64,000 bases of DNA, taken from the NCBI GenBank assembly GCA_015061815.1, contig SUVW01000001.1:62001-126000 (forward strand), read 5' to 3'. The notes under the pieces were generated by a model. It searched no databases. It saw nothing but the letters and a program-made list of their open reading frames with translations, and was not told where the DNA came from. Below are positions 1 through 64,000 of this stretch, one piece after another (the stretch's first letter is position 1; each line of letters starts with the position of its first letter). Source of the stretch: Lentisphaerota bacterium. Lineage in GTDB: Bacteria; Verrucomicrobiota; Lentisphaeria; Victivallales; Victivallaceae. Both the position numbers and the translations under genes were made by a program.

Positions 1-293
1 CTGAACGGCTGAAAAAACAATCCGCGCAAGCCAAAGGCGACAACACCTACCACAATGATCAAATCCAGCAGCGCATACATTCTGCCGCGACGGGGAAGCG
101 GCAAGGACTCACAGTCTTTGCGCGCTTTGAGCAATGCGGCATCCAAATGATCTGCCGGAGCATTTGCCAATTCCGTTATAATACTGTCAAATTGCAGCCG
201 CAACGCCGGGGAGAGCAGATCATCCTCGGCGCGGCGGCGGGCTTTCATTTCTGAAAGTTGTTTTTTACGTTTCCGTTCTTTTAAGAAATTCAT
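1..293 (-). CDS. lepB: Signal peptidase I, N-terminal part (cut by window edge)
   Basis: The minus-strand reading frame opens with ATG at 293 and runs off the left edge, giving 97 codons. After a basic, Lys/Arg-rich cytoplasmic head (residues 1-20) and an acidic linker, residues about 72-97 form a hydrophobic segment ending GLRGLFFQPF. This matches the membrane anchor that directly precedes the catalytic Ser box in type I signal peptidases of this bacterial group; the Ser and Lys catalytic residues lie outside the window. The enzyme cleaves Sec/Tat signal peptides on the outer face of the inner membrane. It starts 18 bp after the preceding secreted-protein gene and is probably co-transcribed with it. 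The identification rests on the anchor sequence only. Confidence 0.7.
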   Translation of the reverse strand, partial: MNFLKERKRKKQLSEMKARRRAEDDLLSPALRLQFDSIITELANAPADHLDAALLKARKDCESLPLPRRGRMYALLDLIIVVGVVAFGLRGLFFQPF

Positions 294-311
294 CCTGTTT
301 TCTCTGCGCTT

Positions 312-704
312 TTACCTGCGTCCGGGGCGATGTGCCGGAGCCGGACGGTGATGACGGGGCGGAGCCGGACGGTGATAGTGGTTGCGGGGCACCGTATAAC
401 GGTACTGCACCACCGGAGCCGGTGCATAAACAACCGGAGCCGGAGGCGCAACTGTGACCGGATCAGTGTACACCACCTGAACCGGAGCCGGAACCACTGC
501 CGGAGCCGGAACCACTGCCGGAGCCGGAACTGCAACCACCGGAGCCGGTGCAATCACCCGCGCCACCAGATTTACGATCCCGGCCGCCAGAGCCAAACCG
601 TCATTGCCATGATGATGATGTCTGGTCCCATGCGGACCGGCAAACGCGGTCGTACCTACCAGCATCACTGCCAACACCGTCATTGTTTTAGTAAGATTTT
701 TCAT
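312..704 (-). CDS. Secreted Pro-Ala-Val repeat and His-rich protein
   Basis: The protein has 130 residues. The start at 704 was chosen because it begins a clear signal peptide (MKNLTKTMTVLAVMLVG, cleaved after AFA) and has an AAAGGGAAAAG ribosome site; an in-frame extension to 761 has neither. The mature protein starts with a His-rich stretch (GTRHHHHGND), has one short hydrophobic segment, then consists of PAPVV/PAPAVV repeats, and ends in a His/Pro/Arg-rich tail. Low-complexity Pro/Ala/Val segments like this usually span the periplasm or are exposed on the envelope, and the histidine clusters could bind metal; both points are inference. No family is recognised. It lies between ftsZ and lepB and has its own promoter. 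Confidence 0.75.
   Translation of the reverse strand: MKNLTKTMTVLAVMLVGTTAFAGPHGTRHHHHGNDGLALAAGIVNLVARVIAPAPVVAVPAPAVVPAPAVVPAPVQVVYTDPVTVAPPAPVVYAPAPVVQYRYTVPRNHYHRPAPPRHHRPAPAHRPGRR
482..530 (-). repeat. 18-bp tandem repeat in coding sequence
   Basis: The unit CCGGAGCCGGAACCACTG occurs at 482-499 and 500-517, with a third partial copy from 518 that diverges after about 13 bases. It encodes the PAPAVV repeat of the secreted protein. The unit length is a multiple of three, so copy changes would alter protein length without breaking the frame. Confidence 0.85.
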
Positions 705-788
705 AACTTTTCCCTTTCGTTTTAAGAGTTGCTGTTGTTTAGCCGTTTCCGGCGACTCCAACCCTTTAACGTTAAGGATTCCCTAATT

Positions 789-816
789 ATTTTACACTCT
801 TTACTTTTTCCTGCAA
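789..816 (-). promoter_or_regulatory. Promoter of the Pro/His-rich secreted protein gene
   Basis: On the minus strand a -35 TTGCAG (811-816) and a -10 TAAAAT (789-794) are separated by 16 bp. It lies in the 120-bp space between ftsZ and the secreted-protein gene and fits the window-wide promoter pattern. Confidence 0.5.
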
Positions 817-824
817 AAAATTTA

Positions 825-2000
825 TTATTTTCCGCAATCGACCACGATCCCGCGCCGCTTGAATGTGGGGACATCCAAATCTTCCCCATCGAGCATCACC
901 GGAGTGGTATTTTCCATAATCCCCTTATCTTCAACGATCAAATTCGGCAGATCCATCTGGGTTCCCGGTTCATTGTCATATTCAACGGCTTTATTTACAC
1001 CGGAAGTCCGCTTTCCACTGACAGAAGTGACCGGTGACGGACGATCCAGGTAACGAACCGTCAAAGCTGTCAATTGGAGCTTTCCGGTGAACTCTTCTGA
1101 TGTTGCCGCTCCCATAACTATGATTTTTTCCAAATCCGGATCACATTGACGGGCGCAAAGATCCAATACCGCCCTGGCACTTCCAAGAGAAAGTTCCGGT
1201 CCGCCCAGCAAAGAAAATGCTACTGCATCTGCCGTATCCAGACTTTCCGGTCCGCCCAGCAACGGTGAGGCCAGCAGCTTTTCCGTCGCCCTTGAATAAG
1301 CATCGTCTCCGGCTTCAACCAGAGCCGTCCCCAACGCGCAAAGAGTGTGCCTCCGCTTCAAAACTCCGGTAAAAGATGCGAAATCAGCATTAAAAAGATT
1401 GCCGCCGCCAAGTATCGACGCCACCGCCCGCAATGTGCGGGCCATCTCCTTATCCGACAGGATGAATGCATCATTGATCGCCGTTTCGCCATCCAACGTG
1501 GAAAACAATAAATCATTGGGCAGAACGATCACCGCATCGGCAATCGGCAGAATATCATTTTTGATCTTATCCTCGGCCAGCCGGCGGCGGCGGATGCCTT
1601 CCATAGAAAACGGCAGAGTGACCAACACCGCCGTTGTTATATGCAGTTTAGCCGCCACGCCCAGCACCACCGGCAAACCGCCGGTGGCCAAACCGCCGCC
1701 CAATCCGGCAACGACGATCAAAACATCCGTGTCACTCAAAACATTATGCAGCTGCTTGCGCTCATTGGCCAAAGCCTGCTGACCGGCGATCAGATCACCG
1801 CCGCACCCGCGACCGGAACGCAGCAGTCTGCCGGCCTGTATCCAATGTTCCTCCCCAAGTTGTGTTCCGGCCAGAGAAGTCACATCGCTATCGACTGCCA
1901 GCAGATGAAAACCTGCACTTTCAAAACTTCCGGCAAATTCGCGGATGACCCGGCAACCGGCTCCGCCGACCGCCATTACTGTGATTTTTTTGCTTCCCAT
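825..2000 (-). CDS. ftsZ: Divergent cell division protein FtsZ
   Basis: This tubulin-like GTPase would form the division ring on the inner membrane. Numbered from the upstream GTG at 2006, the N-terminal nucleotide loop AVGGAGCRV (12-20), the DSD loop, the FtsZ-like PFSMEGIRR (132-140) and IVLPNDLL (160-167) segments, and the extreme C-terminal anchor-binding peptide DVPTFKRR are all recognisable. Two key sites are altered. The tubulin signature GGGTGTG reads GGGLATG (103-109). The catalytic T7 loop NxDFAD reads NADFAS, so the second Asp is Ser. Length is about 390 residues, normal for the family. ATG 2000 is given as start; GTG 2006 would overlap the ftsA stop. It is co-transcribed with ftsA. 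Identity is firm, but GTPase activity is uncertain. Confidence 0.85.
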   Translation of the reverse strand: MGSKKITVMAVGGAGCRVIREFAGSFESAGFHLLAVDSDVTSLAGTQLGEEHWIQAGRLLRSGRGCGGDLIAGQQALANERKQLHNVLSDTDVLIVVAGLGGGLATGGLPVVLGVAAKLHITTAVLVTLPFSMEGIRRRRLAEDKIKNDILPIADAVIVLPNDLLFSTLDGETAINDAFILSDKEMARTLRAVASILGGGNLFNADFASFTGVLKRRHTLCALGTALVEAGDDAYSRATEKLLASPLLGGPESLDTADAVAFSLLGGPELSLGSARAVLDLCARQCDPDLEKIIVMGAATSEEFTGKLQLTALTVRYLDRPSPVTSVSGKRTSGVNKAVEYDNEPGTQMDLPNLIVEDKGIMENTTPVMLDGEDLDVPTFKRRGIVVDCGK

Positions 2001-2002
2001 AT

Positions 2003-3247
2003 TCACCGGTCTCCACGTCCCAGAAATTTACCCATTTTGCCGAAGACCTTTTTCAAGCCTCCTTCCGGAGAAATTCCATAACTCTGCTGGAAAAATGCCG
2101 CTACTTTCAACGCTCCCCACAATGCGCTGAAACGGGGCGACGTCAAATCCGTTCCCGCGCCACCGGCATCTGCCGGAAGCCCGATACGGCAATCCAGATC
2201 AAAAACATCACTGAAAAGTTCACGGCTGCGGAAATATTCAGCTCCTCCGCCGGTCAAAACCCCTCCTGCGCCCAAAGCTCTGGGAGCATTTTTTTCCCGC
2301 AGCTGACTGCGTACCAATTCAAATATTTCCCGCAATCTGGCGTCCACGATCATTTCAAATGCCGACAGCGGAATATTTTTCATCCGGCCGCCGGGGCCGG
2401 GAAATTCCAGAAAAGCTCTCTTCTCTTTCAGTGCATTTTCCAGCATACCGCTTCCAAGAAGTTTCCGGCAGGAATCTATATGCAGATTCAATCCGATAGC
2501 CAAATCATTGGCGACATGCTCCATTCCCAGCTGCACCACTCCGGATGCACATACTCCACGATCAAAATAAACCAGATATTCCGTTGCCCCGGCTCCAAGA
2601 TCTATCAACAGAGAACCATTTTCCTTTTCCAGCTCACCAACGATCCCTATTCCGGCTGCCAACGGCGAAAAAACCGGTTCGATCCGGGCATTTTCCACCC
2701 CGGAATTTATCACCGCCCGCCGGAAATTATCCACCCGGCTGGCAACAGCATGAATAATATGCACGTAAGCTTCCAGACGCCGTCCGGATTGTCCCAATGG
2801 ATTACTGACCCGGCGGTTGTCTACCAGATAATAGGACACCGACGTGTTGATTATTTCCCGTCCGCTGCCCAGAGCAATGACTTTGGCATTTTCATTTGCT
2901 TCTGCTTTCTCCGCATCAGTTATCACTCCATCTGAATTTTTTACCGTGACAATGCCCTTGGCCTGACGTGACTCGATCCCGCAACCGGAAACCAGCAGAG
3001 TCATCATCCGGCAATTGACCAACTCTCCTCCGGAGGAACGATCCGCTTCAGAAAGAGCTTTATTCAATGCCTTTGTGGCCCGATCCATATCCGCGATCTC
3101 TCCTTTGATCACAGCTCCGGGCAAATATGCCATCCCGTGCCCGATAATAGCACCGACCCCGCCGCGAGTTCCGACCTCTCCGATCAAGACACACACTTTT
3201 GACGTACCGAATTCAATGGCACAAACTGTATTGCGTTTCTGAAACAT
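2003..3247 (-). CDS. ftsA: Cell division protein FtsA
   Basis: This 414-residue actin-like protein tethers FtsZ to the membrane. Visible features are the N-terminal phosphate-1 strand CAIEFGTSKVCVLIGE (9-24), the central phosphate-2 loop LLIDLGAGATEYLVY, the GGVLTGGGAEYF adenosine loop, and a C-terminal amphipathic Lys-rich helix (GLKKVFGKMGKFLGR) that would insert in the membrane. It overlaps or abuts the start of ftsZ, the usual order. The partner ftsZ is divergent, so co-evolution of the pair is likely. A promoter of the window consensus lies 52 bp upstream; the ribosome site (AGGA, 13 bp) is weak. Confidence 0.93.
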   Translation of the reverse strand: MFQKRNTVCAIEFGTSKVCVLIGEVGTRGGVGAIIGHGMAYLPGAVIKGEIADMDRATKALNKALSEADRSSGGELVNCRMMTLLVSGCGIESRQAKGIVTVKNSDGVITDAEKAEANENAKVIALGSGREIINTSVSYYLVDNRRVSNPLGQSGRRLEAYVHIIHAVASRVDNFRRAVINSGVENARIEPVFSPLAAGIGIVGELEKENGSLLIDLGAGATEYLVYFDRGVCASGVVQLGMEHVANDLAIGLNLHIDSCRKLLGSGMLENALKEKRAFLEFPGPGGRMKNIPLSAFEMIVDARLREIFELVRSQLREKNAPRALGAGGVLTGGGAEYFRSRELFSDVFDLDCRIGLPADAGGAGTDLTSPRFSALWGALKVAAFFQQSYGISPEGGLKKVFGKMGKFLGRGDR

Positions 3248-3298
3248 CTTGCTGATGCAGTCCTGTATCTTTTATTCTATAAATACATATTCAAGGGA

Positions 3299-3327
3299 AA
3301 TATAACCCCATATCCTGAAATATTCAA
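3299..3327 (-). promoter_or_regulatory. Promoter of ftsA-ftsZ
   Basis: The minus strand shows -35 TTGAAT (3322-3327), 17 bp, and -10 TATATT (3299-3304). It lies in the 107-bp gap between ftsA and the small secreted-protein gene that ends the dxr operon. Confidence 0.7.
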
Positions 3328-3354
3328 GTCTGCCGCTGCAAAAACCTTATCTCT

Positions 3355-3720
3355 TTATCTGACTGTACCCAAACTTATTATCCGGATCGGCAGCAATATC
3401 ACCTGATAAACCAATTCAAACGGCGCACAACCGCCTTTTATGCAATTTTGCACTCCATCATCAAACATCCCGAAAGGGGCCCCAAGAGTACACTGCAAGA
3501 TCCCGGCCGGCAGCAATAAAATGGACAATGTCGATTCTCCGATCTTCATCAATCCCACTCCGCCGGACTGCAGCGCACTTATGGTATGGGGGCTCCAGAT
3601 GGAAGCCAGCTCCAACGCTTTGGGAGCCGCAGCAGTCATCGTGGCAGGATCAATGGCCGCAACCGGTTTCATCATGGCGAATAATGCGCCGCAAACACAT
3701 ATCATTGCCAACTTTTTCAT
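3355..3720 (-). CDS. Small secreted protein of a two-member paralogous family
   Basis: This 121-residue protein has a signal peptide (MKKLAMICVCGALFAMMKPVAA) and then begins IDPATM. It has hydrophobic stretches around residues 35-85, including GLMKIGESTLSILLLPAG, and a pair of Cys in NCIKGGC. It is clearly related along its length to the protein encoded at 21667-22041: same IDPxTM mature start, APxAL, a GxGxxxIG...LLPxG core and a C-terminal VxLLPI segment. No known family is recognised. The strong ribosome site AAGGAG is 9 bp from the start. It is 52 bp downstream of dxr, so it is probably the last gene of the tig-clpPX operon. Confidence 0.8.
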   Translation of the reverse strand: MKKLAMICVCGALFAMMKPVAAIDPATMTAAAPKALELASIWSPHTISALQSGGVGLMKIGESTLSILLLPAGILQCTLGAPFGMFDDGVQNCIKGGCAPFELVYQVILLPIRIISLGTVR

Positions 3721-3772
3721 TGCCGCTGCTCCTTTTCACGGGGTTGGATATCAATACCGCCTGCCGGTCGTT

Positions 3773-4936
3773 TTATCGGGTGCTCATCACCTTTTTCTGC
3801 CACTGTCTTGCCATTGACCGAGCCCGGGCATCTGCCTCAAGGACCTGTTCCAAAGACTCCTGATGCTCAACCGGACAACGTTCCATGACATCTCCGATGA
3901 TCTGCCATATACCGCCAAAATTTATCTCTCCGGTACAGAATCTTTCCACAGCCACTTCATCAGCCGCATTCATCACCGCCGGAAGAGTTCCACCGGCACG
4001 CAAAGCCGCTTCCGCAAATTCCAGAGAGGGGAATTTCTTTTTATCCGGAGCATAAAACTCCAATTTCGCCATTGCCGCCAGATCCAGAGTACTCCCCGGT
4101 TTACTCAATCTTTCCGGATAGCTCAATCCGTAAGCGATCGCCAGACGCATATCCGGCACAGAAAGTTGAGCCAGCATTGAACCGTCTGACAACTCGGCAA
4201 GCGCATGTACCACTGATTGCGGATTTATCACCACATCCAACTGTTCCGGCTGCAAATCAAAGAGATATCTCGCTTCGATCAATTCCATTGCCTTATTCAT
4301 CATTGATGCGGAATCTATGGTTATTTTGCGCCCCATCTGCCAGGTCGGATGGGCCAAAGCCTCTTCCAATGCGGCCTGCCGGATGCGTTCACTTGTCCAT
4401 GTGCGGAAAGGGCCGCCGCTGGCAGTCAGCCAGACCTTGCGCAGCTCATCACGCTTATATCCGGCCAGACACTGGAATACTCCGGAATGTTCACTATCCA
4501 CCGGCACCATGCTTCCGGATGAATCAGCACACGCCCGCATAACCAGTTCCCCGGCCAGCACCAAAACTTCCTTACTGGCCAGAGCCACCTTTTTCCCGGC
4601 TTTCAACGCCGCTAAAACCGGCAAAATCCCGGAAGTGCCGATAATCGCACATAAAACCACGTCCACTTCCGGATGAGTCACGGCTTCCAGCATTGCCTCC
4701 ATACCGCAGGCCACAACAGCTTTGGAACCGATCTTCTGCTGCAATTCCGGGAATTTTTTTTCTGATGCAGTTATCACGACTTCCGGATGCAGCAAATCGC
4801 ATTGCCGGGACAACTCATCCAAATTGTTTTTTGCAGCCAGTGCGTAAACACTGTAACGATCCGGATTGGCGGCCAATACACTTGCCGCACTTTTTCCGAT
4901 GGAACCGCTGGCCCCGAGAACAACGACTTTCTGCAT
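3773..4936 (-). CDS. dxr: 1-deoxy-D-xylulose 5-phosphate reductoisomerase
   Basis: DXR is the second enzyme of the methylerythritol phosphate (isoprenoid) pathway. It converts DXP to MEP with NADPH and a divalent metal. Seen here are the NADPH loop VVLGASGSIGKS at the N-terminus, the metal and substrate segments PVDSEHSGVFQCL, LTASGGPFRTW and the TIDSASMMNKAMELIEA helix, all canonical, and a C-terminal helical domain. Length is 387 residues. ATG 4936 is preferred because AAGGAG lies 9 bp upstream and the protein then begins directly with the Rossmann strand; a longer frame to 4981 overlaps the kinase gene. The 23-bp gap from the kinase gene indicates one transcript. Confidence 0.97.
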   Translation of the reverse strand: MQKVVVLGASGSIGKSAASVLAANPDRYSVYALAAKNNLDELSRQCDLLHPEVVITASEKKFPELQQKIGSKAVVACGMEAMLEAVTHPEVDVVLCAIIGTSGILPVLAALKAGKKVALASKEVLVLAGELVMRACADSSGSMVPVDSEHSGVFQCLAGYKRDELRKVWLTASGGPFRTWTSERIRQAALEEALAHPTWQMGRKITIDSASMMNKAMELIEARYLFDLQPEQLDVVINPQSVVHALAELSDGSMLAQLSVPDMRLAIAYGLSYPERLSKPGSTLDLAAMAKLEFYAPDKKKFPSLEFAEAALRAGGTLPAVMNAADEVAVERFCTGEINFGGIWQIIGDVMERCPVEHQESLEQVLEADARARSMARQWQKKVMSTR

Positions 4937-4959
4937 TGAAATATTCTCCTTATCCGGAT

Positions 4960-6039
4960 TCAGTGCCGGTACAAATGCCATGCCCAGTAAGCTAATATCC
5001 CGGTGGCGACAGACAATATAATGATGATTACCAGATAAATATTCCGCCGCAGAAACAGAGCAAAATTCCGGATGGCTGAAGCCTCTTCCGCAGTGGATGC
5101 GTATCCGGACAGCGAAGCATTTATATCCGCACGCATATCCATCGCATCCTGATAACGCTCTTTCGGATCACGTGCCATCGCCTTCAGACAGATCGCTTCC
5201 AAACCCGGTGGGAACTGCCGCCCGCTCAACGACGGCGGAACTATCCTGCCGGAAACCGTCCGCCGCAAAACCTCCTGCTGCGGCAGACCGGACAACGGAG
5301 AATCCAAAGTCAATATCGCATACAATATACCACCCAGGGCATAAATATCAGCGGCTTTACCGGGGACACCATCCCCGGTGACCAGTTCCGGAGCCATGTA
5401 CCCGGGGGTACCTTTTATCTGCCCGGGTTTCCCTGTGGAAATATCTCCGGCCAATCCCCAGTCAATAACCTGAACTTCGCCGAAGTCGCCGCAGTGGATA
5501 TTACCGGGTTTGAGATCAAAGTGACAAATATTCAGAGAGTGCGCAAATGCCACCGCATTGCATACCCTCACAAACAACTGCAGCAAACGGGTCTGCGGAA
5601 ACTTTGCCGCCATCTCCACATCTCCGGAACGCAACCGTTTCAACACCACCGCCAGAGTCGAACCGCGCAGATACTTCATGATGAAGAACGGAGAACCGGA
5701 CATATCGATGCCGATATCATAGACCGGTACGATGTTGGGGTGTTCCAGCTTTGCAGTGATCCGCGCTTCCTGCACAAAACGGTTCAAATCGTGTACCGGG
5801 CGATCCCGGAAATCCGGCATGATCGCCATCGCGACATCCCGTCCGGTATCCCGGTCATGCACCAAAAGCACACCCTTCATCCCTCCGAAACCGATACTGC
5901 GGATAAATTTATAACGATCCTGCGGCTTCAGCGGCAGAGAACTCAACAGATTTTCCGTTCCGCAACCGCTGCCTTCTTCTGTCAAAACAACTGTCGGTTC
6001 GATATCAGTATCAGATCCGTTCAAGTTTCGGCTCGGCAT
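4960..6039 (-). CDS. Membrane-anchored Ser/Thr protein kinase, possibly a pseudokinase
   Basis: The protein has about 359 residues. A kinase domain (about 40-305) is followed by one C-terminal membrane helix ([17 protein letters not shown]), so the kinase faces the cytoplasm. Catalytic-loop residues are HFDLKPGN (HRD is HFD), the metal motif is DWG, and the GTPGYMAPE activation segment is present. The glycine loop reads GFGGMKG, one residue longer than usual. The VAIK lysine position reads VAMA, so the ATP-anchoring Lys is missing. ATG 6039 lies inside clpX; TTG 6051 is an alternative and neither has well-placed ribosome bases. The position between clpX and dxr suggests co-expression. Catalytic activity is uncertain. 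Confidence 0.85.
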
Positions 6040-7318
6040 CTCCACGCACAACCTCGGCGGTAATTATACAACGACTTTTTCCCTTGCGGGACGGGGCGGC
6101 AAACATTATATCCAGCATCAACTTCTCCATCAGAGCCCGCAAACCGCGCGCACCGGTGCCGCGTTGAACGGCCTTGCCGGCCAATTCTTCCAACGCATCA
6201 GGAGAAAACTGCAGATCCACATCTTCCATCGCCAGCAAACGGCGATACTGTTTTACCAGCGCATTTTTCGGCTCCTGAAGCACCCGTATCAATGCCTTTT
6301 TATCCAACGGTTCCAAAGCAGCAAACACCGGCAATCGCCCGATCAATTCAGGGATCAAACCGAAATGCACCAGATCCTCCGGCTCACATTCACTGAAAAG
6401 CCGGCCGATATTCTCCTCTTCGGCGACTTCAGCCGCTGCATTTTTTTCCGGAGCATTATCGCCAAATCCGAGCACCCGGCGGCCGCGACGGCGCTTCACC
6501 ACCTTATCCAGACCGACAAACGCTCCGCCGCAAATAAAGAGTATATTGCTCGTATCGATATGCAAAAATTCCTGATTGGGATGTTTGCGACCACCCTGCG
6601 GCGGCACATTGGCGACTGTTCCTTCCAGAATTTTCAACAAAGCCTGCTGCACCCCCTCCCCGGAAACATCCCGGGTAATGGACGCATTTTCGCCTTTGCG
6701 CGAAATTTTATCCAATTCATCAATATAGATTATACCGATCTGGGTACGCTCAATATCATTACCGGAAGCCTGATACAGCCGCAGAAGGATATTTTCCACA
6801 TCCTCACCGACATATCCGGCTTCGGTCAATGTGGTCGCATCTGTAATAGCGAACGGCACATCCAGCATTTTGGCCAGTGTTTGCGCCAGCAAAGTCTTAC
6901 CGCTTCCGGTCGGCCCGAGCAGCAGAACATTGCTCTTATCCAGCTCCACTGCGGATAATTCCGGCGGCAATGTGTCATCCTTGCCGCTGAACTTCGCTTT
7001 GAGCCGGGAGTAGTGATTATGCACCGCCACAGAAAGAACTTTTTTTGCCTGTTCCTGACCGATAACGAAACGGTCAAGCTCCTCTTTTATCTCTTCAGGT
7101 GTCGGCACATGCAATCCGTTCAACGGAGACGATGTCTCCTTTTTCCCTCCGTTTTGAGCGCGCACTTCGCTGACGATCTCATGCCCTTTGCACAAGCAGT
7201 CAGAACATATACTCAATCCCTCATACATACTGGGAATGAAAAAAAGATCTTTTCGTTCTTTGGCGGACTCACCGCAAAAACCGCAAACCGGCGGCTGTTT
7301 ATCTCTGGATTTGGCCAT
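6011..7318 (-). CDS. clpX: ATP-dependent Clp protease ATPase subunit ClpX
   Basis: ClpX is the AAA+ unfoldase that feeds substrates to ClpP. Visible in order: an N-terminal C4 zinc finger (CGFC...CSDC), Walker A GPTGSGKT, the GYVGEDV pore loop, Walker [10 protein letters not shown], the RKHPNQEF segment, an LGF loop for docking on ClpP, and the sensor-2 region GARGLR. Its length of 435 residues is normal. Its ATG overlaps the clpP stop by one base (TAATG), indicating translational coupling. A stretch of about 25 charged and Ala-rich residues follows the LGF loop. Confidence 0.98.
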
Positions 7319-7929
7319 TATTTGCCCTTATCTTTTCCGGACGGCAGGACTTTGTCGATCAGATGATAATCACACGCTTCCTGCGCGCTCATAAAAAAGT
7401 CGCGTTCAGTGTCTTTGTACAATTTCTTCAGCGGCTGCCCGGAGTGGGATGCCAGGATGCTGTTCAGCATCTCTTTCAGACGCAATATCTCTTTAGCCTG
7501 GATATCGATATCTGCTGCCGTGCCCTCGGCCCCTCCCCAGGGCTGATGAATCATGATCCGGCTGTTGGGCAATGCGAAACGTTTGCCCGGAGCTCCGGCA
7601 GCAAGCAGTACCGCACCCATGCTGGCGCACTGACCGACGCAGTACGTACGCACATCGCAGGATATCAACTGCATCGTATCGTAGATCGCCAATCCGGCGG
7701 TAACTGAACCGCCGGGACTGTTGATGTACAATTCGATATCTTTTTTCGGGTCTTCAGCCTGCAGAAAAAGCAGCTGCGCCACGATCAAACCGGCCACCTG
7801 ATCATCGATCGGAGTACCCAGCAAAATGATCCGGTCTTTAAGCAAACGGCTGTAAATGTCAAACGCCCGTTCTCCCTGCCCGGTCTGTTCAACCACCGTC
7901 GGCACCAGATAAGAATTACTTTTTTTCAT
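7318..7929 (-). CDS. clpP: ATP-dependent Clp protease proteolytic subunit ClpP
   Basis: ClpP is the serine protease forming the double-heptamer chamber. The nucleophile Ser is in [11 protein letters not shown], the His in MIHQPWGG, and the Asp in the [10 protein letters not shown] region. The N-terminal LVPTVVEQT segment and the [11 protein letters not shown] oxyanion-helix region are standard, and the protein has 203 residues. It lies between tig and clpX, the classical order. The ribosome site (CAGGGAGAAAGT) is good. Confidence 0.98.
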
Positions 7930-7994
7930 ACTTTCTCCCTGCTTCTCCCCCGTGACCCGGATTACACTTTCCCCGTAACGCTTCTTACGTCACT

Positions 7995-9302
7995 TCAGCC
8001 GATAGCAGCTTCAGTAAGTTTTTCCAGAACTTTGCCGTTGACGATATCCATGCGCAATTCATCTATCGAACCGGATTTTTCCAGCATATCGCGCAATTCT
8101 TTGGGTTTGCAGCCATAGTAACGGCTCATCATGGTCAACTGATCATCCAGCTCTTTGTCATCAACGGAAATATTTTCCGCCTTGGCGATCTGACGCAGGA
8201 TCAAAGCACGGCGGACCGCAGCTTTGGCATCAAGCTCAACAGCAGCACGATGATCGGCCAACTCTGCTTTGAATTTCTCGGCATCCTCATCGCTCTTGAC
8301 GATTTCCCGGGCCTTCTGCTGCAGCAGTTTCTGAACTTCATTCTCGATCAGAGCCTCGGGCAGGTCAAATTCGCCGGCCTGCTCATCCAGCTTCTTGAAA
8401 ACAGCTTCAGAAGCATTGCGCCGCTGCTGATTTTTGGCATCAAGTTCCAAACCTTTGCGGATATTTTCACGCAAAGTATCCATATCTTTGCTGCCGGTAC
8501 GCTCGACCAGCTCCGCATCCTCCAGTTTTTTGCGCCGCTGAACAGCGGAAACTTTGACTGTGTAGGAAACTTTTTTGCCGGCCAGAGCTGCTTCACGGTA
8601 ATCGGCGGGATATTCCGCTTCAAAGGTGTATTCTTTGCCGACTTCCGCGCCGGTCAGAGCTTTGATGCAGCCGGGGATATTTTCCGGCTCATTGAGCCAC
8701 ATGAACGCGTCTGTCGCCTCGATCTGACGTTTCAGAGAAGCAGATGCATCCTCCGGAAGCTCGAATGCGCCTTTGTAATCAACTTTCAACATATCTTCAG
8801 CCTGGGCAGCACCCTCGGCATCTGCATAGGTGCCGTACATGGAACGGTACATATCCAAACGTTCATCGATCGCTTTTTCCTCAACCGCATCGACCGGAAC
8901 ATCCACCTTCAAATTTTTGTAATCGCCAAGCGTGATCGCCGGAGCAGTGATACCTTCCATAGTGAAGGCGAATTCCTCACCCGGCTTGATTTCGCCGAAT
9001 TCTTTGAATCGCAAAGACATCAGATCCAGAGAATCGTCGCTCTCTATCTTTTCCACTGCGGCTCCGACAAAACGGTTGCGCAGCTCTTCGGTGATTTCGG
9101 CAGCGTATTTTTTGCTCACCATTCCCATCGGAGCTTTGCCGGGACGGAAACCGGGCAAACTCGCCACTCCGGCGATGTAGGAAACAACTTTATTCTGCTC
9201 GTTTTTCGCGACTTCAGCATCGACTTTCACCGCAAATTCTTTGGTGCAAACGCCGCTGTCTTTGATCTCCAGCACGATGGATTCGCTCAATTTTTTTGCC
9301 AT
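7995..9302 (-). CDS. tig: Trigger factor, ribosome-associated chaperone/PPIase
   Basis: The 435-residue protein has the N-terminal ribosome-binding domain with a recognisable signature (LPGFRPGKAPMGMV, near residue 50; canonical GFRxGKxP), a central FKBP-like PPIase domain and a helical C-terminal chaperone arm. ATG 9302 is chosen; an in-frame GTG four codons upstream is possible. It heads the tig-clpP-clpX-kinase-dxr operon and has a consensus promoter about 90 bp upstream. Confidence 0.97.
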   Translation of the reverse strand: MAKKLSESIVLEIKDSGVCTKEFAVKVDAEVAKNEQNKVVSYIAGVASLPGFRPGKAPMGMVSKKYAAEITEELRNRFVGAAVEKIESDDSLDLMSLRFKEFGEIKPGEEFAFTMEGITAPAITLGDYKNLKVDVPVDAVEEKAIDERLDMYRSMYGTYADAEGAAQAEDMLKVDYKGAFELPEDASASLKRQIEATDAFMWLNEPENIPGCIKALTGAEVGKEYTFEAEYPADYREAALAGKKVSYTVKVSAVQRRKKLEDAELVERTGSKDMDTLRENIRKGLELDAKNQQRRNASEAVFKKLDEQAGEFDLPEALIENEVQKLLQQKAREIVKSDEDAEKFKAELADHRAAVELDAKAAVRRALILRQIAKAENISVDDKELDDQLTMMSRYYGCKPKELRDMLEKSGSIDELRMDIVNGKVLEKLTEAAIG

Positions 9303-9390
9303 TTTCTGACACACCTTTCTTGGATTTATACCTTAATGTTTCTAAAATATTCTTTACAACAATACATTCAGTACACACTGATATTTTCAT

Positions 9391-9419
9391 AATATACTCC
9401 ATCACGTCATCTTTTACAA
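9391..9419 (-). promoter_or_regulatory. Promoter of the tig-clpPX operon
   Basis: The minus strand has -35 TTGTAA (9414-9419), 17 bp, and -10 TATATT (9391-9396). The predicted transcript leader before tig is about 80 bases. Confidence 0.7.
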
Positions 9420-9468
9420 CCTTTTTTATCATTTTTCCGGAGAAAAACCACTGTGACCGCAAAAAATA

Positions 9469-9510
9469 CTGGAAACATTGTCAATGTGTGATATATTATC
9501 TCATTGACAA
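9469..9510 (+). promoter_or_regulatory. Promoter with inverted-repeat operator for the lipoprotein gene
   Basis: On the plus strand a -10 TATATT (9492-9497) has a weak -35 CTGGAA (9469-9474) 17 bp upstream. A perfect 9-bp inverted repeat, TTGTCAATG (9478-9486) and CATTGACAA (9502-9510), flanks the -10 symmetrically, with centres 24 bp apart. This geometry is typical of a repressor dimer site; the regulator is unknown. Confidence 0.5.
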
Positions 9511-9547
9511 CGAGATTGCCATTGAAATATTCCGGGAGAAACATACT

Positions 9548-10009
9548 ATGAAATTTTTACCAGCGATCGTGGCCATGCTGCTTTTTGCCGGGTGTATAAA
9601 TATCGATTACACCGGTCGCAAATTCGCTCCGCAAAAAAGTGTCCGATACACCGAAAACCGGGATGAAGTGCCGCAAGGCTATTCACTCATCGGCCGTTTT
9701 ACCGTATCCGCCCGGCATGAGATCCACCCCTATGAAGTGGAAGATGCCGTCATGGAAAAAGCCGGAGAATACGGCGGTGATATCCTTTGTCTGACCTCAT
9801 GGTCCGTTGTCCGGCACGGAGTATACACCCCGAATGAGCATGAATTCGGTGCACCGGATATCAAAGAGCGCAAAATCCCGGAAGCTGAAACAAAACTTTT
9901 CGGAACTCCTGCAGCCCTGGAAAGTGCCACTTTGCAGAAAAAACGCAGGCAATTCAACTATCTGCTCTACAAAAAAACTGCCGATATCAACCGGCAGTTC
10001 GGATACTGA
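9548..10009 (+). CDS. Lipoprotein of unknown function
   Basis: The 153-residue protein starts at ATG 9548 behind GGGAGAA. The N-terminus MKFLPAIVAMLLFAGC is a lipoprotein signal with lipobox LFAGC, so the mature protein is lipid-anchored. The rest is a small soluble domain with IGRFTVSARHEI and EVEDAVMEKAGEYGGDILCL segments and a basic C-terminus. No family is recognised. It is monocistronic, divergent from tig and convergent with gpsA. Confidence 0.8.
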   Translation: MKFLPAIVAMLLFAGCINIDYTGRKFAPQKSVRYTENRDEVPQGYSLIGRFTVSARHEIHPYEVEDAVMEKAGEYGGDILCLTSWSVVRHGVYTPNEHEFGAPDIKERKIPEAETKLFGTPAALESATLQKKRRQFNYLLYKKTADINRQFGY

Positions 10010-10096
10010 ATACCCGTCTCAAAAATCGTTGTTGAACCATTTGTCAGGATGCGATCATTCCGGCGGGACCGCCGCGTGGAACTTCTCCTGAAAAAA

Positions 10097-11134
10097 TCAG
10101 AATTCTGTAAATTTTTCCCAGGGGATCGCCACTTTTTGCCGGTTGCTCACGATCTCATCCACATGCATAAGCAGCGGATAATCGCACAAATCGACCTCCC
10201 CCCGGGCCGCCCGGAGCTTCAATGCTTTGGCCACCCGGCCGGCGACCACCAGCGATTCCAGTGTAACGCCCTGCAATTTGGCCAAAGCTTCATCAATGTC
10301 AAATCCTTCGCCGAGCAATATGCCGACCTTTCTGGTCCGGCCGCCATAAACCGTCACATAGAGATCACCGACACCGACGAAGAAACTTTCCTCACTGCCG
10401 CCCAACAATTTTATCAGCTTGCGCATCTCACGGGAAGATTGCAGAAATACCGCCGCCTGTGAATTGAAGTGAAGTTCCTCCCGGCCGCAGCGTTTGAAAT
10501 TTTCTCCGATCGTCAGAGCAACCGCCAGAGCATAACCGTTTTTCAACGCCACCGCTGATTCAACACCGATCACATCATCTGTCGTCATGATATGATAATA
10601 GTCTGTTGCCATCCAGGATTTTATCTTTTCCAGCAACGGAATATTCCTTCCGCAAAATGCAACAAGTGTCTGGTCATGACCGACCAATTCATAACTGGTA
10701 CAAGGCCCGCCGATGGCACACAACTCATTATCTTTGCCAAGCATATCCAGTTTCTGCTGCCAGAAATGCGGATAGCAACTCAAATTACCGGTATCATCCA
10801 CCAGCAGACCTTTGGTCACCGACAGTACCGGCACTCCCGGCGGCAGCAACGGCAACACCGCTTGCGCGAACCATTCCACCCCGAAAGAACTTACCCCGCC
10901 AATGACCAGATCACACTCTGACAGTGCAGATGACACCTCTTCGAATTGATAATATTCCACCCCGTCCGGAAATTTGCGGTCAAATTTCGGATGCTGTCCG
11001 CTCTTTGACGCAGTGTCGATAATGTCCCGGTCAAGCGGCGTACCGACCAACCGCACCGTATGCCCGTTTTCCCGTGCCGGGAATGCCAACGCCGATCCCA
11101 TCATCCCGGAACCGATTATTGTAATTATGCTCAT
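10097..11134 (-). CDS. gpsA: Glycerol-3-phosphate dehydrogenase [NAD(P)+]
   Basis: This enzyme reduces dihydroxyacetone phosphate to sn-glycerol 3-phosphate for phospholipid synthesis. The N-terminal dinucleotide loop is IIGSGMMGSALA. Catalytic Lys candidates sit in SVTKGL and in VALKNGYALA. The substrate-side segment GVGDLYVTVYGGRTRKVG corresponds to the GDL..T....R.R..G motif of the family. It has 345 residues. The sequence is divergent from typical GpsA, so a related 3-hydroxyacid or polyol-phosphate dehydrogenase role is not excluded. It has its own promoter and is separated from the upstream operon by a terminator hairpin. Confidence 0.85.
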   Translation of the reverse strand: MSIITIIGSGMMGSALAFPARENGHTVRLVGTPLDRDIIDTASKSGQHPKFDRKFPDGVEYYQFEEVSSALSECDLVIGGVSSFGVEWFAQAVLPLLPPGVPVLSVTKGLLVDDTGNLSCYPHFWQQKLDMLGKDNELCAIGGPCTSYELVGHDQTLVAFCGRNIPLLEKIKSWMATDYYHIMTTDDVIGVESAVALKNGYALAVALTIGENFKRCGREELHFNSQAAVFLQSSREMRKLIKLLGGSEESFFVGVGDLYVTVYGGRTRKVGILLGEGFDIDEALAKLQGVTLESLVVAGRVAKALKLRAARGEVDLCDYPLLMHVDEIVSNRQKVAIPWEKFTEF

Positions 11135-11165
11135 ATCGCCCTTTCTCCGGAAAGAATATCCCTCT

Positions 11166-11193
11166 TTTATAACAACGACTTGTTACAAGACAA
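11166..11193 (-). promoter_or_regulatory. Promoter of gpsA
   Basis: The minus strand shows -35 TTGTCT (11188-11193), 16 bp, and -10 TATAAA (11166-11171), about 32 bp before the gpsA start. Confidence 0.5.
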
Positions 11194-11199
11194 AATCAT

Positions 11200-11243
11200 A
11201 AGGGCTGCGGCCACCATTACAGTAATGTTTGCCGACAGCCCTT
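11200..11243 (-). terminator. Hairpin terminator after the acyl-CoA synthetase operon
   Basis: AAGGGCTGCGGC (11200-11211) pairs with GCCGACAGCCCTT (11231-11243) apart from a small bulge. On the minus strand the hairpin follows the operon's last stop codon by 20 bp; its T-rich tail is weak, so termination may be partial. Confidence 0.55.
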
Positions 11244-11263
11244 TTCATTCTTACGAAACGTGT

Positions 11264-13576
11264 TTATTTGTTGCGCAATTCCGTCCGGCGGATCTTGCCG
11301 CTGGTCGTTTTGGGCAGAGAATCAATAAACTCGATCAACCGGGGATATTTGTACGGCGCGGTGTGCGCTTTGACATAATCCTGGATCTCCTTTTTCAACT
11401 CTTCGGAAGGAACCGTATCTTTGGTAAGCATGATCCAAGCTTTGATCACCTGCCCGCGCACCGGATCCGGCGCACCGGTAACTGCGCACTCCAGAACATA
11501 CGGCAGTTCCATAATGACACTCTCCACCTCAAACGGGCCGATCCGGTAACCGGAAGTTTTGATCACATCATCGCTCCGGCCGACATACCAGTAACAGCCA
11601 TTTTCATCACACCATGCCACATCACCGGTGTGATAAAATCCATCATGCCACGCTTCAGCAGTACGTTCCGGATCATTGTTGTAGCCGCAGAAAAGTCCCG
11701 GTATCTCGCCGGGTTGGGCCTTTATGCAGATCTCTCCGGTCTCGCCGGGGGCAACCGGATTGCAGTCGGCATCCAGAAGCACGATCGGATATTGCGGGCT
11801 GGGACGCCCCATTGATCCGGGCTGCGGCACAGTCCCGACCAGATTGCCAAGCGACATGGTCGTTTCAGTCTGGCCGAAAGCTTCCATGATCTTCAACCCG
11901 GTAACACTGTAAAACTGATGGAAAACTTCCGGATTGAGAGCTTCACCGGCGGTTGCGGCATACTTCAAAGTGGAAAAGTCATATTTACTCAAATCCTCTT
12001 TTATGAAGAACCGGTACATCGTCGGCGGCGCACAGAATGTGGAAATGTTATGTTTTTTAAACATCGGCAGGATCTCATCCGCATGGAACCGGTCAAAGTC
12101 AAAGACAAACACCTGCGCTTCGCAGAGCCATTGACCGTAATGTTTCCCCCATGCCGACTTGCCCCAGCCGGTATCGCTGATCGTAAAATGCAGTTCACCG
12201 GGCTGAACGTTGAGCCACCATCTGGCGGTCAGGATGTGCCCCAGCGGATAAGCGTGGTCATGCAGCACCATTTTCGGATAACCGGATGTCCCGCTGGAAA
12301 AGAACATCAGCATCGGATCGGAAACTTTGTGATCTGCCGGACGGGCAAACTCCTTGCTGAAATGCCCCAGAGAACCATCAAAATCCAGCCAGCCGTCAAC
12401 AACTCCGTTGACCGACAGTTTCAATTGGACCGTCGGCGAATTTTTGCACGCTTCATCGACCGCCGAAGTAACGGCCTTTTCCGAAGTGGTCACGACCATT
12501 TTCACTTCCGCACTCTGCAGCCGGTATTCAATGTCCTTGGCCAGCAACTGATTGGGAGCCGGGATCGCCACCGCACCGATACGGTGCAATGCATTCATCA
12601 CATACCAGTACTGATAATGACGTTTGAGTATCAGCAGTACCCGGTCGCCCTTCTTTATCCCCAGAGAAGTGAAATAATTGGCAGCCTGCATGGACAATTC
12701 GGAAATATCTTTGTAGGTAAAATCCCGCACCACACTCTGATCTGCCGACACATAACGCATCGCCCGGCCGGCCGGATGCTTTTCCGCCAGCACATCCAAC
12801 ACATCATAAGCAAAGTTGAAATTTTCCGGGATATTGAATTTTACGGCTGTCAACAGGCCGTTTTCATCGATCGTTTCATCCATAAAACGGTGATATATCA
12901 AGTCGCTGCGATCATCCTTGCTCACTGCGATTTCCCGATGCACCGCTTCCGGAAGAGTGGAATCGCTGGATTTCATGACCACCGCCAGGAATGTACAATC
13001 CTCACCGCCGACCGCGATCATTCCATGAGGATGACGGCTGTCGTAATAAACACTGTCCCCGGCTTCAAGGATCTCAACTTTATCTTCCAATTGAACTTTC
13101 AACTTACCGCTTAAAACATAATCGAATTCCTGACCGGCATGCGTGGAAAGATGTATTCCGGCCTCATCTCCGGTATACGGTGCGCGCACCACAAACGGTT
13201 CAGCCATACGGTTTTTCATCTGCGCTGCCTGATGGAAATATTCAAAATTCGGACTTCTTTCCACTTTAGTTCCGGAAACTTTTCTGGTAAGAGTATAAAA
13301 ACTCAATCTGGGCGATTCGCCTTTGATCAGAGCATTTATATCCATCCCGAAACGCTCGGCGGTTTTCAGCAGAAATGAAAACGAACTGTCCGCCTGACCA
13401 TCTTCATGCAGGAGATATTCCGATTCGGTAATGTTGTGCAGGATCGCCATCTCACGAATGCTTATACCGAGTGCTTTCCGCGCCTCGCTAATTCGCTTGC
13501 CCGTAAGTTTGAGCTGTTCTGCCACATCTTTGCCGCCGAATACATTGGACGGCACATTCTCCTGTTTTTCCGCCAT
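11264..13576 (-). CDS. XRE-cupin-acyl-CoA synthetase (AMP-forming) fusion
   Basis: The 770-residue protein has three parts. An XRE-type helix-turn-helix domain (about 22-85) is followed by a cupin sensor (about 100-205, with HAGQEFDYVLSGKL and HPHGM). A complete AMP-forming acyl-CoA synthetase (about 230-770) has the P-loop SSGTSGYPKM, the adenylation motifs AFGQTETT and YHTGDVAW, and the C-terminal catalytic Lys in PKTTSGKIRR. The enzyme part resembles medium-chain acyl-CoA synthetases, which make acyl-CoA from carboxylate, ATP and CoA. XRE-cupin regulators normally sense a small ligand, so this could be an enzyme that regulates its own operon or a substrate-gated regulator. It is the last gene of the operon from 21025, 36 bp after PFOR. 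Confidence 0.9.
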   Translation of the reverse strand: MAEKQENVPSNVFGGKDVAEQLKLTGKRISEARKALGISIREMAILHNITESEYLLHEDGQADSSFSFLLKTAERFGMDINALIKGESPRLSFYTLTRKVSGTKVERSPNFEYFHQAAQMKNRMAEPFVVRAPYTGDEAGIHLSTHAGQEFDYVLSGKLKVQLEDKVEILEAGDSVYYDSRHPHGMIAVGGEDCTFLAVVMKSSDSTLPEAVHREIAVSKDDRSDLIYHRFMDETIDENGLLTAVKFNIPENFNFAYDVLDVLAEKHPAGRAMRYVSADQSVVRDFTYKDISELSMQAANYFTSLGIKKGDRVLLILKRHYQYWYVMNALHRIGAVAIPAPNQLLAKDIEYRLQSAEVKMVVTTSEKAVTSAVDEACKNSPTVQLKLSVNGVVDGWLDFDGSLGHFSKEFARPADHKVSDPMLMFFSSGTSGYPKMVLHDHAYPLGHILTARWWLNVQPGELHFTISDTGWGKSAWGKHYGQWLCEAQVFVFDFDRFHADEILPMFKKHNISTFCAPPTMYRFFIKEDLSKYDFSTLKYAATAGEALNPEVFHQFYSVTGLKIMEAFGQTETTMSLGNLVGTVPQPGSMGRPSPQYPIVLLDADCNPVAPGETGEICIKAQPGEIPGLFCGYNNDPERTAEAWHDGFYHTGDVAWCDENGCYWYVGRSDDVIKTSGYRIGPFEVESVIMELPYVLECAVTGAPDPVRGQVIKAWIMLTKDTVPSEELKKEIQDYVKAHTAPYKYPRLIEFIDSLPKTTSGKIRRTELRNK

Positions 13577-13612
13577 CTTTTTTTATCCTTTATATTTAAC
13601 AATCAATACCCA

Positions 13613-16600
13613 TTACTGATTGTCTTCCATCTTTTTGTAATAGTGATATTTTGCTGCAGCATTTTCTTCCCCCCGGCTGAAAAACACTTCTGCATTTTCC
13701 GGGAATGTCCGTTTCAACGCCGCGTATCTGGTCTCTCCTGCCAGAAAATCCGTATAGGATGCCGTCGGTTCTTTTGAATCAAGAGTAAAGGGCTTTTCCT
13801 TTGCCGGGTTATAACGGTAAAGTGTCCAGTAACCGGCCTCAACCGCCCTTTTCATCTCCTCCTGCGCGCCCCCCATTCCGCACTTCAAACCGTGCGACAA
13901 ACATGGTGTATAAGCGATTATCACTGACGGTCCGTTGAATTCTTCAGCTTCCCGGATCGCTTTTATCAGCTGATTCGGATCGGCTCCCATCGCCACCTGG
14001 GCAACATATACATTGCCATAGGTCATGAAAATCGCCCCCAAATCCTTTTTCAAGCTGGCTTTGCCGCTGCTGGCAAATTGCGCAACTGCCCCGATCGGAG
14101 TAGCTTTGGAAGATTGACCGCCGGTGTTGCTGTACACTTCAGTATCAACAACCAGAACATTGATATTCTCTCCACTGGCCACAACGTGATCCAAACCGCC
14201 GAAGCCGATATCATAGGCCCAACCGTCGCCGCCGAACATCCAGAAGGTCTTTTTCGCCAGCATATCCTGATGTTTAAGAATCTCCTGTGCCGTAGGCAGA
14301 TCTGACTGCTTCAACGCCGCCACCAATTTATCTGCCGCCCGCCGGGATTCATCCACCGAGTCAAAACCACTCATAAACTCTTCACCGGCTGAACGGATAT
14401 TTTCCGGAATATCAGAAGTCAGCAGCTGCGCGACCAGCATTTTCACCTTTGCCCGCTGCTGTTTTACCGAAAGTGCCATACCCAGAGAAAATTCCGCATT
14501 GTTCTCAAACAGTGAATTGCTCCACGCCGGTCCGCGCCCGTGACGGTTGGTCGTATAAGGTATTCCCGGCATCGGTGAACCCCATGCCTGTGAACAACCG
14601 GTGGCATTGGCCCAGTAAACATGGTCGCCAAACAACTGGGTCAGCAACTTTGCGTAAGGTGTCTCCCCGCAACCGGCACATGCCGCTGAAAATTCCAGCA
14701 GCGGCTGGCGGAATTGACTGCCTTTGATCGTCCATACATCAAAAACATCGCCTTTATCGCTCAATTTCTGCGCATATTCCCACAATTCAGAATGATTGCC
14801 GACTTCACGGTACGGCTTCATTTGCAACGCTTTATCTTTCGCCAGACAGGCGTTGACACACGCTCCGCATCCGGTGCAATCAGCGAAACTGGTCTGCAAG
14901 GTGAAGAACAACCCCGCTTTGCCCCGCACTTCCAGAGTTTCAAATCCTTCCGGCCGTGAGGCATTTTCTTTTTCATCAAGCAGATACGGCCGGATCACCG
15001 CATGAGGACAAACCAGAGCGCACCGGTTGCATTGAATGCATTTTCCGGCATCCCACACCGGCACATTGACCGCGATCCCCCGCTTCTCGTAAGCGGTCAA
15101 TCCCATGTCGATGACGCCATCTTCATACCCTTTGAAGGCACTTACCGGTAAATCATCACCTTTCTGCCGGTTGATCGGATCAGCGATTTCCGTCACCACT
15201 TTCGGACGGTTCCCGCTGTTTTCAGGAGTTGCCTCATCCACCGCATCGTGCCATGAGGCCGGGATCTCAAACCGCTTGAAAGATTTTGCTCCGGCATCGA
15301 TAGCCGCATAATTCCGGGCCACAACTTCATCACCTTTGGCAAAATATGTCCGTTTTGCCAAATCTTTCATATAAGAATCCGCTTCATCACCGGGAATTAT
15401 ACCGACCAGATGGAAAAATGCCGACTGCAGCACCAGATTGTAATGATTCCCCAATCCCAATTCTGCGGCAATGGAAACGGCATCGATCGTATAGATCTCC
15501 GCTTCTTTGGCCGCCAGCTCCCGTTTGGCTGATGCCGGGATAAGTTTTTCCATACCGGCGGCATCCAGAGAGGTATTCAAAAGCAGTGTTCCGCCCTGCT
15601 TCAATTCTCCGGCCACGTCATACTGCCGCATGTAAGTTTCATTGTGGCAGCCGATGAAATCTGCCGATTTAACGTAATAGGATGAACGTATGGGAGAATC
15701 ACCGAAACGCAAGTGAGATTTCGTTACCCCGAAAGATTTTTTGGCATCATATTCAAAATATGCCTGGGCAAATTTCGGAGTGTGCGCATTGATTATCTCC
15801 ACCGTACTCTTATTTGCCCCTACCGTACCATCGGAACCGAGTCCCCAGAATTTACAGCACACCTGATGTTCATCATCCGGATACAACATCCCGGATACCG
15901 GCAGAGAGAGATGCGTTACGTCATCTTCGATGCCGATGGTAAAGTTGCCGCGCGGCTCATCGTTGAGCAGATGATCGTAAACCGCCCGTATCTGCGCCGG
16001 ATCGACATCTTTACTGGATAATCCGTATCTGCCGCCGATAACTTTGATTTGACGGGCAGAATTGGCAATGACCGTACACACATCCTGATACAGCGGCTCA
16101 CCGGCACTGCCCATCTCTTTGCACCGGTCAAGAACCGCGATTTTGCGGACACTTGCCGGCAGTGCCGTCAGAAATGCGGCCGATGAAAACGGACGGAAAA
16201 GACGCACTTGCAAAAATCCGCATTTCCGGCCCTGCGCATTAAGGAAATCCACCGTCTCTTTCACCGCACCGGAAACCGATCCCATCGCAATGATCACCTC
16301 TTGCGCATCTTCAGCACCATAATAATCAAAAAGATGATATTTCCGTCCGGTCAATGCTCCGATCCGGTCCATATACTCCTGGACGATCGCCGGCAATTCA
16401 TCATAGAAACGGTTATTCGCTTCACGCACCTGAAAGAACACATCGCCATTCTGCACTGTCGCCCGCAAACGGGGATGTTCCGGATTGAGAGCCTGCGCCC
16501 GGAAAGCATCAACGGCATCATGATCGATCAGAGATGCCAGATCTTCATAATCGACCGCTTCAACTTTGCTCATCTCATGCGAAGTGCGGAACCCGTCAAA

Positions 16601-17116
16601 AAAGTGCAGAAACGGTATCCGGCCTTTTACCGCCGCCAGATGTGCCACCGGAGCCAGATCCATGATCTCCTGGGAATTGGCGGTGGAAAGCATCGCAAAA
16701 CCGGTTTGACGGCAATTCATCACATCCGAATGATCGCCAAAAATCGACAAAGCATGGGTCCCCACTGTCCGGGAAGCCACATGCAGTACCCCCGGCAATC
16801 TCTCTCCGGCGATCCGGTGCATCACCGGGATCATCAGCAGCAAGCCCTGGGAAGAGGTGAATGTGGTGGATAAAGCTCCGGTTTCCAGTGAACCGTGAAT
16901 CGCGCCGGCGGCACCGGCTTCAGATTCCATCTCCACCAGAGTTACCGTCTGGCCGAAAATATTTTTCCGCCCTTTGGCTGACCATGCATCCGTTTTTCCG
17001 GCCATCGGACTGGACGGGGTAATGGGATAAATCGCCGCTACTTCGGTAAAAGCGTAAGCCGCATAAGCACACGCCTCATTACCATCCATCGTAACAAATT
17101 GTTTTGCTTTACTCAT
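13613..17116 (-). CDS. nifJ: Pyruvate:ferredoxin (flavodoxin) oxidoreductase
   Basis: This single-chain PFOR of 1167 residues oxidatively decarboxylates pyruvate to acetyl-CoA and reduces ferredoxin, an anaerobe enzyme. Domains run in the standard order: N-terminal pyrimidine-binding part with YPITPSSPMAGKTD, domain II/III, two [4Fe-4S] motifs (CIQCNRCALVCP and CTGCGACVNAC; the latter has Leu-Ala where Pro is usual), and the TPP domain with CAGCGETPYAK, GDGWAYDIGFGGLDH and the EVYSNTGGQSSK metal loop. It lies between two acyl-CoA synthetase fusions with gaps of 13 and 36 bp, so in this operon its true substrate could be another 2-oxoacid. Confidence 0.95.
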   Translation of the reverse strand: MSKAKQFVTMDGNEACAYAAYAFTEVAAIYPITPSSPMAGKTDAWSAKGRKNIFGQTVTLVEMESEAGAAGAIHGSLETGALSTTFTSSQGLLLMIPVMHRIAGERLPGVLHVASRTVGTHALSIFGDHSDVMNCRQTGFAMLSTANSQEIMDLAPVAHLAAVKGRIPFLHFFDGFRTSHEMSKVEAVDYEDLASLIDHDAVDAFRAQALNPEHPRLRATVQNGDVFFQVREANNRFYDELPAIVQEYMDRIGALTGRKYHLFDYYGAEDAQEVIIAMGSVSGAVKETVDFLNAQGRKCGFLQVRLFRPFSSAAFLTALPASVRKIAVLDRCKEMGSAGEPLYQDVCTVIANSARQIKVIGGRYGLSSKDVDPAQIRAVYDHLLNDEPRGNFTIGIEDDVTHLSLPVSGMLYPDDEHQVCCKFWGLGSDGTVGANKSTVEIINAHTPKFAQAYFEYDAKKSFGVTKSHLRFGDSPIRSSYYVKSADFIGCHNETYMRQYDVAGELKQGGTLLLNTSLDAAGMEKLIPASAKRELAAKEAEIYTIDAVSIAAELGLGNHYNLVLQSAFFHLVGIIPGDEADSYMKDLAKRTYFAKGDEVVARNYAAIDAGAKSFKRFEIPASWHDAVDEATPENSGNRPKVVTEIADPINRQKGDDLPVSAFKGYEDGVIDMGLTAYEKRGIAVNVPVWDAGKCIQCNRCALVCPHAVIRPYLLDEKENASRPEGFETLEVRGKAGLFFTLQTSFADCTGCGACVNACLAKDKALQMKPYREVGNHSELWEYAQKLSDKGDVFDVWTIKGSQFRQPLLEFSAACAGCGETPYAKLLTQLFGDHVYWANATGCSQAWGSPMPGIPYTTNRHGRGPAWSNSLFENNAEFSLGMALSVKQQRAKVKMLVAQLLTSDIPENIRSAGEEFMSGFDSVDESRRAADKLVAALKQSDLPTAQEILKHQDMLAKKTFWMFGGDGWAYDIGFGGLDHVVASGENINVLVVDTEVYSNTGGQSSKATPIGAVAQFASSGKASLKKDLGAIFMTYGNVYVAQVAMGADPNQLIKAIREAEEFNGPSVIIAYTPCLSHGLKCGMGGAQEEMKRAVEAGYWTLYRYNPAKEKPFTLDSKEPTASYTDFLAGETRYAALKRTFPENAEVFFSRGEENAAAKYHYYKKMEDNQ

Positions 17117-17129
17117 AACTCTCTACTCT

Positions 17130-19613
17130 TCAGTTCGCCACAATTCCGTCAACTTGCGCGATATTCAACCGTTTGGCAGCATCTTCCCGCATCTTGTACT
17201 TCAAAATTTTACCGGCAGCATTCTGCGGGAACGCCTCCACAAAGTCAATGTAACGGGGCACTTTGTGTTTCGCCATATTTTTACGGACATAATCCTGCAA
17301 TTCCTCAACCGTCATGGTTTCACCGGGTTTCAAAATCACAGCGGCCAGGATCTCCTCACCGAGCTGCTTATCCGGGATGCCGATCACCTGCACATCCTCC
17401 ACTTTCGGGTGAGTGTAGATAAATTCCTCGATCTCTTTGGGATAAATATTTTCTCCGCCCCGGATGATCATATCTTTCAACCGGCCGGTGATCTTGTAAT
17501 TTCCTTCCGGAGTACGCAATGCCAGATCCCCGGTGTGCAGCCAGCCGTCACGGTCGATCGCCGCTGCGGTTTCTCCCGGCATCTTGTAATATCCTTTCAT
17601 CACATGATATCCCCGGGTGACAAATTCACCGATCTCATTATCCGGCAGATCTTCACCGGTTTCCGGATCGACGATACGGTTTTCTATTTCCGGCAGATCC
17701 CGTCCCACTGTCGCCACCCGATCCTCGATCGGATCGCTGGTCGTGGACATCGTACATCCCGGAGAAGCTTCCGTCTGACCGTAAACGATCGTTATTTCGG
17801 TCATATGCATTTTGTCAATAACATCCTGCATCACCGAAATCGGACAGGGAGAACCGGCCATGATACCAGTGCGCATGCAGGAGAAATCGGTCTTTTCGAA
17901 ATCCGGATGTCCGAGCAATGCGATAAACATCGTCGGCACACCGTGAAAACAGGTGATCTTTTCCTGATTGATGCAGGCCAATGCCGGTTTCGCCGAGAAA
18001 TACGGCAGCGGCAGCAGTGTCGCTCCGTGTGTCATACTTGCCGTCATCGCCAGCACCATGCCGAAACAGTGGAACATCGGTACTTCGATCATCATCCGGT
18101 CGGCGGTGGACAGATCCATGCGGTCACCGATACATTTACCGTTATTGACCACTCCGTAGTGGGTCAGCATCACCCCTTTCGGAAAACCGGTCGTGCCGGA
18201 AGTGTACTGCATATTGCAGACATCGTGGATATCAACCGCATCAGCCCGCCGCCGCAGCTCTTCTGCCGGAACACTTTTCGCCCGCTGCAGGGCATCTTCC
18301 CAGCTCAAAGCTCCCTTCTGCCGGTAGCCGACGGTGATAACGTTGCGCAAAAACGGCAGCCGCCGGGCATGGAGAGGTGAACCGGAACGGGTCTTTTCCA
18401 ACTCCGGACACAATTGGCTGATGATCCCGGAATAATCGGAATCCCGCCAGCCTTTTTCCAATATGAGGGTGTGGGTATCTGATTGTTTGAGCAAATATTC
18501 CGCTTCCGCGATCTTATAAGCGGTATTCACGGTCACCAGCACTGCGCCGATCTTGGTCGTTGCCCAGAAAGCGATATACCATTGCGGCAAATTGGTCATC
18601 CACACGGCCACATGGCTGCCGGGTTTCACGCCCAATGCGATCAACGCACGGGCAAATTGATCCACATCATCCCGGAACTCCGAATAGGTGCGGGTGTAAT
18701 CCAATGTCGTATACTTGAATGCCAGATGATCCGGAAATTCTTTGACCATCGTATCAAGCACCTGGGAAAAAGTCTTTTCGATCAGAGTTTCTTTTTTCCA
18801 GACATACTTCCCGGTGCGGGCGTTGTTATCATACAGCGGCGTTCTGGCCCGGGACAACTCAAAGCGGCTCATATAGCTGACAAAGTGCGGGAAAATGATA
18901 TTTATATCACTGACTTCATCCCATGACGGGTCCCATTCTATGGAGATAAAACCATCATAGTTGACCGACTGCAGAGCATTCATGATCGCGGCCACCGGCA
19001 GAGAACCTTCGCCGATAAGCATCGGTTTGTCGGCACTTTCAGAATCTTTGATATGTACGTGGCGCACATAAGCTCCCAGATTGCGTATCGTTTCTCCGGG
19101 TTCTTCGCCATGCACCCGGAAAGGATAGTGCAGATCCCACAGTGCAGCCAGATGATCGCTGATGAAACTTTCAAAAAGCGACCGGAGCTTGGCCGTATCG
19201 GAAAAATATCCCACCGTTTCGATCAAAAAAGTCACATTCGCTTTTTCAGCCAGCGGCAGGGCTGAAACCAGAAAATCCCGCACTGCTTCCGGAACATCTT
19301 CACTGTCGCAGACGGTCTTTATCCGGATACTGGATGCGTGCAGACGTCTGGCAGCTTCCAACACCAGAGCCAGCTCTTTCAACGCCTCCTCTCTGGCACT
19401 GACGATATCCGATATCAGGTCGATACAGGATATTTCCAGACGTTTTTCCAGCAAAAGCCGGTACAACGCCGTAAGTTTCCCCGGTTCTGAAGCATCAAAA
19501 AAAGCTCCGGCATCGTGGATCTCGATCCCCTGAAAACGGTACTCGTCAGCGATCTCCACAAATTGTTCAAAACTGAAATTATTCCAGCGGTTTGTTGAAA
19601 AGGAGAGCTTCAT
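17130..19613 (-). CDS. Sugar isomerase-like TIM barrel fused to long-chain-type acyl-CoA synthetase
   Basis: The protein has 827 residues. Residues about 1-265 form an AP-endonuclease-2/xylose isomerase-like barrel. It keeps a plausible metal set: Glu in FLIETVG, Asp and His in ALWDLHYPFRVH, His in RHVHIKD and Glu in ISIEWDP. Residues about 280-825 are an AMP-forming ligase with YTSGTTGFPKGVML, VYGQTEASPG, WLHTGDLA, the hinge GRLKDMIIRGGENIYP and the catalytic Lys in NAAGKILKYKM. The ligase half looks complete. ATG 19613 is used; TTG 19619 with a better ribosome spacing would overlap the upstream stop. The fusion implies channelling of a product between the two halves, but the chemistry is unknown. 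Confidence 0.9.
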   Translation of the reverse strand: MKLSFSTNRWNNFSFEQFVEIADEYRFQGIEIHDAGAFFDASEPGKLTALYRLLLEKRLEISCIDLISDIVSAREEALKELALVLEAARRLHASSIRIKTVCDSEDVPEAVRDFLVSALPLAEKANVTFLIETVGYFSDTAKLRSLFESFISDHLAALWDLHYPFRVHGEEPGETIRNLGAYVRHVHIKDSESADKPMLIGEGSLPVAAIMNALQSVNYDGFISIEWDPSWDEVSDINIIFPHFVSYMSRFELSRARTPLYDNNARTGKYVWKKETLIEKTFSQVLDTMVKEFPDHLAFKYTTLDYTRTYSEFRDDVDQFARALIALGVKPGSHVAVWMTNLPQWYIAFWATTKIGAVLVTVNTAYKIAEAEYLLKQSDTHTLILEKGWRDSDYSGIISQLCPELEKTRSGSPLHARRLPFLRNVITVGYRQKGALSWEDALQRAKSVPAEELRRRADAVDIHDVCNMQYTSGTTGFPKGVMLTHYGVVNNGKCIGDRMDLSTADRMMIEVPMFHCFGMVLAMTASMTHGATLLPLPYFSAKPALACINQEKITCFHGVPTMFIALLGHPDFEKTDFSCMRTGIMAGSPCPISVMQDVIDKMHMTEITIVYGQTEASPGCTMSTTSDPIEDRVATVGRDLPEIENRIVDPETGEDLPDNEIGEFVTRGYHVMKGYYKMPGETAAAIDRDGWLHTGDLALRTPEGNYKITGRLKDMIIRGGENIYPKEIEEFIYTHPKVEDVQVIGIPDKQLGEEILAAVILKPGETMTVEELQDYVRKNMAKHKVPRYIDFVEAFPQNAAGKILKYKMREDAAKRLNIAQVDGIVAN

Positions 19614-19615
19614 GA

Positions 19616-21025
19616 TCAATTATTCTCCTCATAACAGATTTTATTGAGAGCATCAACATAAGCCCGGATACCGGCTCCGATCACATCGGTGGATATACCT
19701 TTGCCGGAATAGAGCTTGCCATTGGAACGGAGCCGGACGATACCGGAACCGACAGCTTCGCGCCCTTCGGTAACAGCTGTGATCTGAAAATCATCCAATT
19801 CAAAGTGGCGGCCGACAATATTTTCTATCGACATGAATGCCGCATCGATCGGACCGTCGCCCATGCTGAACCCCTGCACTTCCTCACCATTTTTCAGGAG
19901 GATGACATGAGCCATCGAAGTTATCACATTTCCACTGTTGATGACAAAACTTTTCAAAGTATAAGTCGGCGGCACCTGCATTGCCACCGTAGCGACGATG
20001 GCATCAAGATCTTTGGCCCCCAACTCTTTTTTTACGGAAATGCGTTGAAATTCCTGGTAAACACTGGCCAAATCCCCGGCCGACAATTCGTAACCGAGTT
20101 TTTTCACAGCTTCACCGATGGCCGCCATATCATCACTGCTGGCAAGTTTCCAATTTTCTTCCCGGCCGATCCCGGATTTACGCACCGGAGAGGCTGCGGC
20201 GGTCTTACCGCTGATGATATCCCGGATAACGGCGATGATCGTACTGCACGCCGTCCGGTTCAATGAAGTGGTTATTTGCAGAGCTTCACCTTTTGCACTC
20301 AATATATCAGCCAAAGCTTCCAGCTGCAGTTTACCGGGGACTCCGACGGCGGTCTTGACCTGCCGGACTCCGGCACGGATACCGGAAATGGCACACGCCG
20401 GAGCCATGTGTAATTCATCGGAATTTTCCACTGACAGAACCACACCGGATAATTCCGGCACATCACCTGTCAATTTTTTGATGAATTCAGACATCTCTCC
20501 GGGCAACATCACTCCGGCTGAATCACAAACCGTAACGATCTGCGCTCCGGCAGAAATCGCCGTTTTCACCGCCGACACCAGAAAATCATATTCAGCCCGG
20601 GTAGCATCAGCCAGAGAAACTTCTGTTTCGATCCCGGCGGCCCGGACTGCAGAAACCGCAGAAGCGATCTTTTCCAACACCACTGCCGGTTTCTGGCGGC
20701 AATGATACTCCATCTGCACCGTTGACACCGGAGCGATGATATTGATACGCGGTTTTGCCGCCTTGACAATCGCCTGACAGCTCAATTTGATCAATTCTTC
20801 ATCTAAAGTCACCGCACAGCTGAGTGTACATTTTTCAGTCAGCGGAGCAATCGTATGCAAAAAAAGCACATCGGATTTGCCATTAAGCAGCGGAGCCGTC
20901 TCAATAACATCGACGCACAATCGGTCGAGCTGTCTGACGATCTCGATTTTCTCTTTGAAACCAAGCGTACATCCGGAATATTCGCACACCCGCAATGTCG
21001 CATCGGCCACAGCTGCTTTTTTCAT
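19616..21025 (-). CDS. LeuA-like protein with degenerate active site and intact regulatory domain
   Basis: The 469-residue protein is built like alpha-isopropylmalate/homocitrate synthases: a DRE-TIM barrel (about 1-270) and a C-terminal LeuA allosteric dimer domain (about 340-465) with PPTYTLKSFVINSG, MGDGPIDAAFMSIE and a GxGISTDVIGAGIRAYVDALN-type end. The catalytic site is dismantled. TLRDGEQ reads TLRVCEY, so the metal Asp is Val, and the HxHND metal motif reads ENSDE, so both His are gone. An acyl-CoA condensation by the known mechanism is therefore unlikely; it may be a regulatory subunit or have new chemistry. The start at 21025 is chosen for the homology onset and AAAGG; 21082 is possible. 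It is the first gene of its operon. Confidence 0.85.
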   Translation of the reverse strand: MKKAAVADATLRVCEYSGCTLGFKEKIEIVRQLDRLCVDVIETAPLLNGKSDVLFLHTIAPLTEKCTLSCAVTLDEELIKLSCQAIVKAAKPRINIIAPVSTVQMEYHCRQKPAVVLEKIASAVSAVRAAGIETEVSLADATRAEYDFLVSAVKTAISAGAQIVTVCDSAGVMLPGEMSEFIKKLTGDVPELSGVVLSVENSDELHMAPACAISGIRAGVRQVKTAVGVPGKLQLEALADILSAKGEALQITTSLNRTACSTIIAVIRDIISGKTAAASPVRKSGIGREENWKLASSDDMAAIGEAVKKLGYELSAGDLASVYQEFQRISVKKELGAKDLDAIVATVAMQVPPTYTLKSFVINSGNVITSMAHVILLKNGEEVQGFSMGDGPIDAAFMSIENIVGRHFELDDFQITAVTEGREAVGSGIVRLRSNGKLYSGKGISTDVIGAGIRAYVDALNKICYEENN

Positions 21026-21133
21026 GATTAACAAACCTTTCTGACTTTTCCGGATGGAACTTTCCTTTCCCTGACAATCCATCCGCCTGAACTGTAATTT
21101 TTTCCTGATTTTTCAGGAAATCGAAAATTATAT

Positions 21134-21162
21134 AATATAATACAAAAAGAAAACTTTTACAA
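21134..21162 (-). promoter_or_regulatory. Promoter of the LeuA-like/PFOR operon
   Basis: The minus strand shows -35 TTGTAA (21157-21162), 17 bp, and -10 TATATT (21134-21139). It would drive the four tightly spaced genes down to 11264. Confidence 0.7.
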
Positions 21163-21250
21163 GCAAAGTGATACCGGCAGATAAACTATTTTCCGGATTT
21201 CACGGCAGTTTTAACCGGCAAGTGTCAAAAAAAGATCCGGCCGGCAAACT

Positions 21251-21670
21251 TCAAACACAAAGACGTATCTCCGTACAGACATCTTTGCCGATAACCTGGT
21301 TGACCTTGTCCCGGATGATATCACATGACGGTTTAAGCTCCACAAGCAGAATACTGTGCCGGACTTTCAATGTCAAAATGTTATCACGCAATGACACCGG
21401 TTCACAAAAACGGGCAAACGTTGACCCGATGACGCTTTCCCACTCTGAACGCAATCTGACCAGTATCCCATTTTCCGGACGCTTGATTTTTTCCAGTATA
21501 TTGCAGAGCAGATCATCTATTTTTCGCGGTTGGCAGGTGTGAGCAGCGATCTCATATTCAGCGGCCTCCTCTCCGTACCATTCGGCCAGCATCCGGTATC
21601 GCCGTTTACGGGCTCTCACTCCACGTTTGCCCGGCGGAAACGAAGCAGAAATTTTCGACTCCGGCCTCAT
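21251..21670 (-). CDS. DciA-like (DUF721) protein
   Basis: The 139-residue protein has a basic N-terminal half (RGVRARKRRYRM) and a C-terminal DUF721/DciA domain (about 60-139). The domain shows the typical WESVIGSTFARFCEPVSL opening, an ILTLKVRHSILLVEL strand pair and the NQVIGKDVCTEIRL ending. DciA proteins load or assist the replicative helicase DnaB in many bacteria lacking DnaC. It overlaps the upstream small secreted-protein gene by 4 bp (ATGA), so the two are coupled. Confidence 0.8.
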   Translation of the reverse strand: MRPESKISASFPPGKRGVRARKRRYRMLAEWYGEEAAEYEIAAHTCQPRKIDDLLCNILEKIKRPENGILVRLRSEWESVIGSTFARFCEPVSLRDNILTLKVRHSILLVELKPSCDIIRDKVNQVIGKDVCTEIRLCV

Positions 21671-22041
21671 ATATTTATTTTTGCCCCTGTCATATAAATT
21701 GGCAGCAGTAAAACATTTACAACAATTTTCGCCGGAGCTATCACGCCTCCCCGGACAATATGCACCAATCCTTTACGTGCCTTGTTGAACGGCAATCCGA
21801 TGGTCAATTCCCCCAACCCGTAAGGCAGATAAAGTATCTCAAATGCCGCTTTCCCGATCTGCAGCACTCCTTTGCCGGTACTGACCAGGGAACGTATCAC
21901 AAAAGGTTTGGCCGCCTCGGCCACTTTCAATGCCACCGGAGCGAGGATCGCCATCGTTATCGGGTCGATCGCCCGTGCCTTTTGCGGCATGGCAAACATC
22001 ATACATGACACTGCCAGCACTACCATTACGCTCTTATTCAT
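21667..22041 (-). CDS. Small secreted protein, paralogue of the 3355-3720 protein
   Basis: The 124-residue protein starts at ATG 22041; a TTG two codons upstream is less likely. The signal peptide MNKSVMVVLAVSCMMFAMPQKARA is followed by IDPITMAILAPVAL, matching the mature start of its paralogue. The central STGKGVLQIGKAAFEILYLPYGLGELTIGLPF also parallels it. The C-terminal half is hydrophobic with scattered basic residues and no cysteines. Function is unknown. Both copies lie beside core division or replication genes and both start behind their own or an operon promoter. Confidence 0.75.
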   Translation of the reverse strand: MNKSVMVVLAVSCMMFAMPQKARAIDPITMAILAPVALKVAEAAKPFVIRSLVSTGKGVLQIGKAAFEILYLPYGLGELTIGLPFNKARKGLVHIVRGGVIAPAKIVVNVLLLPIYMTGAKINI

Positions 22042-22094
22042 AATCAAAAATTCCCGCCATCACCTGATTTAAACGAATCAAACACATTTTGAAT

Positions 22095-22123
22095 ACTATA
22101 TCACTCAAGAAGCAAAATGTCAA
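22095..22123 (-). promoter_or_regulatory. Promoter of the small secreted protein-dciA pair
   Basis: The minus strand shows -35 TTGACA (22118-22123), 17 bp, and -10 TATAGT (22095-22100). The -35 overlaps the murG stop codon. Confidence 0.65.
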
Positions 22124-23232
22124 TTCAATTGTTCAGAAATTTTGTCAATCATCACATCCGAAGCATCTGAACGGGATAATCTTTGCATATTTTTCCCCAT
22201 TATCTGCCACTTTTCCCGATCGTTTAAAGCATCATCAAGCAGCTCCAGAGCCTTTTCAACATCAAATGCAGAATTTTCCACCACTACTGCCGCCTCCTGC
22301 CCGGCAAAATAACGGGCATTATCCATCTGATGGCCCTCTGCGGCATACGGATACGGGATCAGGACTGCCGGTTTACCGAAAAACGAGAGTTCGGCCAGTG
22401 TACTGCCGCCGGAACGGCTGAATACGACATCTGCCGCCATCATCATTTGCGCCATTTTTTCAGTGGATTCCAAAAGCAGATACGGAAATTCCGCATTCTG
22501 ATAAATCGCAGCGGCTTCATCTGCTTTGCCCTTTCCGGCAAGGTGTATCACCTGAAATTTACCGTGACAACGGAGAAATGCCTGCGGCAGGATGCGATTG
22601 AATACTGCCGCGCCCTGACTGCCGCCGGTAACCAGAAAAACCGGTTGAGCTGCCTGAAAACCGGTTCCGAATTCTTTATTCACCGCATCAAGCGCACCGG
22701 CTTTGTCCGCGATTAATCCTGCCGACAACTCCGGACGAAGAGGCATCCCGCACTCAAAAACCGGACAGCGGCATTTTTCACTGTTTACCGCCGGGAACGC
22801 ACTTCCGGCAAATTCCGCCCAACGGCTGAAAAAACGGTTACCTTTGCCGATACGGGCATTGCCGTCATGCAGAAAAAGAGGTATCCGGCAACTGACCGCC
22901 GCCCGTACCACCGGCAGCGCGGCAAAAGACCCCATCCCCAACATGGCCTGCGGTGAAAAGTTACGGATCTCCCGTCGTGCGGCAAAATAACCGCCGATCA
23001 ATCCCCGCAAAAAAAGCAGCGGATGACGACGGTAATGGGGCATTTGCGGCAACGCGACCGCTGCAACACCATACCGCGAAGCAGTTTCACATTGGTTCCG
23101 GGCATGGATACCGGAAAGCAGCAGCAAAACTCCCCCCCCCCGCTCCTGAAAACGGCGGGCGATACTCAACCCCGGATAAAAATGTCCTCCGGTCCCGCCG
23201 CAGCTGATCACCAGTCGCTGCAGTTTCATCAT
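22120..23232 (-). CDS. murG: Undecaprenyldiphospho-muramoylpentapeptide N-acetylglucosaminyltransferase
   Basis: MurG adds GlcNAc to lipid I to give lipid II on the inner face of the cytoplasmic membrane. The 370-residue protein has the N-terminal GGTGGHFYPGLSIA loop, GGSQGA in the C-terminal Rossmann fold, RSGGSTLAEL and PYPYAAEGHQMDNA, all MurG hallmarks. The usual HEQN.xPG acceptor motif is altered to HDGNARIG. ATG 23232 is fixed by GAGGAG 8 bp upstream; the longer open frame to 23559 merely overlaps ftsW. A run of ten G on the coding strand (23132-23141) encodes RGGG near the N-terminus. Confidence 0.94.
   Translation of the reverse strand: MMKLQRLVISCGGTGGHFYPGLSIARRFQERGGGVLLLLSGIHARNQCETASRYGVAAVALPQMPHYRRHPLLFLRGLIGGYFAARREIRNFSPQAMLGMGSFAALPVVRAAVSCRIPLFLHDGNARIGKGNRFFSRWAEFAGSAFPAVNSEKCRCPVFECGMPLRPELSAGLIADKAGALDAVNKEFGTGFQAAQPVFLVTGGSQGAAVFNRILPQAFLRCHGKFQVIHLAGKGKADEAAAIYQNAEFPYLLLESTEKMAQMMMAADVVFSRSGGSTLAELSFFGKPAVLIPYPYAAEGHQMDNARYFAGQEAAVVVENSAFDVEKALELLDDALNDREKWQIMGKNMQRLSRSDASDVMIDKISEQLN
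23132..23141 (-). repeat. Homopolymer G10 tract in murG
   Basis: Ten consecutive C on the plus strand read as ten G in murG codons for Arg-Gly-Gly-Gly. It is in frame in this assembly. Confidence 0.9.
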
Positions 23233-23249
23233 GCCATTCTCCTCTTTCA

Positions 23250-24446
23250 TTATCTTTTCAAGCTGAAAAAATTCCTGATATGCCGCCACAATTTGGACGG
23301 ATAATCCGGTTCCCAGGCATCCATTGCCACCGACACCAGAAGTCCGGTGGCGATCAACGAACAAACCATATTGCTGCCGCCGTAACTGATAAATGGAGCA
23401 GGCATCCCCTTGGTGGGGAACATCCCGGAAACCACTCCCAGATTGATGATCGCCTGAAAAAGGACTCCGATCGTCAACGCGCACCCCAGCAGCATCCCCA
23501 TCCGGTTGCGGGCCGACATCACAATGCGGAAAGCAAAAAAACCCCATAATGCGTAACATATTATCACCAGCATCACGCCGAGATACCCCAACTCTTCACC
23601 GATAATGGCAATAATAAAATCGGTATGAGCTTCCGGCAGATAACTGGCTTTCAACCGGCTGTTGGTCAATCCCAATCCGTGCCACGATCCCGATCCCAGA
23701 GCCATCAGCGAATTCCACAACTGATAACCGCCTGCCCGCTGATTGGCTTCCGGATCCATGAATATGGTCATCCGCCCCCAGCGCATAGCATCGAAATATT
23801 TGATATAAACAACTGCCAACGGCAGAACTATCAACGGGATCAGAAAGTAACGCCACTTCAAATTACCGGCGAACATCGTAAAAAATGCCATCGCCGCCAC
23901 CAGTACCGATGTCCCCATGTCATCCCCCCACAATATAAGCAGAACGACAGCTCCGACTCCGGCTCCGATGCCCCAGATGCCGTATTTCCACCGGGTGATA
24001 TCATTGAATGTCCGCAAATATTCCGAACAATAATTAGCGACAAACAGTGCCACAGCGATTTTAGCCAATTCTGACGGCTGCAGCCGGAAACTGCCGATGA
24101 TTATCCACCGGTGCGCACCATTGATCTCCCGGGAAAATCTCGCCCAGATCAGCAGCAATGCACACGCTCCGATCCACAAAATGCTTTTCCGGCAGAAAAA
24201 ACCGAATCCGCCGACAAAAGCCGCAAATCCTGCCGCACCGCCGACGATCATCCACAGCAGCTGGTTTCGGAAATATGCCGCAGCAGCCGCAACATTGCTG
24301 CTGCTGGCCGAATAGAGCATGGTCAATCCGAATGCCGCCAGAATCATCGTCATCAGGATCAATCCGGCTGCCATCCCCGGAGTATTCGGAACGACCGCCG
24401 CCGGATCAGTCAGCTCCACCGGTTCCCGGCTTTGAAATGGTTTCAC
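23250..24446 (-). CDS. ftsW: SEDS peptidoglycan glycosyltransferase FtsW
   Basis: The 398-residue polytopic membrane protein of the SEDS family polymerises septal peptidoglycan from lipid II. Family signatures are GAHRWIIIGSFRLQPSELAK, WGDDMGTSVL, the long loop with PEAHTDFIIAIIGEELG that carries the catalytic Asp, and the final PTKGMPAPFISYGGSN. It starts with GTG that overlaps the stop of the UDP-sugar pyrophosphorylase gene by 4 bp, and it is followed 17 bp later by murG. FtsW rather than RodA is favoured by the murG neighbour and the P-x-KG-PxPFISYGGS ending. Confidence 0.93.
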   Translation of the reverse strand: MKPFQSREPVELTDPAAVVPNTPGMAAGLILMTMILAAFGLTMLYSASSSNVAAAAAYFRNQLLWMIVGGAAGFAAFVGGFGFFCRKSILWIGACALLLIWARFSREINGAHRWIIIGSFRLQPSELAKIAVALFVANYCSEYLRTFNDITRWKYGIWGIGAGVGAVVLLILWGDDMGTSVLVAAMAFFTMFAGNLKWRYFLIPLIVLPLAVVYIKYFDAMRWGRMTIFMDPEANQRAGGYQLWNSLMALGSGSWHGLGLTNSRLKASYLPEAHTDFIIAIIGEELGYLGVMLVIICYALWGFFAFRIVMSARNRMGMLLGCALTIGVLFQAIINLGVVSGMFPTKGMPAPFISYGGSNMVCSLIATGLLVSVAMDAWEPDYPSKLWRHIRNFFSLKR

Positions 24447-25861
24447 AACGCCACCATACTGCCGGGAAGTATCTTTTTCAGCCCGGTCTCTTTTACCAAA
24501 GCTGCCGCATCAGCATCATCGATCACTTCAAACGGTGAAATTTCAATAACGGCATCCACCGCACCGTCTTTACCGGCCGGGATCTCCACTCCGGCGGCAG
24601 CCAAACGGCGGGCATTGCGGGAACTTATCATCATCCGGCAGCTTTCAGCAGAATCCACTCCGGTGGCATTTTTGGTCGGAGCAAAAACCTCTGCCCGATC
24701 CCCTTCAAGGATCATCACCTTTTCTGCCAGCGGCAGGGCATCAAAAATAAATGATTCCAGTTTCACTCCGTTGGGTTCTGCCGGAACCACCGCTTCTCCG
24801 GCGGCATTCAGGCACGGGATCTTTTTATCCGCCCGGTGCCAGGGCAGACGCAAGGTCCCGCCGGAAGTGAGTTTTTCCACAAAACTCCGGGAAAGAACAT
24901 GTATTGCCGGACTGCCGGCCACAAACGCCAGCGAACCGTCAGCATTGCGCTTTTCAGCCAATTCTTCGGGCAGATCGCTGTATTCAATGATCATCGTGCG
25001 GCCGCCGGAAACACAAAAGTTGCCCAGCTTTTCCCGGGAATTGGTCTTGCTCAACATTATTGCACTCATTTCGGAATTTTCCAGAGCATGCAGCCCGATG
25101 AACAATGGATCAGCCACCGGCACCAGTGGATTATCCACCTGGAAATAGGATATATATTCATTGCCGTCTGCAACCATTTTGGCCAATGCTCCGGACTTGC
25201 GCAGTGCCAGCAAAGTGCCGCCGTGCCCATCCGGAGAGAGAGCCAGAGAATTTTTCGATGCCAACAGCAGTTTGCCGTCAGTACCGAATGCGGGCATTGT
25301 CCCCTGCGTAAAAAAGAAGACACTTTCCTGCGGCAGACCGAAATAATTTTTCGCCTTGAAAAAACTTTCAGTCGCTTCACGGTTGATGGGGCTGGTCATA
25401 ATATACCAATTAAGCTGTTTCCCATACTTTTCCGAAGTTCTTGCCACTGCACCGGCAAAGTATTCAAAGAGAGTCCGCCCGCTCACCGGCCCGATCGGAT
25501 AAGTCCCTTTCGGCCCGTCAAAACCCAACCTGGTCCCCTGCCCTCCGGCAACGGTCAGGCAGCAGACTTTACCGTTTTCAAGCAACTCTTTCCCTTTGGC
25601 GCGGGCAGCACGATAAAGTTCTGCACTCCTGTCATCTCCGGGGATCAGCGGGAAAAATCGTGCCGGGGATAAATCTTCCGGGATCGTGATCTCCGGACGG
25701 GTCATCACATAATCTTTGGCCAGCTGCGGTATCTGCTCCCAATCCACAGCCTCAAGCTGTTCAACAAAACTTCTTTCTTCCTCCGGGGTCAATTCCTCCA
25801 GATAACGCAGCAAATGAGCCTGACCGGCAGCAATGATCTTACTCTTCAATCCATCATTCAT
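24443..25861 (-). CDS. UDP-N-acetylhexosamine pyrophosphorylase (UAP/UDPGP type)
   Basis: The 472-residue enzyme of the UDPGP family (eukaryote-type UAP1/AGX) makes UDP-GlcNAc or another UDP-sugar from UTP and sugar 1-phosphate. Visible are the nucleotide loop VAGGQGTRLGFDGPKGTYP, the uridine segment YFQVDNPLVPVADPLF and GVKLESFIFDALPLAEK with a following FAPTKNATGVDSAE, all typical of UAP. Most bacteria use unrelated GlmU instead. ATG 25861 is chosen for GGAGG five bases upstream. It is translationally coupled to ftsW and murG, which fits supply of UDP-GlcNAc for lipid II. UDP-glucose or UDP-GalNAc remain alternatives. Confidence 0.88.
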   Translation of the reverse strand: MNDGLKSKIIAAGQAHLLRYLEELTPEEERSFVEQLEAVDWEQIPQLAKDYVMTRPEITIPEDLSPARFFPLIPGDDRSAELYRAARAKGKELLENGKVCCLTVAGGQGTRLGFDGPKGTYPIGPVSGRTLFEYFAGAVARTSEKYGKQLNWYIMTSPINREATESFFKAKNYFGLPQESVFFFTQGTMPAFGTDGKLLLASKNSLALSPDGHGGTLLALRKSGALAKMVADGNEYISYFQVDNPLVPVADPLFIGLHALENSEMSAIMLSKTNSREKLGNFCVSGGRTMIIEYSDLPEELAEKRNADGSLAFVAGSPAIHVLSRSFVEKLTSGGTLRLPWHRADKKIPCLNAAGEAVVPAEPNGVKLESFIFDALPLAEKVMILEGDRAEVFAPTKNATGVDSAESCRMMISSRNARRLAAAGVEIPAGKDGAVDAVIEISPFEVIDDADAAALVKETGLKKILPGSMVAL

Positions 25862-26086
25862 AGTATCCTCCGACTTCTCCATTCTTCAAAGTTCTCTGTA
25901 AATGAAGTAATATAACTTGCCGGAAGCAAAATTTCCAGATTGGAAACTAAAAATCATCATTATTTTTCTTATTCGTTAAAATTTTTCCGGATCAGCTGCC
26001 GTTATATGGACAGACGTGCACGGAAATCAGAGAGGTACTGCAGACAGCTGCCGGACAGAATGAATTAAAAAAAAAGGATGACAAAA

Positions 26087-26458
26087 ATGGAAAACGAAGA
26101 AGTAAAAGAGGTTTCTCCGGTAGAAACGACCGTTGTCCGGGAAAAAGATTCCAACGGTAAAAATGGTAAATGCAACAGTGACGCCAGAACTTTTCTTATC
26201 GCACTGCTGACTTCAGTGATCGTCGTATTGGCTTATCACGGGATAGTTTCCATGTTTTCCTGCTCCCGGGCAGATGAATGTCCGTCGCGCATGTGTGTCG
26301 TGGAATGGGAAAACTTCCGGGAGTGCGAAGTTCCCCGGAAACATTTCCGTCATCAGGAAAAACGCCGCCGCTGTGACCGGGAAAATTGCGAAAATCCCCG
26401 CCACCGTCATCACCGGGAAGACTCACAACGCCCCATACAACAGGAGCAAGCGGAATAA
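26087..26458 (+). CDS. Small single-pass membrane protein with Arg/His-rich tail
   Basis: The 123-residue protein starts at ATG 26087 behind AAAGGA; an ATG three codons earlier overlaps that ribosome site. It has an acidic N-terminal third, one membrane helix (about 35-57, FLIALLTSVIVVLAYHGIVSMF) and a C-terminal half rich in Arg, His, Glu and Cys (several Cys including CSRADEC and RRRCDRENC). The topology suggests a metal- or nucleic-acid-binding tail, but this is a guess. No family is recognised. It is monocistronic with a strong terminator after it. Confidence 0.65.
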   Translation: MENEEVKEVSPVETTVVREKDSNGKNGKCNSDARTFLIALLTSVIVVLAYHGIVSMFSCSRADECPSRMCVVEWENFRECEVPRKHFRHQEKRRRCDRENCENPRHRHHREDSQRPIQQEQAE

Positions 26459-26485
26459 AATTTCCACTTGCACCTGCTCCAAACC

Positions 26486-26525
26486 ACTCCGGGAAGTAAC
26501 GCCCTTTACTTCCCGGAGTTTCTTT
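26486..26525 (+). terminator. Rho-independent terminator
   Basis: A perfect 14-bp stem, ACTCCGGGAAGTAA (26486-26499) with TTACTTCCCGGAGT (26506-26519), has a 6-base loop and is followed by TTCTTT. It ends the small membrane protein transcript. Confidence 0.9.
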
Positions 26526-26553
26526 ATTGACCATCTGGTGTATAATAATAGTA

Positions 26554-26593
26554 AACTGCCGCAGAAAAAACTATTGCTTTTTCTGCGGCAGTT
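26554..26593 (-). terminator. Hairpin terminator after the secreted glycosidase-like gene
   Basis: AACTGCCGCAGAAAAA (26554-26569) pairs with TTTTTCTGCGGCAGTT (26578-26593) around an 8-base loop, 13 bp beyond the minus-strand stop at 26607. The stem-internal A/T runs give a T-rich 3' arm on either strand, so it may act in both directions. Confidence 0.7.
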
Positions 26594-26606
26594 GCTCGCC
26601 CGTTAT

Positions 26607-29351
26607 TCAACGGCGGATGAGAGAAGCTGTCACTTCAAACTCTTTTACCCGGCTGCGATGCGGGTCAGGATGAAAATCCGTTTTGCGGAAAAATATTTCC
26701 GTAGTCGGCACTCCGGTGCGCCAACTGAAAAACTGACTGGTTCCGGAAGTATCCGAACAGCTGAATTTCAACGCAGTTCCCGGCAGACTGACAACACACT
26801 CCGGACGGTCGAAAGCCCCTTTGATCGTTTTGGCAAGATAACCGTTGAAAGTTCCTTCGGCAACGCCGTAAGTAATATGACTTCTGCCGTTGAAACTCAT
26901 CGCCTTTCCACCGCAAACCGCTTCCAGACTCAAAATATCGCACAAATCTTTGCCTTTATTTCCGAGGTCGATCAGGTTCTGTATCCGCATACGGAAGTCG
27001 GCCTGATCTTTCCGGTCCCGGCGAACCGTTATTTTGTACGCCGCTTTAAGTTCCGGGCGGTCACGGTAAATGGTGTATTTTTTCACGATCTCGAAATCTT
27101 TAAGCCGGCCATGCCGGATCTGCACCAGCAATTCGACCTCCGCCCGGTCGGCAAAAATCCGGCGGTTGACCACCTGATAAGGAACTTCGATTTTTTCGCA
27201 GAAGGGTTCGTCGAAAAATTCTCTGAACAACCCCAACCCCGGTTCACGCAAAAGCATTTTCCCGGTTTTTTTGTCCAGCAGCTGTTCGATTTTGCCGTTG
27301 TCATCCAAATTGATCCAGGCGGTCAAGGCCGGGGATTCCAGTTTGACGGCATATTTACCGTTTTTCATCCGGTCGGTACGGCTGATACTCAAGCCGTTGC
27401 CGGACAGCCGTTTTTCCACGACTTCACCGGCAGAATCATCTGCGGCAGAACGCAAATCCCAGGTTTTTCCGGCCGCTGCAGCCGGGATATCGCCGTTTTG
27501 ATCTGCTTCGATCACAAAGACATTGTACCCGCGCGGAGCAATAACCATCGGCAGACCATCTTTCAACTGTCCGGCGGAGATCCGCGCTTCACCGTCCAAA
27601 AAGCAGCGGTTGCCGCTTGCCAAATCGGTAACAGAATATCTGCCGGCCGGGATTTCCGGCAGCGCAACTTTTACCCGGCAGGAAGCCGCCGGATTATAAT
27701 TGAACAAACTGATCAGATATTTTCCATCCATCTTTCTGGCCGTATACCGGAAATAATCAAGCGTTTCGGCAGAAGTGGGGATCGCTTTACCGTCAACTTC
27801 CAGCATCCGCCGGGGAGCATTGCTGACCACTTTCACCTCCCGGTCACACCGGGCGGCACTGTTGTTGAATTTTTCTGAAGCAGCGACCACTCCCAATGCT
27901 TTACGCATCAGCAGAACATATCTGCCATCGATATCAAGATCACAGTAAAATGCCTGTCCTTTGGCTCCGCAGGCAGCGGCCATGACCAGATTGAGCGCGA
28001 TCTCTTCCGGAGTGTTCCAATCAGCCGGATAGTGTCCGGCATTGGAATAGGTCATCGGTACAAACGGGGCGCGGGTGGATTTGACATTGTAATCGACAAC
28101 ATCAAAAATTCTCGTTCCCCGGAGATAGACCATCGGCATAATATAAGAGGAAAAAGCTTCATAGTGGGCATTTTTCACGATCCCGAAAGAGTTATCTCCG
28201 ATCGACTCGTAAATTGAGTTCCAGGCCAGACCGACAGGTTTCCCTTTGAACCGGAACATATCAGCATAGGCCCCGACCATCTCCGCCTGCTGCTTTTCCC
28301 GGAAAGCGAGCCATTGGGCGGGAAATTTTTTCTCCACGTTTTTGGCCGTGAACTGATTTTTGGCGATTCCGGAATGCCGGGAAAAAGCCTCCAGACAGCG
28401 GGGACATTTGCAGATACCCAGCATCCGGGTATCTGAATAAATTTCCAGATCCAGATAAAGCATATCGCATTTGATCCTGTCCGTCCGGATATGCCGGGAA
28501 GCTGCACGTTTGGCGAACTCCGTTTTCAAATATTCCGGACAGTATCTCACCCAGAAATCCGGAAAATCAGGTTCAACAGCGTCGCCATCCTCATCCCGGC
28601 AGGCAACTGCTCCGGAATAGGGCATCCCCATTTTATCCATATCCTCATGCCCGATCTGATAACCGAATATCCAGTTGCGCTTTTCCAGCATCCGGTAAGA
28701 GGGCATCACCGCAGGCTGGGAGAGGTTGCGCGGCGAAACGATCCCTTTCAAATTGACAAATTCCGACAGATCGGCATTGCGCAACGCCAACTCCGTATCC
28801 GGCACCTCCACCCCACGCACATAATAACCGAAAAGCGGATAATTTTCCGGAAGCGGTACAGGCGGAACATCGATCATTTCCACTGCGAATTCCCGGTAAT
28901 TGGCCTTTTTGCCGTCAGCATAAAATTGAAGCGAAACTTTTTTGCCGTTCTCACAACTGCCGCTGAAGTAGAGCGTATGCGAGGCCCGGCGGGACCAGGT
29001 GCGTTTATTCAGTATCTGAGAACATATCCTGCCGCCGGGAACATCTTTGAATTGCGGCTGGAGAACGACCGTGTTACTTGAATGGCCGGGGAAAGCAATG
29101 ATATCGCAATTCAAACCGTCCGGCAGAAAAATATCCAGTCTCACCTCGTTGACATTCTGCCACTTTTCCACCGGAGTCAACTTCATTACCGCATTCAAAT
29201 TCCGGGCGATGTAAAGTTTACCGACATGTTCGGTCAAATTATTCAGCGGATAGATATCCTGCGGATTAATCAGCACCGGCAGATCAACTGCCAAAAGTGT
29301 CCGGATAGAACACAACAGCAGCAAAAGCACATATTTTTTCAATGATTTCAT
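26607..29351 (-). CDS. Large secreted glycoside hydrolase-like protein
   Basis: The 914-residue protein has a signal peptide (MKSLKKYVLLLLLCSIRTLLA) and an N-terminal beta-sandwich region (about 25-165). A TIM-barrel-like middle (about 170-520) carries a candidate acidic pair in YLDLEIYSD and paired Cys in CKCPRC. Long C-terminal beta-rich domains start with a 'SLFNYNP' strand near 555. The layout (Trp/Tyr/Asp-rich barrel with flanking beta domains) is that of GH families acting on complex glycans, but I cannot assign a family. ATG 29351 is chosen by signal peptide and AAAGG. It is the third gene of a unit beginning with a pseudopilin and a small secreted protein. Confidence 0.75.
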   Translation of the reverse strand: MKSLKKYVLLLLLCSIRTLLAVDLPVLINPQDIYPLNNLTEHVGKLYIARNLNAVMKLTPVEKWQNVNEVRLDIFLPDGLNCDIIAFPGHSSNTVVLQPQFKDVPGGRICSQILNKRTWSRRASHTLYFSGSCENGKKVSLQFYADGKKANYREFAVEMIDVPPVPLPENYPLFGYYVRGVEVPDTELALRNADLSEFVNLKGIVSPRNLSQPAVMPSYRMLEKRNWIFGYQIGHEDMDKMGMPYSGAVACRDEDGDAVEPDFPDFWVRYCPEYLKTEFAKRAASRHIRTDRIKCDMLYLDLEIYSDTRMLGICKCPRCLEAFSRHSGIAKNQFTAKNVEKKFPAQWLAFREKQQAEMVGAYADMFRFKGKPVGLAWNSIYESIGDNSFGIVKNAHYEAFSSYIMPMVYLRGTRIFDVVDYNVKSTRAPFVPMTYSNAGHYPADWNTPEEIALNLVMAAACGAKGQAFYCDLDIDGRYVLLMRKALGVVAASEKFNNSAARCDREVKVVSNAPRRMLEVDGKAIPTSAETLDYFRYTARKMDGKYLISLFNYNPAASCRVKVALPEIPAGRYSVTDLASGNRCFLDGEARISAGQLKDGLPMVIAPRGYNVFVIEADQNGDIPAAAAGKTWDLRSAADDSAGEVVEKRLSGNGLSISRTDRMKNGKYAVKLESPALTAWINLDDNGKIEQLLDKKTGKMLLREPGLGLFREFFDEPFCEKIEVPYQVVNRRIFADRAEVELLVQIRHGRLKDFEIVKKYTIYRDRPELKAAYKITVRRDRKDQADFRMRIQNLIDLGNKGKDLCDILSLEAVCGGKAMSFNGRSHITYGVAEGTFNGYLAKTIKGAFDRPECVVSLPGTALKFSCSDTSGTSQFFSWRTGVPTTEIFFRKTDFHPDPHRSRVKEFEVTASLIRR

Positions 29352-29386
29352 AATTTTTCGACCTTTCGACAACATTCCATACCGGT

Positions 29387-29974
29387 TCATTTTTTGGCTG
29401 GAGGATTAAATGGATTCAACGAAGCCGGATCGACTTTCACGGAAATATTGCGGAATTCCGCTTCGCCGTCACGGTAACAGAGCGACACATGCAGATAAAG
29501 AATGTTTACCGGGCGTTCAAGTTCATAAACCTTTTCCACCTTGTGCCAATTACCATCCGGAGTGCCGGGGAAATAAAGACGATCCTCTTTGGAATAGCCG
29601 CCGCCATGATAGCGGAATTGGTTGCATAAACGATAGGCATAACCGTCTTTACCCTTGAAGCCGCTGCCCCGGCTCTCGGCAGAAATCGTGATTTTACCAG
29701 CCTTTTTCTGATTCAGATGCACATAATACAAAACCATGCCGCCGATCGGACCGCCGGAACGTTTAACAGTGATTTTCACGGTCCCGTCATCAGAAATATT
29801 GACAAATTCAGGTGAATAATATTTGTTCCAGGGCACCTCTTCTCTGGTGATGCGTTCTTTGACAAAACACTCGACCGCATTGTTCTCCACAGCAGCAGCC
29901 GGAGTGGAAATGTCAGCAGCGGCAAGCGGCATGGCAACTGCTGCCAACACGATGGGAATAAGCATTTTTTTCAT
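29387..29974 (-). CDS. Secreted carbohydrate-binding-like protein
   Basis: The 195-residue protein has a signal peptide (MKKMLIPIVLAAVAMPLAAA). The mature part looks like a single jelly-roll domain (about 45-185) with alternating hydrophobic strands, a GGMVLYYVHL strand, AESRGSGFKGKDGYAYR and a closing INILYLHVSLCYRDGEAEFRNISV strand. That ending is characteristic of CBM4/9/22-like domains that close with 'A.f.ni.v'. No catalytic motif is seen, so glycan binding is inferred. It lies 2 bp after the pseudopilin gene and 35 bp before the glycosidase-like gene. Confidence 0.7.
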   Translation of the reverse strand: MKKMLIPIVLAAVAMPLAAADISTPAAAVENNAVECFVKERITREEVPWNKYYSPEFVNISDDGTVKITVKRSGGPIGGMVLYYVHLNQKKAGKITISAESRGSGFKGKDGYAYRLCNQFRYHGGGYSKEDRLYFPGTPDGNWHKVEKVYELERPVNILYLHVSLCYRDGEAEFRNISVKVDPASLNPFNPPAKK

Positions 29975-29976
29975 TT

Positions 29977-30729
29977 TTATTGAACCGGATTATTGTTGAA
30001 ATTAAGATCGGACCAATTGATGGATTCCGGTTTGGATGTATCGCCATAATTTTTGTCGGCAGGATCGCGCCAGCGGGTACGCTCCATCTGCAGGAATGCT
30101 TCCGGAGTCATCCCGGCTGCATGACCGTCAAAGAACGACATATTGATATTGCCGTTGTGGGCAGCTGCCACAACCGCACTGCCGGAAATTCCTCCGGCAC
30201 TCCAATATGCCACTCCGCCGTCAATAGCGGTATATTGCGAAAAAATATCTGTTTTGGCAGAGTCAGAAATAGCCATCACTGTCGAAGTACTGCCAATGGT
30301 TTTAAGCGGAATTTGCGCAAGATGATAACCGCCGGTATATGTGTAATCATACCTCATACCGAAAGTCCGGTCCCGCCAACGCCCGGAGGCGCGGGTATGT
30401 CCGATCGCCGGACAGCGGTATACCTCTTTATTTTCCGGATCAGCCGTATCCGGATCACTGCCGAAAAACCCCTGTGAATAAAGTTTCGAGGCCCAGAGAG
30501 TCGCTTCCGACAGATACCCGTCAAAATTATCAGCATAGGACAGCTGCGCAAAGACACTCTGCTTGTGCCGGGAAAGGCAATCCGCCGCCAAGCCGCGCTG
30601 ACGGGCAGAATTGAGCGCAGGCAGCAAGATCGCCGCCAATATCGCGATGATGGCTATAACTACAAGAAGTTCGATAAGAGTGAAGCGTACTTCACTCTTC
30701 CTCCGGAGGAAGAGTGAAGCGTACTTCAC
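29977..30729 (-). CDS. Pseudopilin-like protein (FTLIEL leader, H-x9-DG), start disrupted by a repeat
   Basis: The frame holds a type II secretion/type IV pilin N-terminal helix, [20 protein letters not shown], preceded by LFLRRKSEVR, and a globular domain ending with HNGNINMSFFDGHAAG, the H-x9-DG type found in large numbers in this phylum group. Only a GTG at 30729 opens this frame, with GGAGG four bases upstream. A better start, ATG 30763 behind AAAGGGAAAAAA (identical in style to the homologue at 39623), is out of frame because a 34-bp element is duplicated between them; from that ATG the frame stops after 23 codons. The residue before Phe is Arg, not the Gly that prepilin peptidase prefers. 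It may be active, phase-variable or broken. Confidence 0.75.
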   Translation of the reverse strand: MKYASLFLRRKSEVRFTLIELLVVIAIIAILAAILLPALNSARQRGLAADCLSRHKQSVFAQLSYADNFDGYLSEATLWASKLYSQGFFGSDPDTADPENKEVYRCPAIGHTRASGRWRDRTFGMRYDYTYTGGYHLAQIPLKTIGSTSTVMAISDSAKTDIFSQYTAIDGGVAYWSAGGISGSAVVAAAHNGNINMSFFDGHAAGMTPEAFLQMERTRWRDPADKNYGDTSKPESINWSDLNFNNNPVQ

Positions 30730-30749
30730 TCTTCCTCCGGAGGAAGAGT
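30676..30749 (-). repeat. 34-bp tandem duplication made of two palindromes
   Basis: Copies at 30676-30709 and 30710-30743 are identical, and the first bases of a third follow. Each unit combines a hairpin, AAGAGTGAAG-CGTA-CTTCACTCTT on the plus strand (30676-30699), with a perfect 22-bp palindrome whose halves are ACTCTTCCTCC and GGAGGAAGAGT (30694-30715; again 30728-30749). Thirty-four is not a multiple of three, so copy number changes the reading frame of the pseudopilin gene. Confidence 0.95.
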
Positions 30750-30848
30750 CGTTGTCTGTTCATTTTTTTCCCTTTCCATTGTTTTTACTCTTGTTTTGTC
30801 CGACGACTAAAACGATTTATCCGCCACATTCAGGGAGGATACGCATAT

Positions 30849-30877
30849 AATATATATCGCAGTCAATTCAATGCCAA
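30849..30877 (-). promoter_or_regulatory. Promoter of the pseudopilin-glycosidase unit
   Basis: The minus strand shows -35 TTGGCA (30872-30877), 17 bp, and -10 TATATT (30849-30854), about 85 bp before ATG 30763. The roughly 355-bp space between this unit and the metallo-beta-lactamase-fold gene otherwise holds AT-rich sequence and the divergent promoter at 31026; I see no further gene in it. Confidence 0.65.
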
Positions 30878-31025
30878 TGGACAAAACGAATAAAAAATGG
30901 ACAAAATGATTTTCTTTAATATTCATCACCATCGCAGTTTTTACACTTTAATCGCTTATTTTATCGGCAATTAACAACATTTTTAACTTTGGATAAAAAA
31001 TCAATAAAATTAACAATATTATTAT

Positions 31026-31053
31026 TTGACAATTTATTTTAGCGTGGTATATT
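31026..31053 (+). promoter_or_regulatory. Promoter of the periplasmic metallo-beta-lactamase-fold gene
   Basis: -35 TTGACA (31026-31031), 16 bp, -10 TATATT (31048-31053). It is the closest to canonical on the plus strand here. Confidence 0.75.
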
Positions 31054-31118
31054 ATCCGAACAAGGCAATTACCGGGATTTCTGGAAAAAAATAAAAAACA
31101 TTGATAAGGAGAAAAATC

Positions 31119-32072
31119 ATGACCGTACACAAAATTTTACCGACATTACTGTGTATCTTCCCGCTGGCAATTTCAGCTTCGGAAGATTTCAATTCTCTGA
31201 AAAAGCTCTGGGACATCCGGGATGATGCTGAAAAAATCCGTTTGCAGGATCGCATGCAGGTGTTAGTCAATCAAACTCCAAAAAAAGAATTTGACACCTT
31301 TGACAATAATCCGGCGGCAAAAACCACCAATCCCCTGCTCCGTTTCTATGACTGTAATCTCGACCGTCTGAAAAAAGATATTCCCGCAACTCAAGTCAAA
31401 CCGGGCAATGTCGTTATCTGGTATCTTTATAATATGGGATTTGTCATCAAAACTCCGACCGTCTGCTTCGGAGTGGATATCCATCACCGCCGTGCCGTTG
31501 AATTGGCAGATCTGCTGGATTTCATCGTCACCACCCACAACCATGATGATCACTGGTCGATCCCGCTGCTCGACACCATGACCGCCAAAGGTAAACCGGT
31601 AGTGAGCAACTTTCACCCCAATGCATTCTATACCAAAGCTTCCGCATATACCCATAATATTGCCGGAGTGACCATTCACTGCGGTGAAGCCGACCACAAT
31701 GCGAAATTGAAAAAATTCACCATGCCGATGGAGATAATCTGCCCGACCGGTGACCGGAATTTTGTTTTTTTCACCAGCGGTGACTGCGCCAGCGAAAGTT
31801 TTCTGGAACGCAAATCAGAGAAAATACATGTCTATGCCGTCCATCCCCGGTGCGGCATGAAAGCTATCAAAGCGGCAAGAAAACTTGACCCTGATGTTAC
31901 ATTCATCGTCCATCTGCAGGAGATGGGACACCCGATAAATTACGCCCGGTGGAAGATCACCGACGGCCGAGATGAAGCAGCCGTATTCGCAGCTGATTCC
32001 CGCCAGTTCTATCTGCCGGTCTGGGGTGAAAAAATCCTCTGGGACGGAGAAAAAATTTACGGCGGCCAATAA
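31119..32072 (+). CDS. Exported metallo-beta-lactamase-fold hydrolase
   Basis: The 317-residue protein starts at ATG 31119 behind AAGGAG and has a signal peptide (MTVHKILPTLLCIFPLAISA). The hydrolase fold shows the metal motif HNHDDH in FIVTTHNHDDHW, a preceding GFVIKTPTVCFGVDIHH strand pair, the later FTSGDCAS Asp and a C-terminal VHLQEMGHP His. These are features of the UlaG/MBL-like hydrolase branch. The substrate is unknown; export to the periplasm is less common in that branch. It is monocistronic. Confidence 0.85.
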   Translation: MTVHKILPTLLCIFPLAISASEDFNSLKKLWDIRDDAEKIRLQDRMQVLVNQTPKKEFDTFDNNPAAKTTNPLLRFYDCNLDRLKKDIPATQVKPGNVVIWYLYNMGFVIKTPTVCFGVDIHHRRAVELADLLDFIVTTHNHDDHWSIPLLDTMTAKGKPVVSNFHPNAFYTKASAYTHNIAGVTIHCGEADHNAKLKKFTMPMEIICPTGDRNFVFFTSGDCASESFLERKSEKIHVYAVHPRCGMKAIKAARKLDPDVTFIVHLQEMGHPINYARWKITDGRDEAAVFAADSRQFYLPVWGEKILWDGEKIYGGQ

Positions 32073-32160
32073 CCATCCCGGAACAAACCGGGAACTGTGA
32101 CAAACCGCAGACCGTACTCCGCTGCCGCCGGTCATACCGGACGCCGGAATGCAAAAACAC

Positions 32161-32191
32161 ACACTCCGGGCAACGGCGTCGCCCGGAGTGT
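32161..32191 (-). terminator. Terminator after the phosphomannomutase gene
   Basis: An 11-bp stem, ACACTCCGGGC (32161-32171) with GCCCGGAGTGT (32181-32191), has a 9-base loop. On the minus strand it is followed by GTGTTTTTG. It is 14 bp beyond the stop. Confidence 0.8.
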
Positions 32192-32204
32192 ACATAACAT
32201 TATC

Positions 32205-33521
32205 CTACTTGCGGATAACAGCGAGCAATTCGTCGCGTTTTTCCTCCATCAATTCTCTGGTATCAGCTTCCACGATCAACCGCAGCAACGGTTCCGTATT
32301 GGAAGCGCGTACGTTGAACCACCAGTTGTCATACTCTGAAGATATCCCGTCAAGTTCAAACATGTGTCCGTCAGCATACTTCGACTTGATCGCGGCAAGA
32401 ATCGGCGCGACATCAGCGACTTTGGAGTTTATCTCACCGCTGGAAGCATACTTTTTCAAAGGAGCGATCAACTCATGCAGCGGCACATTTTTCGCACAGA
32501 TGAGATTGGCCAGCATGATCATTGCCAATCCCTGTGATTCAGCGGTAAAATTCTGCTTGAAATAGTAGTGTCCGGATAATTCTCCGGCGAATACAGCATC
32601 GTATTCCCGCATCTGATTCTTGATAAACGCATGCCCCACCCGGCACTGGATCGCCCTGCCGCCATTATTTTCGATACACTCTTTAACCGCCCGGCTGCTG
32701 CGCAGATCGTAGAGAATCGTTGCCGGCCCCCGGGAAAGAATATCCTGGGCGATCAAAGCGGTAAAAAGATCCATCGGGATTATTTCGCCCTGATCATCAA
32801 TAAATCCGCAACGGTCGGCATCTCCGTCAAATGCCGCCCCGAAATCAGCTTTGACCTCTTTGACTTTGGCCCGGATGGCATCAAGAGTATCTGTCTTAAG
32901 CGGATTTGCCTCATGGTTGGGGAAAGTACCATCCATCACATCATACATCGGCACGATATCAAACAACTCTTTGATTCCGGCGATCTCATACAATCCCATC
33001 GCATTGGCGTAATCCACCACCACTTTCAATTTCCGGTCCAATTTGGCGAATGACCGGAGAAATTCACCATATTGACCGGTTATATCGTATTTGGATATAC
33101 TGCCTTTGACCGGCACATCCTGCCAGGATCTGTTTTCCACGATCTTCTGGATATCCATGATCCCGGTCGCCCCGCTGATAGGTACAGCATCGGCTTTGCA
33201 GAGTTTGAAACCGTTCCATTCGCCGGGATTGTGGCTGGCGGTGATCATCACACTGCCGTCGGCCTTCAATGTGCCATTGGCAAAATAACTTTGCGGAGTG
33301 GAACTCAACCCCAGATCGATAACATCGGCCCCCTGATCGGTTATTCCGCGACTGATCCCGTCAAAAAGCTGCTGGGAATGAGGCCGCATATCACGCCCGA
33401 TAACCACTTTTTCAGCTCCGGTGAAAGTTACGTATGCTCTGCCGATGGCATAAGCGATATCGGCATTGATATCCGTCGGATATACTCCCCGGATGTCGTA
33501 TGCTTTGAATATTCCTGACAT
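32205..33521 (-). CDS. Phosphomannomutase/phosphoglucomutase
   Basis: The 438-residue alpha-D-phosphohexomutase interconverts hexose 1- and 6-phosphates. Motifs: KAYDIRGVYP near the start, the phosphoserine loop TASHNPGEWNGFK (about 95-107), the metal loop DGDADRCGF, the sugar loop GELSGHYYF and the phosphate loop RASNTEPLLRL. All are canonical for the ManB/AlgC branch. The ribosome site AAAGGA is 8 bp upstream. It is followed by its own terminator, so it is probably monocistronic. It would supply mannose or glucose 1-phosphate for envelope glycans. Confidence 0.95.
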   Translation of the reverse strand: MSGIFKAYDIRGVYPTDINADIAYAIGRAYVTFTGAEKVVIGRDMRPHSQQLFDGISRGITDQGADVIDLGLSSTPQSYFANGTLKADGSVMITASHNPGEWNGFKLCKADAVPISGATGIMDIQKIVENRSWQDVPVKGSISKYDITGQYGEFLRSFAKLDRKLKVVVDYANAMGLYEIAGIKELFDIVPMYDVMDGTFPNHEANPLKTDTLDAIRAKVKEVKADFGAAFDGDADRCGFIDDQGEIIPMDLFTALIAQDILSRGPATILYDLRSSRAVKECIENNGGRAIQCRVGHAFIKNQMREYDAVFAGELSGHYYFKQNFTAESQGLAMIMLANLICAKNVPLHELIAPLKKYASSGEINSKVADVAPILAAIKSKYADGHMFELDGISSEYDNWWFNVRASNTEPLLRLIVEADTRELMEEKRDELLAVIRK

Positions 33522-33543
33522 GATTTTGTCCTTTCGTTAAAAT

Positions 33544-33582
33544 TTTAAAAACGGGGTGCAAAGGAACTCCCCCTGCACCCCG
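33544..33582 (-). terminator. Terminator after transketolase
   Basis: CGGGGTGCA (33552-33560) pairs with TGCACCCCG (33574-33582). On the minus strand the stem is followed by TTTTTAAAATTTT. It is 24 bp beyond the tkt stop. Confidence 0.85.
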
Positions 33583-33606
33583 CTGTACTCATTTACCTGC
33601 TTTGAT

Positions 33607-35667
33607 TCACTCTTTGTGACAATCGCAAGAGCAGGAGCAATCATCATCTCCGCAGGTGCAATCGCAATCATCATCATCACAGCTGAAATAATCTTTGATC
33701 TGATCAACGATACCCTGCGCAGTGAAACCGAACTTCTCGGCCAGCACTTTGTACGGGGCAGAAGCACCGAAGTGATTCAGGCCGATATTGAGACCTTCCA
33801 GACCGGTGAAGCGTTCCCAGCCGAAAGTGCTGGCAGCTTCGATGGAAACGACCGTGCTGTAGCTGGGCAGAACTTCTTCCTGATATTCGAAATCCTGCTG
33901 CAGGAAAAGTTCCTGTGACGGCATGGAAACCACACGCACTTTGACATCTTCCTGACGGAGCAATTCCGCTGCATCCAGCGCGAGATTGACCTCGGAACCG
34001 GTTGCCAGAAGCACCAGATCGAAGTCTTCATCATCACTGACAACAAACGCACCCCGGGCGACATTGACATTTTTTGCAGTTTCCGCATCATACGGACGCA
34101 GATCCTGACGGGTCAGCAGCAGAGCCACCGGACCATCGGCCTGCAGTGCCGCCGCCCATGCACCGGCGACCTCATGCGCTTCAGCCGGACGGATAACGGT
34201 CACGCCCGGAATGCTGCGGAGCATGGCGATCTGCTCGATCGGTTCGTGGGTGGGACCATCTTCACCGACATAGAATGAATCGTGGGTAAAAATGTAGATC
34301 TGATGAAGTTTCTGGATCGCCGCCAGACGGATCGCGGGCTTCATATAATCAGAGAAGACAAAGAAGGTCGAACTGTAGGGGATCGCCGTACCGTTGGCCG
34401 CCATACCGTTGGCCGCCAGTCCCATTGCCAATTCACGCACGCCGAAGTGGATGTTGCGTCCGGCGTAATTGCCGGGAGCAAAATCGGTTTCGTTTTTGAT
34501 ATTGCTCTTGGTGGAAGGAGCCAGGTCGGCGGCACCGCCGAAAAGCGCGGGAACCAGTTCAGCAGCTTTCTGCAAAATCGCACCGCTGCTGGCACGGGAA
34601 GCGGTCGGTTTATCCACCGGAGCAACTTTCAAAAGCTCTTCAAGGATATTTTCCGGCACGCTCTGATTGAGGTACTGATCGATCAAAGCAGCTTTGGCAG
34701 GATCAGCATCGCGGAACGCCTGGAACTTCGCATTCCATTCAGCGGCCTGTGCTTTGCTGGCGGCTACGCAGGAGCTGCAATAAGCTTTGACATCTCCGGC
34801 GACTGTAAATGCCGGTTCAGTATAACCGAGATTGGCACGCAGTGCGGCAAGTTCTTCATCCCCCAGCGGTTCACCGTGAGCAGAAGCCTTGCCCTGTTTA
34901 TTCGGGGCACCGAAACCGATCTGGGTCTTGCCGACGATGATCGTCGGACGGCCGTCAGATTTGACAGCTTCAGCCAGAGCCGCATCGCACTGGGCAATGT
35001 CGTTGGCGTTGTCACAACGGATCACGCGCCAGTTGTAAGCGGCAAAACGGGCGGCAACATCTTCGGTAAAGGCGATCCCGGTGGAGCCTTCGATACTGAT
35101 GGTGTTGTCATCATAGAAAACGATGAGGTCATCCAGTTTCAAATGTCCGGCCAGAGAAGCAGCTTCACTGGTGGCACCTTCCATCATACATCCGTCACCG
35201 GAGATGATAAAAATTTTGTTGCTGTAGAAGTCGGTTTTATCCAGACCGGTGCGGGCGGCGAAATAACGGTTGGCGATCGACATACCGACCGCTGAAGCAA
35301 ATCCGCTGCCCAGAGGACCGGTGGTGATATCCACGCCTTCGGTGTGGCCGAGTTCCGGATGGCCCGGAGTAAGACTTCCCCACTGGCGGAAGTTTTTGAG
35401 CTCTTCCATATCCAGACCGTATTCAAAAAGATGAAGCAGGCTGTAGATCAGCATTGAGCCGTGTCCGGCGGAAAGAATAAAACGGTCACGGCCGATCCAG
35501 CCGGGAGTTGACGGATCATGACGCAGATATTTACTCCACAACACTGCCGCATAATCGGCACAGCCCAAAGGCATGCCGGGGTGACCGGATTTTGCTTTCT
35601 GGATTGCTTCTGCGGAGAGTACCCGGATGGTATCCGCCGTCTTTTTCGCCATTTTGCAGTCGAACAT
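33607..35667 (-). CDS. tkt: Transketolase with Cys/Asp-rich C-terminal tail
   Basis: This TPP enzyme of the pentose phosphate pathway has 686 residues. N-terminal GHPGMPLGCADYAAVLW and HGSMLIYSLLHL, the TPP/metal motif GDGCMMEG...YDDNTISIEG, the central GVRELAMGLAANG and the LLATGSEVNLA C-terminal domain are standard. After the normal end (DQIKDYF) comes an extra tail of about 24 residues, roughly one third Cys and one third Asp, ending CHKE. This tail is not part of the fold and resembles a metal-binding peptide. Start 35667 has AAGGAG 8 bp upstream; the in-frame extension to 35709 is unsupported. Confidence 0.96.
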   Translation of the reverse strand: MFDCKMAKKTADTIRVLSAEAIQKAKSGHPGMPLGCADYAAVLWSKYLRHDPSTPGWIGRDRFILSAGHGSMLIYSLLHLFEYGLDMEELKNFRQWGSLTPGHPELGHTEGVDITTGPLGSGFASAVGMSIANRYFAARTGLDKTDFYSNKIFIISGDGCMMEGATSEAASLAGHLKLDDLIVFYDDNTISIEGSTGIAFTEDVAARFAAYNWRVIRCDNANDIAQCDAALAEAVKSDGRPTIIVGKTQIGFGAPNKQGKASAHGEPLGDEELAALRANLGYTEPAFTVAGDVKAYCSSCVAASKAQAAEWNAKFQAFRDADPAKAALIDQYLNQSVPENILEELLKVAPVDKPTASRASSGAILQKAAELVPALFGGAADLAPSTKSNIKNETDFAPGNYAGRNIHFGVRELAMGLAANGMAANGTAIPYSSTFFVFSDYMKPAIRLAAIQKLHQIYIFTHDSFYVGEDGPTHEPIEQIAMLRSIPGVTVIRPAEAHEVAGAWAAALQADGPVALLLTRQDLRPYDAETAKNVNVARGAFVVSDDEDFDLVLLATGSEVNLALDAAELLRQEDVKVRVVSMPSQELFLQQDFEYQEEVLPSYSTVVSIEAASTFGWERFTGLEGLNIGLNHFGASAPYKVLAEKFGFTAQGIVDQIKDYFSCDDDDCDCTCGDDDCSCSCDCHKE

Positions 35668-35825
35668 CTTTTTACTCCTTTTTTTGTTCGCGTCGCTTCC
35701 GGGAAGCACGGATTTGAAAATTTTTTCCGTTTTTCCCGTTTTACAACTGGTAATTTTACAAAAATTGCGTTATCTTTATTAAAGTAACACTAAAATAGCA
35801 GAAAAACAAGTTTTTTTGTAAAAAT

Positions 35826-36845
35826 ATGACAGAACGTTTTATAACTTCCACATTAAACCGGCGCGATCCGGCCAAAGAATCATCACTCCGCCCGCCGTCA
35901 TTCGCGGAATTTCCGGGGCAGCCCCGGGTCAAAGAGCAGCTCGAACTTTTTGTCCGCGCCGCTAAAGAACGGGATGAAGCTCTCGATCACATCCTGCTCT
36001 GCGGCCCGCCGGGACTCGGGAAAACCACTCTGGCGTACATCATCGCCAATGAACGGGGTACAAAATTGAAAAGCTCCAGCGGTCCGGCCATCGAAAAACC
36101 CGGTGACCTCGCCGGCCTGCTCACCAGTCTGGAACCCGGCGATGTCCTCTTTATAGATGAAATACACCGCCTCAGTGCCACCGTTGAAGAGTATTTGTAC
36201 AGTGCGATGGAGGATTTTTTCATCGACATCATGCTGGAACAGGGGGCGGGAGCGCGTTCAGTCAGGCTCAATGTTCCCCGTTTCACCCTGATCGGAGCGA
36301 CCACCAGACTCGGTATGATCTCCGCACCGCTGCGGGCAAGATTCGGATTGAATATGCGTTTGGATTATTATGACAATGACAGTTTGAGTGAGATTTTGAA
36401 ACGCTCTGCGGCCATTCTTGATGTCCCGCTGGATGAAGATGGCGCATATCAGATAGCTTCACGCTGCCGGGGCACTCCGCGAATTGCAAACAACCTGCTG
36501 CGCCGCGCCCGGGACTACGCCCAGATCAAAGCCGATGGCACGATCACCGGCAAAGTCGCTGCAGATGCTCTGGAAATGCTCCAGATAGATTCCGACGGAT
36601 TGGATGAGATGGATCTGCGGATACTGGAAGTTATCATCAGCAACTTCCGGGGCGGCCCGGTGGGTTTGAAAAATATAGCGGTATCCACCGGAGAAGATGA
36701 AGATTCTCTGGAAGATGTCTATGAGCCGTTCCTCATTCAGCACGGTTATCTTGTCCGCACCTCCAGAGGGCGCGTGGCCACTCCGAAAGCATGGAACAAA
36801 CTGGGGTTGAGCGAATCGCTCTCCCGTAAAGGCGAACTTTTCTGA
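35826..36845 (+). CDS. ruvB: Holliday junction branch migration helicase RuvB
   Basis: The 339-residue AAA+ motor of the RuvAB complex drives Holliday junction migration. Walker A GPPGLGKTTLA, Walker B LFIDEIHRL, the LIGATTRLGMISAPLRARFG sensor and arginine-finger region and the C-terminal winged helix (GPVGLKNIA...EPFLIQHGYLVRT) are all present. No clear ribosome site precedes ATG 35826; the leader is AT-rich and short. It is not next to ruvA or ruvC here. Confidence 0.98.
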   Translation: MTERFITSTLNRRDPAKESSLRPPSFAEFPGQPRVKEQLELFVRAAKERDEALDHILLCGPPGLGKTTLAYIIANERGTKLKSSSGPAIEKPGDLAGLLTSLEPGDVLFIDEIHRLSATVEEYLYSAMEDFFIDIMLEQGAGARSVRLNVPRFTLIGATTRLGMISAPLRARFGLNMRLDYYDNDSLSEILKRSAAILDVPLDEDGAYQIASRCRGTPRIANNLLRRARDYAQIKADGTITGKVAADALEMLQIDSDGLDEMDLRILEVIISNFRGGPVGLKNIAVSTGEDEDSLEDVYEPFLIQHGYLVRTSRGRVATPKAWNKLGLSESLSRKGELF

Positions 36846-36861
36846 AAAAACAGATACCGGC

Positions 36862-36898
36862 AGGGCTGTTGCAAAATTGCTGCAACAGCCCTTTTTTT
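36862..36898 (+). terminator. Rho-independent terminator after ruvB
   Basis: A perfect 12-bp stem, AGGGCTGTTGCA (36862-36873) with TGCAACAGCCCT (36881-36892), is followed by TTTTTT. The remaining bases to 37177 are AT-rich, with a possible -10 TATAAT at 37109-37114 without a matching -35; I see no gene there. Confidence 0.93.
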
Positions 36899-37177
36899 AT
36901 TGCCTGAAATCCGGTTCTGCCGGAATATTCCGGATGTTAAAACGGCAAAATTTTACTCCCGGGATCACGCCTCCGGCAATAGCTGTCAATTACAAAAAAA
37001 TACTCCTGCTTCACATTTTGCGCCATCCTCTTTCCGCCGGCAAAAACTGCATTTTGGCAAAATAATCAAGAAATTTGGCATAAAATCAGAGGCAAAAAAA
37101 AAATAGAATATAATAAGCAGTGGCAAACCAAAGTTGTGTAAAATTGACTTATACCATATCAAAAAAGGAGGTAAAAC

Positions 37178-39598
37178 ATGTTAAAAAAACGCACAATATC
37201 GTCTGCTGTGTTCTTCACATGCCTGATGATGCTGCCGTCATCCGGGCAGAATCTGCTGAAAAACAGTTCTTTTGAAGTGCCCAGAGAACAATACTATCAG
37301 CTGCCGGAAAACTGGAACCTCATGAATAATTACGGAAAAAATACCACCGGCAGCATCTATACTGAAATTGCATTGCACGGCAGCAATTCCGTCCTGCTCC
37401 GCAATGTTGATAAAAAGGACCGCCGCATACAATGGATATATAACAATCTGAAAAGCGGCTTGGATAAAACCGTTCCGGCGGCAATGGAGTTGTCGGTTCA
37501 CGTTTATCCCCTGAAAAAATCTGCCGGAGTGCATATCTTTTTTGAATCCACTTCCGGCAAACAGTGCTTTACCAAATATGACCCGAAAGTTCCCGCCGGG
37601 AAATGGACGCAAATGACCATAAAATTCAACCTCCCGCAGGCAGATTACCGTCAGTCGCATGTGGTCATTCAGTTGGTCGGTTCCGGGGAAGTACTGGTTG
37701 ACGGAGTCTATTTCGGCAAGGCAGGGGGTAATCCATACGCTGATTTGAAAAAAACTCCGGAAGAGATGCTTGCCAAAAATTACTGCCGTTTGAAAAATTT
37801 TCCGGTCAGCAGCCGGTTCATTTCCGGTCAGGTCCCGAAAAAATTGACTCTTGAAACTTTTCTGCCCGGTAAAGATTTGACGGTCACCCTCTCTGAAATC
37901 GAAGGTGCCGCTGTAAAGAAGTGGGAATTCAAAGATCTGCCGGTCAATAAGAAGCATACCGTCGATATCGACATCCCGTATCTGGCCGAAAGTGCTTACG
38001 AATTGAAATACTCCTGCGGCGAATGGACCGAATATGACTGGTTCCGGGTCGGCAGACTGCCCGAAAGAGGTGCTTATTTCAACGAAAACGGCTTTCTGGT
38101 GATCGATGGCAAAACCATCTTTCCCATCGGAGCGATAACTCCGTCACGTGAACCGGATGCATGGCGGGTATACAGTCAAAGCGGTATAAATATGATATCG
38201 CCGGAAACGCCGTTTTTGGAACGGGAATTCGTGGAATACATCTCTGAATATATGGAAAAGTTCGGGCTGTACTGGTTCGTCTGGAATGGCTGGGGTGTAC
38301 TCGATCAATCCGATGATGAGATGCGTTCAAGAATGAGCGCGGAACGTATTCTGATGCAGCAGCACCGGCGTTTTGCCGGATTCTTTGCGGATGAATTGAT
38401 GTGGGGCGGAGCCAAATTGAATATGGCACGGCGGCACTATAAATATATGCTCCGTTATCTGCCGGAGTATCTGGCATGGGTGAATCACGCTCCCCGCATG
38501 ACCGGTGCCCCCGGAGAAAAACGGACCAGTTTCGATCAGGCCAGACGCTTCTCACGGTCTGCAGATTTCATCAGTGTGGATATCTATCCGGTGCCGAATC
38601 ACGGTCACAACAATCTGCCCAACCGGACGATTTCCTGCGTGGGAGATTATGCGGATATGGCCAGAGAACTTATCTGGGATGAAAAACCTTTGTGGATGGT
38701 GCTTCAGGCTTTCAGCTGGGCCGACCACAATGATAAAATGGCACGCACTCCGGAAACTTATCCATCCAAAAAACAGCTCCGTTTTATGGCATGGAACGCC
38801 ATCTCTCACGGAGCCAAAGGCATATACTGGTATGGCAGTGAGTGTAAAAATGTCTACTCTCCATACTACCGGATGCTGGCAGAAGTCAATCTGGAAATAG
38901 AAGCAGTGGCAAAACTCATGATCACCGGCAAAATAAATTATCTCAAAGATCTGCCTTTTGGAGTTTCCGGCATTTCCGGCAAAGGTTATAAAGTTTATGT
39001 CAATGAAAATAAAGACCGCAGTGTGACCGTTGAAAACCGGAACATCGAACCGCACGGTGTACTTATCATTACCGATAAAGCGTTGAATATCCCGGAAGTA
39101 AAACAATTTTCCCCGCAGAAAGTTGACGGAAAACGCACCTATCGTTTCCCCGAAAAAATGCAGGCTGCCGCCTGGATCTGCTGCCCCGGGTATGAAAACT
39201 GCGGAACTCAAACCTTTTACACCCGGCAGGAGTTTGAATTAAACGGAGTCCCCGGAAATATCCGGCTCGATATCGCAGCTGATGATAATGTCAGAGTTTT
39301 TATCAACGGCAAAGAGTTGTTGACGACCCGGGTGTGGACAATACTCTACTCTGCCGACATAACCAAACTGCTTAAACCGGGCAGAAATGTGATCACCACC
39401 GAATTCAGCAATATCGATGGAGCCAACGGTCTGGTTTACGAAATACTTGATGCCGGAAATAAAAAAGTTTTTGCCGCCAGCGGCAAGGATACTCTGATCT
39501 CTCTGGAAAAGAACGGCAAATACTCTCCGGCAAAGGTCGTTGCCCCGCATGGCAAAGGAGTATGGGGCTTGCAGAAAACATTGAAAATCATTAAATAA
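37178..39598 (+). CDS. Large secreted glycoside hydrolase-like protein with binding domains
   Basis: The 806-residue protein starts behind AAAGGAGGT. Signal peptide (about 1-23) is followed by a CBM4/9-like domain (about 24-185, opening NLLKNSSFEVP and closing VLVDGVYFG). Then come an Ig-like linker (about 210-295) and a TIM barrel (about 300-600) with ANG-type FFADELMWGG as a likely Asp/Glu catalytic or substrate site and ISVDIYPVPNHG and GIYWYGSE strand ends. A C-terminal galactose-binding-like domain (about 680-800) has DDNVRVFINGKEL. The architecture fits a secreted GH2/GH42-like glycosidase, but no family is assigned with confidence. It is followed 24 bp later by a pseudopilin gene. Confidence 0.8.
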   Translation: MLKKRTISSAVFFTCLMMLPSSGQNLLKNSSFEVPREQYYQLPENWNLMNNYGKNTTGSIYTEIALHGSNSVLLRNVDKKDRRIQWIYNNLKSGLDKTVPAAMELSVHVYPLKKSAGVHIFFESTSGKQCFTKYDPKVPAGKWTQMTIKFNLPQADYRQSHVVIQLVGSGEVLVDGVYFGKAGGNPYADLKKTPEEMLAKNYCRLKNFPVSSRFISGQVPKKLTLETFLPGKDLTVTLSEIEGAAVKKWEFKDLPVNKKHTVDIDIPYLAESAYELKYSCGEWTEYDWFRVGRLPERGAYFNENGFLVIDGKTIFPIGAITPSREPDAWRVYSQSGINMISPETPFLEREFVEYISEYMEKFGLYWFVWNGWGVLDQSDDEMRSRMSAERILMQQHRRFAGFFADELMWGGAKLNMARRHYKYMLRYLPEYLAWVNHAPRMTGAPGEKRTSFDQARRFSRSADFISVDIYPVPNHGHNNLPNRTISCVGDYADMARELIWDEKPLWMVLQAFSWADHNDKMARTPETYPSKKQLRFMAWNAISHGAKGIYWYGSECKNVYSPYYRMLAEVNLEIEAVAKLMITGKINYLKDLPFGVSGISGKGYKVYVNENKDRSVTVENRNIEPHGVLIITDKALNIPEVKQFSPQKVDGKRTYRFPEKMQAAAWICCPGYENCGTQTFYTRQEFELNGVPGNIRLDIAADDNVRVFINGKELLTTRVWTILYSADITKLLKPGRNVITTEFSNIDGANGLVYEILDAGNKKVFAASGKDTLISLEKNGKYSPAKVVAPHGKGVWGLQKTLKIIK

Positions 39599-39622
39599 CC
39601 TAAACAAAAGAAAGGGAAAAAA

Positions 39623-40426
39623 ATGAAAAAACAAATGCTTCAAAACGAAAAAAACTTCCTTGACGGCAAGGAAGTAAAGCATGGCTTCACGCTCATTGAG
39701 CTGCTCGTCGTCATTGCGATCATCGCCATTCTGGCGGCAATTCTGCTGCCCGCACTCAACTCCGCCAGAGAGCGCGGCCGCAGTGCCTCATGCATCAATA
39801 ACCTGAAACAGTGTATGCTGGCTGTACAAATCTATCTGGATGCCAACAATGATGTTTGCATATTGAAAGATCAGGATGCCACTTACCATACTTTTATATG
39901 GTCAGCTGTTGCAGGCAAAGGCATTCAGTGGCCTAAAACTGTTCGTGACACGGTTGATTACTCCATCGACAGTTGGGAACAGGTGATTTGTCCATCCAGC
40001 GGTGCTGTTGCCCCGCAAGCTGATACAGAGTGGGAGAATTTTACGGGGTTCTATGCAGTTCCCTATCAAGGCTGGCTGGATAGTTCTGTCGATAACAGCA
40101 AAAGATTTATTGATTCACGCAACAAAGAAGCATTGCCGAATCATCGCTCGCCGCACGGAGCAGTTTCTCTTGACAGCCGGAAACTCAAACAGGCCTCTGT
40201 GGCACATGTCTTTACAGATGCCAAACATCAAACCACAGGAGTTCCGAACTATGTCTACTCCTTTGATGAAGGAAAAATTTCTGCCCATCACAATGACCGG
40301 TGCAATATGGCGTTTGCCGACGGGCATGTTGCCACGCTGGATATCGGCTACTTCAAAGATGCCGCTGCCAATGGTTATATCGCCGCTCCGAAATTACGCG
40401 GTTCTGCCGGAAACATGATCCAGTAA
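39623..40426 (+). CDS. Pseudopilin-like protein (FTLIEL leader, H-x9-DG)
   Basis: The 267-residue protein starts at ATG 39623 behind AAAGGGAAAAAA. The leader of about 24 residues ends ...KEVKHG, so Gly precedes [20 protein letters not shown], a proper prepilin peptidase site with Glu at +5. The body has [17 protein letters not shown], a region with CPSS and tryptophans, and the closing [19 protein letters not shown] (H-x9-DG type). It would be assembled in, or anchored to, the inner membrane and project outward. It directly follows a secreted glycosidase-like gene and is followed by a terminator. Confidence 0.88.
39654..39690 (+). repeat. Double-palindrome element inside the pseudopilin leader
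   Basis: Hairpin 1: ACTTCCTTG (39654-39662), loop ACGG, CAAGGAAGT (39667-39675). Hairpin 2: GTAAAGC (39674-39680), loop ATG, GCTTCAC (39684-39690), with one mismatch. The two share two bases and end directly before the FTLIEL codons. The second resembles the GTGAAG/CTTCAC hairpin of the 30.7-kb element. Confidence 0.75.
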
Positions 40427-40448
40427 AACTGCAATCCGCAGATAAAAA

Positions 40449-40494
40449 AGGATCGCTGACAAACCTTGAGAAGGCAGGCAGCGATCCTTCTTTT
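40449..40494 (+). terminator. Terminator after the pseudopilin gene
   Basis: AAGGATCGCTG (40449-40459) pairs with CAGCGATCCTT (40479-40489) around a 19-base loop, followed by CTTTTG. Confidence 0.8.
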
Positions 40495-40510
40495 GTGTTA
40501 ACGTTTCTGG

Positions 40511-41431
40511 TTACTTGCTGCGGCTGGCCTTGTAAGCAGCGATGGTCTGTTCCAGAGCTTCGGCAAAAGTGTGGCCGGGAACAAATCCGGTGGACTTCAA
40601 TTTATCCACTGCCGCCATTGAGTGTTTGACATCTCCGGCACGCTCCGGCAGATGGACGATTCTGGAAGAAGAACCGGTCAGACGGATGATCTCTGAAGCC
40701 AAATCGTTGATGGTTATCCGCCCGCCGTAAGCAATATTATGCACTCCGGTGAAATCATTCATGGCGAAAAATGCATTGGCCGCCACCACATCTTTTACAA
40801 AGACAAAGTCACGGGTCTGCTCACCATCACCGAAAACAGTGATATCCTCATTGTTGAGAGCTTTTTCAATAAAGATCGGCACAGCCGCCGCATAGGCACT
40901 TTTCGGATCCTGACGGGGACCGAAGACATTGAAGTAACGCAAACAGGCCGTCTGCAGACGTCCCTCTTTGGTGAACATGCCGCAATAGTACTCCCCGTCA
41001 AGTTTGGTGATGGCATAGGGACTTTTGGGTTCAGGGAACATGGTTTCCACTTTGGGAACGACCGGATTATCCCCGTAAATCGCCGCTGAAGTGCTGAAAC
41101 AGAGCTTTTTCACGCCGTTTTCAGCAGCGGATTCCAGAACATTTATCATACCGGTATTGTTGATTTCGATGCATTCGGTGATTTTGGTCATGGATTCCGG
41201 CACACTGATCATTGCCGCCAGATGGAATACGTAATCCACATCTTTCATTGCCTTATCGACCGCCGCCCGGTCACGGATGTCCCCTTCCATAAATTCCACA
41301 TCAAAACCATCCAGATTGGCACGGTAACCGCTGCGCAGACTGTCCAACACCCGCACATCAGCTTTGCCTTGAAAATGTTCCACCAGATGACTGCCGATAA
41401 ATCCGGCTCCGCCGGTAACCAAAATACGCAT
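40511..41431 (-). CDS. NAD-dependent nucleotide-sugar epimerase/dehydratase
   Basis: The 306-residue extended short-chain dehydrogenase has the cofactor loop VTGGAGFIGSHL at the N-terminus and the catalytic YAITK (Tyr-x3-Lys) with a preceding FSTSAAIYGDNP Ser site. The substrate segment is LRYFNVFGPRQDP. It is closest in appearance to UDP-glucose/UDP-GlcNAc 4-epimerases (GalE/WbpP type). The ribosome site AAGGAGG is strong. A TATATT -10 with TG extension lies near 41473 on the minus strand. The exact sugar cannot be told. Confidence 0.9.
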   Translation of the reverse strand: MRILVTGGAGFIGSHLVEHFQGKADVRVLDSLRSGYRANLDGFDVEFMEGDIRDRAAVDKAMKDVDYVFHLAAMISVPESMTKITECIEINNTGMINVLESAAENGVKKLCFSTSAAIYGDNPVVPKVETMFPEPKSPYAITKLDGEYYCGMFTKEGRLQTACLRYFNVFGPRQDPKSAYAAAVPIFIEKALNNEDITVFGDGEQTRDFVFVKDVVAANAFFAMNDFTGVHNIAYGGRITINDLASEIIRLTGSSSRIVHLPERAGDVKHSMAAVDKLKSTGFVPGHTFAEALEQTIAAYKASRSK

Positions 41432-41548
41432 ACTTTTTCCTCCTTTTCAGCGTTGGTGATTGTACATGTATATAATATAGCACCGCTTTGCCGGAATGCG
41501 ATATGAACGTTTTTATCAAAAGTATGGATTTTTTTGCTTTTTCAACAC

Positions 41549-41577
41549 TTGACACAACTGTAAATGTGTATTATATT
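41549..41577 (+). promoter_or_regulatory. Promoter of the small lipoprotein gene
   Basis: -35 TTGACA (41549-41554), 17 bp, -10 TATATT (41572-41577). Confidence 0.75.
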
Positions 41578-41607
41578 AAGTAAGATGAAAGAAGAATTGG
41601 AAAAAAG

Positions 41608-42024
41608 ATGATTAAAAAAGCGGTTTTTTTGAATGTTTTGACGGCTGTGATTCTGACAGCGGTCTTTTCCGGCTGTACAATGTTTGAGCCGGATAACAAT
41701 TATCTGCATCCGGTGGATTTTGCCCGCAAACTGCAAAGCGACGGTTTGAAAGTAGATGCCGTCCGCCCCCTTGATCCCCGCCCGGTAGCCGCCGCTGAAG
41801 CCATTGAACTGGCTATCGGCAATTCCAATATCGGCGTATATAAGTACGACATCAACAACAAACTCCAGCGCAAACGCCTGGAAAAAATCAAAAGAGAAAA
41901 ACGGATATACTTCATCGGTATTCCCTACCCTGTTTACGAGGTGTCCGGTTCGTTTATCGTCGTCGGACTGGATAAACATAAGGAAAAAAAGCGGATTCTT
42001 GAGTCGTTGAGAAATTTCAAATAA
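41608..42024 (+). CDS. Small lipoprotein of unknown function
   Basis: The 138-residue protein has a lipoprotein signal ending in VFSGC at about residue 23. The mature part is small and basic, with LQSDGLKVDAVRPLDPRPVAAAEAIELAIG and a C-terminal strand-helix RIYFIGIPYPVYEVSGSFIVVGL. No family is recognised. It is followed by ppdK after 123 bp; the same transcript is possible. Confidence 0.75.
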   Translation: MIKKAVFLNVLTAVILTAVFSGCTMFEPDNNYLHPVDFARKLQSDGLKVDAVRPLDPRPVAAAEAIELAIGNSNIGVYKYDINNKLQRKRLEKIKREKRIYFIGIPYPVYEVSGSFIVVGLDKHKEKKRILESLRNFK

Positions 42025-42147
42025 ATACGCGGCAACCCCAAAAAATTTCCGGTACAAGGTGTCAGCATCGATCAAGCCCTTGCCGGATTTTTTAATTCAT
42101 TGCCCGGAATTCCGCGAAAGAAGGTCAAAAGGAAGGAAGAAAGAAAA

Positions 42148-44868
42148 ATGGCGAAAAAGTATGTGTACACATTCGGCGGCAGCTGCACCGAAGGCGACGG
42201 TTCAATGAAGAACCTCCTCGGCGGCAAAGGAGCCAACCTTGCGGAGATGGCAAATCTCGGTTTGCCGGTGCCGCCGGGATTCACCGTGACCACAGAGTGT
42301 TGCGTGGACTACTTCAAAAACGGCAACAACCTGCCCGAAGGTGTCGATGAACAGGTCAAAAAAGCTCTTCAACATATCGAAAATGTCATGGGCATGAAGT
42401 TCGGCGATCCGGAAAATCCCCTGCTGGTCTCCTGCCGTTCCGGAGCGCGCAGCAGCATGCCGGGAATGATGGAAACTGTTCTCAATGTCGGTCTGGCCAG
42501 CAGTACACTGCCCGGTTTGATCGCAAAAACCGGCAACGAACGCTTCGTTTACGATGCCTACCGCCGGTTGATCATGATGTACAGTGACGTGGTCATGGAA
42601 AAAGCAGAAGGCATCGAACCGGCAGAGGGCAAAGCCATCCGCCGTCAGCTTGATGCGATCATGGATGCCCACAAAGAGCATTGCGGATACAAATACGATA
42701 CCGATTTGACGGTCGATGATCTCAAATATCTCTGCGAAGTATTCAAAAAACAGATCAAAGCGACTTTGGGCAAAGAGTTCCCGGATGATCCGATGGCCCA
42801 GCTGGCCGGCGGTATTGCCGCTGTATTGAAAAGCTGGAACGGTAAAAAAGCAGTTGCTTACCGGAGAATCGAGGGTATTCCCGATGATTGGGGTACCGCC
42901 GTCAACGTGCAGAGCATGGTTTTCGGCAATATGGGCGATACCAGTGCAACCGGTGTGGCATTCACCCGCGACCCGGCCACCGGTGACAACAAATTCTACG
43001 GCGAATGGCTCATCAACGCCCAGGGCGAAGATGTGGTTGCCGGTACCCGTACTCCCAATCCGCTGAATGCCGACACCTGCAATGAGCAGAATAAACATCT
43101 TAAATCAATGGAAGAGCTGTACCCGGCCATTTACAAAGAACTTTTCGCCATCCGCAACAAACTGGAAGCCCACTACCATGATATGCTGGATATTGAGTTC
43201 ACCATTCAGGAGGGCAAACTTTTCATGCTTCAGTGCCGCGTTGGCAAACGCACCGGTACTGCTGCAGTTACAATGGCCATCGATATGCTCGATGAGAAAC
43301 TCATTGATGAAAAAACCGCCGTCTGCCGCGTGACTCCCAGCCAGCTGGATGAATTGCTGCACCCGATCCTCGACATCTATGAGGAAAAAATCGCTCATGA
43401 ACGCGGTGATATCATCGCCAAAGGTCTTCCGGCCGGTCCGGGAGGAGCTGTCGGCAAAATCGTCTTTTCCAGTGAAGAGGTCATTGAAGCTGCCGCCAAA
43501 GGTGAAAGTGTCATCCTCGTCCGCGAAGAGACCAATCCGGAAGATGTCGAAGGTATGCGCGGAGCCGTTGGTATCCTCACCGCCAGAGGCGGTATGACCA
43601 GCCATGCGGCACTGGTTTGCCGGGGTTGGGGCAAATGCTGTATCGTCGGAGCCGGTTCACTGATAATCGATGAGATCAACGGCACACTCAAAGCTTCCGG
43701 CAAAACGTTCAGACGCGGGGACTTTTTGAGTTTGAATGGCAGTCGCGGATATGTCTATGAAGGTGCGCTGGCGACGATGGATTCCAGCGAAAACAAAATG
43801 TTCCAGCGTTTCATGGCCCTGGCAGATAAATACCGCAAACTTGGAGTCCGTGCCAACGCTGACACACCGGAAGATGCAAAAGTTGCCCGTTCTTTCGGTG
43901 CTGAAGGTATCGGACTTTTCCGTACCGAACACATGTTCTACGGCAAAAACAGCGAAAAACCGCTTTTCTATCTGCGCAAAATGATCCTCGCCAACAGTCC
44001 GGCAGAGCGCGAAGTGGCGATCAATGAACTTTTCCCGTACATGAAAGCCAGTGTGAAAGATACTCTGCAGGCAATGGACGGCATGCCGGTAACTTTCCGT
44101 CTGCTCGATCCACCGCTGCATGAGTTCGTTCCCAATGAAAGCAGCAAGCGCAAAGAGCTGGCTTCTGCTCTGGGGATCGATCCGATGGAGATCGCCAAAC
44201 GCGCCGAAGCTCTCCACGAAAGCAACCCGATGATGGGACATCGCGGCGTGCGGCTTGGCATCACCTATCCGGAAGTTGCCCGCGCCCAGATGCGCGCCAT
44301 TCTGGAAGCGGCGGTGGAGATCGGCGGAAATTGCATTCCGGAAATCATGATCCCGGTCACCTGCGATGTTTCCGAATTGCGCTTCAAAAAAGCTATGCTT
44401 GAAGAGGTAGCCGCCGATGTCGCCAAACGTTACGATCTGGAAAAAATCGATTACAAAATCGGTTCCATGATCGAAATTCCGCGTGCGGCTCTGCTGGCCG
44501 ATCAGATGGCGGAAGTTGCAGAATTTTTCAGTTTCGGGACCAACGATTTGACCCAGATGACCTTTGGTTTCAGCCGCGATGATATCGGCAGCTTCCTGCC
44601 GGATTATCTCTGCAAGAAACTGCTGGATGCCGATCCGTTCCAGACGATCGACACCCGGGGTGTGGGACGATTGATCGAATTTGCAGTCCAGGGCGGGCGC
44701 AAAACCCGGCCGGAACTCAAAATCGGTATCTGCGGCGAACAGGGCGGAGATCCCAAATCAGTAGCGTTCTGTCACGCCGCCGGTTTGAACTATGTCTCCT
44801 GCAGTCCTTTCCGCGTGCCGCTGGCACGTCTCGCCGCCGCCCAGGCTGCGATTGAGGAAGACAAGTAA
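42148..44868 (+). CDS. ppdK: Pyruvate, phosphate dikinase
   Basis: PPDK interconverts pyruvate, ATP and phosphate with PEP, AMP and pyrophosphate; anaerobes often use it in place of pyruvate kinase. The 906-residue protein has the N-terminal nucleotide-binding domain with GGKGANLAEMANLGLPVPPGF-type opening and CRSGARSSMPGMMETVLN. The central phosphohistidine domain carries the catalytic His in GGMTSHAALVCR, and the C-terminal PEP/pyruvate barrel has FRTEHMF, GMPVTFRLLDPP, GTNDLTQM and CGEQGGDP. ATG 42148 is chosen because homology starts there; the frame is open 16 codons further upstream. Confidence 0.98.
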   Translation: MAKKYVYTFGGSCTEGDGSMKNLLGGKGANLAEMANLGLPVPPGFTVTTECCVDYFKNGNNLPEGVDEQVKKALQHIENVMGMKFGDPENPLLVSCRSGARSSMPGMMETVLNVGLASSTLPGLIAKTGNERFVYDAYRRLIMMYSDVVMEKAEGIEPAEGKAIRRQLDAIMDAHKEHCGYKYDTDLTVDDLKYLCEVFKKQIKATLGKEFPDDPMAQLAGGIAAVLKSWNGKKAVAYRRIEGIPDDWGTAVNVQSMVFGNMGDTSATGVAFTRDPATGDNKFYGEWLINAQGEDVVAGTRTPNPLNADTCNEQNKHLKSMEELYPAIYKELFAIRNKLEAHYHDMLDIEFTIQEGKLFMLQCRVGKRTGTAAVTMAIDMLDEKLIDEKTAVCRVTPSQLDELLHPILDIYEEKIAHERGDIIAKGLPAGPGGAVGKIVFSSEEVIEAAAKGESVILVREETNPEDVEGMRGAVGILTARGGMTSHAALVCRGWGKCCIVGAGSLIIDEINGTLKASGKTFRRGDFLSLNGSRGYVYEGALATMDSSENKMFQRFMALADKYRKLGVRANADTPEDAKVARSFGAEGIGLFRTEHMFYGKNSEKPLFYLRKMILANSPAEREVAINELFPYMKASVKDTLQAMDGMPVTFRLLDPPLHEFVPNESSKRKELASALGIDPMEIAKRAEALHESNPMMGHRGVRLGITYPEVARAQMRAILEAAVEIGGNCIPEIMIPVTCDVSELRFKKAMLEEVAADVAKRYDLEKIDYKIGSMIEIPRAALLADQMAEVAEFFSFGTNDLTQMTFGFSRDDIGSFLPDYLCKKLLDADPFQTIDTRGVGRLIEFAVQGGRKTRPELKIGICGEQGGDPKSVAFCHAAGLNYVSCSPFRVPLARLAAAQAAIEEDK

Positions 44869-44883
44869 AATCACTCATAACCA

Positions 44884-44919
44884 GGCAGTGATCCGCGTAT
44901 CGGGTCACTGCCGTTTTTT
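44884..44919 (+). terminator. Rho-independent terminator after ppdK
   Basis: GGCAGTGATCCG (44884-44895) pairs with CGGGTCACTGCC (44901-44912), with a T-G pair and a 5-base loop, followed by GTTTTTT. Confidence 0.9.
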
Positions 44920-44926
44920 CACACCA

Positions 44927-45448
44927 ATGGCAGAATTATTCGACATCTACGATGACTCCGGCAACCACATCGGCACAGCTCCGCGCAGTGAATGTCACGG
45001 AAACCCGGCGTTGATCCATTGCACAGTGCATATAGTGGTATTTCACCCGGAAACCGGGGATATTCTTCTGCAGAAAAGACGGATGGATAAGGATATCCAA
45101 CCGGGGAAGTGGGATACCGCCGTCGGCGGACATCTGAATGCCGGGGAAGATTTTGAAACCGCCGCCCGGCGGGAACTGGCCGAAGAATTGGGAATCAGCG
45201 GTAAAATAACGCTGAAACATCTTTTTGACAGCAAGATACGTAACGATATCGAATCGGAAAATGTCCGGGTCTTTGCCATAACTTCAGCCGGGGCGTTTAT
45301 TTTTCAACGCTCTGAAATCGATGAAATCAGATTTTTTTCAGCCGCTGAATTGGAAGATGAAGCGTGGCGTGAGAACTTCACTCCGAATCTGTTGACTGAA
45401 TTGGATGAATTGAAAAAAAGCGGTTTCCTTTGCCTGCATTCTTTTTGA
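44927..45448 (+). CDS. NUDIX hydrolase
   Basis: The 173-residue protein contains a full Nudix box, GHLNAGEDFETAARRELAEELG (Gly-x5-Glu-x7-Arg-Glu-x2-Glu-Glu-x-Gly), after an N-terminal YDDSGNHIGTAPRSE segment typical of the isopentenyl-isomerase/YfcD-like branch. It would hydrolyse a nucleoside diphosphate derivative. ATG 44927 lies 8 bp after the ppdK terminator and has no ribosome site; the upstream frame continues into ppdK but only as overlap. The last codons (CLHSF) and the stop lie in the first hairpin of the repeat array, so the C-terminus may be repeat-derived. Confidence 0.88.
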   Translation: MAELFDIYDDSGNHIGTAPRSECHGNPALIHCTVHIVVFHPETGDILLQKRRMDKDIQPGKWDTAVGGHLNAGEDFETAARRELAEELGISGKITLKHLFDSKIRNDIESENVRVFAITSAGAFIFQRSEIDEIRFFSAAELEDEAWRENFTPNLLTELDELKKSGFLCLHSF

Positions 45449-45579
45449 AAAGGAAGCAGGGTAGTACGCTTTCCCTGTGAATAAAATAATGCAGTTTTCT
45501 TTGCCTACTTTCTTTCTGAAAAGAAAGTAGGGTAATACGCTTTTCTTGTCTTACTTCTTTTCTCGTGAAAAGAAGTAAG
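45433..45579. repeat. Array of three related hairpin repeats
   Basis: Hairpin A, CCTGCATTCTTTT (45433-45445) with AAAAGGAAGCAGG (45448-45460), has one mismatch and one wobble. Hairpin B, CTACTTTCTTT (45505-45515) with AAAGAAAGTAG (45520-45530), is perfect. Hairpin C, CTTACTTCTTTTC (45550-45562) with GAAAAGAAGTAAG (45567-45579), is perfect. A and B are each followed by GGTARTACGCTTTYC (from 45461 and 45531). The core TACGCTT also occurs in the loop-arm of the 30.7-kb element. The array fills the whole space between the NUDIX gene and the convergent permease gene and touches both stops. Confidence 0.85.
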
Positions 45580-46698
45580 TTATTGGGCGACACTTTTACG
45601 GAAGCGGATAAGGGAGAGGGAAAAGAGGATGGTCCCTATGGCGAAGAGCATGATAAAAGGCTTGTACACAACCTTGATACCGGCTCCCCGGAAGAGGATG
45701 GCCTGACAAAATTCGACGAAGTGAGTAGTAGGGGCGGCGAGCATGATATTCTGTACCCATTCCGGCATACTTTCCAGTGGAGTCGAGCCGCCGGAAAGCA
45801 TTTGCATAGGCAGGAGAACCAGAATCATAAGCATACCTAATTGCGGCATGTTCTGTGCAACACAAGCGAGAAAGATGCCGAGTGAAGTCACAGCGAAAAG
45901 ATGAAGAACCACACCGACAGCGAAAAGAGAGATTGAACCATTTACCGGCACATGGAGCAGCTGCATGATGACCAGAGTCAGAGAGATGATGGAAGATATG
46001 AGAACGACCAGCAGCATTGACCAGATTTTAGAAAACATGATTTCGAATGGAGAAACGGGCATGACCAGGAGATGTTCGAGGGTTCCGTTTTCGCGTTCCC
46101 GGATCAAAGCTGCGCCGGTGAGGATGATGGCGAGCATGGTGATATTGTTGACCAGCTGCATTACGGATTTGAACCAGCTCTGGGTCAAATTAGCGTTATA
46201 ACGTTTACGGATGACGGTATTGACAAGGGGTTGCGGTGTTGAAGAATTGTTTTTAAAATTCCGTATTTCGCGGCTGATTATCTGCTGAATATATCCTGAA
46301 CCGGTAAAGGCTTGCGACATGCGTGTGGCATCGACATTGAGTTGAATTTCCGGCTGGCGTCCGGCCAGCAGATCTTTTTGGAATTCGCTGGGGATGACAA
46401 GGACGAATGTATATTTTCCCTCATCCATTGCCGGATCGATATCTTCCAGGGAGATTTCCTGTGCGGGGAGAAACATCGGGGGGAAGAAGGCATCAAAAAT
46501 CCGTTGGGAAATTTGCGACTTATCTTCATCGACGATAGCGATGGCAGCTTTTGAAATGGTATCGGAGGTGGAAGAACCGGTGACATATATCCCCAAAGTG
46601 AAAGCATAAATTATCAGAGCAATGAGCATATAATCGCGTCCCAGCCCGCGCAATTCTTTAACGCCCAGAAAAAAGATATTTTTCAATGTTTGCTTCAT
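45580..46698 (-). CDS. ABC-2 type transporter permease (YhhJ-like)
   Basis: The 372-residue inner-membrane protein has one N-terminal membrane helix (about 25-42), a large periplasmic domain (about 45-175) with VIPSEFQKDLLAGRQPEIQLNVD-type segments, and a cluster of five membrane helices (about 175-372). The ERENGTLEHLLVMPVSPFEIM amphipathic segment is the hallmark of ABC-2 permeases. It starts one base after the stop of the double-ATPase gene, so the two form one transporter with the HlyD protein. It probably exports a drug or lipid-like compound. Confidence 0.92.
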   Translation of the reverse strand: MKQTLKNIFFLGVKELRGLGRDYMLIALIIYAFTLGIYVTGSSTSDTISKAAIAIVDEDKSQISQRIFDAFFPPMFLPAQEISLEDIDPAMDEGKYTFVLVIPSEFQKDLLAGRQPEIQLNVDATRMSQAFTGSGYIQQIISREIRNFKNNSSTPQPLVNTVIRKRYNANLTQSWFKSVMQLVNNITMLAIILTGAALIRERENGTLEHLLVMPVSPFEIMFSKIWSMLLVVLISSIISLTLVIMQLLHVPVNGSISLFAVGVVLHLFAVTSLGIFLACVAQNMPQLGMLMILVLLPMQMLSGGSTPLESMPEWVQNIMLAAPTTHFVEFCQAILFRGAGIKVVYKPFIMLFAIGTILFSLSLIRFRKSVAQ

Positions 46699-46699
46699 T

Positions 46700-49477
46700 T
46701 TACTTTTCCTGTTTTTTCAAGGAGATTATTCCGCATCCGAGCAAAATCGGAACTGTTATCAACAGCACCAGCAACTCCCAATATAAATCGTTGAAATTCA
46801 ATGCTTTATTAAAAACTCCCCGACTGATAAGCAACATATATGTCGTGGGATAGAGCGTTCCGACGATCCGGCCAGCCCCCTCCTGCGCGGTAACCGGATC
46901 GATCATGCCGCAGAACTGGACAGCGGGGAGCATAGTGCCGAGCATGGTCATAAAGATCACTGCGATCTGACTGCGGGTAACGGAAGAAGCCAGCAGACCG
47001 ATCCCTGTCGAACACATACTGTAGATTATCAGAGAAACGAGCAAGACGGCAAAACTGCCTTTAACCGGCACATCAAATACCGTTACAGCCATTGTAATAA
47101 GCATCAATGCGCTCAACATGGAAAAAAGGACGTAAGGCATCTGCTTACCCAGCATGAATTCAGTTCTGGACAGAGGAGTTACATACAAATTAATGATCGA
47201 CCCCATCTCTTTTTCCCGGACGACAGCCAGAGCGGCCAATACCGCCGGGATCATCATCAGGAGCAGCGGGATGACAGCCGGCACCATAGCCGGCAGACTC
47301 AAGACATCGGGATTATACCGGTATCTGGTCTGTACAGAACCAGTACTGTTTTGAATTCTGCCGTGTCCATGTTCACGGGCGCGCTCATCCAGCCATTGCA
47401 GATGCAGACTTGAGATATAACTGTTGACAGTTTCGGCCCGGGACGGCATGGCTCCGTCGATCCAGAATGCCACATCGGGAACTTTTCCATTCTGCAGATC
47501 TTTACCGAATTCCGGCGGTATTTCCACTGCCAGACTTAATTCTCCATTGCGCAATCTGTTTTCGAGCTCATCGTAATCCTTGATCGGTTCTTTTTCTATA
47601 AAATAACGGGACCCGGCGATATTGAGAGCGTAATTGCGGCTCAAACCGCTGCCGTCCCGGTCAAGTACAGCGAAGGAGAGATCCTCCACATCCATACTGA
47701 TCCCGAATCCCATGACCAGCATCAACAGCATAGCACCGAATATGGCCAGAGTTGCCCGTATCGGATCGCGCATCAGTTCCAGATACTCCCGCCAGCAGCA
47801 GCATAAAAAACGCTGAATGCTGAAAAAACGGTTTTCACCGGAAAAAAGTTTTCGCTGCCGGCTTTTGACAGACAGCGTATCCGGGGCAGTCCCGGTCACC
47901 GGAGTCAGAGCGATATTTTCCCGGGAAGCCGGATCGGCCTCTTCCAGACAGCTGATAAAGGCGGCTTCCAGCGAATCAGCCTGTTTTCCGGCGATGATTT
48001 GAGCCGGGGTATCGCAAGCCAGCGATTTTCCGGCATGCATCAGAGATATCCGGTCACAGCGTTCAGCCTCATTCATAAAGTGGGTAGTAATAAAAATGGT
48101 AACTTTATCCCGCCGTGACAATTCGATGATCAATTCCCAGAAAAGATCTCTTGCCACCGGGTCCACTCCTGAAGTCGGTTCGTCGAGGATCAATATTTGC
48201 GGCCGGTGGATCACTGCTGCAGCCAGAGACAACCGCTGTTTGATACCCAGCGGCAGAGCTTGCGGAGTTTCTCCGGCATAAGGAATCAGCTGAAACCGTT
48301 CGAGCATCTCCTCCACGCGTCCGGGGACCTCCGTTTCCGGTATGCGGTACAAACGGGCGTATAAAGTCAGATTCTGCCTGATGGTCAACTCATTGTAAAG
48401 AGAAAAGAGCTGGGTCATATATCCGAGGTGCATCCGGGTTTCCATGCTTTCAGCTTCGATGGGTTTTCCGAAAAGCTGCGCCCGCCCTTCAGTAGGGGTC
48501 ATCAAGCCGGTCAACATCCGCATCGTAGTTGTTTTTCCGCATCCGTTTGAACCGAGGAAGCCGAAAATTTCCCCCTGCCGGATTTGAAAGCTGACATGAT
48601 CCACAGCGGTAAATTTTCCGAAACGCTTGGTCAGATTTTCAGCAGCGATGGCGATTTTTTCTTCGGCGTCCTCCGCTAATGGCGGCACGGTCAATTTCCT
48701 GTGGCCGGCGCGCAACTCCTCCGGCAGCAGCCGGATAAAAGCTTCATCAAGATTATCTGTTCCGGTCTTGTGCAGCAGCTCTTCCGGAGTGCCGGTATCG
48801 AGGATTTTTCCGTCATTCATGGCAATAAGCCATTCAAAACGTTGAGCTTCATCCATATAGGCAGTAGCGACGATCACCGTCATTGCCGGACAGGCTGTCC
48901 GAACGCTGTCAACCAGATCCCAGAATTGCCTCCGTGCCAGCGGATCGACACCGGTGGTCGGTTCATCAAGGACCAGCAGTTCCGGATCATGGATAAGCGC
49001 ACAACACAAACCGAGTTTCTGTTTCATACCTCCGGAAAGTTTCCCGGCCGGCCGGTCAAGAAAATTGAACAGTCCGGTACTTCCGGTCAAATGGTCGATC
49101 CGGCGGCGGCGTTCAGCGGCATCATGCCCGAAAAGCTTACCGAAGAACTGTAAATTTTCCTCCACCGTCAAAGTAAAATAGAGATTTTTCCCCAATCCCT
49201 GCGGCATGTAAGCTATTTTCGGACAGCTGCGCTCCCGGTGATTTTTGTCGCGCATATCCCCGCCGAGGACGGTTATTTTTCCTTCCTGTATGGCCCGCGC
49301 TCCGGTTATAAGCGACAACATGGTTGATTTGCCGACGCCATCCGGCCCGATGATCCCGACCAGTTTCCGGGGGGCGATTTCCAGAGAAAAGTCGTTCAGA
49401 GCGCGGATTTTCCCGTAGGAGAAGTTGACATCTTCCAGTTTTACTGCAGGAAGTTCAAATTGTTCGCTGCGACTCAT
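46700..49477 (-). CDS. ABC transporter fusion: two ATPase domains plus ABC-2 permease (RbbA-type)
   Basis: The 925-residue protein has two nucleotide-binding domains and a C-terminal permease. NBD1 (about 10-245) has Walker A GPDGVGKST, signature LSGGMKQ and Walker B LLVLDEPTTGVDP. NBD2 (about 280-510) has GSNGCGKTTT, a degenerate signature LPLGIKQ and ILILDEPTSGVDP. The permease (about 560-925) has KEMGSIINLYVTPLSRTEFMLGKQ. This order and length match the E. coli YhiH/RbbA family, which sits between HlyD-like YhiI and permease YhhJ, the same arrangement as here. The overlap with the HlyD stop is 4 bp. Confidence 0.93.
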   Translation of the reverse strand: MSRSEQFELPAVKLEDVNFSYGKIRALNDFSLEIAPRKLVGIIGPDGVGKSTMLSLITGARAIQEGKITVLGGDMRDKNHRERSCPKIAYMPQGLGKNLYFTLTVEENLQFFGKLFGHDAAERRRRIDHLTGSTGLFNFLDRPAGKLSGGMKQKLGLCCALIHDPELLVLDEPTTGVDPLARRQFWDLVDSVRTACPAMTVIVATAYMDEAQRFEWLIAMNDGKILDTGTPEELLHKTGTDNLDEAFIRLLPEELRAGHRKLTVPPLAEDAEEKIAIAAENLTKRFGKFTAVDHVSFQIRQGEIFGFLGSNGCGKTTTMRMLTGLMTPTEGRAQLFGKPIEAESMETRMHLGYMTQLFSLYNELTIRQNLTLYARLYRIPETEVPGRVEEMLERFQLIPYAGETPQALPLGIKQRLSLAAAVIHRPQILILDEPTSGVDPVARDLFWELIIELSRRDKVTIFITTHFMNEAERCDRISLMHAGKSLACDTPAQIIAGKQADSLEAAFISCLEEADPASRENIALTPVTGTAPDTLSVKSRQRKLFSGENRFFSIQRFLCCCWREYLELMRDPIRATLAIFGAMLLMLVMGFGISMDVEDLSFAVLDRDGSGLSRNYALNIAGSRYFIEKEPIKDYDELENRLRNGELSLAVEIPPEFGKDLQNGKVPDVAFWIDGAMPSRAETVNSYISSLHLQWLDERAREHGHGRIQNSTGSVQTRYRYNPDVLSLPAMVPAVIPLLLMMIPAVLAALAVVREKEMGSIINLYVTPLSRTEFMLGKQMPYVLFSMLSALMLITMAVTVFDVPVKGSFAVLLVSLIIYSMCSTGIGLLASSVTRSQIAVIFMTMLGTMLPAVQFCGMIDPVTAQEGAGRIVGTLYPTTYMLLISRGVFNKALNFNDLYWELLVLLITVPILLGCGIISLKKQEK

Positions 49478-50427
49478 CTGCCCTGCTGCTCTCTTTCCCG
49501 TTTAAGTATCAGGAAATCCGGCCAGACAGCATCATCATCCAGCTTGACCCATGCTTCTCCGGGCAGTCCGGTTTTGATGTATTCGATATATTTTTCGAGC
49601 AGTTCGGGTGCGATTTTAGCTTTCACCCGGAACATAAGTTTCTGCCGTTCCTCTTGAGTTTCCACCGTTTTCGGGGTAAATTGCGCCACATCAGCGACAA
49701 AGGTGATCCTGGCGGGAATCGGTATATCGCGAATGGCATCCAGCACGATTCTGACTTCAGCTCCGATCCGGACTTTTCCGGCAATCTCTTCCGGCAGGAA
49801 AAATGTCATATAAACATCGGTCAGATCGACCAGATTAAGCACACCATCCCCGCTGCTCAAAACTTCACCCGGTTCAGCTATGCGGTACTGGATGCGCCCG
49901 CGCAGAGGAGAAACAAGCAGAGAATCATCTATATCAGCCTGAACCCGCTGAATTTCAGCATTTGCCACCTGCACCGCAGCTCTGGCGGCAGCAACATCAG
50001 CCTGACATGAGTAAAAGTGAGTTTCGGCATTTTCATACTCCTGTTCGGAAGTTGCCCCCTTGCTCCGCATCTGTTTTTCCCGGTTGAACCGGCTTTCAGC
50101 TCCCCGCAGCGCACTTTCTTTTTGCTTGAGCATGGCTTGCGCCTGATTCAATCCGGCTTCAGCCTGTGCCAATTCGGCTTTCAATACATTCAACTGCATA
50201 AGAGCGAGTTTGTCCCCTTTCCGGACAAAATCCCCCTCATTGACATAAACATTTTCCAAACGTCCGGCAAGTTTGGCAGCGATCGTCACTTCGGTTGATT
50301 CCAGACGCCCGTTGCCGTGAGCGAATCCTTCCAGACGGTAACGGGCATTACTGCGGTAAGTTTTTACTTCGTAAAAAGCCAGAGCAACGGCACAAAGTAC
50401 CAGCATGATAACAATGATTTTTTTCAT
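49474..50427 (-). CDS. HlyD-family periplasmic adaptor (YhiI-like)
   Basis: The 317-residue protein has an N-terminal membrane anchor (MKKIIVIMLVLCAVALAFYEV), a split lipoyl/barrel-sandwich domain (VTIAAKLAGRLENVYVNEGDFVRKGDKL and its partner LLVSPLRGRIQYRIAEPGEVLSSGDG) and a long coiled-coil hairpin (about 75-145) between them. A beta-barrel domain follows. It bridges the inner-membrane ABC exporter to an outer-membrane channel. ATG 50427 with AGGGGGGGAA is preferred over the upstream in-frame start. It is the first gene of the exporter operon. Confidence 0.93.
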   Translation of the reverse strand: MKKIIVIMLVLCAVALAFYEVKTYRSNARYRLEGFAHGNGRLESTEVTIAAKLAGRLENVYVNEGDFVRKGDKLALMQLNVLKAELAQAEAGLNQAQAMLKQKESALRGAESRFNREKQMRSKGATSEQEYENAETHFYSCQADVAAARAAVQVANAEIQRVQADIDDSLLVSPLRGRIQYRIAEPGEVLSSGDGVLNLVDLTDVYMTFFLPEEIAGKVRIGAEVRIVLDAIRDIPIPARITFVADVAQFTPKTVETQEERQKLMFRVKAKIAPELLEKYIEYIKTGLPGEAWVKLDDDAVWPDFLILKREREQQGR

Positions 50428-50527
50428 TTCCCCCCCTGTTTTTATATCTTGCCGAATCAATTTCAAAATTCTGAACTTTAAGCAGTCCCTCCGGGATCAA
50501 CCTGTGATTTATCCGGACGGCTGTTAG

Positions 50528-50556
50528 AATATAGCATAAAAAAAATAATTCTACAA
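50528..50556 (-). promoter_or_regulatory. Promoter of the HlyD-RbbA-permease operon
   Basis: The minus strand shows -35 TTGTAG (50551-50556), 17 bp, and -10 TATATT (50528-50533). No obvious operator is seen. Confidence 0.65.
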
Positions 50557-50618
50557 GAGGTAATTTTCAAAAATTCTGATTTTCTCCTGCTGAATCCCCC
50601 CTGTTCCCGTCAACGAGC

Positions 50619-50646
50619 TTGAATTTTATGACATTGGCTGTATATT
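50619..50646 (+). promoter_or_regulatory. Promoter of the membrane sulfatase-fold gene
   Basis: -35 TTGAAT (50619-50624), 16 bp, -10 TATATT (50641-50646), giving a leader of about 26 bases. Confidence 0.65.
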
Positions 50647-50678
50647 ATGGGGATTGATCGTGGGATGGTTTGGTTGAA

Positions 50679-52448
50679 ATGAAATTCAAGTTTTTTCTGA
50701 TACGCAGTATTTCCATTGCAATTATGCTGATACTGACGCTGGTATCGCTGGTGCTGGCAGTGGTGATGTCCCATGCCAGTACGCCATCATCCGGCGACAC
50801 ACTGTATTTTCCCTGGATGCTCTTCGGTGATGAATTGGTGCCGCTGCTGTTTTTCATCCCGGCCCTGATTTTCCGGAGCAGAATGTGTACTCTGGCAGCG
50901 ATAATCACCTCTTTTATGAATATATTTATCCGGACATCTGCGATAATTCTTTTCAACGAAACATTTATGCCGCTGGATTATCATTCGCTGAAAATACTCT
51001 GGCAGCATACGGACCTTTATGCCCTGGAAGCCGCATTCGGTGAACATTTCATCTACTGGCTGATCCCATTATTGCTGATGGGAGGAAGTGTGGTGATCTA
51101 CTGCTGCATACTCTCCTGGAAAACTGCCGGAAAAAATTACCGGCGGGTCTCGCGGAAATGGGTCTTCTTTTTTTCAATACTGCTGGGGTTGTCACTGATT
51201 TCCAATCTGCTTTTTTTAATATTCCGGATGAATACTCCTGAAAGTTATCTGGCCAGCCGTCCGCTGCCGATCGTTTCGGCGGATCTGACCAATGTCACTT
51301 TGCGAAAACTTTATGAACGTAAAGACTTTCAAAAAATCCCGCTTCCTGAAAGTTCACAAAAAATCCTGAAGGAGATGAATATCATCCCTGCGGAAAAGGT
51401 TGAAACACGAACCGGTACCGAACATTTTGACCGGATAATCATTATTGCCGTGGAATCTCTGGATTTTTCTTTTATAGGAGCCCACAATCCGCAAATGCCG
51501 CCGGGCATCACCCCGGAACTGGATAAATTGACCGGCAATTATCCTTCGATGAAAAATTACTTCGCCGCCGCCCAGCCGACCTCATGGGCATTGAATGCGC
51601 TGCTGCTCTCACGGCTGGATTACGACAAAGACCGTTACATGGATAATCTTTCACTTTTTTCCATATTGAAAAGCAAAGATTTTTATTCATACTATTTTTC
51701 GGCGGCAAGCGGGAAATTCGGGGAAAACCGGCGCATTTACAAGTCGGCCTTCTTCCCGGATGAACAATTCTTTCTGGAGGAGTGGGAAAGCACCAGCCGT
51801 TTCATAAAAGAAAGCGACTGGGGTTTGTCAGATAAAACACTTTTTGAAGGGGTCTTTGAGCAGCTGAAAAATTCCGGCAAAAAACGGTTTATCGCTCTGA
51901 TAAGCACAATGGATACTCACCCGGATTATTACAGTTGCGATCTGACTGATGAGGAAAAAAGAAACTTTCCGACTCCATTTCTGCAAGCTCTGCACAACTG
52001 CGACCGGGAGATAGGTAAATTTGTCCGCAAATTGACGGCAGATCCGGAACTTTACAATGACCGCACCCTGATCGTTATCACCGCCGATCACACGGCAACA
52101 CACGGAGAGAACTTCCTCAAACGCAAAAATTTCACTCCGGCCCGCATCCCGCTGATATTCATCTGCCGGGATCAGAATATTTTTGCCGGATTGGATACCG
52201 GAAAATTTGCCTCTTCCATCGACCTTGCGCCGACCCTGCTGCATCTGACCGGCTGTCAGATACCGGAAACCTTTATCGGACGGGCACTTTTCTCTCCCAA
52301 AAACATGGCGATATCCCGGGTTTTCGGAGATGTACTGCTGCTGAATACTCCGGCTGGAGAACAGGCTGTCAACACCAGAGAAGAGGATACTCCTGATAAA
52401 ACCGCACAGGCATTCAGAGATTTGTATCACTCACACTACGGCAGATAA
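50679..52448 (+). CDS. Membrane sulfatase-fold transferase (LTA synthase/phosphoethanolamine transferase-like)
   Basis: The 589-residue protein has five membrane helices in residues about 5-190 and a C-terminal alkaline-phosphatase/sulfatase-fold domain outside the membrane. Candidate metal and catalytic sites are Glu in IIAVESLDFSF, Thr/Ser in QPTSWALNAL (the nucleophile position of LTA synthases and EptA), and Asp-His in ITADHTATHGE. In a Gram-negative it would modify lipid A or a glycan with a phospho-alcohol, or act on periplasmic glucans. ATG 50679 has a poor ribosome site. It is monocistronic and divergent from the exporter operon. Confidence 0.83.
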   Translation: MKFKFFLIRSISIAIMLILTLVSLVLAVVMSHASTPSSGDTLYFPWMLFGDELVPLLFFIPALIFRSRMCTLAAIITSFMNIFIRTSAIILFNETFMPLDYHSLKILWQHTDLYALEAAFGEHFIYWLIPLLLMGGSVVIYCCILSWKTAGKNYRRVSRKWVFFFSILLGLSLISNLLFLIFRMNTPESYLASRPLPIVSADLTNVTLRKLYERKDFQKIPLPESSQKILKEMNIIPAEKVETRTGTEHFDRIIIIAVESLDFSFIGAHNPQMPPGITPELDKLTGNYPSMKNYFAAAQPTSWALNALLLSRLDYDKDRYMDNLSLFSILKSKDFYSYYFSAASGKFGENRRIYKSAFFPDEQFFLEEWESTSRFIKESDWGLSDKTLFEGVFEQLKNSGKKRFIALISTMDTHPDYYSCDLTDEEKRNFPTPFLQALHNCDREIGKFVRKLTADPELYNDRTLIVITADHTATHGENFLKRKNFTPARIPLIFICRDQNIFAGLDTGKFASSIDLAPTLLHLTGCQIPETFIGRALFSPKNMAISRVFGDVLLLNTPAGEQAVNTREEDTPDKTAQAFRDLYHSHYGR

Positions 52449-52463
52449 TTTCCCTGCCGCGAT

Positions 52464-52823
52464 TCAATTATGGCGGTGAGCGATCCGGTTGTTTTCGTCC
52501 AGCACGATCACGGTCGGACGGTGGACGGCAGCTTCCTGCTCATCGACCAGAGCGAAAGCCATGATAGTTACCACATCGCCGACATTTCCCAATTTGGCCG
52601 CCGGGCCATTAAGACAGAAATCCCGGGAACCGGCTTTACCGGGGATAGCATAAGTTTCCAGACGTGAACCGTTGTTGCGGTTGGCCACCAGAATTTTCTC
52701 ATACGGCAGGATATCTGCTTCTTTGAGCAGTTCCGGATCTATTTCCAAACTTCCCTCGTAATCCACCACGCATCGGGTGATTCGGGCGGTATGGATTTTG
52801 CCATTGAGCATTTGTCTTTGCAT
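52464..52823 (-). CDS. panD: Aspartate 1-decarboxylase proenzyme
   Basis: PanD makes beta-alanine for pantothenate/CoA. The 119-residue proenzyme has the self-processing Gly-Ser in VDYEGSLEID (the Ser becomes the pyruvoyl group), the catalytic Lys region near NGKIHTARIT, YAIPGKAGS and the NGPAAKLGNVGDVVTIMAF core. The ribosome site GAGG is good. It is monocistronic, convergent with the sulfatase-fold gene. Confidence 0.97.
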   Translation of the reverse strand: MQRQMLNGKIHTARITRCVVDYEGSLEIDPELLKEADILPYEKILVANRNNGSRLETYAIPGKAGSRDFCLNGPAAKLGNVGDVVTIMAFALVDEQEAAVHRPTVIVLDENNRIAHRHN

Positions 52824-52866
52824 TGATGTACCTCATAAAATTTCTGCGACGAATGATTTCAGGCAT

Positions 52867-52895
52867 AATATACTGCTGATTTGCATTTTTTGCAA
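52867..52895 (-). promoter_or_regulatory. Promoter of panD
   Basis: The minus strand shows -35 TTGCAA (52890-52895), 17 bp, and -10 TATATT (52867-52872). Confidence 0.65.
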
Positions 52896-52947
52896 AGCTT
52901 TTTTCTTTATCCGGCTGTTTTTTTTGATTTTATCGCGTTGTTGAGGA

Positions 52948-52976
52948 TTGTAAAAGCCGCCCCCGCAGTGTATATT
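52948..52976 (+). promoter_or_regulatory. Promoter of the DtxR-family regulator operon
   Basis: -35 TTGTAA (52948-52953), 17 bp, -10 TATATT (52971-52976), with a leader of about 65 bases. Confidence 0.65.
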
Positions 52977-53047
52977 AATGACAAAAGAGATAATTGTAAT
53001 AGCCATATAAGTCAGTCTTAATTGGATATAATCCCGGGAGTTCAGTC

Positions 53048-53737
53048 ATGTTCAGACAAAAGTTGCCCCTGTCAGGCAGTCAGGAAGATTATCTGGAGGC
53101 GATAGCGGAAATTCTGGAATCCGACGGCCATGCCCATACCAAAAAAATCGCCGACAAACTCGGTGTATCCATGCCGTCAGTGACCAACGCCCTGCAATCT
53201 CTTGCTGCCCGGGGACTTATCATTTACCGTTCACATGCGCCGGTCAAATTGACCGGTGCCGGGGTGAATAAAGCGGAAATCATCCGCCGTCGTCACGATG
53301 CCATGCGCCGTTTTCTTTGCGGTCTGCTGAAGATCGATATCGCCGAAGCCAACGCGGCGGCGTGCCGGATAGAACATGTCATCGGCGAGCCGATCACCTC
53401 AAGAATGACCGCCTTGATCGAAGCCGTTGAGCAACGTGAAGATTGTGCCGGATTGCGGAAATATCTTGATGAAATCATGCCGCAAATACAGGCCAAGCCT
53501 CTGGATCTGATTCCGTTGGACAAGTTGGAAAAGAACCATCATGCGGAGTTGGTATACATTTCAGAATCCCTGCGCGGCATCAAAAAATTTGCGGATATGG
53601 GACTGGTTCCGGGAGCGGTACTGCAATATGAGGGAATTGCTCCATTCGGCGATCTGATCCGGATAAAATTGATGGACACCCAGCTCTCTTTGCGTACCGG
53701 TGATGCTAAATTTTTCTGGGTCAAGGTACTGGATTGA
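53048..53737 (+). CDS. DtxR/MntR-family metal-dependent regulator
   Basis: The 229-residue protein has an N-terminal winged helix (about 10-70) with QEDYLEAIAEI and GVSMPSVTNALQSLAARGLI, and a dimerisation/metal domain (about 70-140, with EIIRRRHDAMRRFLCGLL and ACRIEHVIGEP). The C-terminal FeoA/SH3-like domain (about 150-229) has DMGLVPGAVLQYEG. It would repress metal uptake genes with Mn or Fe as co-repressor; no such target is visible nearby. The next gene starts directly after its stop. Confidence 0.93.
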   Translation: MFRQKLPLSGSQEDYLEAIAEILESDGHAHTKKIADKLGVSMPSVTNALQSLAARGLIIYRSHAPVKLTGAGVNKAEIIRRRHDAMRRFLCGLLKIDIAEANAAACRIEHVIGEPITSRMTALIEAVEQREDCAGLRKYLDEIMPQIQAKPLDLIPLDKLEKNHHAELVYISESLRGIKKFADMGLVPGAVLQYEGIAPFGDLIRIKLMDTQLSLRTGDAKFFWVKVLD

Positions 53738-54403
53738 ATGAATTATCACGGTGATTACCACAGATTGCTGGATACGGTGAAAGCCAAACTTGACACATCC
53801 GGCAGCTGCCATGACTTTGATCACACACTGCGGGTGATGAATAATGCGGAAAAACTTCTGGAATATTATCCGCAGGCAGATAAAGAGACCGTCATGCTTG
53901 CCGCATTGCTCCATGACATCGCCCGCCCGGAAGAAGAAGCCGGCAAGGGGAAGTGCTGTCATGCGGAACTGGGCGGTAAGATGGTTCCTGAACTGTTGGA
54001 AGCACATGGTTTCCCGTCTGATCTTGCGCAAGCTGTGTCCCGGGCGGTAAGCACTCACCGTTTCCGGAGCAAAAATGAACCGGAAACTCTGGAAGCGGAG
54101 ATAGTTTTTGATGCGGATAAACTGGATTCACTCGGTGCCGCCGGCATCGGGCGGGCGTTTCTGTTTGCCGGCAGAGAAAACGCCAGGCTGCACAACCGCG
54201 CAGAAGAGGCGCTGGCAGCGGATGCTTACAGCAAAGATGATACCGCATTCAGGGAATATCTGGTCAAACTGCAATATCTGCCGCGCCGGATGCGGAGCAG
54301 TGCCGGGAGAAAGATGGCGGTCAGCCGGGCAGCATTTATGGCGGATTTTTTTGAGCAGTTGAATTTGGAAGTTTACGGGAACTCCGATAATATGCAAAAA
54401 TAA
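53738..54403 (+). CDS. HD-domain phosphohydrolase
   Basis: The 221-residue protein has an HD metal site: His in CHDFDHTLRV, the His-Asp pair in LLHDIARPEEE, a further His in the CHAELGG region and Asp in VFDADKLDSLGAAGIGRAFLF. This is the pattern of the YfbR/YedJ-like uncharacterised HD family. The substrate is probably a nucleotide or other phosphate ester. The ATG follows the regulator stop without any spacer, so the two are translationally coupled. Confidence 0.88.
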   Translation: MNYHGDYHRLLDTVKAKLDTSGSCHDFDHTLRVMNNAEKLLEYYPQADKETVMLAALLHDIARPEEEAGKGKCCHAELGGKMVPELLEAHGFPSDLAQAVSRAVSTHRFRSKNEPETLEAEIVFDADKLDSLGAAGIGRAFLFAGRENARLHNRAEEALAADAYSKDDTAFREYLVKLQYLPRRMRSSAGRKMAVSRAAFMADFFEQLNLEVYGNSDNMQK

Positions 54404-54421
54404 AAATTCAGGAGATTTTTG

Positions 54422-54964
54422 ATGAAAATAGCATTTATTTCCGACATTCACGGAATGGCGGTCACACTGAAAAAGGCTCTCGATCACGCAGACCGGATGA
54501 ATGCGGAAAATATCGTGATCCTCGGCGACATCCTCTATCACGGCCCGCGCAACGGAGTACCTGATCTTTATGATCCGGCGCAGGTGGTAAATTTGCTCAA
54601 TGCCCGCAAATCCCAACTCATGGCAGTGCGCGGCAACTGTGATGCGGAGGTCGATCAGATGCTGTTGAATTTTCCGATCATGGCGGATTATTCGGAATTG
54701 TTCTGCGATGATCAGCGTTTTTTCCTGACACACGGTCACTTGTGGAATGAAAATCATCTGCCGGAACTGCCGGAAAACACCATTCTGGCGCACGGGCACA
54801 CTCACATTGCCGCCTTGAAAAAGATTCCCGGCGGCCCGGTAATATTCAATCCCGGTTCGATCTCATTGCCGAAAAACACGGTTCAGCGTTCATTCGGCTG
54901 GTTTGACGGTAAAAATCTGAGCATACGGGACCTGGAAGACGGTTCTCAGATCTGTTCCGCCTGA
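54422..54964 (+). CDS. Metallophosphoesterase, YfcE family
   Basis: The 180-residue calcineurin-like phosphodiesterase starts at ATG 54422 with AGGAG 7 bp upstream. Metal motifs: FISDIHG, ILGDILYHGPRN, VRGNCDAEVD, FLTHGHLWN and LAHGHTHI, then the NPGSISLPKN motif typical of YfcE/MJ0936 enzymes. These hydrolyse simple phosphodiesters in vitro; the physiological substrate is unknown. It is the third gene of the DtxR-family operon. Confidence 0.94.
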   Translation: MKIAFISDIHGMAVTLKKALDHADRMNAENIVILGDILYHGPRNGVPDLYDPAQVVNLLNARKSQLMAVRGNCDAEVDQMLLNFPIMADYSELFCDDQRFFLTHGHLWNENHLPELPENTILAHGHTHIAALKKIPGGPVIFNPGSISLPKNTVQRSFGWFDGKNLSIRDLEDGSQICSA

Positions 54965-55002
54965 ATTTCCGCATCCGGCGGCCAACGTTTTCCCATCCTC
55001 TG

Positions 55003-55040
55003 CCCGGGCAGTGTATCGCACTGTCCGGGTGATATTTATC
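55003..55040 (+). terminator. Likely terminator after the YfcE-type gene
   Basis: CCCGGGCAGTG (55003-55013) pairs with CACTGTCCGGG (55019-55029), one wobble, 5-base loop. The T-run is interrupted. Confidence 0.55.
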
Positions 55041-55077
55041 TATCCTCTTTTTGATAAAAAAATGTACCCCGCAAAAA

Positions 55078-55106
55078 TTGAAAATGCCATATCCCGATGA
55101 TATATT
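55078..55106 (+). promoter_or_regulatory. Promoter of the GH42-like gene
   Basis: -35 TTGAAA (55078-55083), 17 bp, -10 TATATT (55101-55106), with a leader of about 120 bases. Confidence 0.65.
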
Positions 55107-55231
55107 ATGATGTTACCGGAATCGGATGAAATTATGGCGGCAAAAAGACCGGACCGGTCAACAGAAATCCCCGGTCGTCCGATATGCGCAGACATGTATC
55201 CGGGCCTGACATTTTACAATGGAGTATTCAC

Positions 55232-57091
55232 ATGAGCAAATTTACGGTGGAAAAACACAATGGCATCCCGGCCTTGTACCGCGACGGAGTAAAAGAAGTT
55301 CCGGTAATGTACTGGATGCGGGAATTGACAGCTGAAGATCTGCGGGATATCCATGAAACCGGCATCCGGCTTTTCACCTGTCACTGGGGACGTTCAGCGA
55401 TGGCACATCCATTCTGGGTCGGAGAAAACGAGTATGATTTTAGCTGGTTTGATGAACAGATGGAACTTTTTGCCCGCACCTGCCCGGACAGCTGGCTGCT
55501 GCCGCGTATTTTTGTTTCTGCTCCGGAGTGGTGGCTGAAAAAGAATCCGGATGAGTGCATCGGCTATTCCCAACCGGAAGGCGACATTCCGAAAAATGTT
55601 TCCTTCGCTTCCGAAAAGTGGAAAGAAGAGGGCGGGGAAGCTCTGCGTCAGCTCCTCCGGCACTTGAAATCCATGCCCTGGCATGACCGCATCTGCGGAA
55701 TACAGGTCGCTGCCGGTCACTGCGGTGAATGGCACGTCTGGTATTCCTATTCCATTCCCGGCAGCAGCCAAGCTATGGCAAAACGTTACGGCGCACCGAT
55801 CCCGCCGCCGGAGCAGCGCGGTGAAAAATTCTGGAAATGCTACTTCTCCGCAGGTGCCGAAGCGATCGACCGCTTCTGTACCATCGTCAAGGAGGAAACC
55901 GATTATCCGGCCATGTCTTTTTACGGATATTTCCAGAACAGCGACAACCCGTATCTGATGCATCTGGCAGTCGATCAACTGCTGCGAAGTGACAAGGTGG
56001 ATATGCTGGCCAGTCCCCATGTCTACAGCCGCCGGCTGCCGGGTGAGGATGCTTACTTCCGGGCCTATCCGGCATCTCTGGCCAAACATGGCAAATTCTT
56101 CATCGATGAAGCAGATGACCGCACCCATCTGGGCAGTTACCACGATTACAACGGCAGACGGATTATGGGAGATACTGTGGAGGAATCGCAGAATATGATG
56201 TACCGGGAGTTGGGAAACGCCATGACTCACTGTGTCGGTTTGTGGTATATGGATATCGATGGCGGGATGTTCCGGGCCCCGGAATACCGGGCTGTCATCA
56301 AAGATGCTTACCGGATCTACCGTGATCATCTGCAGCTGCCGCAGGAACGGGTTTCCGAAGTCGCAGTGATCCATGATCCGGCAGGCCGGATGAGCAGGCC
56401 GTACTATTCCACCGCGAACTGCTTTGATGAAGTGGCGGTGCCGGATCTGGCTTTTGCCTCCCTGACCAGAGCCGGGGCCCCATTCGATCTTTATACCAGC
56501 GGTGATCTGGACTATGAAACCGTGTCCAAATACAAAGTTCTGGTCATCATGGGCGGCGCAGCATTGAGCGACGGAGCCAGAAAGGAACTTGAAAAACTGA
56601 AAAGTGACGGCAGAACGATCATCTGGTTATGGGGCGCCGGTTCGATTCTGAATGAGAAATTTACAGAAAAAGGCATCCGGGAACTGACTCAACTGGATAT
56701 CCGGATGACTCCGGAACAGGAGTTCCCGCATTTGAGTGAAGACGGCTGGCTGCCGGGAAAGATCGTTCCGGGATTTGAACCGCAGGAAATCAGCAGGAAG
56801 TTTGCCGGTTGGCGCAGCATCTATTTCGGAACAGCTGATGTTGCCCCGGCAAAATTCCGGGACATACTGGATGAAGCCGGCGTTTTTATCTATTCAAAAA
56901 CCGACGATGTCATTTCCGTATCCAGAAGTGCCATGATGCTGCTGGGTTCCACGCCCGGAGTAAAAAACATACAGTTGCCCGGCCGCCGGAACGTCCGCAA
57001 TCTGCGTACCAAAGAACTTATCGGAGAAGATATCGACCGCTTTTCCATTACCCTTAAACAGGGGGAAACTTTGCTGTTGGAAATGCAGTGA
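55232..57091 (+). CDS. Cytoplasmic GH42-like glycoside hydrolase
   Basis: The 619-residue protein has no signal peptide; ATG 55232 follows TGGAG, and the open frame upstream is unsupported. A TIM barrel (about 20-380) carries the probable acid/base Glu in AAGHCGEWHVW and the probable nucleophile Glu in FFIDEADDRTH. It is followed by a flavodoxin-like trimerisation-type domain (about 390-530, KVLVIMGGAALSDGARKELEKL) as in beta-galactosidases of GH42. The ending is a small beta domain. It would cut imported oligosaccharides; the substrate is not certain. Confidence 0.82.
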   Translation: MSKFTVEKHNGIPALYRDGVKEVPVMYWMRELTAEDLRDIHETGIRLFTCHWGRSAMAHPFWVGENEYDFSWFDEQMELFARTCPDSWLLPRIFVSAPEWWLKKNPDECIGYSQPEGDIPKNVSFASEKWKEEGGEALRQLLRHLKSMPWHDRICGIQVAAGHCGEWHVWYSYSIPGSSQAMAKRYGAPIPPPEQRGEKFWKCYFSAGAEAIDRFCTIVKEETDYPAMSFYGYFQNSDNPYLMHLAVDQLLRSDKVDMLASPHVYSRRLPGEDAYFRAYPASLAKHGKFFIDEADDRTHLGSYHDYNGRRIMGDTVEESQNMMYRELGNAMTHCVGLWYMDIDGGMFRAPEYRAVIKDAYRIYRDHLQLPQERVSEVAVIHDPAGRMSRPYYSTANCFDEVAVPDLAFASLTRAGAPFDLYTSGDLDYETVSKYKVLVIMGGAALSDGARKELEKLKSDGRTIIWLWGAGSILNEKFTEKGIRELTQLDIRMTPEQEFPHLSEDGWLPGKIVPGFEPQEISRKFAGWRSIYFGTADVAPAKFRDILDEAGVFIYSKTDDVISVSRSAMMLLGSTPGVKNIQLPGRRNVRNLRTKELIGEDIDRFSITLKQGETLLLEMQ

Positions 57092-57181
57092 ACTTCATAC
57101 ATGCAGCCTTGTTCCTCCCGGAAGTGTACGATTGTATTCAGAAAATGATGCTGAATATGAAAAAATCCACCGGACAACAAG

Positions 57182-57210
57182 TTGAAAAAACTGATAAGAA
57201 GTGTTAATTT
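57182..57210 (+). promoter_or_regulatory. Possible promoter of the SGNH hydrolase gene
   Basis: -35 TTGAAA (57182-57187), 17 bp, weak -10 TAATTT (57205-57210). Confidence 0.4.
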
Positions 57211-57259
57211 AAAGTGGTAAACGGAAAAATATAACACTGGTGAAAAAGGATTGTCAACG

Positions 57260-58348
57260 ATGAAAAACAATGCTGCGAAATATGACAAAGCGATGGCCGC
57301 CGGAGCAGTGGCCGATCAGAAATTGAAATTCATCACTCCGGAAACCGCGCCGTTGCGGTTGAGTGGATTTGCATTCGGCAAATGTGAGGGAAAATTCCGC
57401 CGTCTGCCGGAAGATGAGAGATTTTCCGATGGAGTAAAGATCCTCTCCTGGCACACCTCCGGCGGCAGAGTTGATTTCCGCACCGATTCCACAAGGCTGC
57501 AGATAAAGGTGAAATTGCATAAATCATCCCACATGGATCACATGCCGGATGTCGGCTCCTGCGGCTTTGATCTTTACGCCGGAGAACCCGGCCGGGCAGT
57601 TATGATCGGCACTTCACGTTCAAAGGCCGGAAGTGATGAGTATGAAAGTACACTGCACAATGACACTCTGCCGGGAAAAATGGAAAATTACACCATAAAT
57701 TTCCCGCTTTACAGCGGCATTGAATCTCTGCTCATCGGCATTGATGAAGATGCTCAACTGCAGGCTCCGGCCCCCTGGGCGGATGAACGGCCGATGGTCT
57801 TTTACGGCACCAGTATCACCCAGGGCGGCTGTGCTTCCCGGCCGGGGATGTCATATCCGGCGATTTTGAGCCGCCGCTTCAATATTCCGGCACTGAATTT
57901 CGGTTTTTCCGGGAACGGCAAAGGCGAACCGGCAGTCGCGGAATATCTGGCCAAAATTACCGATCCGGCGTTTTACCTGCTTGATTACGAACCCAATGCC
58001 AAACCGGACGGAGTAAAAGAAACTTTAAGCTCCTTCATTGATATTCTGCGGGAAAAACATCCGGAAACACCGGTTTTTGTCATGTCTTCGCTGCGTTTCA
58101 ACCGGGAGATCCCGATCACCGGTTCGCCGGATATTCAGGCGGATATTCTGGCCGGATCAGTCAAATTTCAACGCGCTGAAGTGCAGAGAAGAAAAAAGGC
58201 CGGGGACAAAAATATCCATTTCATCAACGGCGGCAAAATCGCCGGCAAAGATTGGCATGAATTCTCTGTTGACGGCTGTCATCAGACCGATCTGGGCTTC
58301 TACATGATCGCCAACAATCTTGAAAAGATCCTGAAAAAAGTTCTGTAA
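57260..58348 (+). CDS. SGNH/GDSL-type esterase
   Basis: The 362-residue protein has an N-terminal beta-sandwich (about 40-165) and a C-terminal SGNH hydrolase. The nucleophile Ser is in FYGTSITQGG, the oxyanion Gly/Asn in GFSGNGKGEP, and the Asp-His pair in SVDGCHQTDLGF. This two-part layout matches esterases that remove acetyl or other acyl groups from glycans. There is no signal peptide. ATG 57260 behind AAAGGA is preferred to TTG 57251. It follows the GH42-like gene by 168 bp. Confidence 0.87.
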   Translation: MKNNAAKYDKAMAAGAVADQKLKFITPETAPLRLSGFAFGKCEGKFRRLPEDERFSDGVKILSWHTSGGRVDFRTDSTRLQIKVKLHKSSHMDHMPDVGSCGFDLYAGEPGRAVMIGTSRSKAGSDEYESTLHNDTLPGKMENYTINFPLYSGIESLLIGIDEDAQLQAPAPWADERPMVFYGTSITQGGCASRPGMSYPAILSRRFNIPALNFGFSGNGKGEPAVAEYLAKITDPAFYLLDYEPNAKPDGVKETLSSFIDILREKHPETPVFVMSSLRFNREIPITGSPDIQADILAGSVKFQRAEVQRRKKAGDKNIHFINGGKIAGKDWHEFSVDGCHQTDLGFYMIANNLEKILKKVL

Positions 58349-58358
58349 GCACTATGCT

Positions 58359-58409
58359 CCGGAAGATCACGGACGGGAAGTCCCGCAATGTGTCTTCCGG
58401 TCACTTTTT
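58359..58409 (+). terminator. Terminator after the SGNH hydrolase gene
   Basis: CCGGAAGA (58359-58366) pairs with TCTTCCGG (58393-58400), with an inner CGGGA/TCCCG hairpin, followed by TCACTTTTTG. It overlaps the 3' end of the convergent regulator gene. Confidence 0.7.
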
Positions 58410-59297
58410 GAAGCTCTGCAGCTTTCTGAATTCTCTCGGGGTCGTACCGGTCACACTCCGGAACACCCGGTTGAATTGCGATATGCTCCCGAAGCCGCAG
58501 ACAAAAGATATTTCCCCGACCGACAACTCCGTTTCGCCAAGCATCTCTTTGGCCTTATCCACCCGGTAACAATTCAGATATGAATTGAAACCCACACCGA
58601 TCTCACGGTGAAATATCCGGCTGAAATAGTTTGCCGAGAAGTAGAACTTTTTTGCCACAGACTCAACCGTCAGAGCTTGAGCGAAATTTTCGTGGATATA
58701 ATCCTGTATCGCCAGTATTTTATCGGGGGAGTTGATCGATTCCATGAACATAAGATTCTGATAGGTGGAAGTTATCAATTTCCCCATCAGCATCAAATAT
58801 CCGACAACTCCGTCGATCTGTTTCATACTCAAGACTATGGTATCGCGGCAGCAGGCGTGCAATTCCCCGGCATCCAATCCGGTCAGATCTGCCAGAAGCT
58901 GAAACTCTTTTTCCCCCGGTCGCGGATTACCCTCGATGTAAAACTGTCCGCTGGTAAGACATCCCAGATAAGTACCGTTTTTATCGAAAAGCGGCACGAC
59001 GATATCAGAAAAACCGGCATGACAGTTGTAAATGTAACTTTCCCCGGAAGCTTTGGCATAAGCGGCGGCCCCGTTGTCGGCCCGACGGCAGGCATCGCAA
59101 CCTTTTTCACTGCGGCGCAAAGCTTCACACAGCGGGTGAAAGTGGCGGCCTTTGGAAAGTTTCAAACTGTCGCCGCCGGCACTGATGAAGTCAATGACGA
59201 TACCCAGCATTTTGTAGATGCAGTCATGATACTCCTGCAGCTGTTTTTCATTGCCGAGTTTGGCAAATACCCGGTTGATTATTTCCCGATGATTCAT
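58401..59297 (-). CDS. AraC-family regulator with PocR sensor domain
   Basis: The 298-residue protein has an N-terminal PocR domain (about 10-165) with the conserved CDACRRADNGAA and YNCHAGFSDIVVP cysteine motifs, then a C-terminal AraC double helix-turn-helix (about 195-295) with LTVESVAKKFYFSANYFSRIF and GFGSISQFNRVFRSVTGTTP. PocR domains bind small molecules, typically hydrocarbon derivatives or sugars. It is divergent from the PTE-family gene and convergent with the SGNH gene, so it probably activates the flanking glycan genes. The ribosome site AAAGGAG is strong. Confidence 0.93.
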   Translation of the reverse strand: MNHREIINRVFAKLGNEKQLQEYHDCIYKMLGIVIDFISAGGDSLKLSKGRHFHPLCEALRRSEKGCDACRRADNGAAAYAKASGESYIYNCHAGFSDIVVPLFDKNGTYLGCLTSGQFYIEGNPRPGEKEFQLLADLTGLDAGELHACCRDTIVLSMKQIDGVVGYLMLMGKLITSTYQNLMFMESINSPDKILAIQDYIHENFAQALTVESVAKKFYFSANYFSRIFHREIGVGFNSYLNCYRVDKAKEMLGETELSVGEISFVCGFGSISQFNRVFRSVTGTTPREFRKLQSFKK

Positions 59298-59409
59298 CTG
59301 AATTCTCCTTTGATATCAAGTCTGTGTAAAAAACGGCTGAAAATGCCGGAAAATCCGCAATATTTCCAGGCATTTTCCGGATTTTTCGCAATTTTTTAAG
59401 AATATGCGT

Positions 59410-59438
59410 AATATACAGCATAAATTGCGGAGATTCAA
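59410..59438 (-). promoter_or_regulatory. Promoter of the PocR-AraC regulator gene
   Basis: The minus strand shows -35 TTGAAT (59433-59438), 17 bp, and -10 TATATT (59410-59415). Confidence 0.65.
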
Positions 59439-59451
59439 ACAAAAAAATGTG

Positions 59452-59457
59452 TATATT
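59452..59457 (+). promoter_or_regulatory. -10 element of the PTE/glycosidase operon
   Basis: TATATT at 59452-59457 has no good -35 at 16-18 bp. It lies 14 bp from the -35 of the divergent regulator promoter. A missing -35 fits dependence on the AraC-type activator. Confidence 0.4.
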
Positions 59458-59542
59458 AGATAATGTAAACAAAAAAATACTGAAAAAAGCCACCGGATAA
59501 AGAAAAAATCGAAAAAAATCCGGCGGAAAAATAAGGAAAACT

Positions 59543-60553
59543 ATGAAAAAGATCATTACCGTTACCGGAGAGATCCCGCTGCCGCTCTGCCGTATGGTTC
59601 TGGCGCATGAACATCTCTTTATAGATCTGACCAATCAGACAGCAGCCGGAGCAAAGCTCCGGCCGCTGACAGCGGCGGATCGTCCGCAGCTGATGAGCGA
59701 TCCCTACTGCATGGAAGACAATCTGCGGCTTGACAGTTTCCATTTTGCGGCGGATGAGTGCGAAGTGCTGTTGAGAAAAGATTGCAATACAGTGGTTGAT
59801 TGTTCTACAGCTGAAATCGGCCGTGACCCGGAAAAACTGCAGCGGCTATCCCGGGAAACGGGGATGAATATCGTGATGGGTTGTGCGTGGTATACGGCCG
59901 ACACCCATCCGGAAGATTTTGCGGCGATGAGTGAATCGGAAGCGGCGGATAAGCTCACCAATGAAGTTCTCACCGGCATCAACGGCATCCGTCCGGGGAT
60001 CATCGGCGAAGTCGGCACATCCCGGGAGATACTGCCGGGGGAAGCAAAAGCTCTTTACGCGGCGGCCAAAGCGCACTGTGCCAGTGATCTGGCGGTGACG
60101 GTACATATTTTCCCCTGGTCGGCGAACGGGTTGGCGGCGGCGGATAAACTGATGGCCAACGGGGTCCGTCCGGAAAAGATCGTGATCTGTCACAGTGATG
60201 TTGAACCGCAGTGGGACTACATCCACTCTCTGCTGCGTCTGGGAGTCTATGTGGAGCTGGATAACTTCGGCAAGGAATTCACTCCGGCCGCAGGCGGTTT
60301 TGCGGCGGGGAACTTTATCAGAGATACGCAGCGGGTGGAATTGGCCGCGAGAATAATCGATGCCGGATACGGCAAACAGCTGCTTTTGACCAATGATATA
60401 TGTTTGAAGTGCATGTTGTCGGAATTCGGCGGCAACGGTTACCGTCATATTTTCGACAATATTGTACCGATGCTGGAAAAATGCGGCATTGACGGCAATT
60501 ATATCAAAACGGAGATTCTCCGGAATAACCCGTTGAATATGTTGGCAATTTGA
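59543..60553 (+). CDS. Phosphotriesterase-family (PTE-like) hydrolase
   Basis: The 336-residue amidohydrolase-fold protein has an N-terminal metal HxH in VLAHEHLFID, a bridging Glu in IIGEVGTS (this branch has Glu in place of carbamylated Lys), His in VTVHIFPW and in IVICHSDV, and Asp in LLTNDICLK. This is the PTER/lactonase-like branch of phosphotriesterases; sugar lactones or acylated sugars are likely substrates. The ribosome site AAGGAAA is 7 bp upstream. It is 32 bp before the secreted carbohydrate-active gene in the same direction, so they form an operon. Confidence 0.9.
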   Translation: MKKIITVTGEIPLPLCRMVLAHEHLFIDLTNQTAAGAKLRPLTAADRPQLMSDPYCMEDNLRLDSFHFAADECEVLLRKDCNTVVDCSTAEIGRDPEKLQRLSRETGMNIVMGCAWYTADTHPEDFAAMSESEAADKLTNEVLTGINGIRPGIIGEVGTSREILPGEAKALYAAAKAHCASDLAVTVHIFPWSANGLAAADKLMANGVRPEKIVICHSDVEPQWDYIHSLLRLGVYVELDNFGKEFTPAAGGFAAGNFIRDTQRVELAARIIDAGYGKQLLLTNDICLKCMLSEFGGNGYRHIFDNIVPMLEKCGIDGNYIKTEILRNNPLNMLAI

Positions 60554-60585
60554 TTTATTGTATAAATTTAAGGAGGTGATACAAA

Positions 60586-63015
60586 ATGATCAAAAAAGTG
60601 TTGATTTTTCTGTTCGTCCTGTCGGTGTCGTGCCTGCAGGCGGCAGAAAAAAACCTGGTGCTGAACGGCACATTTGAGATGAAGGGAAAAAGTTTTCCGC
60701 CCTTCTGGATGTTCCGTTCGCACACGCCGGGCACGGTGGAAGCCTTTGAAACGGGCGGTCCCAACGGGCTTGGTTTTCTGCGGGTACACGCCCGCAAAGG
60801 ATTGATCCAGGTGATCCAGAACAATATTTCCATTGCGAAAAAGGGTCAATACCGCATCAGTGCCTTTGTCCGCACGCGCAATCTGACGGGCAAGCGCAAC
60901 TGTGTGGCGATCCATCCCGGAGCGAAAGATTCCGGTTTGATCTTCCCGGCTGATCAGCCGGAATGGAAGTATATTGAAAAGATCCACTCCGGTTACTCTG
61001 ACGGCAACAGTTTCTACTTTGCCATCGAAGCGGATTCACCGGACGGAGTTCTGGATATCGCGGATCTGAAAATCGTACCGCTGGATGCTCCGGCACTGAA
61101 AAAATCCCGCCGTCAGATCGAAAATGTCGATCAGGCACTGGTCCCGCTGGCTCTGCTGGAATATATTGATCTCAACCATCCGGAAATGGAATTTTTCTGG
61201 GTCGGTGAAATTCCGGGAAAAGCTGCGGAATTGCGCTGGGAATTTCTCTTGGGCAGCAGAAAGCTGACTGAAAAATTCTCCACGAAAAAATTCACTGTCG
61301 ATCTGGGCAAATTATCACCGGCAGCGGGGAAAAACACGTTGACGGCATCGCTGATCGACCGCGACGGGAAAAAGGTGTTTTCGCAAAAGTATCCGGTCCG
61401 TTTCATCCGGAAAACCGGTCAGGCGGAACCGGCCAAACGCCTCAACAACATGGTTCGGGTGGTTTACGAAGGAAAAATTGCGGCCAACGGCAGTAAAAAA
61501 TTCTTCAACCCCCGGAATAATTATGTCCTTTTCCGCTATACCGGAAATGAGAAACCGGAATTGAGCATCAACGGCAAAACGGTGCTGGCGGCGGACTTCC
61601 CGCACGGCAGCGGGGTGCGTTATCTGGATGCCGGAGAATATACGCTGAAAAACAGCGGTGCTGAATGTGACATCTCCATCCGGCTGATCCCGGATATGCA
61701 CATGTTCCCGTTGTGGCACATCCGGGTACCGGGCAATGGAGCATACGATTGGGAATTTGCCAAAAAGTATATGCTCCCGGCGTTGACGACCATCAATATC
61801 GGCGGTATCGGCGAAATCGAGAAAAAAGAGGTGGAGCGTTTCGGTCTGCGGTTTCTTTCCAATGCCAGTGCCATCAAATTCGGCACTCCGGAAGGATTGC
61901 TCAAACGGCTTGAAGAGAATAAAGATCTGCAAGGCTCTCTTTTTGACGGAACCACGATGGATGAGGTCGAATATTGGAGCTGCAAAGTGCCCAGTCCCTA
62001 TGCCAAAGGTCTGCGTTTGTGGAAAAATCCCAAAGATAAGATCTTGAGCACATGGGTGATCGGGCCGCCGACGCACTCTTATGCGGACTTCATTTCGGCG
62101 GTGACCAATGTTTCCGGCGGTCGCGGGCGGCTGCTCTATGAGGTGTACAACCGGGCGCAGTACAATAAGACAGATGCGGAAAACTACATCCGTCAGACGG
62201 CGCAGCATGTGGCACTTTACAAGGATATTTCTCCGGGATTATTCAACAACATTTCGGTGATCCTCGGCAACTTCTCCTATGCCCCGCTGATTTCACTGGA
62301 TAATATTCCGACGGTGGACTTCCGCTACTATCTGGATATGCAGATGAATCTGCTGGCCAATCATCCGGGACTTGACGGACTTGGCGGTGTGGGTTACTGG
62401 GGTTCGATGAATTGTGATGAGGAGATCCTGCGCTGGTGTTTTGCGCTGTTGAAACACTACTGCATAGAGGGCAACACCACGATGCTGTCGGATAAATACG
62501 GTTTCACCTACCATTTGAATATTCTGAAAAATCCGGATTTTGAAGACGGCCTGAATAACTGGCAGGTCACCGGCAAAGTTGAAGCCGGGAAGAAAAAGGA
62601 TTTCGGCAGCAAATTTCAGAAGCGTTACGGTTCAGCCTATACGCAGGGTGACACATTCGCGCTCTTTACCCGGGAAGAAGGTCAACCCTCGGAAGTGCGC
62701 CAGAAGATCACCGGACTTACGCCGGGGAAACTCTATTCAGTATACTATATGGCGGCAGATTACGATGATGTGCAGAAGGAAAAATACAATGCCAAACGTA
62801 TCGGACTGACGCTCACCATTCCCGGTGCGGTGATAATCCGCCGGAGCTATTTTATTGATGACAGGAAAAGTATGAAAGCATGTATGAACAGCTGCAAATA
62901 TATATTCCGGGCCAAAAGCAGTGAAGCGGAACTGGTCTTCAACAACCGCAAAGCTCTTCCCGGTGAAAAGCAGATGTTGAATTATATTACGGTCAGACCG
63001 TATTTTGAACGTTGA
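60586..63015 (+). CDS. Large secreted protein with two CBM-like domains and a barrel
   Basis: The 809-residue protein starts behind AAGGAGGTG with signal peptide [24 protein letters not shown]4/9-like domain (about 22-165, opening [13 protein letters not shown]) is followed by beta linkers. A barrel-like middle (about 385-640) has [15 protein letters not shown] as the best catalytic candidate and [14 protein letters not shown] second CBM4/9-like domain (about 655-805, opening [15 protein letters not shown]) closes with the typical Y-I-T-V strand. It looks like a secreted glycan-active enzyme, though a binding-only role cannot be excluded. The next gene is a pseudopilin. Confidence 0.78.
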
Positions 63016-63038
63016 ACCAATTAAAAAGGAGTGTCAAA

Positions 63039-63812
63039 ATGAAAAAATCAATGCTTTTGAACAATCTTTATTCATCGGAACGCGTTCCGATGAATGCCCG
63101 CCGGGCATTCACGCTGATCGAGCTTCTGGTTGTCATCGCCATTATTGCCATCCTCGCCGCGATCCTGCTGCCGGCCCTCAACTCCGCCCGTGAGCGCGGT
63201 CATGCCGCCAGCTGTATCAATAATTTGAAGCAGATAAGCGGTTTTTTTATACAGTATGCTGATGCCAATGATGACTTTTTAATTCCTTGGAATATGCAAT
63301 ACGCAGGAGGAGCTTCAAAACAACTTTGGCCTGCTACATTCAGAATTTTTATGGGATTAACCTCTTCTGACTATGAACAGATAGACTACCTTTTTTGTCC
63401 CAAACGCAAACGAATCACTGATTATGGTTACAGCAATTTTGCAGAATACGTCAGTTATGGAGTTCTTGAATATGGTCCAACCCGTTGGGCTGCTGACACG
63501 ACCAACACGGTACATCATCCTTTAAAAGTGACACGTATCAAAAACCCGTCATCAACAATCCTTTTGAGCGATTCTTTCTACTATCACTCCAGCGGTCAAT
63601 ATGCCAATACCGGCTATTACCACATCAACAATACTGCTGCCGGGGCAGGAAAAGGAGAATCCAACGGCACCGGCAATATGGCAGGAGTTCACAACAAATC
63701 CGACAATATTGCCTTCTGTGACGGCCATGTGGAGGCGGTTTCCAAGGATGTCCTGCACTGGTGGCTGGATAACGGTACCAAACGCGTAACTGGAGAATTG
63801 GAAAGACCGTAA
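63039..63812 (+). CDS. Pseudopilin-like protein (FTLIEL leader, H-x9-DG)
   Basis: The 257-residue protein starts at ATG 63039 with AAGGAG 8 bp upstream. The leader ends ...MNARRA before [20 protein letters not shown], so Ala stands at -1; Glu +5 is present. The body has [17 protein letters not shown], a region with FCPKRKR and [14 protein letters not shown], and the [17 protein letters not shown] (H-x9-DG) end. It follows the secreted CBM protein by 23 bp. The leader codons contain a perfect 24-bp palindrome and a second hairpin. Confidence 0.88.
63071..63109 (+). repeat. Double-palindrome element inside the pseudopilin leader
   Basis: A perfect 24-bp palindrome with halves TTCATCGGAACG (63071-63082) and CGTTCCGATGAA (63083-63094) shares two bases with a second hairpin, AATGCCC (63093-63099), loop GCC, GGGCATT (63103-63109). 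The latter ends at the first codon of FTLIEL. The arrangement equals that at 39654-39690 and 30676-30749, though the bases differ. Confidence 0.85.
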
Positions 63813-63815
63813 CGT

Positions 63816-64000
63816 ATGACGATGCCATCACAGGAAACGTGGATTTGGACGGAGCTGCTGGCCTTTGACTGTACAGCTCCGGATTGCGGAGTAAAAGCGT
63901 ATATCGACCGTCTGGGATTCGTCCCGGACGGGATATCCGCACTGCTCTCGGCGGTGGATTTTGTCCTGCTTCACAAGGGCATGGATGAGGAGTATGAACT
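63816..64000 (+). CDS. Hypothetical protein, N-terminal part (cut by window edge)
   Basis: An open frame starts at ATG 63816, three bases after the pseudopilin stop, and runs 61 codons to the window end. It begins MTMPSQETWIWTELLAFD and has CTAPDCGVKAYIDRLGF and SALLSAVDFVLLHKGMDEEYE. ATG 63822 is an alternative start and the ribosome site is weak. No signal peptide or known motif is seen in this part. It is probably in the same operon. Confidence 0.5.
   Translation, partial: MTMPSQETWIWTELLAFDCTAPDCGVKAYIDRLGFVPDGISALLSAVDFVLLHKGMDEEYE

Follow-up and report, generated by a model that had tools for sequence, protein, structure and literature searches.

The window, a 64,000-nucleotide stretch of a Lentisphaerota genome, contains three pseudopilin genes, and the paired palindromes that the sequence-only reading had reported in their leaders, here called A and B, were confirmed base by base in all three. 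Gene 1 lies on the minus strand, and its mature part, located by the ORF list and the PF07963 match G000:C37:92622-92684:-, spans 29977..30684, starting from the FTL codons at base 30684. On the same strand, palindrome B (30676..30699) consists of a 10-bp stem and a 4-base loop, with its 3' arm within the FTL codons, and palindrome A is present as an FTL-proximal copy (30694..30715), a perfect 22-bp palindrome, and a distal copy (30728..30749), seen in the sequence. The earlier pairing of 30728-30749 with 30676-30699 joined two elements that are not adjacent and overlooked a tandem duplication of a 34-bp module (30685..30752, minus strand), the copies of which, 30685-30718 and 30719-30752, are identical at 31/34 bases, the distal one departing at its three leading bases. 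An ATG with a Shine-Dalgarno-like sequence (30761..30763, minus strand) is located 79 bases upstream of FTL, and is thus out of frame by the excess of one 34-bp module over a multiple of 3.

The other two genes are on the plus strand, and both have N_methyl and DUF1559 domain matches. In gene 2 (39623..40426, also in the ORF list), palindrome A (39654..39675) forms a 9-bp stem with a loop of 4, and palindrome B (39674..39690) forms 6/7 pairs around an ATG and overlaps the FTL codons, which start at 39686. In gene 3 (63039..63812), palindrome A is a perfect 26-bp palindrome (63070..63095), and palindrome B (63091..63111), with a 10-bp stem, overlaps the FTL codons from 63108 on. The second palindrome had been described as ending at the FTL codons, but its 3' arm actually consists of these codons.

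The source genome (G000) has 73 PF07963 matches. Among 210 registers scored over these loci, with at least 10/12 pairs as the criterion, two were predominant relative to FTL, sum −11 in 28/73 loci and sum −45 in 25/73, while every other register was found in at most 4/73 (−79 in 4/73; −113, −49, −43 and +3 in 3/73 each). Registers −79 and −113 follow at further steps of 34, as expected from tandem copies of a 34-bp palindromic module. By a stricter count, requiring 8/10 pairs in both palindromes exactly at the main registers, 22/73 loci remained; the other leaders have either shifted registers, as in all three window genes, or no palindrome. Standard-geometry units were present in 29/73 loci of G000, and in 16/38 and 17/42 loci of the sets from G004 and G012, which comprise 38 of 44 and 42 of 86 PF07963 matches, respectively, and served as the ortholog set. 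Across the 265 distinct FTLIE sites among all loci collected to that point, B was present in 147, A in 133 and both in 120, shares that are biased upward because part of the loci were collected by cassette likeness. Codon-shuffled leaders (5 shuffles each) yielded 13.2% for B, 4.4% for A and 1.0% for both, so that the comparison with shuffled codons, on which the sequence-only reading had staked its proposal, revealed a palindrome excess in the other leaders. The exact pattern GTRAAGCN6GCTTYAC occurs at 26 places in G000, as compared to 0 for the reversed control, and all 26 are in pseudopilin leaders, the farthest being 170 bases from its PF07963 match, in the long L057 leader. This pattern was absent from 7/20 sampled genomes of the genus, a point against the explanation preferred below.

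The pairing extends to the very center of the palindromes. Selection on B alone gave 100 sites, among which the −24/−21 pair of A was matched in 76 (30 expected) and the adjacent central bases of A in 57 (27 expected). Selection on A alone gave 72 sites, and the wobble base of the Phe codon was matched in 69 of these. Among the non-Watson-Crick cells of A pairs −24 to −29, G-T was found 13 times and A-C 33 times, against 84 and 97 expected from composition; for B pairs −7 to −17, the corresponding values were 11 and 38, against 57 and 88 expected. Thus, the covariation lacks the G-U tolerance and the unpaired loop of a structured RNA. Watson-Crick pairing that runs to the center without a G-U preference, and that reaches the Phe wobble base, points to DNA rather than mRNA. 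The outer A pairs (−31, −33 and −34), on the other hand, matched no better than base composition predicts, which counts against the explanation that we prefer below.

The alternative raised earlier, that these elements are an mRNA structure, would take the form of a switch in which two mutually exclusive hairpins with a common strand control pseudopilin translation or mRNA stability. The common middle arm, the fixed geometry and the compensatory changes are consistent with such a switch, and the RNA folds of the window leaders are stronger than those of shuffled versions (z −2.3 to −9.2, 4 sequences). However, adjacent central bases cannot pair in a hairpin, and together with the rarity of G-T this disfavors mRNA structure as the cause of the pattern. 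Furthermore, a Rfam search of 8 loci at the gathering threshold returned no match, and the modules are replaced or absent between orthologs. We therefore consider the switch improbable. Even so, the hairpins would be stable in RNA form, and could conceivably affect translation.

Orthologs differ in the presence, type and copy number (one or two) of the modules, with one versus two modules in 3/26 ortholog pairs of G000 and G004. In the comparison of L057 (G000) with its ortholog L178 (G004), positions −500 to −152 of the former align with −333 to 22 of the latter at 78%, and positions 0 to 168 of both align at 89%, leaving a 174-bp insert with a FTLIELL repeat in L057. The L062/L175 comparison, one of the 25 of 28 locus-pair rows used, indicates replacement: the bodies are 96% identical over 140 bases, and 8/21 base pairs have changed on both sides while remaining Watson-Crick; the upstream homology of these two loci reaches only to about −170, a further point against our preferred explanation. 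Evidence for exchange of the FTLIELLV codons was mixed, which also weighs against that explanation: their identity was 0.77 in replaced leaders versus 0.90 in kept ones (P 0.002), but the within-pair test was not significant (P 0.15).

Near-identical modules also precede unrelated genes. Within single genomes, the modules of L238/L239, L176/L192, L062/L063 and L053/L064 have identities of 0.97, 0.94, 0.94 and 0.91, while the corresponding bodies (0.53-0.63) and upstream regions (0.46-0.50) remain close to the all-pair means (modules 0.49-0.55, bodies 0.58-0.60, upstreams 0.46-0.47). Part of this within-genome spread would be accounted for by gene conversion among paralogs. Near-identical cassettes also lie upstream of unrelated gene bodies in several genera. 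The C-type tail of L282 is 99-100% identical over 99 bp to those of 16 other loci, these 17 having been picked as best matches, while the bodies are only 0.48-0.56 identical. This set spans two families, the second being represented by one locus; its MAG is 56% complete and its contig begins 118 bases upstream of FTL, so that this locus may be mis-binned. Tail matches were found in 28/137 genomes of the order.

The cassettes themselves are larger in-frame units (84-264 bp, repeat to repeat) that follow FTLIELLV and contain a FTLIELL of their own. From 39 candidates, 4 were dropped by eye; in the 35 kept, the span was a multiple of 3 in 33, and no stop codon was present in the printed spans. 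The two exceptions, both 142 bp long, each contain a doubled 34-bp module. The right edge is sharp at +22/+23. The bases before FTL were used to select 22 copies that differ in their bodies. TTYAC follows in all of them, and they agree at a level of 0.86 or more up to and including +22, as compared to 0.41-0.55 at synonymous positions beyond it (+23, +26, +29, +32, +35 and +38); motifs ending before FTL and motifs running into FTL selected the same 22. The FTLIELL copy within the cassettes is tail-specific. The K-cassette displays stages of decay, in L153, L154 and L150, and then in L163, L164 and L166.

Given this pattern, which we read from sequence comparison, the palindromes are probably the 3' modules, or what is left, of mobile, site-specific, in-frame leader cassettes in the FTLIELLV codons of pseudopilin genes. 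Small mobile DNA cassettes would insert in frame into these codons, a full cassette combining a variable head and a palindromic tail with a duplicate of the 23 bases that open FTLIELLV. Since the cassette carries its own FTLIELLV start, an intact prepilin cleavage site would still precede the mature protein after insertion, and the old leader and the cassette would together form a new leader, which is presumably removed by cleavage. The 34-bp modules found in simple leaders may represent worn-down cassette tails, and FTLIELL may serve as the crossover region of the transfer. The arms might be kept matched by template switching or by a DNA-level need of the transfer process. The earlier proposal of a mobile hairpin family with the cleaved leader as a safe site is thereby supported, by the insertion differences between orthologs, by the near-identical modules and cassettes before unrelated bodies and by the sharp cassette edge. 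By contrast, the palindromes could be a mutational by-product only, if template switching at a quasi-palindrome near FTL makes and keeps perfect palindromes with no movement at all. Template switching at quasi-palindromes is described in PMC8794818 and has been suggested for coding palindromes in PMC6649704, and it would yield perfect arms, concerted changes and tandem copies; it may well be what keeps the arms matched here. As the sole cause it is unlikely, because it fails on the near-identical modules ahead of genes with unrelated flanks, and on the 84-264-bp cassettes and the common 99-bp tail.

All six two-copy genes in G000, including the 30.7-kb gene of the window, are out of frame with their start: an in-frame ATG is absent from 6/6, versus 3/67 others (Fisher P 5e-7), namely L021, which is at a contig end, L045 and L081. 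In each two-copy gene, the offset of the ATG with a Shine-Dalgarno-like sequence matches the excess of one module over a multiple of 3, and the mature frames are open. Hence, in 6/6 the change in repeat length shifts the frame, as in phase-variable genes. Selected phase variation, in which the 34-bp direct repeat, not being a multiple of 3, would expand and contract to switch each pseudopilin off and on, is compatible with mobile cassettes, and the one versus two copies in the 3 ortholog pairs agree with it. However, reversibility was not seen, plain mutation could suffice, and an in-frame GTG with a purine-rich stretch in L079 might restart translation, so we regard such switching as possible but doubtful. 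Translational bypassing, an idea suggested by the direct repeat around a hairpin, was set aside because most leaders (64/73) have an open frame from an ATG to FTL and need no bypass. The genomes are draft MAGs, and a path turning at two perfect palindromes in a short-read assembly graph yields exactly this tandem period. Such an artefact is nevertheless very unlikely to underlie the duplications: 6/9 two-copy sites have one imperfect hairpin (largest perfect even palindrome 2-4 bp), making the path turn impossible there, and single modules and cassettes cannot be accounted for in this way. It could still apply to L060, L116, L122 and L044, the last with a period of 38, outside the range of the nine-site scan. 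Extending the mobile-cassette explanation, we tentatively suggest a dedicated class of mobile elements attached at the codons of the prepilin cleavage site, whose interchangeable heads and palindromic tails might recombine at the 23-base FTLIELL core, exchange across genera and families of gut Lentisphaeria, rewrite the leaders of a large pseudopilin family and switch its members on and off through the frame-shifting 34-bp repeat.

Integron gene cassettes have a palindromic, sequence-variable 3' end, attC, and form arrays at one site, and the leader cassettes resemble them in these respects. However, no G000 protein exceeded the TIGR02249 integron integrase cut-off (best score 151.8 versus 265), and the leader cassettes are translated within the host protein. 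Rickettsia palindromic elements, as portrayed in PMC10969869, are likewise small and palindromic and are inserted in frame in protein genes. The likeness drawn earlier to these elements stood as regards in-frame insertion into coding sequence with an open host frame, as seen in the cassettes, but not as regards the choice of target: those elements are described in unrelated genes (PMC10969869), whereas the leader cassettes keep to a single codon position in a single gene family, carry the target codons and have shorter modules of variable sequence. REP/REPIN elements, which go with RAYT transposases, share paired palindromes, high copy number and the form of miniature mobile DNA (PMC3116915), but REPINs are extragenic, while the leader cassettes lie within coding sequence and G000 yielded no Y1 gene. 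The IS200/IS605 ends, such as those of IS608 with its target TTAC, also have a hairpin adjoining a TTAC-like sequence (PMC5934647), but G000 has no TnpA match, and no transposon body was seen. Nematomorpha mitochondria keep perfect palindromes within translated genes, although these extend up to 284 bp, and no mobility or single codon site is described in the relevant part of PMC6649704. The palindromic coding repeats of PMC2996958 are likewise thought to be shuffled and transferred, but they are 25-residue repeat domains of varied surface proteins rather than fixed-site leader cassettes. Among the open-access literature matches listed, judged by title and the start of the abstract, there was no description of such leader cassettes.

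In the 94%-complete G000, searches for Y1/RAYT, reverse transcriptase, tyrosine or integron recombinases and serine recombinases found no fitting mobilizing enzyme. None of 5 Y1 transposase candidates scored, no reverse transcriptase was detected, and the one serine recombinase match covers part of the profile. Of three PF00589 tyrosine recombinases, one passes the XerD cut-off and another, resembling XerC, narrowly misses the cut-off for that family; both of these Xer-like proteins narrowly exceed the threshold of NF040815, a profile that mentions integron integrase as well in its description. Y1 was found in 10/30 genus genomes. In the 18 genus genomes common to all searches, 12 with modules and 6 without, Y1 was present in 6/12 versus 3/6, reverse transcriptase in 4/12 versus 1/6 and serine recombinase in 6/12 versus 3/6. 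That these searches yielded no fitting mobilizer counts against the mobile-cassette explanation. An IMG/VR search with a cassette peptide for viral carriers gave 10 pattern matches, none confirmed.

Taken together, the palindromic cassettes appear to move between genes and genera. If so, mobile DNA would have settled in a leader that a protease removes, carrying its target codons, a simple means of persisting within a coding sequence while sparing its product. Each genome would then offer dozens of parallel natural experiments on palindrome evolution, and poorly known gut bacteria would possess a possible mass switch for surface proteins. One tail type, which is GA-rich, differs from the others in that part of its palindrome also occurs outside pseudopilin leaders; it is the only tail palindrome to do so, and a general dispersed repeat may have been the source of this tail.

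The leader palindromes belong to a real and unusual system, in which in-frame palindromic cassettes are tied to one codon site in one gene family. In the window, pseudopilin genes 1 (L079, minus strand, 30.7 kb), 2 (39.7 kb) and 3 (63.1 kb) all match the prepilin N-terminal motif profile, PF07963, and genes 2 and 3 additionally match DUF1559. Read base by base, each leader carries a palindrome A and then a palindrome B with a common junction, and the FTL codons form the last arm of B. The sequence-only reading was right about two junction-sharing palindromes in the three leaders, but not about the layout of gene 1, where the 34-bp module that they form is tandemly duplicated. Directly 5' of genes 2 and 3 lies a gene for an 806- or 809-residue protein (window 37178-39598 and 60586-63015), with no Pfam match or one weak match.

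In the genome holding the window (G000; 2.50 Mb, 44 contigs, 94% complete), the leaders of all 73 PF07963 matches were retrieved, and pairing was counted at 210 registers, with the first FTL base as reference point. The level of 10 or more pairs out of 12 was reached in 28/73 loci at sum -11 and in 25/73 at sum -45, followed by -79 (4/73) and -113, -49, -43 and +3 (3/73 each); the module occupies the standard register in 29/73 leaders. Both hairpins were present in 120 of 265 distinct sites, a non-random pool as some loci were retrieved by cassette likeness, as compared to 1.0% of codon-shuffled leaders. The outcome that the sequence-only reading had named as refuting, no palindrome excess over shuffled codons in most other leaders, was not obtained. 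The period in these 120 sites was 34 in 88, 37 in 10, 31 in 7, 35 in 6, 38 in 5, and 32, 33 or 36 in 4 together.

An RNA hairpin requires a loop, and selection at the RNA level tolerates G-U pairs. At 100 sites picked on B alone, A was paired in 85-93 for -25 to -29 and in 76 at -24/-21 (expected, about 30), and its two adjacent central bases were paired in 57 (expected, about 27), while the outer pairs -31, -33 and -34 were at the level predicted by composition. Where A alone was the selection criterion, the wobble base of the Phe codon was matched in 69/72 sites. Among the pairing exceptions, G-T was rarer than A-C, also after allowing for composition. Thus, neither RNA mark was found in the palindromes of these A- and B-picked sites. 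Template switching, which keeps inverted-repeat arms alike, is a published route for such symmetry to persist (PMC8794818).

Orthologs were compared as reciprocal best pairs of G000 with genomes G004 (26) and G012 (2). The leaders are almost identical in L020/L181 and L034/L199, but differ by one versus two modules in L047/L192, L015/L172 and L060/L200, and by a module versus none in L033/L193. In L064/L183 and L062/L175, the modules differ in sequence, yet are paired again. The bodies of L062 and L175 show 96% identity across 140 bases, and 8/21 module pairs changed on both sides and are still Watson-Crick, with 5/21 changed in other ways. Given these paired changes under such similar bodies, this module looks replaced rather than drifted. 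Near-identical modules also precede unrelated genes within one genome.

Six genes of G000 carry two modules (L015, L026, L042, L044, L060 and L079). An in-frame ATG is missing in 6/6, versus 3/67 of the others, and in all six the ATG that has a Shine-Dalgarno-like sequence lies out of frame by the remainder that one module leaves, while the mature frames are open. With the start so displaced, a gene with a duplicated module is expected to be off unless translation restarts at a GTG, a possibility in L079. For 6/9 two-copy sites examined, an artefact of assembly paths turning at palindromes was ruled out.

Larger cassettes, with a variable head, a palindromic tail and their own FTLIELL copy, gave 39 raw cases, four of which were excluded by eye as different in kind. 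In the remaining 35, a truncated FTLIELLV is followed by a further FTLIELLV 84-264 bp on; the span is a multiple of three in 33, and the other two hold a doubled 34-bp module. By eye, the heads (KRSHLCC, NTSISSLHF, SKTCQIC, AQQNCFSK and VTSQLCRDFF) combine in mixed pairs with the tails (the 34-bp module, rows of small hairpins with CTTCAY after each one, or a GA-rich long palindrome), and the downstream FTLIELL copy tracks the tail type, the upstream copy being variable. Cassette insertion is displayed by L057 versus L178. Since K-type cassettes show decay stages that end with a short leader holding nothing but a 34-bp module, the simple leaders are probably cassette remnants. In the cassette copy at L290, FTLIEL meets a stop after 14 codons, and the gene is apparently broken.

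L282 shares one tail with 16 other loci at 99-100% identity across 99 bp, the bodies being at 0.48-0.56. The 16 loci were chosen from the best tail matches and include L280 (genome G311, another family). In 22 copies with distinct bodies, picked on the bases before FTL, agreement is at least 0.86 through +22, whereas from +23 on the synonymous sites agree at 0.41-0.55. All 23 bases are common to 14/22 copies, and some copies change to other codons within them. The 23 common bases, together with switch points that vary, suggest that recombination takes place inside FTLIELL, where either host machinery or an unrecognised recombinase would carry it out; searches covering Y1 transposases, reverse transcriptases, integron integrases and serine recombinases identified no mobilising enzyme. 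Tail matches occur in at least 28/137 genomes of the order, with at least 46 in G022 (mostly ~70% identity); 50 candidates were scored per genome, and the weakest matches may partly reflect the FTLIEL part of the query.

Like Rickettsia palindromic elements, the cassettes live inside genes. However, the spread over many genes that marks those elements was tested here and not found, and we therefore do not class the cassettes with them. Of 20 sampled genomes of the genus, 13 have 2-26 copies of the B-type pattern and 7 have none; it is also present in 20/268 other genomes of the phylum sample, where its 1-3 copies are close to what the reversed control gives. Pattern-bearing genomes that carry a name are MAGs of Lentisphaerae or Lentisphaeria; where titles give the source, it is the gut of yak, sheep or roe deer. 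Stretches of 100% identity, 3081 bp (L003/L106, G000/G012) and 763 bp (L065/L142, G000/SIG93), join genomes rated different species, through recent transfer or cross-binning. At L251 and L028 (G000:C37, ~205.2-205.8 kb), a pseudopilin has a 159-codon leader, open back to an ATG and built of several GA-rich palindromic repeat copies. The palindrome CTTTTCCCGTGAAAAG also lies outside pseudopilin leaders, at L248 (G000:C12), L249 (G000:C37) and L250 (G000:C31), and forms a tandem series in L250.
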